Origin: Sitta carolinensis
Lineage: Eukaryota > Chordata > Aves > Passeriformes > Sittidae
Reading direction: 5' to 3'
Assembly (NCBI GenBank): GCA_032173965.1
Contig: CM063309.1
Location: 1,931,564 to 1,995,563, forward strand
Length of the DNA stretch: 64,000 nucleotides
Of this stretch, positions 1-64,000 are shown one piece after another. Made by a program: the position numbers and the translations under genes. The notes under the pieces are model-generated. The model did not search any database. It was not told the origin of the DNA and saw nothing but the letters and a program-made list of their open reading frames with translations. Within the stretch, counting starts at the first letter, position 1. The number at the start of each line of letters is the position of its first letter.

Positions 1-535
1 GGCGTGGAGGGACCCCCACCCTGTGTGACCCCCACCCTGTGTGACCCCCCACCCTGTGTGACCCCCACCCTGTGTGACCCCCCCAGGTACAGCCACATGG
101 CCTGGGGGACAGGGCACGCGTGGGACCCCTGAGGGGGGCGTGGAGGGACCCCCACTCTGTGTGACCCCCCACCCTGCCCGGGACCCCCACCCAGTGTGAC
201 CCCCACCCTGTGTGACCCCCCCAGGTACAGCCACATGGCCTGGGGGGACAGGGCACGCGTGGGACCCCTGAGGGGGGAGAGGAGGGAACCCCCACCCTGT
301 GTGACCCCCACCCTGTGTGACCCCCACCCTGTGTGACCCCCACCCTGCCCAGACCCCACCCTGTGTGACCCCCACCCAGTGTGACCCCCACCCTGTGTGA
401 CCCCCACCCTGCTCGGACCCCCACCCTGTGTGACCCCCACCCAGTGTGACCCCCACCCTGCCCAGACCCCCACCCTGTGTGACCCCCACCCTGTGTGACC
501 CCCACCCTGCTTGACCCCACCCTGTGTGACCCCCC
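1..535. repeat. CCCACCCTGTGTGAC minisatellite
   Basis: Tandem array built from a 15-18 base unit of the form GTGTGACCCCCACCCT, with variants CCAGTGTGAC and CCTGCCCGGACC. It is interrupted by two longer modules near 84-130 and 220-270 that resemble a gene start on the other strand (separate entry). No coding sequence is supported here. Confidence 0.85.
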
Positions 536-590
536 AGGTACAGCCACATGGCCTGGGAGGACAGGACACGCGTGGGACCCCCGACAGGAC
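84..590 (-). other. three copies of an RDH5-family start-exon fragment
   Basis: On the minus strand three modules read: pyrimidine tract, CCCAG, GCC, then ATG-TGG-CTG-TAC-CTG. The ATGs are at 98-96, 236-234 and 549-547. M-W-L-Y-L is the typical N-terminus of RDH16 and HSD17B6, and human RDH5 starts M-W-L. RDH5 is the human neighbour of BLOC1S1 and should lie here on this strand. After the five codons each copy dissolves into the minisatellite, with no hydrophobic helix and no TGxxxGxG cofactor motif. I read them as amplified copies of a splice acceptor plus start, with the true exon probably to the left of base 1. The short match makes this tentative. Confidence 0.4.
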
Positions 591-1714
591 CCTCCTGCAG
601 CCCCCCACCCACCTGGAGCGACCCCCACCCTGCCCGGACCACGGGGGTCCCCCCCCTCCCCGTGTGCCCCTCCCTCGCAGTGCCACCAGCACCGGGGACC
701 CCCGGGACCCCCGCCAGGACCCCCCGAGGGGCCCGGTGGGACCCCCCCCACACACACACACACGGGGGTCTCCCCCAGCCCCCACCCACTCACTCGGGAC
801 CGACCCCGGCCGGGCTCCCCCTCCCCTGCCCCACTCGAGTGACTCGGGGGTCTCTGCCCCTCGGGGTGGGGTGGGGGTCCCCCCAGAGCCCCTCCTGGGG
901 CGGGGGCGAGCCCCCCGCGGGCCCCCCGACCCACCTGGAGCGGGCCTGGCCGGGGCCGGGCCCGGATTAGCGGGGCTCTGCGTCACCGCCGGGCCCGGGG
1001 GGGCTCCGGGGGGGTCCCCGCCGGCCCCCTCCCCACCGCCCGGGGCAGCGGGGACCCCCCGGCACCCCCCGGGACCCCCCGGGCCAGACCCCGCCCCGGC
1101 CGGGACCCCCAGCCCTGCTGAACCCCCCCCGCGTGGGGAGGGGGCCCGCGGGGACCGTGACCCCCCCTGCAGGGGCCCCGTGCCCCCCTCCGGGACCCCC
1201 ACTGGGGGCTCGGGGTGTCAGGACCCCCCCAATTGTTGGTTCGGGGGTTGGACCCCCAAAGGGGCGGCAGGGAGACCCTTCCCCACGCAAGGATCTGGGG
1301 GGGACCCCCGGGATTTGTCCCGGGACCCCCATTGGGGGGTTCCGGGTGTCAGGACCCCCCCCCAGTTGTTGGTTTGGGGGTTTCAGCCCGCGGGGGTGGG
1401 AGGGACCCCCAAAAGGGTGGGAGGGACCCCAAAGGGTGGGAGGGACCCCCAAAAGGGTGGGAGGGATCCCCAGATTCCCTCCTGGGATTTGGGGGGACAC
1501 CGAGGGGGCCACCCCAAGGTGGGGAGGGGACACGCGGGGTCTGTCCCGTGCCCCCAGAACCAATTTGGGGGGCGGGGGTCGTGCCCCCCCTCCAGAGCCC
1601 CGTTTGGGGTTTTGGGGGTCTCAGCCCCCCCCCCATTTACTCCCTGCCCTCGGATTTGAGGGTGACCCCGGGGTCTGTCCCTTGTCCCCCCGAGACAGGA
1701 GACCCCCGGCATGG
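591..1714. other. GC-rich stretch without a recognised gene
   Basis: Very C/G-rich sequence open in several frames on both strands, with proline/glycine-rich conceptual products and no recognisable domain. It includes a CA run near 750-762 and a short repeat of AGGGACCCCCAAAAGGGTGGG-like units near 1400-1470. A noncoding first exon of the RDH5-family gene could lie here but nothing identifies it. Confidence 0.6.
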
Positions 1715-2310
1715 GGGGGGTCCCCAAATCCCTCGGGGTGGTCCCCAAGCCCCTCGGGGGGCAGAGGGGGGGGTCCCCAAGCCCCTCGGGTGGTCCCCAA
1801 GCCCCTCGGGGGGTCCCCAAGCCCCTCGGGGGGTCCCCAAGCCCCTCGGGGTGCAGAGGGGGGTCCCCAAGCCCCTCGGGGTGGTCCCCAAGCCCCTCGG
1901 GGGTCCCCAAGCCCCTCGGGTGGCAGAGGGGGGTTCCCCAAGCCCCTCGGGTGGTCCCCAAGCCCCTCGGGGGGCAGAGGGGGGTCCCCAAGCCCCTCGG
2001 GGTGCAGAGGGGGGTCCCCAAGCCCCTCGGGGTGCAGAGGGGGGTCCCGAAGCCCCTCGGGGGGGTCCCCAAGCCCCTCGGGGGGTCCCCAAGCCCCTCG
2101 GGTGGCAGAGGGGGGTCCCCAAGCCCCTCGGGGTGGTCCCCAAGCCCCTCGGGGGGCAGAGGGGGGTCCCCAAGCCCCTCGGGTGGCAGAGGGGGGTCCC
2201 CAAGCCCTCGGGGTGGTCCCCAAGCCCCTCGGGGGTCCCCAAGCCCCTCGGGGGGCAGAGGGGGGTTCCCCAAGCCCCTCGGGGGTCCCCACGTACCTCG
2301 GGGGGCAGAG
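1715..2310. repeat. CCCCAAGCCCCTCGGGG minisatellite, about 30 copies
   Basis: Unit is about 19 bases (TCCCCAAGCCCCTCGGGGG), often separated by GTGCAGAGGGG spacers. Each unit contains a short CCCC...GGGG inverted repeat, so hairpins and G-quadruplexes are possible. The array is open in several frames, which explains the long Pro/Gly-rich reading frames; these are not genes. Confidence 0.9.
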
Positions 2311-2639
2311 GGGCTGCGGGCGCTGCTCCGGCCGCGGCCTCGGGGCCGTGTGAGGGGGGGGCCGTGGGAACAGGGGAGGGGTCGGGGGGATCGGGGGCGG
2401 GGGGGTCGCGGTCGCTCCTCCCCGTGCCCGGCACGGCCGAAGCTCGGGGGGGGGGGGGGGGGGCGGGCTGAGCCCCCCCTGACCCCTCCCCAAACGCTCC
2501 AGGGTGGTTTGGGGGGCTGTGGGACACCCCTGGCCTTGTTGGGGACCCTCACCCAGGATGAGACCCCCCCCCGGGACCCCCTCCCAGTGCTGGGGCAGCT
2601 TCTGGACTTGCTGAGACCCCCCCCCCCTCAGGGAACTGA
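2311..2639. other. no gene recognised
   Basis: Transition between two arrays: a CpG-rich patch (CTGCTCCGGCCGCGGCC near 2322), a long G run near 2446-2463 and C-rich sequence. No exon, RNA gene or signal is convincing. Confidence 0.5.
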
Positions 2640-2935
2640 AGCCCCCCAGCCCTTACCCCAAAATGGGGGGCTTGACCCCCCCCAGGAATTAAAGCCCCTC
2701 CCATGCCCGGGATCTGGGGGTCCTCACCCCAAAATGGGGGCTTGACCTCCCTCCCCCCCAAGGGATTAAAGCCCCTCCATCACTGGTCCTGGGGGTCCTC
2801 ACCCCAAAAATGGAGGCCTGCACCCCCCCCCCCAAGGGATTAAAGCCCCTCCATCACTGGTCCTGGGGGTCCTCACCCCAAAATGGGGCCCTGACCCCCC
2901 CCCAATGAACTGAAGCCCCTCCCTCGCCCCCCGGG
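2640..2935. repeat. about 85-bp tandem repeat with ATTAAAGCCCCTCC core
   Basis: Three to four copies of a unit containing GATTAAAGCCCCTCC, CTGGGGGTCCTCACCCC and AAAATGGGG. The ATTAAA hexamers resemble plus-strand poly(A) signals but no plus-strand gene ends here. Confidence 0.8.
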
Positions 2936-3107
2936 GGGGGATTAGGGCCCCAAGGGCCCCTTTGTCCCCACTCAAAGGAGCCTCAGAGCCTCGGTAAGCA
3001 CTAAAGAGGATGAGGGGGCTTAGGGGATCGGGGGGGGGGGCTGTGCCAGGGGCCCCCTGGCCCGGCCTGACCCCCCCCCCCACACCCCCCAACGCCCCCC
3101 CCCCAGC

Positions 3108-3113
3108 TTTATT
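3108..3113 (-). terminator. BLOC1S1: BLOC1S1 poly(A) signal AATAAA
   Basis: Plus-strand TTTATT, i.e. AATAAA on the minus strand, about 130 bases beyond the BLOC1S1 stop codon. A canonical hexamer at a normal 3'UTR distance, followed by a C-rich tract (G-rich on the sense strand). Confidence 0.8.
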
Positions 3114-3243
3114 CCATGATCCCGGTGCCGGGGGCACGGTGGTGAGACACCCCCCCCTCCCCTCCCCCGTTACTGGCCGGCGCTGGGGGGCTCGGGGGGG
3201 CCGGGGGGGTTCCCGGGGGGTCCCGGGGGGTCCCGGGGGTCCC

Positions 3244-3354
3244 TCAGGAGCAGGGGGGCTGCAGCTGCCCCTTGTACACGTACTCGAGGGCCGTGGCGAT
3301 GGTCCTCATGTCCAGCTCGATGCTCCGGGCCCAGTTCTCCACGTCCCCGATCTC
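3244..3354 (-). CDS. BLOC1S1: BLOC1S1 exon 4 (last coding)
   Basis: Starts after CGCCCGCAG and encodes E-I-G-D-V-E-N-W-A-R-S-I-E-L-D-M-R-T-I-A and then T-A-L-E-Y-V-Y-K-G-Q-L-Q-P-P-C-S, stop TGA at 3246-3244. Phase 0, 37 codons including the stop. Nearly identical to vertebrate orthologues except the last residues. Confidence 0.95.
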   Translation of the reverse strand, partial: EIGDVENWARSIELDMRTIATALEYVYKGQLQPPCS

Positions 3355-6300
3355 CTGCGGGCGTTTGGGGAGGGGGCTCGCAGGGATTTTGGGGAGGGGG
3401 CTCACCCCGGGGCGGGGGGGGGGGGGGGGTCTCACCCTGCCATGCTCCTCCCAGGGATTTGGGGAGGGGGCTCACCCATCCCATTCCCCTGGGAAGCTCT
3501 GGGTGCCCCTCAAGATCCCCCAGGACCCCCTGGGTGCTGTCTGAGACCCCCTCAAGATCCCCCAGGACCCCCTGGGTGCTGTCTGAGACCCCCAAGAGAT
3601 CCCCCAGGACCCCCTGGGTGCTGTCTGAGACCCCCAAGAGATCCCCCAGGACCCCCTGGGTGCTGTCTGAGACCCCCAAGAGATCCCCCAGGACCCCCTG
3701 GGTGCTGTCTGAGACTCCCAAGATGTTCCCCAAGACGCCCTGGGACCCCCCTGGGTCCCTGCCCAAGACCCCCCGGGTGTTCCTCAAGACCCCCTGGGTG
3801 CTGCCCGAGACCCCCATGATGCTGCCCAGGACCCTCTGGGTGCTGCTCAAGACCCCCCAGATGTTCCCTGGGACCCCCTGGAGGCTCCCCAACCACTCCA
3901 GCACAATCTCAGGGGTCTGGGGGCTTCATTCCCCGCTCCATTTATGGGTCTGGGGGCTTCATTTGCTCCCTATGGATCTGGGGGCTACATCCTCCCCAGT
4001 ATGGGTCTGGGGGCTTCATCCCCCCTCTGTTCATGAGTCTGGGGGCTTCAGTCCTGCCCAAGGATGGGTTCTGGGAGGGTTTGGGGGTGCAGCCCCCCAC
4101 CTTGAGGGCCTGATTGATGTTCTACAGTTGGGGGGATTGGGCTGTGACCCCCCCCCCCTCCCCGGGCAGGTTTTGGGGTGTGACCCCCCCATACCCAGGT
4201 GGGTTTTGGGGTTTTAACCCCCCCCCCCATACCCGGCGGGTTTTGGGGTGTGACCCCCCCATACCCGGGCGGGTTTTGGGGTGTGACCCCCCCTGTACCC
4301 GGGCAGGTTTTGGGGTGTGACCCCCCCCCCCCCCATACCCAGGCAGGTTTTGGGCTGTGACCCCCCCATACCCGGCGGGTTTTGGGCTGTGACCCCCCCA
4401 TACCCGGGCGGGTTTTGGGCTGTGACCCCCCCATACCCGGGCGGGTTTTGGGTGTGACCCCCCCTCCCCGGGCGGGTTTTGGGGTGTGACCCCCCCCCCC
4501 CCCCCATACCCGGGTGGGTTTTGGGCTGTGACCCCCCCATACCCGGGCGGGTTTTGGGGTGTGACCCCCCCATACCCGGGCGGGTTTTGGGCTGTGACCC
4601 CCCCATACCCGGGCGGGTTTTGGGTGTGACCCCCCCCCCCCCCCCCATACCCGGGTGGGTTTTGGGCTGTGACCCCCCCATACCCGGGCGGGTTTTGGGG
4701 TGTGACCCCCCCCATACAAAGGGCAGGTTTTGGGGTGTGACCCCCCCCATACCCGGGTGGGTTTTGGGCTGTGACCCCCCCATACCCGGGCGGGTTTTGG
4801 GTGTGACCCCCCCCATACCCGGGCGGGTTTTGGGGTGTGACCCCCCCTCCCCGGGCGGGTTCTGGGGCGGGTTCGGGGGTGCAGCCCCCCACCTTGAGGG
4901 CCTGGTTGAAGTTCTCCACCATGGCGATCCAGTGGCCGGTCTGGCGGGCGAACTGCGCCGCCTGCACCTGCAGCGTCTTCACCTCCTGGTCCAGCTTGCG
5001 CTGGTTCACGTAGGCCTGGGCCACCCTGGGGGGCTCGGGGGTCGGCACGGGCCGGGGGGGCCTCCCCCGGCACCCCCCCAGTGAGGGGAGACCCCACAAA
5101 GAACCCGGGAAGGGCTGGGGAGGGGGCTTGGGGCAGCAGAGAGGAGGGGAAAGGTGCTGGGGAGGAGGGGAATCTGGGGGTGGGGGGCTTCAGGAAGGGG
5201 GTTTGGGGGGCTGGGGGTCTCTGGGAAGGGGATTTGGGGGGCTGGGGGTCTCTGGGGAGGGGTTTTGGAGGGTTGGGGCTCTCTGGGAAGGGGTTTTGGG
5301 GATCTGGGAGGAGTCTGTGAGGGTGGGGGTCTCTGGGATGGGGATTTGGGGAGCTGGGGGGTCTCTGGGATGGGGATTACAGGGGCTGGGGGGTCTCTGG
5401 GATGGGGATTTGGGGGTCTGGGGTCTCTGGGATGGGGATTTGGGGGGTCTGGGGTCTCTGGGAAGGGGATCTGGGGGGTCTCTTGGAAGAGGTTTTGTGG
5501 GGCTGGGGGCTCTGGGAAGGGGGTTTGGGGGGCTGGGGGTCTCTGGGAAGGGGATTTGAGGGGCTGGGGGATCTCTAGGATGAGGATTTGGGGGTCTGGG
5601 GGTCTCTGGGATGGGGATTTGGGGGGCTGGGTTCTCTCGGAAGGGGTTTTGGGGTCTGGGGGGAGTCTGTGAGGGTGGGGGTCTCTGGGAATGGGGGGGC
5701 TGTGAGGGTGCGGATCCTCGTTGAGGGGGTTGGGGGCGTCTGAGGGGGTCAGGGGTCTCTGGGAAGGGGATTTGGGGGTCTGTGGTTGTCTGTAGGGTTG
5801 AGGGGAGGTGTCTGGGGGTCTCTGAGAAGGGGGGGTCTGTGGGAAAAGGGGGGGCTCTGTGGGGTTGGGGGGTGTCTATAAAGTTGGGGGTCCATAACGA
5901 GGGGGTTCTGTGGGGGTCTGCGGGGCCGGGGGTCTCGGGGGTGGCAGGTCTGCAGGGTCTGGGGTCCGCAGGCGGGGTTTGGGGGCTCCAGGAGGGGGTT
6001 TGTGGGGGTGTCCCAGCAGGAGTTGGGGGATCCCGGAGGGTCGCGGGGGTCGCGGGCTCACCCCACGTTCAGGTGATCGACCAGGGCCTCGGTGAGGCGG
6101 GTGGCGGCCGCGATCGCCTCCCGGCGCCGCCGCTCTGGGGGGGACGGGCGGGGACAGCGCCGTGAGGGGCGGCGGGACCCCCGCCCGGGGCCCGTGACGT
6201 CACCAGCACCTCGCGTGACGTCACCGCGCGCAGCCGTGACATCACGGGCCTCCCCACCTCAGGCTTCCCGCCCTTTTCCCCCCACCCCGTTCTTTGACGG

Positions 6301-6470
6301 ACAGCCGCGTCAGCCAATGGGGTGCCGCTCTGCGGTGAGCGGCAGCCGCGGCAGCCAATGGGACGCGGCGGGCGGGGCGTGTTGCCATGGGTCCGGGGGC
6401 GGGGCTCACCCTGCAGCTCGCGCCGCTCGCTCTGCCGGGCCTGGTGCTCCTTCAGCAGCCGGGACAGCAT
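3244..6470 (-). CDS. BLOC1S1: BLOC1S1 (biogenesis of lysosome-related organelles complex 1 subunit 1), complete, 4 exons
   Basis: Minus-strand gene with coding exons 6470-6410, 6134-6062, 5025-4893 and 3354-3244. They join in phase to a 125-residue protein, the usual length of the family. It begins M-L-S-R-L-L-K-E-H-Q, continues through A-L-V-D-H-L-N-V-G-V-A-Q-A-Y and ends E-Y-V-Y-K-G-Q-L-Q-P-P-C-S. From family knowledge BLOC1S1 (GCN5L1) is a small helical subunit of BLOC-1 and BORC, acting in endosome-lysosome trafficking and lysosome positioning, and it also affects mitochondrial protein acetylation. No signal peptide or membrane segment is visible. An in-frame ATG lies 39 bases upstream (6509); I chose 6470 by homology. 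Introns 2 and 3 are packed with minisatellites. The neighbour on the other strand is ITGA7, as in human 12q13.2. Confidence 0.95.
3475..3905. repeat. BLOC1S1 intron 3 minisatellite (CCCCAGGACCCCCTGGGTGCT)
   Basis: About 57-bp unit, GATCCCCCAGGACCCCCTGG followed by GTGCTGTCTGAGACCCCCAA. It is repeated cleanly five times (3500-3720) and then in degenerate form to about 3900. No exon content is recognised. Confidence 0.85.
4078..4130 (-). repeat. BLOC1S1: degenerate copy of the BLOC1S1 exon 3 / intron 3 junction
   Basis: GTGCAGCCCCCCACCTTGAG then GGCCTGATTGATGTTCTAC matches the true exon 3 end and donor (4881-4917) with a few substitutions. It includes the AAG|GTGGGG donor on the minus strand. 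It lies on the intron side, at the far end of the repeat block that separates it from the real exon. Confidence 0.8.
4131..4870. repeat. BLOC1S1 intron 3 minisatellite (CCCATACCCGGGCGGGTTTTGG)
   Basis: About 20 tandem copies of a 33-40 base unit of the form TGTGACCCCCCCATACCCGG followed by GCGGGTTTTGGG. The array is flanked by the real exon 3 donor on one side and its copy at 4078-4130 on the other. Confidence 0.9.
4893..5025 (-). CDS. BLOC1S1: BLOC1S1 exon 3
   Basis: Acceptor CCCCCCAG, then G-GTG-GCC. Encodes V-A-Q-A-Y-V-N-Q-R-K-L-D-Q-E-V-K-T-L-Q-V and Q-A-A-Q-F-A-R-Q-T-G-H-W-I-A-M-V-E-N, ending F-N-Q-A-L-K before donor GTGGGG. 133 bases, phase 2 in and 0 out, consistent with both neighbours. 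Confidence 0.95.
5110..5870. repeat. BLOC1S1 intron 2 minisatellite (GGATTTGGGGGGCTGGGGGTCTCTGGGA)
   Basis: About 30-base G-rich unit, GGGGATTTGGGGGGCTGG plus GGGTCTCTGGGAAG, repeated some 20 times with many indels. G-runs on the plus strand suggest G-quadruplex potential. Confidence 0.85.
6062..6134 (-). CDS. BLOC1S1: BLOC1S1 exon 2
   Basis: 73 bases encoding (E)-R-R-R-R-E-A-I-A-A-A-T-R-L-T-E-A-L-V then D-H-L-N-V-G. Acceptor CCCCCAG, donor GTGAGC. Phases fit exon 1 (ends CAG-G) and exon 3 (starts G). Confidence 0.95.
6195..6359. promoter_or_regulatory. CRE and CCAAT motifs in BLOC1S1 intron 1
   Basis: Two perfect CRE palindromes TGACGTCA (6195-6202, 6216-6223) and two CCAAT boxes (6314-6318, 6355-6359), each within a G(T)CAGCCAATGG context. 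This is a CpG-island-like stretch free of repeats. The motifs lie just downstream of coding exon 1 and could belong to the same promoter domain. Factor binding is inferred from motif only. Confidence 0.55.
6410..6470 (-). CDS. BLOC1S1: BLOC1S1 exon 1 (coding part)
   Basis: Encodes M-L-S-R-L-L-K-E-H-Q-A-R-Q-S-E-R-R-E-L-Q plus one base, donor GTGAGC. Start at 6470 matches the short human isoform; the ATG at 6509 would add 13 alanine/arginine-rich residues. Confidence 0.93.
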
Positions 6471-6482
6471 GGCGGCCGCCGC

Positions 6483-6563
6483 GTCACGTGACCGCCCGGC
6501 AGCGGCCACGCCCCCCGCCCTGCGTCACCGGCACGTGACCGCGCCGCGGAGAGCCACGTGACC
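6483..6563. promoter_or_regulatory. three CACGTG boxes (CLEAR/USF-type) at the BLOC1S1 5' end
   Basis: GTCACGTGAC (6483-6492), GCACGTGACC (6531-6540) and CCACGTGACC (6554-6563) lie within 80 bases immediately upstream of the BLOC1S1 start. The first is the palindromic form of the lysosomal CLEAR element recognised by TFEB/TFE3, and USF binds the same core. For a lysosome-biogenesis gene this placement is meaningful, but occupancy is inferred. Confidence 0.6.
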
Positions 6564-6564
6564 C

Positions 6565-9500
6565 GGGGGGGCTATAGGGGATGGGGGGGCTATAGGGATG
6601 GGGGGATATAGGGGATGGGGGGATATAGGGGATGGGGGGTATAGGGATGGGGGGATATAGGGGATGGGGGGGGGGATGGGGGCTATAGGGAGGGGTATGG
6701 GGTGGGGGCTATAGGGGATGGGGGTGGGGCTATAGGGGATGGGGGGCTATAGGGGATGGGGGGCTATAGGGATGGGGGATATAGGGGATGGGGGGGGCTA
6801 TAGGGGATGGGGGGGCTATAGGGGATGGGGGGGCTTATAGGGGATGGGGGGGATATAGGGGATGGGGGGATATAGGGGATGGGGGGGGATATAGGGGATG
6901 GGGGGATATAGGGGATGGGGGGCTATAGGGGATGGGGGGGGCTATAGGGGATGGGGGGATATAGGGGATGGGGGGATATAGGGTAGGGGATGGGGGGGCT
7001 ATAGGGGATGGGGGGGCTATAGGGGATGGGGGGATATAGGGGATGGGGGGGGCTATAGGGGATGGGGGGATATAGGGGATGGGGGGGCTATAGGGGATTG
7101 GGGGGGCTATAGGGGATGGGGGGCTATAGGGGATGGGGGATATAGGGATATGGGGGGGGCTATAGGGGATGGGGGGATATAGGGGATGGGGGGGCTATGG
7201 GGATGGGGGGGATATAGGGGATGGGGGGATATAGGGGATGGGGGGGGCTATAGGGATTGGGGGCTATAGGGGGGGGATATAGGGGATGGGGGGGTATAGG
7301 GGATGGGGGGGGTATTAGGGGATGGGGGGCTATAGGGGATGGGGTGGGAGGCTATAGGGGATGGGGGGATATAGGGATTGGGGGGGCTATAGGGGATGGG
7401 GGGTATAGGGGATGGGGGGGCTATAGGGGATGGGGGGGATGATGGGGATGGGGGGGATATAGGGGTTGGGGGGGGGTTAGGGATGGGGGCTTAGGGGTGG
7501 GGGGATATAGGGGATGGGGGGGCTATAGGGGATGGGGGGATATAGGGGATGGGGGGGCTATAGGGGATGGGGGGGGATATAGGGGATGGGGGGATATAGG
7601 GGATGGGGGGATATGGATGGGGGCATAGGGGTGGGGGATATAGGGGATGGGGCATAGGGGGGGGGATATAGGGGATGGGGGGATATAGTGGGGATATAGG
7701 GTGGGGGCTATAGGGGATGGGGGGATATAGGGGATGGGGGGGTATGGATGGGGGTATGGGATGGGGGGCATATAGGGGATGGGGGGGATATAGGGATGGG
7801 GGGAATAGGGGATGGGGGATATAGGGATGGGGGGGGCTATAGGGGATGGGGGGGGATATAGGGGATGGGGGGATATAGGGGATGGGGGGGGATAAGGGGA
7901 TGGGGGGGGGTGGGGATGGGTATAGGGGATGGGGGGGGATTATAGGGGATGGGGGGGATATAGGGGATGGGGGGATATAGGGGATGGGGGGGTATAGGGG
8001 TGGGGGGGGATGGGGGTATAGGGGATGGGGGGGGTATAGGGGATGGGGGGGGGTATAGGGGATGGGGGGGATATAGGGGATGGGGGTATAGGGGATGGGG
8101 GGCTATAGGGGATGGGGGGGTATAGGGGAATGGGGGGGGCTATAGGGGATGGGGGGTATAGGGGATGGGGGGGCTATAGGGGATGGGGGGGATATAGGGG
8201 ATGGGGGGGACTATAGGGGATGGGGGGGTATAGGGATTGGGGGCTATGGGGATGGGGGATATAGGGGATGGGGGGGGCTATAGGGGATGGGGGGATATAG
8301 GGAGGGGGGGGCTATAGGGGATGGGGGATATAGGGATGGGGCTATAGGGGATTGGGGGGGCTATAGGGGTATGGGGGGGGCTATAGGGGAGGGGGCTATG
8401 GGATGGGGGATATAGGGGATGGGGGGGTATAGGGGATGGGGGTGGGATATGGGGATGGGGGGTAGGGGGGGGCTATAGGGGATTGGGGGGGATATAGGGG
8501 ATGGGGGGGGTATAGGGGATGGGGGGATATAGGGGATGGGGGGTAGGGATGGGGATATAGGGGATGGGGGGGATATAGGGGGAGGGGGGCTATAGGGGAT
8601 GGGGGACTATAGGGGATTGGGGGGGTCTATAGGGGATGGGGGGATATAGGGGATTGGGGGGGGCTATAGGGAGGATTAGGGGATGGGGGGTATGGGGGGG
8701 GAAGGGGGTTGGGGTATAGGGGATGGGGGATATAGGGGATGGGGGGATCTATAGGGGATGGGGGATTAGGGGTGGGGGGATATTAGGGGGGTATAGGGGG
8801 GGGGCTATAGGGGATGGGGGGGGACTAAGGGGACAGGGGGGGTCTATAGGGGTTGGGGTGGGGGGCTATAGGGGTATGGGGGTATAGGGGATGGATTATG
8901 GGGGCTATAGGGATGGGGGGATATGGGATGGGGGGGCTATAGGGGATGGGGGGGGGCTATAGGGGATGGGGGGATATGGGACGGGGGATATATAGGGTAT
9001 GGGGGGCTATAGGGGATGGGGGGGTATGGGGATGGGGATATAGGGGACAGGGGGGGCTATAGGGGATGGGGGGCTATAGGGGATGGGGGGCTATAGGGGA
9101 TGGGGGGCTATAGGGGATGGGGGGATATAGGGGGATAGGGGGGATATAGGGGATGGGGGGATATAGGGGACGGGGGGGGCTATAGGGGATGGGGGGGATA
9201 TAGGGGAGGGGGGGGGATATAGGGGATGGGGGGGGATATAGGGGACTGGGGGAGGTCTATAGGGGACAGGGAGATCTATAGGGGACGGGGGGATCCTATA
9301 GGGGACGGGGGGATCCTATAGGGGACGGGGTGGCTCTATAGGGGACAGGGGGGTGCTGTAGGGGACAGGGGGGGCTATAGGAGCTATAGAGGCTCGGGGG
9401 ATCCTATAGGGGACAGGGGGATCTATAGGGGCTATAGGGGCTGGGGGGATCCTATAGGGGACAGGGGGGGAGTCTATAGGAACTGGGGGGGATCCTATAG

Positions 9501-9840
9501 GGGACAGGGGGGTCTATAGGGGCTGGGGGGTGTCTATAGCGGCTATAGGGGATGGGGGGATCCTATGGCGGCTATATGGGATGGGGGGATCCTATGGCGG
9601 CTATAGGGGCTGGGGGGGGTCTAGAGGGGCTGGGGGAAAGTGAGGGGATCTATAGGATACTGGGGGAGCTATAGGGACTGTAGGGGACAGGAGGGGTCTA
9701 TAGGGGATGGTGATTGTCTATAGGGGCTATAGGGGACTGGGGGTCCTATAGGGGATGGGGGACAGCTCCAGGGGATTGTGAGTCTATAGGGGACTGGGGA
9801 GTTCTATAGGGGGCTGAGGGTTCTATAGGGGGCAGGGAGC
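6565..9840. repeat. 3.3-kb (TATAGGGGATGGGGGG)n minisatellite
   Basis: Roughly 180 irregular copies of a 16-19 base unit, CTATAGGGGATGGGGGG or ATATAGGGGATGGGGGG, drifting after 9240 to GACAGGGGGG/ATCCTATAGGGG variants. Each unit has two G-runs of four or more, so the G-rich strand is strongly G-quadruplex prone. Unit length varies by single bases throughout. No gene is present. Confidence 0.95.
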
Positions 9841-10029
9841 GGCTGCCGCTGCCAGGAGAAAATCCCTGGAAATGAAACCGGGAGAGCCGGAAGGGTGCGC
9901 TGGGAGAAACCGGGATGGGGAACCGGGAGAAAAAAACGGGATTGGGAACCGGGAAAAAACAGGATTGGGCCCCGGAAAAAAAAACGGGATTGGAGGAGGA
10001 GGGGAAGGGGGTTCCGGCCCGCCCTGCCG
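9841..10029. other. short non-repeat spacer
   Basis: Mixed sequence with AAACCGGGA/GGGAAAAAAC motifs between two arrays. Nothing coding or regulatory is recognised. Confidence 0.5.
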
Positions 10030-11005
10030 CTCCCAGTCCCCCATCCAGTCCTCCCAGTCACCTCATCCCAGTCCCTCAGTCCCAGTCCCTCCCAGTCCCC
10101 CAGTCCTCCCAGTCCCCCAGTCTCTCCCAGTCCTCCCAGTCTCTCCCAGTCCCTCCCAGTCTCCCAGTCTCTCCAGTCTCTCCCAGTCCCCCCAGTCTCT
10201 CCCAGTCTCTCCCAGTCCCTCCCAGTCACTCCCAGTCACTCCCAGTCCCTCCCAGTCCCCCCCAGTCTCTCCCAGTCCCTCCCAGTCCCTCCCAGTCTCT
10301 CCCAGTCTCTCCCAGTCCCTCCCAGTCTCTCCCAGTCCCTCCCAGTCTCTCCCAGTCCCCCCAGTCTCTCCCAGTCCCACCCCCAGTCACTCCCAGTCTC
10401 TCCAGTCTCTCCCAGTCCCCCCCAGTCTCTCCCAGTCTCTCCCAGTCTCTCCCAGTCCCTCCCAGTCACTCCCAGTCACTCCCAGTCCCTCCCAGTCCCC
10501 CCCAGTCTCTTCCAGTCACTCCCAGTCACTCCCAGTCCCTCCCAGTCCCCCCCAGTCTCTCCCAGTCTCTCCCAGTCTCTCCCAGTCTCTCCCAGTCCCC
10601 CCAGTCTCTCCCAGTCCCCCCAGTCTCTCCCAGTCTCTCCCAGTCTCTCCCAGTCTCTCCCAGTCCCTCCCAGTCTCTCCCAGTCTCTCCCAGTCCCTCC
10701 CAGTCCCCCCCAGTCTCTCCCAGTCTCTCCCAGTCTCTCCCAGTCTCTCCCAGTCTCTCCCAGTCTCTCCCAGTCCCCCCAGTCACTCCCAGTCCCTCCC
10801 AGTCTCTCCCAGTCTCTCCCAGTCCCTCCCAGTCCCTCCCAGTCACTCCCAGTCCCTCCCAGTCCCTCCCAGTCACTCCCAGTCCCTCCCAGTCCCCCCC
10901 AGTCCCTCCCAGTCTCTCCCAGTCCCTCCCAGTCTCTCCCAGTCCCCCCAGTCTCTCCCAGTCACTCCCAGTCCCTCCCAGTCTCTCCCAGTCACTCCCA
11001 GTTGT
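10030..11005. repeat. (CCCAGTCTCT)n decamer minisatellite
   Basis: Nearly 100 copies of a 10-base unit CCCAGTC(T/C)CT with TCACTCCCAG and CCCCCAGT variants. It is purine-poor on the plus strand and open in several frames, which accounts for the long S/P/Q-rich reading frames. These are not proteins. Confidence 0.95.
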
Positions 11006-11109
11006 CCCAGGGGTTTCCCTGGCGCGGTTCCGGCCGCAGGAATTCGAGTGGGAAACGCGGCCAAAAATAACTCGGGAGGGGCTGAAAATATCCCGGGCGG
11101 CGGGAGGGG

Positions 11110-11385
11110 CGGGGGGGAGCGGGAGCGGGATTGGGATGCGGATTGGGATCGGGAATCGGGGAACGGGATCGGGGATCGGGACCGGGATTGGGATCGGAAA
11201 TTGGGATGGGGATTGGGATCGGGGAACGGGATCGGGATCGGGATTGGGATCGGGGATTGGGATCGGGGATTGGGGAACGGGATCGGGACCGGGATTGGGA
11301 TTGGGGAGCGGGATCGGGATCGGGATGAGGACAGGGATGGGGATTTGGGAACGGGATCGGGACAGGAATCGGGGAATTTTCTCCT
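11110..11385. repeat. (GGGATCGGGATT)n minisatellite
   Basis: Short-unit array of GGGATTGGGATCGGG(GAAC) about 6-18 bases long, CpG-containing and G-rich. No gene. Confidence 0.85.
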
Positions 11386-11439
11386 CCTGATCCACAAATC
11401 TCAGCCCTCCCCGGAAAGATTTGGGATGCTCATCCCGAA

Positions 11440-11665
11440 AGAAACCCCAAAAGAAACTCCAAAAAGAAACCCCCCAAAAAAAAAACCAAACCCCCAAATA
11501 AACCCCAAACCCTAAAAATAAACCCCGAAAATAAATCCCTGAAATAAACCCTAAAAATATCCCCCCAAAAAAAATCCCCGAAGATGAATCCACAAATAAA
11601 CCCTAAAAATAAACTCCGAAAATAACCCCTGAAATAAATCCCAAAAATAAAACCCCAAACCCCGC
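11440..11665. repeat. A-rich (CCCTAAAAATAAAC)n degenerate repeat
   Basis: Degenerate repeat of AAACCCCAAAAATAAA units. Two copies contain CTAAAAATAA (11512-11521 and 11603-11612), which fits the MEF2 consensus YTAWWWWTAR. About 1.7 kb upstream of the ITGA7 start. Confidence 0.7.
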
Positions 11666-12180
11666 CGGGATCAGGGTCAGCCGGGACGGGATCTCCGCGT
11701 CCGGGGGCGGTTTTGGGGTGAAAAATCCCAATCCCGGTGAATTCCCGGCAGCGGGGGGAGCTCCAAGCGGCTCCGGCCGCGTTTTGGGGGAAAACCCCGC
11801 GGATTTGGGATTTCTGGGGTGCCCCCAAGCGGGTTTTGGGGTCGCCCCCCGACCCAAATCCCGCTTCGCCCCCTTTTTATTCCCAGCGCCTCCCGGGGAG
11901 GGAATTTGGGCTGGAAAACTGAAAAATTGGGAAAAAAAAGGGGAGGGAAATGGGAGGGGGATGGGGATGGGGGAGGGGGTTGGACCCCCCCTCCCCGATC
12001 CCGCTCGGGACCCCCCACCCCAAAAAGGCCGCGGGTGGGGGAGGGGGAGCCGGGCTCGTTCCCACGGCCCCGGGCGAGCTCGGGAACCTCCGGGGAGGGA
12101 TAAAAATAGCGCGGGGCTGGAAAATGGGAAAAAGTCCCAAAAATACCGCGGGGGGGGGCACGGGAGGGGCACGGGGTCGC
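11666..12180. other. unique GC-rich intergenic stretch with a TATA-like element
   Basis: Largely non-repetitive. GGGATAAAAATAGCGC near 12098-12113 resembles a TATA or MEF2-like element followed by GC-rich DNA, oriented towards ITGA7 but 1.2 kb from its ATG. It could mark an upstream start site; there is no other evidence. No coding exon recognised. Confidence 0.35.
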
Positions 12181-12400
12181 GAGATCCCTGACAGCCCTTC
12201 CTAAAAAAAAGAGTCCCGAGGGTCGCGATAGCCCTGAGACCCCCCTAAAAAATGTCTCGACTGGTCCTGGGGGTCGTCACACCCTGACACCCCCAAAAAA
12301 AAATGTCCTGAATGGTCCTAAAGGTCGCGATATCCTTGACATCCCCCCCAAAAAATGTCCCGACTGGTCCTGGGAGTCGCGACACCCCTGGGCCCCCCCT
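12181..12400. repeat. about 60-bp repeat (GGTCGCGA...CCTGA...AAAAAATGTC)
   Basis: Three to four copies of a unit with GGTCGCGA(C/T)A, CCCTGACACCCCC and AAAAATGTCCCGACTGGTCC. Confidence 0.75.
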
Positions 12401-12519
12401 CCCGGGCACCGCCCCCTTGGATTTGGGTTCTCCCCTCCTGGTTTTGGGGTTCAGGGGGTCCCTTTAGGACCCCCTCAGGACCCCCCAAAACCGCCCAGGT
12501 GCAGCCTGGCTGAGCTGGG

Positions 12520-12710
12520 TGCGATATGGGGTGCAATAACTCCGATATGGGGTGCAATAACTCCGATATGGGGTGCGGCCCCTGCGATATCGGGTGCAAT
12601 GTCGGCGATACGGCGTGCGATAACTCTGATACGGGGAGCAATAATTCTGATATGGGGTTCCATGTCGGCGATATGGGGTTCAATGCCGGCGATAGGGGGT
12701 GCGGTCTCTC
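12520..12710. repeat. (GATATGGGGTGCAATAACTCC)n minisatellite
   Basis: About nine copies of a 21-24 base unit GATATGGGGTGCAATAACTC with variants. Intergenic. Confidence 0.85.
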
Positions 12711-12714
12711 CGCT

Positions 12715-13190
12715 CAGTCCCCGGTATTTGGGGTCACTCCCCGGTATTTGGGGTCACTCCCTGTGCTTTAGGGTCACTCCACGGGATTTGGGGTCATCCC
12801 CGGCTATTTGGGGTCACTCTCCGGGGTTTTGGGGTCACTCCCCGGTATCTTTGGTCACTCCCCGGGGGTTTGGGGTCACTCCCCGGGGGTTTGGGGTCAC
12901 TCCCCGGTACTTGGGGTCATCCCGGCTATTTGGGGTCACTCCCCGGTTTTGGGGTCACTCCCCGGGGGTTTGGGGTCATCCCGGCTATTTGGGGTCGCTC
13001 CCCGGGGGTTTGGGGTCACTCCCCGGGGTTTTGGGGTCACTCCCCGGTACTTGGGGTCACTCCCCGGTACTTGGGGTCATCCCGGCTATTTGGGGTCACT
13101 CCCCGGGGTTTTGGGGTCACTCCCCGGTACTTGCGGTCACTCCCCGGTACTTGGGGTCATCCCGGCTGTTTGGGGTCGCTCCCCGCGGGG
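12715..13190. repeat. (TTTGGGGTCACTCCCCGGTA)n minisatellite upstream of ITGA7
   Basis: About 23 copies of a 20-base unit TTGGGGTCACTCCCCGG(TA). The unit holds a GGGGTCACTCCCC imperfect palindrome. It abuts the ITGA7 GC-rich promoter directly, ending about 130 bases before the ATG. Confidence 0.9.
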
Positions 13191-13194
13191 TCCC

Positions 13195-13320
13195 CGCTGC
13201 CTCCCGCGGGGTCCCTGCCCCGCCCAGCCCCACCCCGGGGTGCGGTCTCCGGGGGCTTCCCCGGCTCTGCGGGCGGGGCCGGGGCCGAGCCGCCCCCGGG
13301 AGCTGCGGGGCAGCGCGGGC
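13195..13320 (+). promoter_or_regulatory. ITGA7: ITGA7 proximal promoter / 5'UTR, GC-box rich
   Basis: Non-repetitive CpG-rich sequence with Sp1-type GC boxes (CCCCGCCC near 13216, GGGCGGGGCC near 13270) leading into the start context GCGGGCATGG. No TATA box is visible. The transcription start is not determinable from sequence. Confidence 0.6.
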
Positions 13321-13532
13321 ATGGCGAGCTCGGGCTGCCGGGGGCTACGGCCGCCGGCCCTGTGGCTACCGTGGCTGGCCCTGTGGCTACCGTGGCTGGC
13401 CCTGTGGCTACCGGCGGCCGCCGCCTTCAACCTGGACGGCAGCGGCGCGGTGCTGAAGGACGGCGAGCGCGGCAGCCTCTTCGGCGCGGCCGTGGCGCTG
13501 CACCGGCAGCTGAGCCCCGAGCCCGCCGGGTG
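13321..13532 (+). CDS. ITGA7: ITGA7 exon 1 (signal peptide and mature N-terminus)
   Basis: Starts M-A-S-S-G-C-R-G. The signal peptide core is a coding repeat of the heptad W-L-P-W-L-A-L (13361-13412), then P-A-A-A-A before mature [10 protein letters not shown]. It ends P-E-P-A-G-W across donor GTGAGC. The [12 protein letters not shown] segment matches alpha-7. Confidence 0.95.
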
Positions 13533-16500
13533 GTGAGCGCGGGGCCCGGGGGGGCGAGCGGGGCGAGACCCCCGGCCTGGGGAGGGACGGAGCCCCCGGG
13601 AATGGGGGGCAGAGGGGAGCGGGGTTGGGAGGGCCCCAACCCCGGGGCTGGGGGGGGGGGGGGGTCCTGTTGCCGGGATTTGGGGAGTTCCCGGGCTGGG
13701 GAGGGGTCGTGCTCCCGGAATTTGGGGGGGATCGGGACCCCCGGGGCTGGGGGGGATCCTGTTGAGATTTGAGGGGGTCCGGCGGGACGAAGCCCTGGGG
13801 CTGGGGGCGTGCGGCCCCCGGGAATGGGGCTGGGGTCTCCGGGACTGGGGAGAGCACGAGACCCGGCCACTGGGCTGGGGAGGGACCGGGGTCCCCGGGA
13901 TTTGGGGGTTCGGGAGGCGCGGGGCTGAGGGGGCCCGGGACCCCCGGCGCCGCGCCCAGGGCGCTGCAGAGCGAGGGGACGGTGACAGCGGGGACAGTGA
14001 CGGGAGCCACGGGGCCAGTGCCAGGCGGCCTGCGCGGCCGGGATTATTCAGCATTAGCGGGGGAGGGGGGCTCTGGGGGGGCTCGGGGGGCGAGCGCTGC
14101 TCCGGAGCTCTCGGCTGGAGGGACCCCCCCCCCTCCCCGGCCGGGCCCCCCGGGCCCCGTGGCGAACGCCCACCCGCCACTGCCGGCCACGGCCCCGGGG
14201 CCCCGGGTCCCCCCAGTCCCCGGGACCCCCCGGCAGCCCCCGGGCCGCAGCCGGGGGTCTCAGCCATGGGGACCCCCGGAGCGGGCAGGTCCCAGCGCGC
14301 TGTCACCCGCGTGTCCCCACCCTGCGTGTCCCCCCAGCCCTCTGTCGCCGCTGTCGCCGCCGTGTCGCAGCGCTGCCGCCGCCCGCGCCGCGTTCCTGGC
14401 ACCGAGGGCGGTTTGGCTCCGGTGCCCGGTGCAGGTGTTGGCGGAGCCGCGCTGGGCTCGGCTCCAGCGGCGCGGCCCCGCTGTCCCCTCCTGTCCCCGG
14501 TGTCCCCGGTGTCCCCGGTGTCCCCCGGTTCCCGGCGGGGCCCGGTCCGGCTCTGTCCCCTCTCCGGGTGCCCTGGCCCGGCTCCGTGGGGCACCCGGTG
14601 CCTCCGTGCGCTCCCTCCTTTTTTGGGCATGCTGCTGCGCGGTTATTTTGAGTGAATTCCAGTTTATTTTTACCGGCTCTGCCTCCCTGCCACCTCCCGG
14701 GGCTCCGCCGTGTCCCCGGGCCGCCGGCACCCCGGGCACAGCGGCCGGGGGCGACCCCGAGCGCCCCGCGGCCACCGGGGACCCGCCGGTGGTGGCACCG
14801 CGCGGGTCCCGGTGGGGAGAGAGCCCCGGGGGGGTCAGGGGGTGTTTGGGGTGTCCCGGCCGTGTCCCCTCCTGTCCCCACGCGTGTCCCGAGGCCGGGA
14901 GCGGCGCTGGGGCGGCAGCTGCACCGGGGGTGGCACAGCTGCGCGGGGGTGGCACAGCTGCACCGGGGGTGGCACAGCTGCGCGGGGGTGGCACAGCTGC
15001 ACCGGGGGTGGCACAGCTGCGCGGGGGTGGCACAGCTGCACGGGGGTGGCACAGCTGCACCGGGAGTGGCACAGCTGTGCGGGGGTGGCACAGCTGCGCG
15101 GGGGTGGCACAGCTGCACCGGGGGTGGCACAGCTGTGCGGGGGTGGCACAGCTGCACGGGGGTGGCACAGCTGCACGGGGGTGGCACAGCTGTGCGGGGG
15201 TGGCACAGCTGCGCGGGGGTGGCACAGCTGCGCGGGGGTGGCACAGCTGCACCGGGAGTGGCACAGCTGTGCGGGGGTGGCACAGCTGCACGGGGGTGGC
15301 ACAGCTGTGCGGGGGTGGCACAGCTGCGCGGGGGTGGCACAGCTGTGCGGGGGTGGCACAGCTGCGCGGGGGTGGCACAGCTGTGCGGGGGTGGCACAGC
15401 TGTGCGGGGGTGGCACAGCTGCACCGGGGGTCCCGGGGGGTGAGGGGGACACTGAGGAGCCCACCCCCCCAGCCCTGACGGGGGTCCCTGCCCTGCCAGG
15501 CTGCTGGTCGGAGCCCCCCAGGCGCTGGCGCTGCCCGGCCAAGGTGCCAACCGCACCGGGGGTCTCTTCGCCTGCCCGCTGACCCCCGAGCTCTCCGACT
15601 GCTGGCGGGTGCCCATCGATGAGGGAGGTGAGCTGGGACCCCGGGGGGGTCCCCGGGAGGGGTGGTCCCGGCCGGGCTGACCCCTCCCCGTGCCCACCAG
15701 TGGACCCGGAGCGGGAGAGCAAAGAGAACCAGTGGCTGGGGGTCAGCGTCAAGAGCCAAGGGCCCGGCGGCAAGATCGTGGTGAGCACCGGGGGTGGCGG
15801 CCGGGGGACACCGGGGACACCTTCGGGACGGGGTTGGGAGGTGGTCCGGGCCGGCTGTGACCCCCGCCGGTGCCCCCCACTCCCCCAGACCTGCGCCCAC
15901 CGGTACGAGGTGCGGCACCGGGTGCGGCAGCCGCTGGAGACGCGGGACGTGATCGGGCGCTGCTTCGTGCTGAGCCAGGACCTGAGCGTGCGGGACGAGC
16001 TGGACGGCGGCGAGTGGAAATTCTGCGAGGGGCGACCGCAGGGCCACGAGCGCTTCGGCACCTGCCAGCAGGGCCTGGCGGCCGCCTTCAGCCCCGACCG
16101 CCGCTACGTGCTGCTCGGCGCCCCCGGCACCTACAACTGGAAGGGTGAGGGGCGCCGGGACCCCCCCACCCCACCACGGGGGGCGTTTGGGGGTCTGGGT
16201 GGGTGGTCCTGATCAGAGATCCCGGGACCCACAGTTGGGAGGGTGAGGGGCGGTGAGACACACACCCCCCCCCCCCAGTATGGGGGTTTGAGTGTTTGTG
16301 GGGTCTGGGTGGGTGGTCTTGCTCGGAGACCCCGGGACCTGTAACTGGAAGGGTGAGGGGCGCTGGGACCCCCACTGTGGGGCAAAGAGGGGGCTCGAGG
16401 CTGACCCAGGGAGGGGGGGGGGGAATGTGAGGTGTGGGGCTGTATCACGAGGGTCCCTCGGGGTGCCCTGTGGTGTCTCTGGGGGTCCCCATGTCCCCCC

Positions 16501-19500
16501 TCACCTGGGGAGGGGTCCCTGCTCAACCGGAGCTCCCTGGAACCCTCGGCTCCCTCGGTGTCCCCTCACCTGGGGAGGGGTCCTCGCCCGTGGAGCCGCT
16601 CCGGCTGAAATCCCCGGAGCTCGGGGGTCTCGGGAGGGTCTCGGGAGGGTCCCCGCGGTGTCCCCACGGTGTCCCCACGGTGTCCCCGCTGTCCCCGGGG
16701 CCCGCAGGGACCCTGCGCGTGGAGCAGCTCAACCAGAGCTCCCTGGACCTGCTGCGCCTCGACGCCGGCCCCTTCGAGGCGGGGGGCGAGAAGGACCAGG
16801 ACCCCTCGCTCATCCCCGTGCCCGCCAACAGCTACTTCGGTACGGGGGGGGGGCCCGGCCCGGGGGACCACCCCCCTCCGGCAGCCGCGGCCCCCCCCGC
16901 GCCCCCCGAGCCGCCCTGACGCCCCCTCCCCTGTCTCTGTCGCGGTCGCAGGGCTGCTCTTTGTGACAAACATTGAGAGCGCGGCCCCCGACCAGAGGGT
17001 CTTCCGGACCCCCCAGCCCGGAGAGAGGGTCCCCGGCGCGGCCGCGGACGTGGCGCACAATTCCTACCTGGGTTCGTGCGTGCCACGCCTGTGCCACCTG
17101 CGTGCCACCTGCGTGCCACCTGTGTGCCGTGTGTGACCCTCCCCGCGCCGTGTCGCCCCCCGGCAGGGTCCTGCGGGCACACGCGTGTGCGCTGTCACAC
17201 GTGTCCCCCACCGCTCCAGGGTGGGGGTCCCCTCCCCGCACGCTCAGGTGTCACCCCGCACACGCGGGGCGCCTTCACGGGTGTCCCTGTGGACACAGGT
17301 GTCACCTGTGTGCACCTGACACGCTCAGGTGTCACCTGTACACTCAGGTGACCCTCCAGACACAGATCCCGCCCCTCCCATGTCCCCAGACACGCCCCTG
17401 GCCCCACGCTGCGCACACCTGGCCCCACCCTGCGCACACCTGGCCCCGCACACGCAGCCCCCCACACGTGTGGCCGCATCGCCCCCCCGCCACTGCACGA
17501 CCCCTCCCCTCTCGTGTCTGTCACCCCCCGGTGTCACCGAGCCCTGTCCCCCCAGTCCCCCTCCCCAAATCCCCGTGTCCCCCAATCCCTGTCCCCCCTC
17601 CTCTGTCCCTCATTCCTGTCCCCAATCCCTGTCCACCCCTGTCCCCCCAATCCCCGTGTCCCCATTCCTGTCCCCATCCCTGTCCCCATCCCTGTCCTCA
17701 TCCCTGTCCCATCCCTGTCCCCGTCCCTGTCCCATCCCTGTCCCCATCCCTGTCCCCGTCCCTGTCCCATCCCTGTCCCCATTCCTGTCCCCATCCCTGT
17801 CCCCATCCCTGTCCCCATCCCTGTCCCATCCCTGTCCCGTCCCTGTCCCATCCCTGTCCCCATCCCTGTCCCCATTCCTGTCCCCATCCCTGTCCCATTC
17901 CTGTCCCCATTCCTGTCCCCAATCCCTGTCCCTATTCCTATCCCCGTCCCTGTCCCGTGTCCCATCGCTGTGCCAGGGCTGTGTTGGGGGCGCTGCCAGG
18001 CTTGGGGAGGGGTCCCAGATCTTTGGGGAGGGGGTCCCAGAGCTTTGAGGGGGTCCCAGAGCTTTGAGGGGGTCCCAGAGTCTTGGGGGGGGGTCTCAGA
18101 GGTTTGAGGGGGGGTCCCCGAGCCTGGCATGTCCCCGCACCCCCCGTGTCCCCGCTTGTCCCCCGGTGATGTTTGCGCATGGGGGGGTGCATGGATTGTG
18201 GGGAGGGGGCTGGAGCCTGGCTGGGGGCTCGGGGGGCTCTGGGGGGGCTTTGGGGGGCTCGGGAGGCTGCTCACGGCAACCACTGCATGTGGGGAGGGGG
18301 CTCTGCTCTGGGTTTTGCTGCTCTGGCCCCCAAATTCTGCCCGTTTTCCCCAAATTTTGCCCTTTCCCTCCAGATTTTGCCCTTTCCCCCCAAATTCTGC
18401 TCTTCTGGCAATTCTTGGGCCGGGGGGAGCTGCACCTCGTCCCCGATTCCCAGAAGGACAATTCCCCCATTTCCCCCATCCCGACCCATTTTTTCCCCCA
18501 TTTCTACCAGGAGAATTCTCGGGGCTGGGGGTGACCGGGGGTGTCCCCGTGTCCCCTGTCCCCAAACCCCGGGTGTCCCCCGTCCCCGCAGGGTTCTCGG
18601 TGGACTCCGGGGTGTCCCCAAACCCCGGGTGTCCCCGCAGGGTTCTGGATGTCACCGGGGGTGTCCCCAAACCCGGGTGTCCCTGTCCCCGCAGGGTTCT
18701 CGGTGGATTCCGGGAGTGTCCCCTGTCCCCAAACCCCGGGTGTCCCCCGTCCCCGCAGGGTTCTCGGTGGATTCCGGGGTGTCCCCAAACCCCCGGGTGT
18801 CCCCGCAGGGTTCTGGATGTCACCGGGGGTGTCCCCAAACCCCGGGTGTCCCTGTCCCCCAGGGTTCTCGGTGGATTCCGGGAGTGTCCCCTGTCCCCAA
18901 ACCCCGGGTGTCCCTGTCCCCCAGGGTTCTCGGTGGATTCCGGGGTGTCCCCGTGTCCCCTGTCCCCAAACCCCGGGTTGTCCCTGTCCCCGCAGGGTTC
19001 TCGGTGGATTCCGGGGGTGTCCCCTGTCCCCAAACCCCGGGTGTCCCTGTCCCCGCAGGGTTCTCGGTGGATTCCGGGGGTGTCCCGTGTCCCCTGTCCC
19101 CAAACCCCGGGTGTCCCTGTCCCCCAGGGTTCTCGGTGGATTCCGGGGGTGTCCCCTGTCCCCAAACCCCGGGTGTCCCTGTCCCCCAGGGTTCTCGGTG
19201 GATTCCGGGGGTGTCCCCTGTCCCCAAAGCCCGGGTGTCCCTGTCCCCCAGGGTTCTCGGTGGATTCCGGGGGTGTCCCCTGTCCCCAAAGCCCGGGTGT
19301 CCCTGTCCCCCAGGGTTCTCGGTGGACTCCGGGGGTGTCCCCTGTCCCCAAAGCCCGGGTGTCCCTGTCCCCCAGGGTTCTCGGTGGATTCCGGGGGTGT
19401 CCCCTGTCCCCAAAGCCCGGGTGTCCCTGTCCCCGCAGGGTTCTCGGTGGATTCCGGGGGTGTCCCCTGTCCCCAAACCCCGGGTGTCCCTGTCCCCCAG

Positions 19501-22500
19501 GGTTCTCGGTGGATTCCGGGGTGTCCCCGTGTCCCCTGTCCCCAAAGCCCGGGTGTCCCTGTCCCCCAGGGTTCTCGGTGGACTCCGGGCTGTCCCCGTG
19601 TCCCCTGTCCCCAAAGCCCGGGTGTCCCTGTCCCCCAGGGTTCTCGGTGGATTCCGGGGCTGTCCCCTGTCCCCAAACCCCGGGTGTCCCTGTCCCCCAG
19701 GGTTCTCGGTGGACTCCGGGCTGTCCCCGTGTCCCCTGTCCCCAAAGCCCGGGTGTCCCTGTCCCCCAGGGTTCTCGGTGGACTCCGCGGCGGGGCTGAC
19801 GCGGCCGCAGCAGCTGAGTTTTGTCACCGGCGCCCCCCGCGCCAATCACACGGGCGCCGTTGTCATCCTGCGTCGCGACAGCGCCAACCGCCTGGTGCCC
19901 GAGGCCGTGCTGGCCGGACAGCAGCTGACCTCGGCCTTCGGACACGCCGTGGCCGCCCTGGACCTCAACAGCGACGGGTGGGCTCGGGGGGGACACGGTG
20001 GCACCTTTGTCACTGTCGGACACGCGCGTCACCGGCGGGGGTGGGGACCCCCGAGATCTACCCCAGGGTAGAGACACCCCCCCCCTTCTCCCCGGGACCC
20101 CCGATCCTCGAGGGTTCTCCGAGCTCCGGGACCCCCCAAAATCCCGGCGAGACCCCCCCGCGGGCGGAGCCCACCTTGGGACCCCCAATCCCCAAGGAAC
20201 CCCCCCCCCCCCAGTCCCTGGGACCCCTCAAAATCCCGGTGTTATCCAGGTGGGATCCCCATGGGGGGGTCCCAGAACCCACGCCTGGGACCCCCAAATC
20301 CTTGGCACCTCCAGGCTGGAGTGTCGCCCCCACCCCTGAGGATTCCCCAGTTTTGGGGGTCTCTCATCCCCAGGGACCCCGAGCCTTGAGCATCCTCCCA
20401 TAATCCCCGAGGACCCCCCAACCCCTGGGACCCCCCTAAATCCTGGTGAGACCCCCATGGGTACTGTCCACCCCCAGCACCACCCCCAGGACCCCCAAAC
20501 CCCTGAGACCCCCCCAAAATCCCAGTAAACCCCCCCGCCTCGTGCAGATCCCACCCCAGGACCCTCTAAACCCCTGAGCCCCCCCAAATCCCCTCCAACC
20601 CTCCCATGCACATCGCACCCCCAGGACACCCTGGGACCCCCAGGACCCCCCAAACCCCTTCCCCCCCATATCTGGGGGATCGATCCACCCCCGCCGGGGG
20701 GTGACAGCCCCGTGTGTCCCCCCCCCCACCCCCCGCAGCTGGATGGACCTGGCCGTGGGCGCCCCCCACTTTTTCGAGCGGCAGGAGGAGATCGGGGGGG
20801 CCGTGTACGTCTACATCAACCCGGGGGGGCTTTGGGACAGCGCGACCCCCCTGCGCCTCAACGGCTCCCGCGGCTCCATGTTCGGGGCGGCGCTGAGCGC
20901 GGCCGGGGACCTCAACCACGATGGGTTTGAGGGTGAGGGGCTTCGGGGGGATTTGGGGGGAGCTTTGGGGGGCTTTGGGGTCTGGGGATGGACCTCAGCC
21001 ACGATGGGTTTGAGGGTGAGGGGCTTCGGGGGGATTTGGGGGGGCTTTGGGGGGGTTTTGGGGAGGATTTGGGGTCTGGGGATGGACCTCAGCCATGACG
21101 GGTTTGAGGGTGAGGGGCTTCGGGGGGATTTGGGGGGGCTTTGGGGGGGCTTTGGGTCTGGGGATGGACCAAATCCATGATGGGTTCGAGGGTGAGGGGC
21201 ACGGGGGAATTTGGGGGGGATTTGAGGGGTTTTGGGGGGGCTTTGGGGGGGGTTTGGGGTCGGTGGATGAACCAAATCCACGATGGGTTTGAGGGTGAGG
21301 GGCTTCGGGGGCTTTGGGGGGGCTTTGGGGTCGGTGGATGAACCAAATCCACGATGGGTTTGAGGGTGGGGGGCTTCGGGGGATTTGGGGGGCTTTGGGG
21401 TCGGTGGATGAACCAAATCCACGATGGGTTTGAGGGTGGGGGGTCTGCGGGGATTTGGGGGTTTTTGGGGTCTCCAATACCTGGGCTGGCTCCTCGGGGC
21501 GCCTCGAGCCTGGGGGGCTCGGGGGCTTTTCGGGGTCCCCCTATCCCGCCGAGGACGAGGTGCCGGTGCCACCTGGGGGGGGGGCTGCACCCCAAGGGGG
21601 GTCCCTGGGGAGGGGTCTGCGCCCCCCAGACCCCCCTGTCCCCCCAGACCTGGCCGTGGGGGCTCCTTTCGACGGCGCGGGCAAAGTTTTCATTTACCAC
21701 GGCAGCGCCCTGGGCATCGTCACCAGCCCGGCGCAGGTGAGGGGGCTCCGGGCGGGGGTCGGGGGGTCCCGCGGGGGTCCCGGGTCACCCAGAGCCGCCC
21801 CCTGCCCAGGTCCTGGACGGGGAGGCCGTGGGGGTCTCGGCCTTTGGCTACTCGCTGTCGGGGGGGCTGGACGTGGACGGGAACCTGTACCCCGACCTGC
21901 TCGTGGGGTCCCTCTCGGACACCGTGGTGCTCTACAGGTGAGACCCCCGCCCGCGGAGCGACCCCCGGCACTGAGACCCCCAGGAGCCCCTCAGTTCCTG
22001 AGACCCCCGCCCGCGGAGCGACCCCCGGCCCTGAGACCCCCCAGGAGCCCCTCAATTCCTGAGACCCCCGCCCGCGGAGCGACCCCCGGCACTGAGACCC
22101 CCAGGAGCCCCTCAATTCCTGAGACCCCCGCCCGTGGAGCGACCCCCGGCCCTGGGAAACCCCCGAGACCCCCAGGAGCCCCCCGTCCCTGACAATCCCA
22201 CACCCCTGGAGCAGACCCCTCCCCCATTTTGGGGACCCCCCGTGCCCGCGGGATCCCCTCATCCCTGCGGATCCCCCCCATTCCCCACAATCCCCCACAC
22301 CCGGGCATCCCCAGGGGTCCCCGAATCCCATCCCAAGGAACCCCCCCATCCCTGAGCCCCCCCCCACCCACATCCCTGGGAATTCCCATTCCTGGCACCC
22401 CCAAACCCCTCAGGACCCCCAAACCCCTCAGGACCCCCCAAACCCCTCAGGACCACCAAACCCCTCAGGACCCCCCAAACCCCTCAGGACCCCCCAAACC

Positions 22501-24851
22501 CCTCAGGACCCCCAGACCCCTCAGGGCCCCCAAACCCCTCAGGACCCCAGACCCCTCAGGACCCCCATATCCCTCAGGACCCCCAAACCCCTCAGACCCC
22601 CAGACCCCTCAGGATCCCCCATCCCAAGCCCCCGCACCCCGGAGCTCCCTCCCCCGTGCCGGGGGTCCCCGTGCCCAGCCGGGGGGTCCTCCCCGGTGCT
22701 GGGGGTGCACTCAGGAGTGGGGGTCTCCCCCGGGACCCCCGTTTCCCCCCCCAAAGGGCGCGGCCGGTGGTTCACGTGTCCCGGAACGTTTCGCTGCTGC
22801 CGCCCCACATCGACCTGGAGCAGAGCAACTGCCGCGGCCAGGACGGCGTCTGGTGGGTGCCCCCTGTGCCCCCCACCCGTGTCCCCCCCTCCCCGGCTCG
22901 CTGCGGGGCCGGCGGGACCCCCCCAGTGACGCCCCCGGCCCCCCCAGCGTGGATGTGCGAGCGTGTTTCAGCTACACGGCCAGCCCGGGCAGCTACAGCC
23001 CCCGGCTCGGTGAGTGCGGGACCCCCGGGACAGCCAGGGACCCCCGGGACACCGCGGGACCCCCGGGACACACGGGACCCAGGGACCCCGGCGCGGACCC
23101 GGACAGCCAGGGACCCCCGGGACACCGCGGACCGGCCCAGGGGGGACACCGCGGGACCCCCGGGACAGCCAGGGACCCCCGGGACACCGCGGGACCCCCG
23201 GGACAGCCAGGGACCCCCGGGACAGCCAGGGACCTCTAGGGACACCGCGGGACCCCCGGGACAGCCAGGGACCCCCCCGGGACAGCCAAGGACCCCCGGG
23301 ACCGCCAGGGACCCTCGGGACAGCCAGGGACCCCCGGGACAGCCAGGGACCTCTAGGGACACCGCGGGACCCCCGGGACCACCCGGGACCCCCGGGACAC
23401 CGCAGGGACCCCCGGGACAGCCAGGGACCCTCGGGACAGCCAGGGACCCCCGGGACAGCCAGGGACCCCCGGGAAGCCCGGGACCCCCGGGACACCGCGG
23501 GACCCAGGGACCCGGGACCCCGGGACACCCCCCCGGGACAGCCAGGGACCCCCGGGACACCAGGGACCCCGGGACAGCCAGGGACCCCGGGAACCCGGGA
23601 CCCACCGGGACACCGCGGGACCCCCGGGACCCCCGGGACACCCGGGACACCGGGACACACCCGGGACCCCAGGGACACCCGGGACCCCCAGGGACCCCCT
23701 GGGACCACCAGGGACACCCGGGACACCCAGGGATCCCCCGGAACCGCCAGGGACCGCCAGAGGGACCCCCCGGAACAGCCAGGGACACTGCGGGACACCC
23801 CAGCCTGGGACACCCACACCAGACCCCCGGGACCCCCCGGGAGACCCAGGGACACCGGAATCCCCCCTATCCCTGGGAGTCCCAGTCCCCGAAGAACGCA
23901 AACCCCGAGGACCCCCCAGCCCGTGGAGCCCCCAATCTCTGAGCACCCCCAAGCCCCCCTACCCACCCCTTCGGGCCCCACCCCCCCCAGCCCCTGTGAC
24001 GCCCCCGCGCCCCCCAGAGCTGCAGTTCGTGCTGGAGGCGGACTCGGAGCGGCGCCGGAGGGTCTCGCCCCCGAGCCGCCTTCCTGGGCCGGGGGCCCGC
24101 GGACCCCGAGCACCGAATCTCGGGGAGCCTGGAGCTGCCCCGGCAGGGCGAGCGCCGCTGCCTGACGGCCACCTTCCGGCTGCACGTGCGTGCTTCGGCC
24201 TCAGCCGCCTCCTCCTCCTCCTCGCCTTGCTCACCCTCTGCCTCCCCAGCCTCACCCTCCCCAGCCTCATCTTCCTCAGCCTCATCTTCCTCAGCCTCAC
24301 CCTCCCCAGCCTCATCTTCCTCAGCCTCATCTTCTCAGCCTCACCCTCCCCACCTCATCTTCCTCAGCCTCATCTTCCTCAGCCTCATCTTCCTCAGCCT
24401 CACCCTCCCCAGCCTCATCTTCCTCAGCCTCATCTTCCTCAGCCTCACCCTCCCCAGCCTCATCTTCCTCAGCCTCACCCTCCCCAGCCTCATCTTCCTC
24501 AGCCTCATCTTCCTCACCTCATCTTCCTCAGCCTCACCCTCCCCAGACTCATCTTCCCCAGCCTCATCTTCCTCAGCCTCTCCTCCCAGCCTCATCTTCT
24601 CATCCTCACCTTCCTCAGCCTCATCTTCCTCAGCCTCCCTCCTCAGCCTCATCTTCCTCATCCTCACCTTCCTCATCCTCACCTTCCTCAGCCTCTCCCT
24701 CCTCAGCCTCATCTTCCTCAGCCTCACCTTCCTCAGCCTCTCCCTCCTCAGCCTCTCCTCCTCAACATCCTCCTCCTCTTCCTCACCCTTCTCAGCCTCC
24801 TCTTCCTCAGCCTCGCCCTGCTCAGCCTCAGCTCTGTCCCCCGCCCTCATC

Positions 24852-24882
<31 letters not shown>

Positions 24883-27800
24883 CCCTCCCCCAGGTGTGCC
24901 AGCACCTCCTCCCAGGTGTCCCCGAGTGTCCCCCTGACCTTCCTCCCCTCTCCTCCTCCTCAGGACGATGTCCGGGACAAGCTGCGGCCCCTCGCTGTCA
25001 CCCTGGCCTACGCCATCGGGGGGGCTCGGGGGGCGCGGGGGGCGCGGGGGGGGCGGGGGGCGGCGCTGCCCCCTCTGCCCCCCGCGCTCAGCCCGCGCCA
25101 GCCCAGCACGCACCGCGCCGAGGTGGGCACCGGGGTCACCTGTGTCACCGGGGGGTCACCTGTGTCACCGGGGGTCACCTGTGCCACCGGGGGTCACCTC
25201 CGGAGTCACCTGGATCACCCCTGTGTCACCTCCTGTGTCACCTCCGGAGTCACCTGTGTCACCCCTGTGTCACCTGTGCCACCTGGGTCACCTCCGGAGT
25301 CACCTCTGTCCCCTCCTGTGTCACCTGTGTCACCCCCTGTGTCCCCTCCTGTGCCACCGGGGTCACCTGTGCCACCGGGGTCACCTCCGGAGTCACCTCT
25401 GTCCCCTCCTGTGTCACTTGTGTCACCTCTGGAGTCACCTGTGTCACCTCCTGTGCCACCCGTGCCACCTGGGTCACCTCCTGTGTCACCTGTGTCCCCT
25501 CCTTTGTCACCTCCTGTGTCACCTGGGGTCACCTGTGTCCCCTCCTGTGTCTTCTGTGTCACCTCCTGTGTCACCTGTGTCTCCTCCTGTGCCACCTGTG
25601 CCACCTGGGTCACCTCCGGAGTCATCTGTGTCACCTCCTGTGCCACCTGGGGTCACCTGTGTCCCCTCCTGTGTCATCTGTGCCACCTGCGTCCCCCCCG
25701 TGTCCCCTCCGTGTCCCTCCCGTCCCGGCTGGGGACATCTGAGGTGTCCCCCCGTGTCCCCCCCCCCCACTTTGGGACACCACGAGTGTCCCCGTGTCCC
25801 CGCAGGTGCATTTCCTGCGCCAGGGCTGTGGCGAGGACAGAATCTGCCAGAGCCACCTGGAGCTGCGCCCGCGCTTCTGCGCCCGCCTGGGCGACAGCGA
25901 CTTCGTGCCCCTGCCCAGGTGAGGGCACAGGGACAGCCGGGCTGTCCCCGGGCCAGGCTGGCACTGCCACCACGCTGAGAGTGCCCGGGGGTGTCCCCAG
26001 GGTGGTGACAGGAGTGAGGGTGGCACTGCCACCTCACCTGAGGGACTGGGGATGTCCCCAGGGTAGAGACAGGGACCAGGTGGCACTGCCAGCTCACTGA
26101 GAGTGCCCGGGGGTGTCCCCAGGGTGGTGACAGGGGCCAGGCTGGCACTGCCACCTAGCTGAGGGGTGACCAGAGATGTCCCCAGGGTGGTGACATCCTG
26201 TCACCCGGGGTCAGGTTGGCACTGCCACCTCCTCTGGATGCTGGGATGTCCCCAGGGTGGTCACACACACAAAGATGGCACTGCCACCTCCCTGGGTGCC
26301 GGGATGTCCCCAAGGTGGTGACAGAGGCGAGGGTGGCACTGCCACCTCCCTGTGGGGTGACCAGAGATGTCCCCGGGGTGGTCACAGAGGCCAGGGTGGC
26401 ACTGCCAGCTCACCCAGGTGCCAGGGATGTCCCCAAGGCGGTGACAGAGGCGAGGGTGGCACTGCCAGCTCACCGGGGGTGCCCAGTGGTGTCCCCAGGG
26501 TGGTGACAGGGGCGAGGGTGGCACTGCCAGCTCACCGGCGGTGCCCAGCGGTGTCCCCAGGGTGGTGACAGAGGCCAGGGTGGCACTGCCAGCTCACCGG
26601 CGGTGCCCAGCGGTGTCCCCAGGGTGGTCACAGAGGCAAGGGTGGCACTGCCAGCTCACCGCGGGTGCCCAGCGGTGTCCCCAGGGTGGTGACAGAGGCA
26701 AGGGTGGCACTGCCAGCTCACCCAGGTGCCGGGGATGTCCCCAGGGTGGTGACAGGGCCTGTCACCGGGTGGTGCACTGCCAGCTCACCGCGGGTGCCCA
26801 GCGGTGTCCCCAGGGTGGTGACAGGGCGAGGGTGGCACTGCCAGCTCACCGGCGGTGCCCAGCGGTGTCCCCAGGGTGGTGACAGGGTGAGGGTGGCACT
26901 GCCAGCTCACCGGCGGTGCCCAGCGGTGTCCCCAGGGTGGTGACAGGGCGAGGGTGGCACTGCCAGCTCACCGCGGGTGCCCAGCGGTGTCCCCAGGGTG
27001 GTGACAGGGGTGAGGGTGGCACTGCCAGCTCACCGCGGGTGCCCAGCGGTGTCCCCAGGGTGGTGACAGGGGCGAGGGTGGCACTGCCAGCTCACCGGCG
27101 GTGCCCAGCGGTGTCCCCAGGGTGGTGACAGGGGCGAGGGTGGCACTGCCAGCTCACCGGCGGTGCCCAGCGGTGTCCCCAGGGTGGTGACAGGGGCGAG
27201 GGTGGCACTGCCAGCTCACCGGCGGTGCCCAGCGGTGTCCCCAGGGTGGTGACAGGGGCGAGGGTGGCACTGCCAGCTCACCGGCGGTGCCCAGCGGTGT
27301 CCCCAGGGTGGTGACAGGGGTGAGGGTGGCACTGCCAGCTCACCGGCGGTGCCCAGCGGTGTCCCCAGGGTGGTGACAGGGTGAGGGTGGCACTGCCAGC
27401 TCACCGCGGGTGCCCAGCGGTGTCCCCAGGCTCTCAGGGTGGCCCTGCCCGCAGGGACGAGGATGGCACTGCCATCTTCGCCGTGAGTGACCAGAAGGAC
27501 GTGGCCCTGGAGGTGGCGGTGACCAACGAGCCCTCGGACCCGCTGGAGCCGCAGCGGGACGGGGACGATGCCCACCAGGCCCTGCTGGTCGCCACCTTCC
27601 CCCCGGAGCTGCCCTACAGCGCGCTGCGCCCCGACGAGCCCGGGGGGCTCGGGGTGCGGCCACGGGAATGGGGGGGCCGGGACTGGCCTGGGGGGTGCGG
27701 TGGGGTCAGTCCTGGGGGGCTGGCAGGGGTCTGGGGTCAGTCCTGGGGGCTGGGGGGCTGGGGTCAGTCCTAGGGGTGTGAGATGGGTCTGGGGTCAGTC

Positions 27801-30800
27801 CTGGGGGTGTGGGAGGGGTCTGGGGTCAGTCCTAGGGGTGTGAGATGGGTCTGGGGTCAGTCTGGGGGGCTGGGGGGGCTGGGGTCAGTCCTGGGGGGCT
27901 GAGATGGGTCTGGGGTCAGTCCTGGGGGTTGGAGGGGTCTGGGGTCAGTCCTGGGGGGCTGGGGGGGCTGGGGTCAGTCCTGGGGGCTGGCAGGGGTCTG
28001 GGGTCAGTCCTGGGGGTGTGAGATGGGTCTGGGGTCAGTCCTGGGGGCTGGGGGGGGCTGGGGTCAGTCCTGGGGGTGTGAGATGGGTCTGGGGTCAGTC
28101 CTGGGGGGCTGGGGTCAGTCCTGGGGGTGTGGGAGGGGTCTGGGGTCAGTCCTGGTTGGGGTTGTGTCTCTGGGTGGGTCGGTGGGGTCAGTCCCTGGGG
28201 GCTGGGGGGGTCTGGGGTCAGTCCTGGGGGGGCTGGGTTGGGGTCTCTGGGGTCTGGTGAGGTCTGGTCCTGGGGGTGTGAGATGGGTCTGGGGTCATCG
28301 GGTCCTGGGGGTCTGGGGTCAGTCCTGGGGGTGTGAGATGGGTCTGGGGTCAGTCCTGGGGTGTGAGATGGGTCTGGGGTCAGTCCTGGGGGGCTGGGGG
28401 GGTCTGGGGGTCATCCTGGGGGTTGGGTTGGGTCTGGGGTCAGTCCTGGGGGTGTCAGCTGGTCTGGGGTCAGTCCCTGGGGGGGTCTCGGGTTGGGGTC
28501 CTTGGGGTCTCTGGGGTGGGCTCTGGGGGTCCTGGAGGTCGGGAACGGGTCACTCCGGGGTCTCTGCCGGGCTGTGGGGTTCTCTGGGTTGGGGTCACTC
28601 CTGGTGTCTCTGGGTTGGGGTCTCTGGGTTGGGTCACCCGGGGGTCTCTGGTTGGGGTCTCTGGGTGGGTCACTCCTGGTGTCTCTGGGTGGGGTCTCTG
28701 GGTTGGGGTCACTCCTGGGGTCTCTGGTTGGGTCGTGGGTTGGGGTCACTCCTGGGGTCTCTGGGTTGGGGTCTCTGGGTTGGGGTCTCTCTCGGGGGTC
28801 TCTGGGTTGGGGTCTCTGGGTTGGGGTCTCTCCGGGGGTCTCTGGGTTGGGGTCTCTGGGTTGGGGTCTCTCCGGGGTCTCACCCTGCCCCCCCCCCAGG
28901 ACAAGGTGCTGTGCTTGGCCAACCAGAACGGCTCCAGGGTGGAGTGCGAGCTGGGGAACCCCCTCAAACGCGGCGCCCAGGTGGGCGCAGCCCCCTCCCC
29001 AACCCTCCCCGACCCCTCCCCCGGCCCCCCGCCCCCCCCAGCGCTCACCTGAGCGCCCCCAGGTGCGCTTCTTCCTCATCCTCAGCACCTCGGGCATCTC
29101 CATCCACACCACGGAGCTGGAGGTGCAGCTGGAGCTGTCCACGTGAGCCGGGCGGGGGGCTCGGGACCCCCGGGTGGGGATGGGGACCCCCGAATTGGGG
29201 CTAGGGATGCCGCATTTGGGCTGGGGACCCCGGGATTTGGGCTGGGGACCCCGGATTGGGGACCTCCGGGTGGGGCTCGGGACCCCCGGGTGGAACTGGG
29301 GACCCCCGAATTGGGGCTAGGGATGCCGCATTTGGGCTGGGGACGCCGGATTTGGGGCTGGGGACCGCCGGATTGGGCTGGGGACCCCCCGGGATTGGGG
29401 CTGGGGACCCCCGGATTGAGGCTGGGGACCGCTGGGGTTTGGGGTCCATAACTCGGGGGTGTTGAGGGTGAGAGCCCCGGGGAATTTGGGGTTTGGAGCC
29501 CCCAGGATTTGGGGCCAGAGTCCCGGGGGGATTGGGGATGGAGCCCCCAGGATTTGGGGCCAGAGTCCCGGGGGGATTGGGGATGGAGCCCCAAGGATTT
29601 GGGACTGGAATCCCAGGGGGATGGTGAGCCAGTGGGCTGAATCCCGGGATGGGAGAGCCCCCAGGATTTGGGACCGGAATCCCAGGGGGATTTGGGGTCA
29701 CAGCCCCCAGGATTTGGGACTGGAATCCCAGGGGGATTGGGGATGGAGCCCCCAGGATTTGGGACTGGAATCCCAGGGGGATTGGGGATGGAGCCCCCAG
29801 GATTTGGGACTGGAATCCCAGGGGGATTTGGGGTCAGAGCCCCCAGGATTTGGGGACAAAGCCCAGGTAGTTTTAGAGCCCCGCCCCCCAAATTTAGGGG
29901 CCAGGGGCTGCAATTTGGGGGTCAACCCCCGCGCAGGACCCTTGGGTTCTTTTTTGGGGTGGGGGATTTCACCCCCGACCCCCAATCGCCCCCCAGCACC
30001 AGCGAGCAGCCGGGGCTGCAGCCGGTGGTCGCCCGCGCCCGCGTGGTCATCGAGCTGCCCCTGGCCGTGACCGGGTGAGTGGGGAGGGGGCTTCGGGGAG
30101 GGGGCTCCGGGGTGAGTGAGGAGGGGGCTTTAGGGTGAATGAGGAGGGGGCTTTAGGGTGAGTGGGGGGCGGCTTTGGGGCGAGCGGGGAGGGAGCTTTG
30201 GGGCGATGGGGAGGGGGTTTTGGGGAGGGGGCTTTGGGGCGATGGGGAAGGGGTTTTGGGGCGATGGGGAGGGGCGAGTGGGGGACGGTTTTGGGGAGTG
30301 GGATTTGAGGAGGGGGCTTTGGGGTGAGTGGGGAGGGGCTTTTTGGGGTGAGTGGGGGTCGGTTTTGGGGCGAGCAGGGAGGGGGCTTTGGGGCGATGGG
30401 GAGGGGGTTTTGGGGCGATGGGGAGGGGGCTTTGGGCGAGTGGGGACTGTTTTGGGGAGTGGGGAGGGGGATTTGGGGCGATGGGGAGGGGGTTTTTGGG
30501 GTGAGTGGGGGTCGGTTTTGGGGCGAGCAGGGAGGGGGCTTTGGGGCGATGGGGAGGGTTTTGGGGCGATGGGGAGGGGGCTTTGGGGCGAGTGGGGGAC
30601 TGTTTTGGGGAGTGGGGAGGGGATTTGGGGCGATGGGAGGGGGTTTTTGGGTGAGTGGGGTCGGTTTTGGGGCGAGCAGGGAGGGGGCTATGGGGATGGG
30701 GAGGGGGTTTTGGGGAGGGGGTTTTGGGGCAATAGGGAGGGGGCTTTGGGGCGAGTGGGGACGGTTTTGGGGAGTGTGGAGGGGGTTTTGGGGAGGGAGA

Positions 30801-33800
30801 TTTGGGGTGAGTGGGGAGGGGGCTTTGGGGTGAGTGGGCTCTTTGGGGTGAGTGGGGGGCGGTTTGGGGGCGAGCAGGGAGGGGCTTTGGGGCAATGGGG
30901 AGGGGTTTTGGGGCGATGGGTAGGGGGCTTTTGGGGTGAGTGGGGGGCGGTTTTGGGCCCGGGACCTCCCCGGCCCCCCCCTCACCCCGGCTGCCCCCCA
31001 GCGTGGCCGTGCCCCCCCGGCTGTTTTTTGGGGGGCAGGTGCGGGGGGAGAGCGCCATGAGGAGGGAGAGCCAGGTGGGCAGCGCCGTGAGCTTCGAGGT
31101 CACGGTGAGACCCCCCCCCCGGAACGGAGACCCCTCCCCAAAAACAGAGACACCCCCCAAAAACCGAGATACCCCAGCAACAGAGACCCCCGGAAAGAGA
31201 GACCTCCCCCCAAAAACAGAGATACCCCCAAAACAGGGACCCCACCCCAAAAACAGAGATACCCCCAAAACAGGGACCCCTCCCCAAAAACAGAGACCCC
31301 TCCTCAAAACAGGGACCCCAGCCCAGGGGGGGTTGGTCTGGCTGAGCCCCGGGCGCTTTGGGGTGGGGGGCTTTGAGGCGGGGCTCCGTTGAGGGGGGTG
31401 TTTTGGGGTTGGGGGCCGTTTTTGGGGTGGGGGTTCCATACAGGGTTGTTTTTGGGGCTGGGGCTTTTCAGGGTCGGGTGCTGTTTCGGGGACGGGTGCT
31501 ATTTTTGGGTCTGGGGGCTGTTTCTGGGTCCGGGTGCTGTTTTGGGGTCGGGTGCTGTTTTGGGGTCAGGTGCTATTTTTGGGTCTGGGGACTGTTTTGG
31601 GGTCGGGTGCTATTTTTGGGTCTGGGGCTGTTTCTGGGTCCGGGTGCTGTTTTGGGGTCGGGTGCTGTTTTGGGGTCAGGTGCTATTTTTGGGTCTGGGG
31701 GCTGTTTTCGGGTCCGGGTGCTGTTTGGGTCTGGGGGCTGTTTCTGGGTCCGGGGTGCTGTTTTGGGGTCAGGTGCTATTTTTGGGTCTGGGGGCTGTTT
31801 TCGTGTCCGGGTGCTGTTTTGGGTCTGGGTCTGTTTTCCAGTCCGGGTGCTGTTTTGGGGTCTGGGGTCTATTTTGGTGCCGGGTGCTGTTTTCGGGTCC
31901 GGGTGCTGTTTTGGGTCTGGGGGCTGTGTTCGGGTCCGGGTGCTGTTTGGGGTTGTCTGGGGGCTGTGTCTCGGGTCCGGGTGCTGTTTTGGGTCTGGGG
32001 GCTGTTTTCCGGTCCGGGTGCTGTTTTCGGGTCCGGGTGCTGTTTTGGGGTCTGGAGGCTATTTTTGGGTCTGGGGGCTGCTTTCGGGCGCTCTCTCCGG
32101 GGCCGGGGCTCCCCTCGGCCGCCCCTGACGGCTCGGGGGTCCCGGCCGTGCCCCCCGCAGGTGGCGCAGCGGGGGCCGCTGCTGAAGACCCCCGGCTCGG
32201 CGGCGCTGACGCTGCAGTGGCCGCTGGAGCTGCCGGGGGGGAAGTGGCTCCTGTACCCCCTGAGCCTGGAGCTGGGGACCCCCCCCGTGCCCTGCAGCCC
32301 CCCGGCCAACCCCCTGCGCCTCGCCCTGGTCAGTGCGGGGGACGGGCGGGGGTCCCGAAGGGGTCCGGGGGGTGCCCAAGGGGGTTCAGAGGGGGTCCTG
32401 GGGGGCTGAAGGGGTTCAGAGGGGTCCAGGGGGGTCCCGAAGGGGTCCGGGGGGTGCCCAGGGGGTTCAGGGGGTGCCATGGGGGGTTCAGAGGGGTCCA
32501 GGGGGGTCCAGGGGAGTCCAGGGTATGCCCCAGGGGGATCCAGGGGGGTTCAGAGGGGTTCAGGGGGTGCCCAGAGGGGTTCAGGGGGTGCCCATGGGGG
32601 TTCAGGGGGTGCCCAGGGGGGTTCAGAGGGGTCCAGGGGGTGCCCAGAGGGGTTCAGGGGGTGCCATGGGGGGTCCAGGGGGTGCCCAGGGGGATCCAGG
32701 GGGGTTCAGAGGGTTCAGGGGTCCCAGGGGTTCAGAGGCCGGGTGCCCAGGGGGGTTCAGGGGGGTCCAGAGGGGTTCTGGGGGTGTTCAGAGGGGTCCA
32801 GGGGGGTTCAGGAAGGGTCCAAGGGGGGTCCGGGGATGTCCAGGGGTACCCAGGGGTGTCCAGGGGTTCTCAGGGGTGTCCGGGGGTCCCTGTCCCCCCC
32901 TGCCCATGCCCACCCTTCCCCCCCAGGAGCCGCCGGGCCGGGAGGAGCCCCCCGAGGAGCCCCCGGCCCGCTCGTGGTGGGTGCCCGCGGGAGGAAGAGG
33001 AGGAACGTGACCCTGGTGAGCGGGGGGTCTGGGGGGGCTCTGCCCCGGGCCGGGGGTTTGGGGTGCTCCTGCTCTTGGGGTGTCCCTGTTCCCGGGATCC
33101 CCCCGTTCCCGGGGTGCCCCCGCTCTGGCAGCGCCCTGTTTTGGGGTGTCCCCGTTTCGGGGTGTCCCCATCCCCGAGGTCACCCCATTCCTGGTGTCCC
33201 CCCGCTCTGTCCTGCCCTGGTTCGGTGTCCCCTCATTCCCAGGCTGTCCCCCCATTCCCGGGCTGTCCCCCATTCCCGGCTGTCCCCTCATGCCCGGGTG
33301 TCCCCTCCATATCTGGGTGTCCCCCCATTCCCGAGCTGTCCCTTCCCTTCTCGGGCTGTCCCCCCATTCCCAGGGGGTCCCGGGCTGTCCCCCCATTCTC
33401 TGGGTGTCCCTCCCATTACCGGGGGTCCCCCCATTCCCGGGCTGTCCCCGGGTGTCCCCCCCATTCTCTGGGTGTCCCCCCATTCCCAGGGGTCCCCCCA
33501 TTCCCGGGGGTCCCTCCATTCCCGGCTGTCCCCAGGACTGTGCCCGCGGCTCCGCTCGCTGCCGCCCTTTCCGGTGTCCCCCCATTCCCGGGCTGTCCCC
33601 GGGCTGTCCCCCCCATTCTCTGGGTGTCCCTCCATTCCCGGCTGTCCCCCCCATTCCCGGGGTCCCCCCATTCCCGGCTGTCCCCAGGACTGTGCCCGCG
33701 GCTCCGCTCGCTGCCGCCCGTTCCGGTGCCCGCTGCCGTCGCTGGAGCGCTCGGAGCTGCGGGCGCGGGGCCGCATCTGGAACGGCACCTTCCTGGAGGT

Positions 33801-36800
33801 GAGAGACCCCCGGGGAGGGGGTCCCGGGGGGGTCCCGGGGGTGGGGAGGGGGCTCTGCCCCGCCTGGACCCCTCCCCGAATTCCCAGGAGTTCCTGGACG
33901 TGGAGAACCTGGAGCTGATCGTGCGCGCCGAGGTCTCGGTGTCCTCCCCCCGCGGCAACGTCGTCATCAAGGATGCGGTGGCGCAGGTGGGGACCCCCGG
34001 GACCCCGGGGAGACCCCAGGGACCCCCAGACATCCCCAGGGACCCCCGGGGACCCCGGGAGACCCCCGTGACCCCCAGACATCCCCAGGGACCCCCCGGG
34101 GACCCCGGGAGATCCCCGGAACCCCCAGAAATCCTCAGGGACCCCCGGGGACCCCCAGGAGACCCCCGGGACCCCCAGACATCCCCAGGGACTCCCGGGG
34201 ACCCCGGGAGTCCCCCGGAACCCCCAGACATCCCCAGGGACCCCCGGGGACCCCCAGGAGACCCCCAGGAGAGCCCCGGGACCCCCAGACATCCCCAGGG
34301 ACCCCGGGGACCCCCTGGAGACCCCCGGGACCCCCAGACATCCCCAGGAACCCCCGGACATCCCCGGGAGACCCCCGGGACCCCCAGACTCCCCCAGGAC
34401 CCCCGGGACCCCCGGAGACCCCCGGGACCCCCAGACACCCCCGGGGACCCCCAGGACACCCCCAGACACCCCCAGAGACTCCCAGGACACCCCCGGGATC
34501 CCCAGACACCCCCAGGACACCCTCAGGGACCCCCTGGAGACCCCCGGACACCCCCCGGGACCCCCGGGACCCCCAGACATCCCCAGGACACCTCCAGGGA
34601 CCCCTGGAGACCTCTGGGACCACCAGGACACCTCCAGGGACCCCTGGGGACACCCTTGGGGACCCCCGGACACCCCCAAACTCCTCCGGACCCCTGATAA
34701 TGTCCCCAGGATTCCCCCGAGCCCCACCCCCGGTGTCCCCAAACCCCTCCAGGCCCCCTGGATGGGGGACCCCTCTGGACACCCCAATGACCCCCGACCC
34801 CCTGTGACCTCACTGACCCTGTGACCCCAAAACTGACCCCACTGTGACCCCCTGGTCCCCCCGACCCCAAAACTGCCCCCCATGACCCCTCCCCCTGACC
34901 CCCCTGTGACCCCCTTGACCCCCCTGACCACCCTGACCCCCCGACCCCTGACCCCCCTGACCCCTGACCCCCCTGACCTGACCCCATGCCCCATCCCACT
35001 GTCCCCTGTGACCCCAGTACTGTCCCCCCACTGACCCCCCCGACCCCTACCTGCCCTGTGACCCCCCATGACCCTGACCCCCCATGACCCCTGACCCTGC
35101 CCCCTGTGCGCCCCATACCCCCACTGTCCCCGTGACCCCAGTACTGTCCCCACCCACTGACCCCCCGTGCCGCCGCCCTTGAGCCCCCAACCCATGACCC
35201 ATGACCCCCTTTGACCCCCCCTGACCTTGTGACCCCTCATGACCCTGTGACCCCCCGTGACCCCCCTGACCCCCCCTGACCCCGTGCCCCCCGTGCCGTG
35301 CCCGCAGATGTCGCTGTCGCTGCACCTGGACCCGGGCGTGGCCGTGGCCGCCGTGCCCTGGTGGGTGCTGCCGCTGGCCGCGCTCCTGGGGCTGGCGCTG
35401 CTGGCCCTGCTCGTGCTGGGGCTCTGGAAGGTGAGCGCCCTGTCGCGACATGGCGGGGTCACCGAGCGTCCTGTCGTGACATGGCGGGGTCACGGATGTG
35501 TCCTATTGCAATATGGCAGGGTCACTGAGCGTCCTGTCGTGACATGGCGGGGTCACGAGCGTCCTGTCGTGACATGGCAGGGTCACAGAGTGTCCTATCC
35601 CGATAATTGGCGGGGTCACCGAGTGTCCTGTCGCAACATGGCGGGGTCACCGAGCGTCCTGTCGTGACATGGCAGGGTCACAGAGTGTCCTATCCCGATA
35701 TGGCGGGGTCACCGAGTGTCCTATCGCGACATGGCGGGGTCACTGAGTGTCCTGTCGTGCATGGTGGGGTCACGGAGTGTCCTATCGCGACATGGCAGGG
35801 TCACCAGAGTGTCCTATCGCGATATGGCGGGGTCACTGAGTGTCCTGTCGGACATGGCGGTGTCACAGAGCGTCCTGTCGCGACACAGTGGTGTCATGTC
35901 GTGCCCTATCGTGACACACCGTGCCGCGCTGTGCCCGTCACGCCCTGTCGCGACATGCCGCATTGTGCTGGCCCAGTCGTGTTGTGTCCTGTCATGTCGT
36001 GACATGCCGTGTTGTATCGTGACGTGCCCGTCAATGTCATGTCGTGACATGTTGTGTCGTATCGTGACGTGCCCCGTCAATGTCACGTCATGTCGTGCCA
36101 GCCCCGCTGTGTCCTGTGTCACATTGTGTTATATCGCGATGTAGTATGACATATCCTGCTGTCTCATGACATATCGCGATACCTGTTAGCACAGTATCTC
36201 ACGACCTACCACGATATCTCACCACATATTGCGATATCTCGTGACACATTGCATTATCTCACAATATATCACATTATCTCACAACACACCGCGAGATCTC
36301 GTGACATACTGCAATATCTTGTGACATATCGCGATATCTCATGACATATCGCAATATATCACAACATACCGCAATATCTCACGACATACTGTGATATCTC
36401 ACAACATACCATGATATCTCGTGACATACTGTGATATCTCGTGACTACTGCGATATTCATGACATACTGCGATATCTCGTGACATACTGCGATATTCGTG
36501 ACATACTGCGATATCTCACGACATACCGCGATATCTCGTGACATACCGCGATATCTCGTGACATACTGCGATATCTCGTGACATATCGCGTTATCTCACG
36601 ATATCTCCCCTCCTCTCTCCCCTCCCAGCTGGGGTTCTTCCGCCGGGCGCGGCGCCGCCCGCCGGCCGTGCCGCGGTTCCGGGCCGTGCGCATCCCGCGG
36701 GAGCAGCGGCCGCAGGCGCGCGAGGGCCGCACCGGCACCATCCAGCGGCGCCAGTGGGCGGCCACGCCCGCGGACAGGGACGGCGAGGGGCCGCGGACCC

Positions 36801-36814
36801 CGGGGTCGGCCTGA
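13321..36814 (+). CDS. ITGA7: ITGA7 (integrin alpha-7), 26 coding exons
   Basis: Laminin-receptor integrin alpha chain that pairs with beta-1, mainly in muscle (family knowledge). The 26 exons sum to 3462 bases, about 1153 residues against about 1137-1181 in human. A signal peptide is followed by F-N-L-D; then the beta-propeller with three Ca-binding loops ([27 protein letters not shown]), the thigh and calf domains, one transmembrane helix (exon 25) and a G-F-F-R-R tail in place of [17 protein letters not shown] and [10 protein letters not shown] are nearly identical to human alpha-7 and closer to it than to alpha-6 or alpha-3. Linkage to BLOC1S1 supports ITGA7. Two exons carry single-base frame errors (13: +1; 22: -1) that cancel in length. 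Introns are dominated by minisatellites. Confidence 0.96.
13533..14924 (+). other. ITGA7 intron 1, GC-rich 5' part
   Basis: CpG-rich intron sequence with short GGG-runs and a GTGTCCCCGGTGTCCCC patch (about 14500-14525). A less GC-rich spot near 14640-14680 (TTATTTTGAGTGAATTCC) stands out. No exon is recognised. Confidence 0.5.
14925..15430 (+). repeat. ITGA7 intron 1 E-box minisatellite (GGCACAGCTGCACGGGGGT), about 26 copies
   Basis: Nineteen- to twenty-base unit GGGGGTGGCACAGCTG(C/T)(A/G)C, remarkably homogeneous. Every unit carries CAGCTG, the E-box core preferred by MyoD-class myogenic factors. The array ends 70 bases before exon 2. ITGA7 is a muscle integrin, so an enhancer-like role is a testable inference. 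Confidence 0.9.
15500..15627 (+). CDS. ITGA7: ITGA7 exon 2
   Basis: Acceptor CCTGCCAG, donor GTGAGC. Encodes [20 protein letters not shown] and [16 protein letters not shown], beta-propeller blade 1, with an N-R-T glycosylation site conserved in laminin-binding integrins. Confidence 0.95.
15701..15780 (+). CDS. ITGA7: ITGA7 exon 3
   Basis: Acceptor CCCACCAG, donor GTGAGC. Encodes [18 protein letters not shown] and S-Q-G-P-G-G-K-I-V; nearly identical to human alpha-7 over [12 protein letters not shown]. Confidence 0.95.
15889..16144 (+). CDS. ITGA7: ITGA7 exon 4
   Basis: Acceptor CCCCCAG, donor GTGAGG. Encodes [12 protein letters not shown], then [26 protein letters not shown] and [10 protein letters not shown]. 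Strong propeller-domain match. Confidence 0.95.
16210..16352 (+). repeat. two degenerate copies of the ITGA7 exon 4 donor junction
   Basis: GACCCACAGTTGGGAGGGTGAGG near 16225 and GACCTGTAACTGGAAGGGTGAGG near 16336 copy the exon 4 end (ACCTACAACTGGAAGG|GTGAGG, 16129-16150). Both keep the GTGAGG donor. They lie on the intron side only. Confidence 0.7.
16525..16560 (+). repeat. fragment resembling ITGA7 exon 5
   Basis: CTCAACCGGAGCTCCCTGGA closely matches CTCAACCAGAGCTCCCTGGA inside exon 5 (16728-16747), 200 bases upstream of it. It looks like a short duplicated exon fragment. Confidence 0.5.
16708..16839 (+). CDS. ITGA7: ITGA7 exon 5 (X1/X2-type alternative region)
   Basis: 132 bases, phase 1 at both ends, so it can be skipped without a frameshift. 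Encodes (K)[17 protein letters not shown] and [19 protein letters not shown]. It corresponds to one of the human alpha-7 alternatively spliced propeller exons. Donor is GTACGG. Confidence 0.93.
16952..17071 (+). CDS. ITGA7: ITGA7 exon 6 (X1/X2-type alternative region)
   Basis: 120 bases, also phase 1 at both ends. Encodes [19 protein letters not shown] and [11 protein letters not shown]. The donor is unusual (G|GTTCGT), weaker than others in the gene. Pairs with exon 5 as the alternative propeller exons. Confidence 0.92.
17390..17960 (+). repeat. (CCCTGTCCCCATCCCTGTCC) minisatellite, ITGA7 intron 6
   Basis: Array of CCCTGTCCC(C)AT units of 9-12 bases, preceded by GCACACCTGGCCCC repeats. Its long reading frames are artefacts. 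Confidence 0.85.
18000..18530 (+). other. ITGA7 intron 6, mixed sequence
   Basis: Short CCCAGAGCTTTGAGGGGGT repeats (18010-18090), then mostly unique sequence with TTTTGCCCTTTCCC motifs. No exon seen. Confidence 0.5.
18540..19768 (+). repeat. exon-7-derived minisatellite: about 19 decoy acceptors
   Basis: Unit of about 62 bases. Each copy contains CCC(G/C)CAG|GGTTCTCGGTGGA(T/C)TCCG, i.e. the authentic exon 7 acceptor and its first coding bases (G-F-S-V-D-S), followed by a GTGTCCCCTGTCCCCAAA linker. Copies start near 18590 and run into the true acceptor at 19769. Two copies (near 18637 and 18806) diverge to GGTTCTGGATG. The array is on the intron side of the junction only. Confidence 0.95.
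19770..19977 (+). CDS. ITGA7: ITGA7 exon 7
   Basis: Acceptor CCCCCAG. Encodes [19 protein letters not shown] then [14 protein letters not shown] and D-L-N-S-D-G, the start of the first Ca-binding loop. Donor GTGGGC. Chosen over the 19 upstream copies because only this one continues into conserved protein. Confidence 0.95.
19978..20738 (+). other. ITGA7 intron 7
   Basis: C-rich intron with loosely repeated GGGACCCCC and AAATCCC(C)GGTGAGACCCCC units; no clear period and no exon beyond those listed. Confidence 0.5.
20739..20932 (+). CDS. ITGA7: ITGA7 exon 8
   Basis: Encodes [52 protein letters not shown] repeat with the second Ca-binding loop. Acceptor CCCCGCAG, donor GTGAGG. Confidence 0.95.
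20933..21445 (+). repeat. exon-8-donor-derived minisatellite: about six decoy donors
   Basis: Copies of CCA(C/T)GA(T/C)GGGTTTGAGGGTGAGG, the last exon 8 codons plus donor, recur near 20999, 21094, 21175, 21279, 21350 and 21420. They are separated by GATTTGGGGGGCTTTGGGG linkers. Copies lie downstream (intron side) of the real donor at 20933. Confidence 0.93.
21648..21736 (+). CDS. ITGA7: ITGA7 exon 9
   Basis: Acceptor CCCCCAG, donor GTGAGG. Encodes [20 protein letters not shown] and [10 protein letters not shown], typical of the propeller. Confidence 0.95.
21810..21937 (+). CDS. ITGA7: ITGA7 exon 10
   Basis: Encodes [18 protein letters not shown] and [15 protein letters not shown], the third Ca-binding loop. 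Acceptor TGCCCAG, donor GTGAGA. Confidence 0.95.
21938..22170 (+). repeat. about 61-bp tandem repeat, ITGA7 intron 10
   Basis: Four copies of GAGACCCCCGCCCGCGGAGC followed by GACCCCCGGCACTGAGACCC and a CAGGAGCCCCTCAATTCCT segment, starting at the exon 10 donor itself. Confidence 0.85.
22385..22640 (+). repeat. (CCCCTCAGGACCCCCAAA) minisatellite
   Basis: About 14 copies of an 18-base unit CAAACCCCTCAGGACCCC in intron 10. No exon content recognised. Confidence 0.88.
22757..22852 (+). CDS. ITGA7: ITGA7 exon 11
   Basis: Acceptor CCCCCAAAG. Encodes (R)[18 protein letters not shown] and [14 protein letters not shown]. Start of the thigh domain. Donor GTGGGT. Confidence 0.94.
22948..23009 (+). CDS. 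ITGA7: ITGA7 exon 12
   Basis: Encodes [20 protein letters not shown], corresponding to human V-D-L-R-V-C-F-S-Y. Acceptor CCCCCCAG, donor GTGAGT. Confidence 0.94.
23025..23830 (+). repeat. (GGGACCCCCGGGACAGCCA) minisatellite, ITGA7 intron 12
   Basis: Some 40 copies of a 19-base unit CAGCCAGGGACCCCCGGGA with ACACCGCGGGACCC variants. Both strands are open over long stretches, giving false G/P/R/D-rich proteins. Confidence 0.93.
24018..24185 (+). CDS. ITGA7: ITGA7 exon 13 (apparent +1 frameshift)
   Basis: Begins [19 protein letters not shown] run of five Cs (24068-24072) then shifts the frame, after which [15 protein letters not shown] and [11 protein letters not shown] continue the conserved thigh domain. 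The exon is 168 bases, one more than the flanking phases allow. Donor GTGCGT. Probably a consensus error. Confidence 0.88.
24200..24840 (+). repeat. (CTCATCTTCCTCAGC) minisatellite, ITGA7 intron 13
   Basis: About 40 copies of a 15-base unit CCTCATCTTCCTCAG / CCTCACCCTCCCCAG, a pure pyrimidine-rich array with a CAG per unit, so each unit resembles a 3' splice site. No exon coding is recognised inside. Confidence 0.92.
24964..25122 (+). CDS. ITGA7: ITGA7 exon 14
   Basis: Acceptor CCTCCTCAG. Encodes [16 protein letters not shown], then a Gly/Arg/Ala-rich loop (G-G-A-R-G-A-R-G), ending P-S-T-H-R-A-E. Donor GTGGGC. The A-R-G repeats are coded by a small GGGGCGCG repeat (25020-25065). Confidence 0.94.
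25130..25690 (+). repeat. (GTCACCTCCTGTGTCACCTG) minisatellite, ITGA7 intron 14
   Basis: Array of TGTGTCACCTCCGGAGTCACC-type units of 15-30 bases. Noncoding. Confidence 0.9.
25806..25918 (+). CDS. ITGA7: ITGA7 exon 15
   Basis: Encodes [20 protein letters not shown] and [14 protein letters not shown]. The G-C-G-E-D motif is a hallmark of integrin alpha calf domains. Acceptor CCCCGCAG, donor GTGAGG. Confidence 0.95.
25960..27435 (+). repeat. 62-bp minisatellite resembling the ITGA7 exon 16 start, about 23 copies
   Basis: Unit GTGACAGGGGCGAGGGTGGC then ACTGCCAGCTCACCGGCGGT and GCCCAGCGGTGTCCCCAGG. The stretch ACAG|GGGCGAGGGTGGCACTGCCA closely matches the authentic exon 16 acceptor and start GCAG|GGACGAGGATGGCACTGCCA. 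The array ends just upstream of that exon, so it looks like an old, diverged amplification of the acceptor junction. Confidence 0.9.
27455..27653 (+). CDS. ITGA7: ITGA7 exon 16
   Basis: Encodes (R)[29 protein letters not shown] and [11 protein letters not shown]. The donor is placed at GGG|GTGCGG because that restores phase to exon 17; it is the least certain boundary of this exon. Confidence 0.9.
27690..28460 (+). repeat. (GGGGTCAGTCCTGGGGG...) minisatellite, ITGA7 intron 16
   Basis: About 20 copies of a 36-45 base unit TCTGGGGTCAGTCCTGGGGG plus (TGTGAGATGGG) or (GCTGGGGGGGC). Noncoding. Confidence 0.9.
28480..28885 (+). repeat. (TCTCTGGGTTGGGG) minisatellite, ITGA7 intron 16
   Basis: Fourteen-base unit GGGTCTCTGGGTTG with TCACTCCTGG interruptions, about 25 copies, ending just before exon 17. 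Confidence 0.88.
28900..28980 (+). CDS. ITGA7: ITGA7 exon 17
   Basis: Encodes [20 protein letters not shown] and P-L-K-R-G-A-Q, matching human E-K-P-L-C-L-S-N-E-N. Acceptor CCCCCCAG, donor GTGGGC. Confidence 0.95.
29063..29142 (+). CDS. ITGA7: ITGA7 exon 18
   Basis: Encodes [20 protein letters not shown] and V-Q-L-E-L-S. Acceptor CGCCCCCAG, donor GTGAGC. Confidence 0.95.
29160..29870 (+). repeat. two minisatellites in ITGA7 intron 18
   Basis: 29160-29440: 20-30 base units GGGCTGGGGACCCCCGGATT. 29490-29870: units near 45 bases with CCCAGGATTTGGGACTGGAA and TCCCAGGGGGATTGGGGATG. Noncoding. Confidence 0.88.
29997..30074 (+). CDS. ITGA7: ITGA7 exon 19
   Basis: Encodes [20 protein letters not shown] then L-P-L-A-V-T-G. 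Matches human V-S-A-R-A-R-V-F-I-E-L-P-L. Donor GTGAGT. Confidence 0.95.
30075..30955 (+). repeat. (GGGGAGGGGGCTTTGGGGCGAT) minisatellite, ITGA7 intron 19
   Basis: About 40 copies of a 20-22 base unit with GAGTGGGG or GCGATGGGG alternatives, starting at the exon 19 donor. G-rich, noncoding. Confidence 0.9.
31002..31104 (+). CDS. ITGA7: ITGA7 exon 20
   Basis: Encodes [20 protein letters not shown] and [14 protein letters not shown], equivalent to human Q-L-F-F-S-G-V-V-R-G-E-R-A-M. Donor GTGAGA. Confidence 0.95.
31105..32095 (+). repeat. ITGA7 intron 20 repeats
   Basis: 31110-31330: CCCCAAAAACAGAGA(C/T)ACC units. 31400-32090: units of 25-45 bases with GTGCTGTTTTGGGGTC and TGGGGGCTGTTTTCGGGTCC. 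G/T-rich on the plus strand. Noncoding. Confidence 0.88.
32161..32328 (+). CDS. ITGA7: ITGA7 exon 21
   Basis: Encodes [20 protein letters not shown], then [12 protein letters not shown] and [20 protein letters not shown] is invariant in alpha-7. Acceptor CCCGCAG, donor GTCAGT. The human R-R-R-R-E cleavage region is not visible after it. Confidence 0.94.
32340..32885 (+). repeat. (GGGGTTCAGGGGGTGCCCAG) minisatellite, ITGA7 intron 21
   Basis: About 25 copies of a 19-21 base unit GGGGTTCAGAGGGGTCCAGG / GGGTGCCCAGG. Noncoding. Confidence 0.9.
32927..33015 (+). CDS. ITGA7: ITGA7 exon 22 (apparent -1 frameshift)
   Basis: Encodes [21 protein letters not shown], then one base appears missing near GCGGGAGG (32987-32994). 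After it R-K-R-R-N-V-T-L runs in the frame demanded by exon 23. Length 89 instead of 90. R-K-R-R is a furin-type site that could replace the human heavy/light-chain cleavage site. As written, the frame hits TGA at the exon end. Confidence 0.85.
33030..33535 (+). repeat. (CCCCATTCCCGGGCTGT) minisatellite, ITGA7 intron 22
   Basis: About 30 copies of an 18-20 base unit CCCATTCCCGGG(C/G)TGTCCC. It continues, interrupted by the exon 23 copy, to 33680. Confidence 0.9.
33536..33577 (+). repeat. copy of the ITGA7 exon 23 acceptor and first codons
   Basis: CCCCAG|GACTGTGCCCGCGGCTCCGC and the following CGCTGCCGCCC are an exact duplicate of the exon 23 start (33688 on), 154 bases upstream. It then diverges into the minisatellite. 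Confidence 0.92.
33688..33798 (+). CDS. ITGA7: ITGA7 exon 23
   Basis: Encodes [20 protein letters not shown] and [13 protein letters not shown]. Human equivalent starts D-C-A-R-G-T-A-N-C. N-G-T is a conserved glycosylation site. Chosen over the upstream copy because it continues in homology. Donor GTGAGA. Confidence 0.95.
33888..33986 (+). CDS. ITGA7: ITGA7 exon 24
   Basis: Encodes [20 protein letters not shown] then [13 protein letters not shown], membrane-proximal calf domain. Acceptor TTCCCAG, donor GTGGGG. Confidence 0.95.
33987..34690 (+). repeat. (CCCCCAGACATCCCCAGGGACC) minisatellite, ITGA7 intron 24
   Basis: About 25 copies of a 22-30 base unit GACCCCCAGACATCCCCAGG plus GACCCCCGGGGACC, starting at the exon 24 donor. 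Noncoding. Confidence 0.9.
34780..35290 (+). repeat. (CCCCCTGACCCC) minisatellite, ITGA7 intron 24
   Basis: Short-unit CCCCTGTGACCCC / CCCCCATGACCC array with a second-order repeat of about 90 bases containing CCCCTGTGACCCCAGTACTG. Noncoding. Confidence 0.85.
35308..35430 (+). CDS. ITGA7: ITGA7 exon 25 (transmembrane helix)
   Basis: Encodes [20 protein letters not shown], then the single-pass membrane helix [26 protein letters not shown] is shared with human alpha-7. Acceptor CCCGCAG, donor GTGAGC. Confidence 0.96.
35437..36125 (+). repeat. (GACATGGCGGGGTCACCGAGCGTCCTGTC) minisatellite, ITGA7 intron 25
   Basis: About 14 copies of a 30-base unit ATGGCGGGGTCAC(C/T)GAG plus (C/T)GTCCTGTCG(T/C)G, degrading after 35880 into GTGACATG/GTCGTG repeats. 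AT-richer than the rest of the gene. Confidence 0.88.
36130..36610 (+). repeat. (ATATCTCGTGACATACTGCG) minisatellite, ITGA7 intron 25
   Basis: About 22 copies of a 20-base unit CGATATCTCGTGACATA(C/T)(T/C)G. Each holds palindromic GATATC or CGCGATATC pieces. It ends at the exon 26 polypyrimidine tract. Unusually AT-rich for this window. Confidence 0.92.
36629..36814 (+). CDS. ITGA7: ITGA7 exon 26 (cytoplasmic tail and stop)
   Basis: Acceptor CCCTCCCAG. Encodes [28 protein letters not shown] and R-T-G-T-I, equivalent to human G-F-F-K-R, A-V-K-I-P-R-E and K-T-G-T-I of the B-type tail. Stop TGA 36812-36814. The human D-G-H-P repeats at the extreme C-terminus are lacking. Confidence 0.95.
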   Translation: MGFFRRARRRPPAVPRFRAVRIPREQRPQAREGRTGTIQRRQWAATPADRDGEGPRTPGSA

Positions 36815-36829
36815 GCGACACGGCACGGA

Positions 36830-37270
36830 CAGAGGGACACGGGGAGACGGACAGAGGGACACAGACAGACGGACACGGCATGGACGGGACACAGAGAGAC
36901 AGACAGAGGGGCACGGCACGGACAGAGGGACACGGAGAGATGGACAGACGGACAGGCCTGACAGATGGACACGGCACGGACATGCACGACAGACTGGACA
37001 AGCACGGACAGAGGACACGGCACAGACGAGGGACACGGCACGGACAGAGGGACACAAACAGAGGGACAGTCAGACACAGCACAGACAGACGGACACAGAC
37101 AGATGGACATGGCATGGACAGAGGGACACGGCACAGACACGGCATGGACACGAGATGGACAAATGGACACGGGATAATGGACACAGGACAATGGACAGAT
37201 GGACACGGGATGGACAGGGGACATGGGATAAGGGACAGGGGACGGACAGACGGACACAGGACAGGGGACT
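36830..37270 (+). repeat. (GGACACGGCACGGACAGAGG) minisatellite in the ITGA7 3'UTR
   Basis: Array of 12-24 base units GGACACGGCACGGACAGA / GACAGACGGACAC starting right after the stop codon and probably transcribed as 3'UTR. Noncoding. Confidence 0.88.
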
Positions 37271-37423
37271 GGGAGGGTCCCTGGCTGTGCCCAGGGAAGG
37301 CCCCAGGAGGCCCCGCTGTGTCCTGCAGCTCCCAGGAGGGGCAGTGGCCACACAGAGCCATCGCCTCAGGGGGCACTTGGTCCCCAAGGGTCACTTGGTC
37401 CCCAAGGGTCACTTTTTGTCCCC

Positions 37424-37429
37424 AATAAA
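37424..37429 (+). terminator. ITGA7: ITGA7 poly(A) signal AATAAA
   Basis: CCCAATAAAAGGCG, the first plus-strand AATAAA after the stop, 610 bases downstream of it, followed by GT-rich sequence (CAGTGTCTGGGG). Confidence 0.82.
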
Positions 37430-37476
37430 AGGCGTTGACCCCACACAGACCCCGAGTGCTCCTTCAGTGTCTGGGG

Positions 37477-37880
37477 ATGGCGGCCATGATGGGAGTGGAG
37501 GCCGCCATGATGGGCGTGGCGACCGCCATGATGGGCGTGGCGACCTCCATGATGGGTGTGGAGGCCGCCATGATGGGAGTGGAGGCCGCCATGATGGGTA
37601 TGGAGGCCGCCATGATGGGAGTGGAGGCCGCCATGATGGGTGTGGAGGCCGCCATGATGGGAGTTGAGGCCGCCATGATGGGTGTGGAGGCCGCCATGAT
37701 GGGTGTGGAGGCCGCCATGATGGGAGTGGAGGCCGCCATGATGGGTATGGAGGCCGCCATGATGGGTATGGAGGCCGCCATGATGGGAGTGGAGGCCGCC
37801 ATGATGGGTATGGAGGCCGCCATGATGGGTGTGGAGGCCGCCATGATGGATGCGGCGGCTGCCATGATGGGAGTGGCCGG
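37477..37880. repeat. 21-bp (GAGGCCGCCATGATGGGAGTG) array, 19 copies, upstream of MCRS1
   Basis: Nineteen near-perfect copies of a 21-base unit. Being a multiple of three it is open on both strands (M-M-G-V-E-A-A on plus), but no start context or homology supports a protein. Each copy contains GCCGCCATGAT, close to the reverse form of the YY1 site (GCCGCCATnTT). It lies between the ITGA7 poly(A) signal and the MCRS1 promoter. Confidence 0.92.
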
Positions 37881-38014
37881 TTCTCCGTCAGGCCAGGCCG
37901 TGTCTCCCGGACTAACCGGACACGCCCTCACCCCACGGATCAATCCCGGCCGCTCCGGACCCGCCACAACCCCGGTACCGGCGCTTGAAGCGCAGCGAGC
38001 GCGGCCCTGCCCAC

Positions 38015-38144
38015 ACTCAAGATGGCGCCGCACCCTGAGGCCTCACCGGAACCTTCAACATGGCGGCGCCCACGGTGGCGTCAGTGACGTCACCATTTTT
38101 CCGTCACGGGCCGGAAGTGGCGGGGCCATGGCGGCGCGGGGCTG
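38015..38144 (+). promoter_or_regulatory. MCRS1: MCRS1 promoter and noncoding first exon
   Basis: Unique CpG-rich sequence with AAGATGGCGCC (38019-38029) and AACATGGCGGCG (about 38057), both YY1-like; CRE TGACGTCA (38085-38092); and ETS sites ACCGGAA (38045) and CCGGAAGTG (38111-38119). TATA-less, housekeeping type. A donor GGGGCTG|GTGAGG at 38145 probably ends a noncoding first exon; an upstream ATG at 38128 would encode M-A-A-R-G and is probably not the main start. Confidence 0.7.
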
Positions 38145-38339
38145 GTGAGGCCGAGGGGGATTTGGGGATTTGGGGACACCGGGGGGGATTTGGGGACACC
38201 GGGAGGGCCTTGGGGACACCGGGAGAGCCTTGGGAACAACGGTGGCGGCGGTCGGGGCGGGAGGACCGGGATCGAGTCGGCACCGGGCCGGGGATTGGGG
38301 CTGGGGGCGCCGTGAGGGCCCCGCGGTCTCCTCGGGGCC

Positions 38340-53919
<15,580 letters not shown>

Positions 53920-53943
<24 letters not shown>

Positions 53944-54735
53944 CACCAGAGTGGGACACCAGGGACACCAGAGTGGGACACCAGGGACACCAGTGACACC
54001 AGAGTGGGACACCAGGGACACCAGAGTGGGACACCAGGGACACCAGTGACACCAGAGTGGGACACCAGGGACACCGGGATGGGACACCAGGGACACCAGT
54101 GACACCAGTATGGACCAGCAGGGACACCAGTGACGACACCAGTGACACCAGGATGGGACCAGGATGGGACTGGGAACATCCCAGTGACACCAGGATGGGA
54201 CCAGGATGGGACTGGGAACATCCCAGTGACACCAGGATGGGACTGGGAACATCCCAGTGACACCAGGATGGGACCAGGATGGGACTGGGACGCTGCCAGT
54301 GACACCCTAAGGATACCAGTGCTCCCAGTTTGGAACTGGGACTGTCCCAGTGACCTCCCAGTGACACCAGAATGGGACTGGGACCATCCCAGTGACACCA
54401 GTTTGGGACTGGGAACATCCCAGTGACACCAGTTTGGGACTGGGACCATCCCAGTGACACCAGTTTGGGACTGGGACCATCCCAGTGACACCAGTTTGGG
54501 ACTGGGAACATCCCAGTGACACCAGTTTGGGACTGGGACCATCCCAGTGACACCAGTTTGGGACTGGGAACATCCCAGTGACACCAGGATGGGACTGGGA
54601 ACATCCCAGTATTCCCAGTTCAGCTCTGCTCCCATCCCAGTATTCCCAGTTCAGCTCTGCTCCCATCCCAGTATTCCCAGTTCAGCTCTGCTCCCATCCC
54701 AGTATTCCCAGTTTGGCTCTGGTCCCCTCCCATCA
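53920..54735 (+). repeat. (CCAGTGACACCAG...GGGACTGGGA) minisatellite in the MCRS1 3'UTR
   Basis: 53920-54130: CACCAGGGACACCAGAGTGGGA units. 54130-54600: ATGGGACTGGGAACATCCCA and GTGACACCAG units. 54600-54735: (GTATTCCCAGTTCAGCTCTG) units. Includes the stop codon at its left edge. Confidence 0.92.
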
Positions 54736-54860
54736 GGTCCATCAAGGGAGGAATTTTCCTGGAATTGCCCCCAAATTTTGGGATCTCCCCCCTCCAATCC
54801 CCTCAAATCCCAATTTCTCCTTCCCCACCCGAAATTCCCGATTTTTAAAGCTCCAATGTT

Positions 54861-54866
54861 TTTATT
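54861..54866 (-). terminator. SPATS2: candidate SPATS2 poly(A) signal AATAAA
   Basis: TTTATT on plus. The only unique AT-rich island between the two converging genes (54840-54900). About 0.85 kb beyond the presumed last SPATS2 coding exon. Confidence 0.55.
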
Positions 54867-54890
54867 GGATTTGTTCTCAAGTTTTCGTTC

Positions 54891-54896
54891 ATTAAA
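54891..54896 (+). terminator. MCRS1: candidate MCRS1 poly(A) signal ATTAAA
   Basis: ATTAAA, the commonest variant hexamer, about 950 bases after the MCRS1 stop and 25 bases from the minus-strand AATAAA. A perfect AATAAA also occurs at 55049-55054 and is an alternative. Confidence 0.5.
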
Positions 54897-55089
54897 GGGG
54901 AAAAAAAATCCCAAAAAAAACCCCAAAACTTGGAAAAAAGTGGAAAAAAAAAAAGGGGAGGAACTTCCCTCATTGTCCCAAAAATTCCCCAAATTTCCCA
55001 AAAAATGTTGGGGCTGGGATTGGGGTTTGGGGAGGGGGAAATTCCTGAAATAAATTCCAGAGAAAATCCAAAAATCCCGGAGTGTTTTT

Positions 55090-55480
55090 TGGGGGGGTTG
55101 TGTGTGGAATCCTAAAGGGAAATCCCAAATCCCAAAGGGAAATCCCCAATTTTGGGGGGACATCCCAAATCCCACAGGGAATATTCCCAGATTTTGGGGG
55201 GGGGGGGTGTCAGGAAGGGAAATCCCCAAAATCCCACAGGGAACATTCCCAGATTTCCAAGGGATCATCCCAAAATCCCCAAGGGGGAAAATCCCAAATC
55301 CCACAGGGACCCAATCCCCAAATCCTGCAGGGGAAATCCCCAAATTTTGGGAACTCCCAAATTCCAGAGGCACATCCCAGATTTTTGGGGTCGGGACGGG
55401 ACATTCCCAAAATCCCAGCAGGAATTCCCAAATCCCAAATCCCTCCCAGCCCATTCCCTGCCCCGGCTCTTCCCTCGCTG
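55090..55480. repeat. (CCCAAATCCCACAGGGAA) degenerate repeat
   Basis: Units of 25-45 bases with AATCCCAAATCCCACAGGGA and CCCCAAATTTTGGG. Probably SPATS2 3'UTR in antisense. No coding evidence. Confidence 0.75.
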
Positions 55481-55699
55481 CCAGCACGAGGTTGGGATTT
55501 TGGGATTTTGGGATTTTGGGGGGAAAAAAAATCCGGGATTGGGACAAAACCAAACCCCAAAAAATCGCAGTGGGAAAAACACGGGAAAAGGGAAAAAATG
55601 GGGAAAAAAATGGGAAAAAATGGGGAAAAATGGAAAAAAAAGGGGGGAAATGGCACAAAAGTGGGAATTGTAAACGTTCCCAGGATGGGATCCCAAATC

Positions 55700-55955
55700 C
55701 CAATCCCAAAGTTTGGGGTTCAGGAATCGGGGCGGCTCCTGCGGGGCCTCCCCGGGCGGCTCCGGGGGCGTTTGGGCATTTGGGGGCTCCCGGGGTTTTT
55801 GGGATTTTTGGGGCTCCCGGGGTTTTTGGGATTTTTGGGGCTCCCGGGGTTTTTGGGGTTTTGGGGATTTTTGGGGTTTTTGGGATTTCCCGGGGGGTGC
55901 TGGGGGGAGGGGCGGGTCCGGCTGCTCCCGGAGGTTTCCGGCTCCGCTGGGGGGG
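55700..55955 (-). CDS. SPATS2: possible last SPATS2 exon
   Basis: After CCGCAG (55957-55956) the minus strand reads P-P-Q-R-S-R-K-P-P-G, then a P-K-T-P-G-A-P-K-I repeat coded by a 27-base minisatellite. In another frame it ends M-P-K-R-P-R-S-R-P-G-R-P-R-R-S-R-P-D-S then stop. Human ends R-K-P-R-T-S-Q-T-E-A-V-N-S, so a basic C-terminus is plausible, but the phase-correct frame has no stop nearby. Tentative. Confidence 0.3.
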
Positions 55956-58900
55956 CTGCGGGAAAAGGGGGGAATGGTCCCAAATCCTGAGGAATCCCAA
56001 ACCCTGGGAAAAGGGGGGAATGGTCCCAAATCCTGAGGAATCCCAAACCCTGGGAAAAGGGGGGAATGGATCCCAAATCCTGGGAAATCCCAAATCCTAA
56101 AGGGGGAAAAGGTCCAATAGACCCAAATCCTGGATGATCCCAAATCTGCGGAATGGAATGATCCAACCTATCCCAAGCACCCATCCCATCCGATCCGACC
56201 CAATTCCCTGTTCCCACCCCCAATGTCCTGCCTGATCCCAACATTCCCAATCCCAAACCCCATCCTACCCAATCCCCTGTCCCAAACCCCAGTCCCTTCC
56301 TAAACCCAATCCCGATTCCCAATCCCCGATCCCAATCCCATTCCCAAACCCCATCCCCATACCCAATCCCCAATCCCATTCCCAAATCCCGATCCCGATT
56401 CCAACCCCAATCCCAACCCCTAATCCACAATCCCATCCCAAATCCATCCTGATCCCAAAACCCAATCCCGATCCTAATCCCAATCCTCCAATCCCTGATC
56501 CCAACCCAATCCCACATCCCAAACCCCAATCCCTGATCCCAAACCCCAATCCCAGATTCCAAACCCCAATCCCTGATCCCAGATCCCAATCCCTGATCCC
56601 AAACCCCAATCCCAGATCCCAAACCCCAATCCCAGATCCCAACCCCAATCCCCAATCCTGATCCCAAGTCCCAGATCCCAAATCCCAATCCCTGATCCCA
56701 AATCCCAAACCCTGATCCCAAATCCCAATCCCTGATCCCAGATCCCAATCCCAAACCCCAATCCCCAATCCCAGACCCCAATCCCAGATCCCAAATCCCA
56801 ATCCCTGATCCCAGATCCCAATCCCCGATCCCAATCCCACAATCCCAGATCCCAAATCCCCAATCCCCAATCCCGCTGTTCCAGCCCCACCTGTGGGGCC
56901 GGCAGTGGCTCCGTCGGGGCCGCGCCGTCCTCGGGGCATCCCGGGAATTCTGGGGGGCCTGGGGGGGATCCTGGGGCTGATCCCGAGAATCCTGGGGCTG
57001 ATCCTGGGGGTGATCCCGAGGTTGATTCCAAGGTGGATCCCAAGGTTGATCCCGAGGTTGATCCCAGAGCTGATCCTGCCGGGCTGGCGGGGCCGGAGCT
57101 GCAGCGGGAGTGGCTGGAATAGCTCAGCCTGGGGTGGGAAACTGGGGAGAGAGGAGACACTGGGAATACTGGGAATACTGGGAATGGGAATACTGGGAAT
57201 ATTGGAAATACTGGGAGCACTGGGACTGGGGCCAGGCTCCAGGTGGGACCCCAGACCCACCCAGATCCTGTGGGATTTTCCTGGGATTTTCCCCCAGAAT
57301 TCCCAGGTAAATTTTTCCCCAATTCCCAGGTGGATTTTCCCAGAATTTCCAGGTGGACTTCTCCTGTGATTCCTCCTGAATTCCCAGGTGGATTTTCCCA
57401 GGGATTCACCCAGAATTCCCCGGTGGATTTCCCCACATTCCCAGGTGGATTTTCCCCACATTCCCAGGTGGATTTTTCCCACATTCCCAGGTGGATTTTC
57501 CCCACATTCCCAGGTGGATTTTCCCCAGGATTTCCCCACATTCCTCCAGGTGGATTTTCCCCATTCCCAGTGGATTTTCCCGGGATTTCCCCCATTCCCA
57601 CCGTGCCCGAAGGCGCCGATGCTGCCCCGCAGCCCCTCCAGGTGGATTTTCCCCATTCCCAGTGGATTTTCCCGGGATTTCCCCCATTCCCACCGTGCCC
57701 GAAGGCGCCGATGCTGCCCCGCAGCCCCTCCAGGTGGATTTTCCCCATTCCCAGTGGATTTTCCCGGGATTTCCCCCATTCCCACCGTGCCCGAAGGCGC
57801 CGATGCTGCCCCGCAGCCCCTCCAGGTGGATTTTCCCCATTCCCAGTGGATTTTCCCGGGATTTCCCCCATTCCCACCGTGCCCGAAGGCGCCGATGCTG
57901 CCCCGCAGCCCCTCCAGGTCGCAGCCGAAGCGCCCGGCCCGGCCCAGCTCCTCATCGAACTTGCGCTCGCTGACAAAGTGCTGGGAACACGGGAAAAACG
58001 ACGGAAACACAGTGGGAATGGGGAAACAATGGAGAAAACACACGGGAAAACCAGTGGGAATGGGGAAACAACGGAGAAAACAACGGGGAAACCAGTGGAA
58101 TGGGAAACAACGGGAAAAACAACGGGAAAACCAGTGGAATGGGGAAACAACGGAAAAACGACGGGAAAACCAGTGGGAATGGGAAACAACAGGAGAAACA
58201 ATGGGGAAAACAGTGGGAATGGGGAAACAACGGAAAAACAATGGGAGAAACAATGGGAAAAACAATGGAAAAACAATGGGAAAAACAATGGGAAAAACAA
58301 TGGAAAAACAATGGGAAAAACAATGGGAAAAACAATGGGAATGGGAAACAATGGGAAAACACAATGGGAGAAACAATGGGAGAAACAATGGGATCCATTG
58401 GGAATGGGAAGCTAGGGGTTGGAATTCCCCTGGGATCAGGGTGGGAATTCCTGGGGGATCAGAGTGAGAATTCCTAGGGATTTGGGCAGGAATTCCTAGA
58501 GGAATGGGCAGGAATTCCTGGAATTCCCAGGGGATTGGGTGGGAATTGCCCTGGATCAGGGCAGGAATTCCCAGGGGATCAGGGCAGGAATTCCCGGGGA
58601 TCAGGGCAGGAATTCCTGGGAATCAGGGCAGGAATTCCCAGGGATCAGGCAGGAATTCCCGGGGATCAGGGCAGGAATTCCCGGGGGATCAGGGCAGGAA
58701 TTCCCGGGGGATCAGGCAGAATTCCTGGGGGATCAGGGCAGGAATTCCCAGGAATTCCCTGGGATCACCTTGATGTCTGCCGGAGTCCAGGAGCTGCTCC
58801 TCGCTCATGCCGGAAGGCGGCCCGTGAGAGCGCGCAGAGCCTCGGCCCGGGCCTGCCGCACCGACAGCAGATCCACTGGGAATGAAATGGGAAAAATGGG

Positions 58901-61900
58901 AATGAAAATGGGAATAAAATCCATCAGAGCCTCGGCCCGGCCTGCCGCACCGACAGCAGATCCACTGGGAATGAAATGGGAAAAATGGGAATGAAAATGG
59001 GAATAAAATCCATCAGAGCCTCGCCCGGGCCTGCCGCACCGACAGCAGATCCACTGGAATGAAATGGGAAAAATGGGAATGAAAATGGGAATAAAATCCA
59101 TCAGAGCCTCGGCCCGGGCCTGCCGCACCGACAGCAGATCCACTGGGAATGAAATGGGAAAAATGGGAATGAAAATGGGAATAAAATCCATCAGAGCCTC
59201 GCCCGGGCCTGCCGCACCGACAGCAGATCCACTGGGAATGAAATGGAAAAATGGGAATGAAAATGGGAATAAAATCCATCAGAGCCTCGGCCCGGGCCTG
59301 CCGCACCGACAGCAGATCCACTGGGAATGAAATGGGAAAAATGGGAATGAAAATGGGAATAAAATCCATCAGAGCCTCGGCCCGGGCCTGCCGCACCGAC
59401 AGCAGATCCACTGGAATGAAATGGGAAAAATGGGAATGAAAATGGAATAAAATCCATCAGAGCCTCGGCCCGGGCCTGCCGCACCGACAGCAGATCCACT
59501 GGGAATGAAATGGGAAAAATGGGAATGAAAATGGGAATAAAATCCATCAGAGCCTCGGCCCGGGCCTGCCCACGACAGCAGATCCACTGGGAATGAAATG
59601 GGAAAAATGGGAATGAAAATGGGAATAAAATCCATCAGAGCCTCGGCCCGGGCCTGCCGCACCGACAGCAGATCCACTGGGAAAATGGGAAAAATGGAAT
59701 GAAAATGGGAATAAAATCCATCAGAGCCTCGGCCTGGGCCTGCCGCACCACAGCAGATCCACTGGGAATGAAATGGGAAAAATGGGAATGAAAATGGAAT
59801 AAATCCATCAGAGCCTCGGCCCGGCCTGCCGCACCGACAGCAGATCCACTGGGAAAAGTGGGAATAAAAATGGAAAAATGGGAATAAAATCCATCAAGCC
59901 TCGCCCGGGCCTGCCGCACCGACAGCAGATCCACTGGGAATGAAATGGGAATAAAAATGGGAATAAAATGGGAATAATCCATCAGGGAACCCAGCCTGGG
60001 CCTGCTGCAGGGACAGCAGATCCACTGGGAATGAAAATGGGAATAAAATGGGAATGAAAATGGGAATTATTGGGAATAAAATCCATCAGGGCCTGCCACA
60101 GGGACAGCAGATCCATTGGGAAAAAATGGGAATAAAACCTGGGAATTACTGGGGAAAAAACCCTTGGAATTTAGGGAAAAAGCCTTGGGAATTGGGGAAA
60201 AAAACCCCCAGGAACTGGGTAAAGAAACCTTGGAATTCAGGGGAAAAAAAAACACTGGAATTTAGGGAAAACCCTTGGAATTTAGGGAAAACCACTGGAA
60301 TTGGGAAAAACCCTGGGAATTGGAGAATAAACCCTGGGATTTAGGGAATTTCACCTGGGAAATGGGGGAAAATCCTGGGAAAACTGGGAATTCTGGATGG
60401 GAAAAGCAGATGGGAAATGGGGAATTCTCTTCCCAGCCTCTCAGGAATCCTGGGAATTCCCTCCCAGCTCCTGAATTCAGGAATTTTGGGAATTTTGCTC
60501 ACTTGCTTCTGCCTTGACTTTGTCCATCTCAGCCAGCAGAGCCACCTCCCGATCCATGAGGCTGGAATGGGGAAAAATGGGAAAAAAAATGGGAAAAACA
60601 GGGAAAAATGGGGGAAATTGGGATAAAAACAGGGAAAAATGGGGAATAAATGGGAAAAAACCGGGGAAAATTGGGGGAAAACAGGGAAAAGGGAGAGGGT
60701 TTGGATGGAATGGGGAAAAAGGGAGGGAAATTCGGGAAAAATTGGGAAAAAGGGGAAAAAAAAAGGAAAAGCAGGAAAGGGAGGGGCAGGGAGTGGCCGC
60801 GAGAGGGCGCCCGGACCCGCGGGAAAGGGAAAATCGGGAATGGGAGCAGGAAGAGAATTTTTTTCCCATAAAATTCCCTTAAATCCTCTTTTCTTATCAT
60901 CCCTCACCTCCAGCCCATCCTAAAAACATGGAATTCCCAAATTCCCAGATTTCCCATCAGCTCTGGAGCTCCCAGAATGTTCCTCTCACCTCGGGGGCTC
61001 TGCAGCCCAAACCCCCCAGGATCTCCAGAATCCCAAATTCCCAGGATCCCAGATTCCAAACTCCCAAATTCCCAGATTCCCCAATCCCAAACCTCAGGAA
61101 TTTGGGGAATGTTGTGATTCCCCACCAGCTCTGGAGCTCCCCGAAGGCTCCCCTGACCCTCCTCAGGGAGCTCTCCACCCCAAACCCCTGGAATTCTCCA
61201 ATCCCCGATCCCAGCCCAGCCGCGATTCTCAATTCCTCAATTCCCCATTCCCAAATTCCCAAACTCCCAGAATTCCCACATTCCCAAATGTTGGAATGTT
61301 GTGATTCCCCACCAGCTCTGGAGCTCCCCAAAGGCTCCCCTCACTCTCCTCAGGAGCTCTCCACCCCAAACCCCCAGAATTCTCCGATCCCCGATCCCAG
61401 CCCAGCCGCGATTCCCAATTCCCCAATTCCAATTTCCCAGATTCCCATGTTCCCAAATTCCCAGAATTCCCAAATTTCGGGAATGTTGTGATTCCCCACC
61501 AGCTCTGGAGCTCCCCAAAGGCTCCCCTGACCCTCCTCAGGGAGCTCTCAACCCCAGAATTCTCCGATCTCCGATCTCAGCCCAGCCGCGATTCCCCATT
61601 TCCCCAATCCCAAACTCCCAAACTCCCAGAATTCCCACATTCCACATTCCCAAATGTTGGAATGTTGTGATTCCCCACCAGCTCTGGAGCTCCCCAAAGG
61701 CTCCCCTCACTCTCCTCAGGGAGCTCTCCACCCCAAACCCTCCAGAATTCTCCGATCCCCGATCCCAGCCCAGCCGCGATTCCCAATTCCCCAATTCCAA
61801 TTTCCCAGATTCCCATGTTCCCAAATTCCCAGAATTCCCAAATTTCGGGAATGTTGTGATTCCCCACCAGCTCTGGAGCTCCCCAAAGGCTCCCCTGACC

Positions 61901-63235
61901 CTCCTCAGGGAGCTCTCAACCCCAGAATTCTCCGATCTCCGATCTCAGCCCAGCCGCGATTCCCCATTTCCCCAATCCCAAACTCCCAAACTCCCAGAAT
62001 TCCCACATTCCCACATTCCCAAATGTTGGAATGTTGTGATTCCCCACCAGCTCTGGAGCTCCCCAAAGGCTCCCCTCACTCTCCTCAGGGAGCTCTCCAC
62101 CCCAAACCCTCCAGAATTCTCCGATCCCCGATCCCAGCCCAGCCGCGATTCCCCATTTCCCCAATCCCAAACTCCCAGAATTCCCAGATTCCCAAATGTT
62201 GGAATGTTGGGACTCCCCACCAGCTCTGGAGCTCCCCGAAGGCTCCCCTCACTCTCCTCAGGGAGCTCTCCACCTCGAGGCGCAGCAGGGAGCGGAAGCG
62301 CGCCAGGGCCACGGAGCAGCGCTGCAGATCCTTCAGGGAGCGCTCCAGGCTGCAGCCTGGGGGAAAAAAGGGAAAAAAAGGGGAAAAAAAAAAGGGAAAA
62401 ATGATGGAAAATATTCCCAGGTTATCTTGATTTCCCCCTCAATTTTTTCATGATTTTTTTCTGAATTTTTCTCGATTTTTTTCCAATCTTTTCCTGATTT
62501 TTTCCCAATTTTTTCCTGATTTTTTCCCAATTTTATCTTGATTTTTTTCTCTGATTTTATCTGGATTTTCCCCTGATTTTATTCTGATTTTATATTGATT
62601 TTATTCTGACTTTATCCTGATTTTATTCTGATTTTATATTGATTTTATCCTGATTCTACTATGATTTTATTCTGATTTTATCCTGAGTTTATTCTGATTT
62701 TATCCTGAGTTTATTCTGATTTTATCCTGATTTTATTCTGATTTTATATTCATTTTATCCTGATTCTATTTTGTTTTTATCTGGACTTTTCCCCTGATTT
62801 TTTCCTGATTTTTCCCTGATTTTATATTGATTTTATCCTGATTTTATCCAGATTTTTTCCTGATTCTATTCTGATTTTATCCCCATTTTTCCCCACTTTT
62901 TATCCTGATTTTATCCCCATTTTTTCTCAATTTTTCCTGATTTTCCCTGAATTTTTCCCAATTTTTTCCTGATTTTTATCCCAATTTTTCCCTGATTTTC
63001 CCCCATTTTTATCCCAATTTTTTCCCACTTTTTATCCCAATTTTCCCCTGATTTTTTTCCAGATTTTTCCCACTTTTTCTCCTGATTTCTCCCAATCCCC
63101 AAACTCCCATTTCCCCCCCAAATTCCCATTTTTCCCCCTTTTCCTTACCCAGTTTTTTCCCACTGGGGCTGCTCCGGAGGCCCCGCGAGGGCTGGGATTG
63201 GGATTGGGAAAACGCTGGAATTCCGTTCCCTAGGG
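55700..63235 (-). CDS. SPATS2: SPATS2 (spermatogenesis-associated serine-rich protein 2), partial
   Basis: Minus-strand gene recognised from S-L-K-D-L-Q-R-C-S-V-A-L-A-R-F-R, C-L-M-D-R-E-V-A-L-L-A-E-M-D-K-V-K-A-E-A, H-F-V-S-E-R-K-F-D-E-E-L-G-R and V-S-H-P-R-L-S-Y-S-S-H-S-R-C-S-S. They line up in order with human SPATS2. Paralogue SPATS2L fits less well, and MCRS1 is the human neighbour of SPATS2. Exons: 63235-63149, 62356-62221, 60561-60503, 58875-58769, 57980-57878 and 57141-56891, plus an uncertain last exon near 55955-55700. The N-terminal exons are not found and probably lie beyond base 64000. SPATS2 is a cytoplasmic, RNA-associated coiled-coil protein of unclear function. One exon is damaged by three missing bases, and three exon borders are amplified. 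Confidence 0.9.
55965..56110. repeat. (GGAATGGTCCCAAATCCTGA) repeat, three copies
   Basis: Unit of about 45 bases with CCCTGGGAAAAGGGGGGAAT and GGTCCCAAATCCTGAGGAAT. Intronic to SPATS2. Confidence 0.85.
56270..56880. repeat. (CCAATCCCTGATCCCAAAC) minisatellite
   Basis: About 35 copies of a 12-18 base unit GATCCCAAACCCCAATCCC in a SPATS2 intron. Noncoding; the long W/G/D-rich minus frames are artefacts. Confidence 0.9.
56891..57141 (-). CDS. SPATS2: SPATS2 Ser/Gly-rich exon
   Basis: Acceptor CTCCCCAG. Encodes V-S-H-P-R-L-S-Y-S-S-H-S-R-C-S-S-G-P-A-S, then a repetitive G-S-T-S-G-S-T-L segment coded by a GATCC(C/A)(A/G)AGGTT-type minisatellite (56960-57080), ending P-L-P-A-P-Q. Donor GTGGGG. 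The coding minisatellite is the serine-rich region. Confidence 0.82.
57290..57590. repeat. (TTCCCAGGTGGATTTTCCCC) minisatellite
   Basis: About 12 copies of a 22-30 base unit ATTCCCAGGTGGATTTTCCC in a SPATS2 intron, merging into the exon-derived unit at 57590. Confidence 0.9.
57591..57877 (-). repeat. SPATS2 exon-donor-derived repeat: three decoy donors
   Basis: Unit of 92 bases. CCACCGTGCCCGAAGGCGCC, GATGCTGCCCCGCAGCCCCT, CCAGG on plus copies the end of the exon at 57980-57878 (minus: E-G-L-R-G-S-I-G-A-F-G-H, donor GTGGGA). The linker is TGGATTTTCCCCATTCCCAG. Three exact copies lie on the intron side. Confidence 0.95.
57878..57980 (-). CDS. SPATS2: SPATS2 exon (H-F-V-S-E-R-K)
   Basis: Encodes H-F-V-S-E-R-K-F-D-E-E-L-G-R-A-G-R-F-G-C and D-L-E-G-L-R-G-S-I-G-A-F-G-H. 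Human H-F-V-S-E-R-K-Y-D-E-D-L-G-R-V-A-R-F. Acceptor TTCCCAG, donor GTGGGA. Confidence 0.93.
57985..58400. repeat. (GGGAAAAACAATGGGAAAAAC) minisatellite
   Basis: Purine-rich array of 14-30 base units AACAATGGGAAAAACAATGG and CCAGTGGGAATGGGGAAACA. SPATS2 intron. Confidence 0.9.
58430..58765. repeat. (GGGATCAGGGCAGGAATTCCC) minisatellite
   Basis: About 15 copies of a 21-24 base unit GGGGATCAGGGCAGGAATTCC. It contains EcoRI-like GAATTC palindromes. SPATS2 intron. Confidence 0.92.
58769..58875 (-). CDS. SPATS2: SPATS2 exon (D-L-L-S-V-R-Q-A), damaged
   Basis: Encodes (M)-D-L-L-S-V-R-Q-A-R-A-E-A-L-R-A-L-T-G-R. The frame then slips by one near CCGGCATGAG and by two near GGACTCCGGCAG, where M-S-E-E-Q-L-L and A-D-I-K are expected. 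107 bases instead of about 110, so phase is restored at the end. As written a TGA follows P-A. Donor GTGATC. Confidence 0.8.
58876..60115 (-). repeat. SPATS2 exon-acceptor-derived repeat: about 14 decoy acceptors, 89-bp unit
   Basis: Plus-strand unit: AGCCTCGGCCCGGGCCTGCC, GCACCGACAGCAGATCCACT, GGGAATGAAATGGGAAAAAT, GGGAATGAAAATGGGAATAA AATCCATCAG. On minus each copy gives CATTCCCAG|TGGATCTGCTGTCGG, i.e. the exon acceptor and D-L-L-S-V-R-Q-A-R-A-E. Copies lie upstream of the exon on the intron side. Confidence 0.96.
60120..60420. repeat. (CTTGGAATTTAGGGAAAAAC) repeat
   Basis: About 10 copies of a 25-28 base unit CCTTGGAATTTAGGGAAAAA. SPATS2 intron. Confidence 0.85.
60503..60561 (-). CDS. SPATS2: SPATS2 exon (L-M-D-R-E-V)
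   Basis: Encodes (C)-L-M-D-R-E-V-A-L-L-A-E-M-D-K-V-K-A-E-A, identical to human SPATS2 over this stretch. Acceptor CATTCCAG, donor GTGAGC. 59 bases, phases fit both neighbours. Confidence 0.95.
60562..60950. other. SPATS2 intron, purine-rich
   Basis: GGGAAAAATGGGAAAA-rich degenerate repeat to 60770, then unique sequence with a TTTTTTTCCC tract and TTAAATCCTC. No exon. Confidence 0.5.
60951..62220 (-). repeat. SPATS2 exon-donor-derived satellite: six to seven decoy donors, unit about 183 bases
   Basis: Each unit carries on plus CCACCAGCTCTGGAGCTCCC, AAAGGCTCCCCTCACTCTCC, TCAGGGAGCTCTCCACC. On minus this is E-S-S-L-R-R-V-R-G-A-F-G-E-L-Q-S followed by donor TG|GTGGGG, the 3' half of the exon at 62356-62221. 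Copies near 61131, 61312, 61499, 61677, 61867 and 62050, plus a diverged one at 60958. Linkers include ATCCCAGCCCAGCCGCGATT. Confidence 0.95.
62221..62356 (-). CDS. SPATS2: SPATS2 exon (S-L-K-D-L-Q-R-C)
   Basis: Encodes C-S-L-E-R-S-L-K-D-L-Q-R-C-S-V-A-L-A-R-F, R-S-L-L-R-L-E-V-E-S-S-L and R-R-V-R-G-A-F-G-E-L-Q-S-C. Human I-E-K-S-V-K-D-L-Q-R-C-T-V-S-L-A-R. Acceptor CCCCCAG, donor GTGGGG; 136 bases, phases consistent. Confidence 0.94.
62430..63110. repeat. (CCTGATTTTATTCTGATTTTATC) AT-rich minisatellite
   Basis: About 45 copies of an 11-13 base unit CTGATTTTAT(C/T)C, the longest AT-rich block in the window. SPATS2 intron. Noncoding. Confidence 0.9.
63149..63235 (-). CDS. SPATS2: SPATS2 exon (serine-rich)
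   Basis: Acceptor TTTTTCCAG. Encodes A-L-G-N-G-I-P-A-F-S-Q-S-Q-S-Q-P-S-R-G-L and R-S-S-P-S-G-K-K-L. Human ends this segment S-K-K-L. Donor GTAAGG. The acceptor choice is moderate: CCCTAG six bases further in is an alternative. Confidence 0.7.
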
Positions 63236-64000
63236 CTGGAAAAAACCCCAAATTCCCACTGGAATTCCAAGAAAATCCCAGAAAATCCAAGATTCCCCCA
63301 AATCCCTCCTCAAAAAACCCCAGCAGAGCCCAAAAATCCCAAAGGAATTCCAGGAAATCCCAAAGAATTCCAGGAAATCCCAAAGTAATTCTAAGAAATC
63401 CCAAAGAATTCCAGCTCAAATCCTGGATTTTCCCCAAAATTCCACCCCAAATTCCTGGGTTTTCCTCAAAAATTCCCATATTCCCCAAAATTCCCATTTT
63501 TTCCCCCAAAAAAATCCCCATTTTCCCCAAAAAAATTCAATTTTCCCCCCAAAAATCCACATTTTTTCCCATATTTTTCCCCAAAATTTCCCATTATTTC
63601 CCCCCAAATTCCCCATTTTTCCCCAGAATTCCCATTTTTCCCCCCAAAATTCCCATTTTCTCCCCCCCATTTTTCCACCCAAATTCCACATTTTCCCCCC
63701 CATAATTCCCATTTTTTCCCATTTTCCCCCCAGAATTCCCATTTTTCCACCCCCCAAAATTCCCTATTTTTTCCCATTTTTTTCCCATTTCCCCCCCCAG
63801 AATTCCCATTTTTCCCCCCAGAATTCCCATTTTTTCCCCCCAGAATTCCCATTTTTCCCCATTTTCCCCCCAGAATTCCCATTTTTTTTCCCATTTTTTC
63901 CCATTTCCCCCCCCCAGAATTCCCATTTTTCCCCCCAGAATTCCCATTTTTTCCCCATTTTCCCCAAATTCCATTTTTCCCCATTTTCCCCCCAGAATTC
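63236..64000. repeat. (CCAGAATTCCCATTTTTCCCC) minisatellite to the window end
   Basis: From 63440, about 25 copies of a 20-25 base unit CCCCAGAATTCCCATTTTTC; before that, AAATCCCAAAGAATTCCAGG repeats. No exon. The remaining 5' SPATS2 exons must lie beyond. Confidence 0.85.

Follow-up and report, generated by a model that had tools for sequence, protein, structure and literature searches.

The window, by which we mean the whole stretch of 64,000 nucleotides analysed here, is GC-rich and belongs to a contig of 3,208,401 bases (C34). Judging by the size of the contig, the GC content and the matches to proteins, it probably sits on a dot-like microchromosome of this passerine. Exons were placed by spliced protein-to-genome alignment, using human guide proteins, and four genes supplied the exon models:

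3247..6470, minus strand: BLOC1S1, 4 coding exons (6470-6410, 6134-6062, 5025-4893, 3354-3247); spliced alignment and homologues
13322..36815, plus strand: ITGA7, 26 coding exons used; spliced alignment and homologues
38985..53920, plus strand: MCRS1, 13 coding exons used, with a placeholder start for the exon that ends at 43248; spliced alignment and homologues
56891..62356, minus strand: SPATS2, 5 coding exons used; spliced alignment with a human guide protein

The identity of BLOC1S1, ITGA7 and MCRS1 is backed by homologue matches. The fourth gene we take to be SPATS2 from its guide protein, and this assignment also leans on SPATS2L-like matches elsewhere in the same genome. For RDH5 a spliced model from window DNA alone scored -2.8; flanking contig DNA resolved the gene. 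The edge set comprises 43 introns, hence 86 edges (43 donors and 43 acceptors), from the four genes listed. Edges at insecure exon ends were omitted before counting: the acceptors before 38985 and before 43248, both edges of an MCRS1 exon expected at about 42770-42830 (for which spliced alignment found no placement), the SPATS2 exon near 63150-63235 and the C-terminal SPATS2 exons.

Copies of exon edges in the introns

The earlier note had proposed searching every exon edge in its own introns and comparing the outcome with shuffled intron positions. We used the exon-terminal 20-mer as query and allowed up to three edits, a criterion other than the BLASTn bit-score screen of Hron et al. Copies of the terminal 20-mer were found in the own intron for 18 of the 86 edges (8/43 donors, 10/43 acceptors), spread over 16 of the 43 introns and all four genes. 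The real introns hold 115 copies in total against 0.15 after dinucleotide shuffling, which rules out chance or low complexity as the source. The individual arrays and single copies are as follows:

87..557, minus strand: RDH5 start-exon acceptor (..CAG followed by GCCATGTGGCTGTAC), 3 copies upstream of the start exon; from flanking contig DNA
4101..4120, minus strand: BLOC1S1 exon 3 end and donor, single copy 772 bases into intron 3; terminal 20-mer search
16333..16352, plus strand: ITGA7 exon 4 end and donor, single copy; terminal 20-mer search
18592..19720, plus strand: ITGA7 intron 6, acceptor and exon 7 start, 17 copies, unit mostly 62-71 bases
20996..21435, plus strand: ITGA7 exon 8 end and donor, 5 copies
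25950..27398, plus strand: ITGA7 intron 15, 22 diverged copies related to the acceptor and exon 16 start, unit about 62 bases
33536..33555, plus strand: ITGA7 intron 22, acceptor and exon 23 start, one exact copy, 152-base unit
39185..39430, plus strand: MCRS1 exon end (junction 39087) and donor, 3 copies
39557..39576, plus strand: MCRS1 acceptor and start of exon 39948, single copy
41256..41398, plus strand: MCRS1 exon 39948-40096, near-complete second copy riddled with indels, about 1.3 kb downstream
42376..42396, plus strand: MCRS1 acceptor and start of exon 42651, copy
43772..43956, plus strand: MCRS1 acceptor and start of exon 43995, 4 copies, unit about 58 bases
44327..45664, plus strand: MCRS1 acceptor and start of exon 45725, 18 copies, unit mostly 69-80 bases
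46018..46212, plus strand: MCRS1 exon end (junction 45863) and donor, 2 copies, 175-base unit
47539..48036, plus strand: MCRS1 acceptor and start of exon 48067, 9 copies, unit about 51 bases
51997..52708, plus strand: MCRS1 acceptor and start of exon 53026, 5 copies
57602..57805, minus strand: SPATS2 exon end and donor (junction 57877), 3 copies, 92-base unit
58945..60115, minus strand: SPATS2 acceptor and start of exon 58875, 14 copies, unit about 89 bases
60958..62067, minus strand: SPATS2 exon end and donor (junction 62220), 7 copies, unit 168-189 bases

These results bear out the earlier counts of at least 15 arrays and roughly a hundred decoy splice sites, on both strands, in BLOC1S1, ITGA7, MCRS1, SPATS2 and an RDH5-like start. 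At least two copies are present at 12 of the 18 positive edges, and the splice AG or GT is kept in 110 of the 115 copies, so that inactivation of the decoys can be rejected. The 22 copies in ITGA7 intron 15 resemble the true junction only loosely, with mismatches at 9-12 of 36 bases; with this array set aside, the dinucleotide is kept in 90 of 93. The RDH5 array was confirmed from the flanking contig, where the acceptor has five copies in all; the two outside the window and the true exon lie to its left. Six edges have a single copy. Five of these copies lie 208-1303 bases away (BLOC1S1 intron 3 donor, ITGA7 intron 4 donor, the acceptor at 39947 and both edges of intron 40097-42650), and the sixth, in ITGA7 intron 22, is one unit away.

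The copied exon part measures 18-144 bases (median 33.5). Sources deeper in exons were probed by one 20-mer per edge, taken 25-45 bases inside the exon; 6 of 79 recur, and all six belong to the MCRS1 and SPATS2 genes or to edges or introns where the copied unit is large. A DNA search with window positions 45833-46355 returned one full-length match only.

Repetition around the splice junctions

Long introns make up 36 of the 43 (72 edges), and for these we measured the share of repeated 20-mers by offset from the edge. This share climbs from 3% at 40 bases inside the exon through 26% at the junction to 69% at +45, and reaches 79% far inside the intron. There is no peak at the junction: at offset 0 a repeated 20-mer is present for 19 of 72 edges, at +45 for 50 of 72 (sign test 1 vs 32, p 8e-9), and in the pooled long introns the junction share is below that of every intron offset listed. 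The gradient of the pooled edges holds with three word sizes. In MCRS1 taken by itself, the share hardly changes between -10 and +10 (9, 11 and 10 of 22) and then rises. Twenty of the 36 long introns lack any edge copy, though in 31 of the 36 the repeated share of interior 20-mers is 66% or more. The short introns in ITGA7 (7/25, 73-112 bases) are free of repeated 20-mers at the tested offsets.

Random placement of duplications was modelled with the ancestral intron length taken from 7 short introns and the number of founders from TRF. With one founder unit per long intron 15.9 positive edges are expected (95% 10-22), and with TRF-counted founders 26.5 (20-33), compared with the 18 observed; variants requiring a minimum intron part give 16.8-31.6. 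Given the missing peak, and as random placement predicts about as many positive edges or more, we reject expansion targeted at junctions: splice junctions are probably not special targets, and a general repeat expansion spills over there. The earlier note had read the arrays as the product of a recurrent mechanism that expands DNA across junctions. The recurrence in several unrelated genes and on both strands, far above chance, stands; the role of junctions as seeds or targets is not supported. A position on the intron side and next to the junction is what any tandem duplication across a junction must produce, because only one of the copies remains attached to the body of the exon.

Coverage by TRF amounts to 10.3% in the exon bases used and 73.6% in the remaining bases, with a median of 78% for introns. 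Eleven TRF rows lie mostly in exons (overlapping, in three exons), and the period is divisible by three in 10 of them. Three coding exons contain in-frame repeats, and the exons used remain recognisable. Together with the limited size of the copied exon parts and the fall of repetition towards the exon, these periods make the suggested selection against exon intrusion plausible.

Other loci in the same genome were compared. ITGA6, SPATS2L and ITGA3 are presumably ohnologs of genes in the window. On a macrochromosome-sized contig (C13), ITGA6 and SPATS2L have copies at 0 of 72 edges, with an intron TRF coverage of 1%; ITGA3 on contig C32 has them at 1 of 48 (TRF 17%). RDH5, beside the window, is positive at 3 of 6 edges (TRF 78%).

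Origin of the arrays and related systems

The earlier note knew of no standard feature class for these arrays, yet one has been published: Hron et al. (2026, PMC12954441, February 2026) named it exon stuttering and described it from the dot chromosomes of chicken. The phenomenon is therefore already known in chicken, and the window is a passerine instance. As described in the available text of PMC12954441, the chicken repeats are imperfect and direct, tens to hundreds of bases long and local to adjacent introns; they carry the lateral exon part with its splice site, and their source is at the exon border. The copied length is similar (20-187, median 36, in chicken), the introns are heavily covered by repeats as they are here, and ohnologs on other chromosomes lack the pattern, with which the low edge counts of ITGA6, SPATS2L and ITGA3 agree if the presumed ohnology is right. 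High within-species polymorphism of intron length is given there as a further core feature. Differences concern the host, a passerine rather than chicken, and the five genes, which the main text of PMC12954441 leaves unnamed. Moreover, that text reports no repeats crossing into exons, whereas three coding exons here have them, and as far as it goes it contains no comparison of junctions with neighbouring intron positions such as ours. Tandem-repeat introns of GC-rich 'hidden' avian genes were described by Beauclair et al. 2019 (PMC6792250), in the available text without mention of exon-edge copies. Intron gain by tandem genomic duplication (e.g. PMC4974935, as there outlined) also duplicates a stretch carrying splice signals. 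For ITGA7 it is ruled out: exon lengths are common to ITGA6 and ITGA3, so the introns are old and no new intron is involved.

Very probably, then, the arrays represent exon stuttering as in chicken, now in a songbird, that is, pervasive local tandem expansion of non-coding DNA on a dot-like microchromosome. Units of tens to about 200 bases would be duplicated at roughly random places, and such a unit would often span a splice junction because unexpanded introns here measure only 73-112 bases. In each duplication the exon body would stay joined to one copy, and the remaining copies, with splice site and exon edge, would pile up on the intron side. Selection would purge events that break the reading frame or harm the splice signal. 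Exon definition favours the splice site adjoining the exon body, and probably for this reason the decoys would be tolerated. Duplications may be supplied in GC-rich DNA by replication slippage or repair, or by unequal meiotic exchange, as suggested in PMC12954441.

The frequency of edge copies is patchy along the contig, where none were seen in the 5' introns of SPATS2 (0/4 edges) or in CD63 (0/12), and this counts against the explanation. Also, the exon share of the repeat unit is below one half in all 12 arrays with at least two copies (0.11-0.46); uniform random breakpoints do not predict this without extra selection, and it likewise counts against the explanation. The level share around the junctions of MCRS1 weighs in the same direction, as does the dependence of the random-placement model on 7 short introns and on TRF for its founder number.

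Expansion directed at junctions, triggered for instance by breaks at co-transcriptional structures or by AGGT-like microhomology, with intron arrays growing from such seeds, would account for the involvement of several genes, both strands, donors and acceptors, and for the contact of three of four duplicated protein blocks (see below) with an edge that stutters here. We nevertheless consider it highly unlikely, since every other intron offset listed has more pooled repetition than the junction, more than half of the long introns are without edge copies in spite of their repeated interiors, and random placement suffices. An assembly artefact, in which unresolved long-read errors or false duplications produce the arrays, seems more improbable still. 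Single-base frame breaks that resemble assembly errors do occur in several exons, and were also called in ITGA6 on the large contig; the degraded full-exon copy at 41256-41398 has many small gaps. However, base-level errors would not confine arrays to C34-type sequence and leave C13 of the same assembly free of them, and the copies have in common variants that the true junction lacks, which would be expected if the arrays evolve. In chicken, the intron repeat structure of PHF8 was checked against raw nanopore reads, according to PMC12954441.

The least probable reading, to which we give hardly any weight, is that junction copies are retained since they buffer or tune splicing, as the earlier note had offered as an alternative. 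The intact AG and GT would fit this, but exon columns beside the dinucleotide are as unchanged as the dinucleotide itself, and this column test is weak, because exon similarity was itself the basis for choosing the matches and the copies are non-independent; no special constraint emerges. Edge copies are also less frequent than intron repeats, and the distances of the decoys fall into all three frames (30, 26 and 37 of 93), which rules out frame-tuned decoys and lends no support to buffering.

Duplicated exons in predicted passerine proteins

What the present analysis adds is the gradient without a peak, the depletion towards junctions, the in-frame repeats in three exons and, from three other passerines, predicted proteins with duplicated exons. 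It extends exon stuttering from chicken to a songbird and offers a simple quantitative test between splice-site targeting and a general growth of repeats that spills over. Should junctions be mere bystanders, one would ask instead what makes entire dot chromosomes expand, and how the splicing machinery deals with some hundred near-perfect decoys across four genes.

Duplicated peptides were sought with exact 7-residue words in the best 120 predicted proteins listed per gene, from birds and other organisms. Four duplicated blocks from exons were found in three passerines: the exon 3 end of BLOC1S1 in Pseudopodoces, exon 7 and, separately, exons 19-20 of ITGA7 in Passer montanus, and exons 23-24 of ITGA7 in Onychostruthus. 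Two of the four cover two exons, and false duplication in draft contigs could give the same. In a post hoc comparison, three of the four blocks have a boundary at an edge with copies in the window: the exon 3 donor of BLOC1S1 and the acceptors of ITGA7 exons 7 and 23. The block of exons 19-20 has none. That stuttering in songbirds repeatedly gives rise to exon duplications at certain junctions, with arrays inherited or predisposed there and decoys sometimes used, is a tentative and rather unlikely reading. Overall, duplicated peptides occur in 1 of the best 120 listed proteins for BLOC1S1, 4 of 120 for MCRS1 (three being C-terminal repeats of one Agelaius gene and one an exon duplication in naked mole-rat) and 31 of 120 for ITGA7. 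Exon duplications account for 2 of these 31; in the other 29 there is nothing beyond the natural DLAVGAP repeat, N-terminal repeats or repeats absent from the query.

Copies of exon edges in the adjacent introns

The window lies on C34, a contig of 3,208,401 bases in a genome of 1,031,649,674 bases (252 contigs). Tandem repeats called with TRF occupy 68% of it in 133 merged stretches, and the GC fraction varies between 0.42 and 0.77 per 2-kb step. Spliced alignment, guided by human proteins, yields the following models and associated copies:

BLOC1S1, minus strand, spliced alignment
ITGA7, plus strand, spliced alignment
MCRS1, plus strand, spliced alignment
SPATS2, minus strand, spliced alignment with the human guide alone (bird proteins were compared for the other three genes only)
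RDH5, minus strand, just left of the window (start codon from C34:1931226, which is 338 bases to the left of the first window base)
87-106, 225-244 and 538-557, minus strand, three of the five RDH5 acceptor copies, inside the window

Identity of the spliced BLOC1S1 protein is 96% with Molothrus and 94-95% with a duck, a dove and a cuckoo. Passerines give the top matches for MCRS1 (Agelaius and Geospiza) and ITGA7 (Anomalospiza, Hirundo and Manacus). Judged by eye, bird proteins agree with the BLOC1S1 and MCRS1 translations, and for ITGA7 the translation aligns over 99% with the top-ranking bird proteins. The spliced alignment calls small frame breaks in exons coding for MCRS1, ITGA7 and RDH5, as well as in ITGA6 on contig C13 (38 Mb), which makes base-level differences between copies unreliable. 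Breaks at about 24059, 32990, 45806, 48854 and perhaps 46551, in exons that are otherwise conserved, are probably assembly errors; at least two lie within C runs.

After exclusion of several insecure edges, exon-terminal 20-mers recur in the adjacent intron (up to 3 edits) at 18 of the 86 exon-intron edges in the four window genes. These concern 8 of 43 donors, 10 of 43 acceptors and 16 of 43 introns. In total 115 copies are found, against 0.15 in shuffled introns, and the splice AG or GT is kept in 110 of them. This bears out the earlier note, which had described splice-junction copies stacked in their own introns. Control 20-mers taken 25-45 bases inside the exon have intron copies in 6 of 79 cases. 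The copied exon part extends up to 18-144 bases (median of the maxima 33.5), and the median spacing per array is 51-180 bases (12 arrays with at least two copies).

Elsewhere on C34, copies occur at 3 of 6 RDH5 edges, at 0 of 12 CD63 edges and at 0 of 4 edges in the first three SPATS2 5' exons. On C13, ITGA6 (26 introns) and SPATS2L (10 introns) have copies at 0 of 72 edges, with 1% TRF coverage. On the 6.3-Mb contig C32, ITGA3 (24 introns, median 99.5 bases) has them at 1 of 48, with 17% coverage; the single match is an acceptor copy at C32:863187 (locus L018). Median TRF coverage of the window introns is 78%. One exon piece below 15 bases was left out in both SPATS2L and ITGA3. We take ITGA6, ITGA3 and SPATS2L to be ohnologs, and since ITGA7, ITGA6 and ITGA3 have a common exon layout, the ITGA7 introns are old.

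The window arrays represent the same phenomenon as the exon stuttering that Hron et al. 2026 (PMC12954441) describe in chicken, where 236 introns of 115 genes are involved, 190 of these introns on dot chromosomes. According to that account, more than 90% of the sources lie at most 1 base from an exon border, splice sites are co-copied, length polymorphism is strong and expansions occur in other birds too; as possible causes the authors put forward either replication stress and repair or events at meiosis. Tandem-repeat introns in GC-rich avian genes had been described earlier by Beauclair et al. 2019 (PMC6792250), and dot chromosomes were defined by Huang et al. 2023 (PMC9974502). Among the matches listed in a search by title and abstract opening, with subscription journals partly covered, no further paper on exon-edge arrays in birds was found.

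Random placement and the junction

The earlier note proposed a recurrent expansion seeded at the junction, having seen every copy on the intron side, next to the true junction or nearly so. Suppose, however, that a unit combining an intron part a with an exon part e were duplicated in tandem, so that a-e-E became a-e-a-e-E. The exon body E would keep one copy, and the others would sit on the intron side, adjoining the junction or the next copy. Because E stays attached to a single copy, all extra copies would be intron-side and abutting. No extra process is needed for this regularity.

Nor does the junction emerge as a special site. For the 36 introns above 150 bases in length, the proportion of 20-mers that recur within the intron is 3% at a point 40 bases into the exon, 11% at offset -20 and 26% at the junction, then 38% at +10, 49% at +20 and 69% at +45, against 79% (1722 of 2178) in the intron interior. 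Paired by edge, only the junction is repeated in 1 case and only +45 in 32 (p = 8e-9). Words of 16, 20 and 30 bases give the same pooled trend, which is present in ITGA7 and in SPATS2 and BLOC1S1 combined; in MCRS1 the 20-base profile is flat from -10 to +10 (9, 11 and 10 of 22) and then reaches 19 of 22 at +45. Seven introns of 73-112 bases have no repeats at the tested offsets. We used their lengths as ancestral lengths, and TRF unit lengths, in a model of random placement. With one founder unit per long intron it expects 15.9 affected edges (95% range 10-22) where 18 are seen, so under this model random placement accounts for their number. When founders are counted by TRF, 26.5 edges (20-33) are expected; the smaller number seen would fit selection against duplicated splice signals.

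Decoys and duplicated exons

Decoys (intronic copies with splice site and exon edge) lie at distances that fall in all three frames (30, 26 and 37 of 93). Their splice dinucleotide has changed about as little as the adjoining exon bases, although this is a weak test. Neither upkeep nor inactivation of decoys is therefore indicated.

Predicted passerine proteins contain duplicated blocks. In Pseudopodoces BLOC1S1 (P0001) the end of exon 3, TGHWIAMVENFNQALK, is duplicated exactly up to the exon edge. In Passer montanus ITGA7 (P0336) exon 7 is duplicated, starting at its first full residue, and so, elsewhere in the protein, is a stretch spanning exons 19-20; Onychostruthus ITGA7 (P0245) repeats exons 23-24. 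Three of these four blocks (all but exons 19-20) start or end at an edge with intron copies in the window, a post hoc comparison on computer-predicted proteins. Recurrent exon duplication at the same stuttering junctions seems improbable to us, because the predictions are few and post hoc and the whole-exon blocks may be false duplications. Exon duplication also appears in a non-bird: predicted naked mole-rat MCRS1 (P0140) repeats an 18-residue peptide.

Within the window, 41256-41398 holds an almost whole second copy of MCRS1 exon 39948-40096, about 1.3 kb downstream and with numerous small gaps; it may be a false duplication that escaped polishing, or else an exon copy that has decayed. The MCRS1 exon that encodes KPADDLLLINAVLQ in other birds is unrecognisable within 42770-43014; that interval holds two copies of an exon end with its donor, GTGCTGCAG|GTGAGG.

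Repeats in coding exons and other arrays

Of the 5,779 exon bases used, 10.3% fall in TRF repeats, against 73.6% elsewhere. At a lower TRF score, 16 of 20 rows have a period divisible by three; among the 11 mostly exonic rows at the main score, ten do. These 11 rows overlap and lie in three exons:

13343-13420, plus strand, in-frame repeat within the ITGA7 signal peptide, period 21 bases (7 codons)
25019-25066, plus strand, 9-base in-frame repeat in ITGA7 exon 24964-25122
56933-57078, minus strand, 12- to 36-base in-frame repeats in SPATS2 exon 56891-57141

This looks like a single general expansion process with the reading frame as a filter. Repeats similar to that of the signal peptide, often 7 residues in period, are present near the N-terminus of ITGA7 proteins predicted for other passerines (P0241, P0245, P0246, P0247, P0255, P0262, P0332 and P0336).

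A repeat array (53921-54732) immediately follows the MCRS1 reading frame on its 3' side, and several MCRS1 isoforms predicted for Agelaius tricolor (P0121-P0123) run on into C-terminal peptide repeats. Between BLOC1S1 and ITGA7 lies a 3.3-kb minisatellite (6565-9833) whose unit is about 17 bases long.
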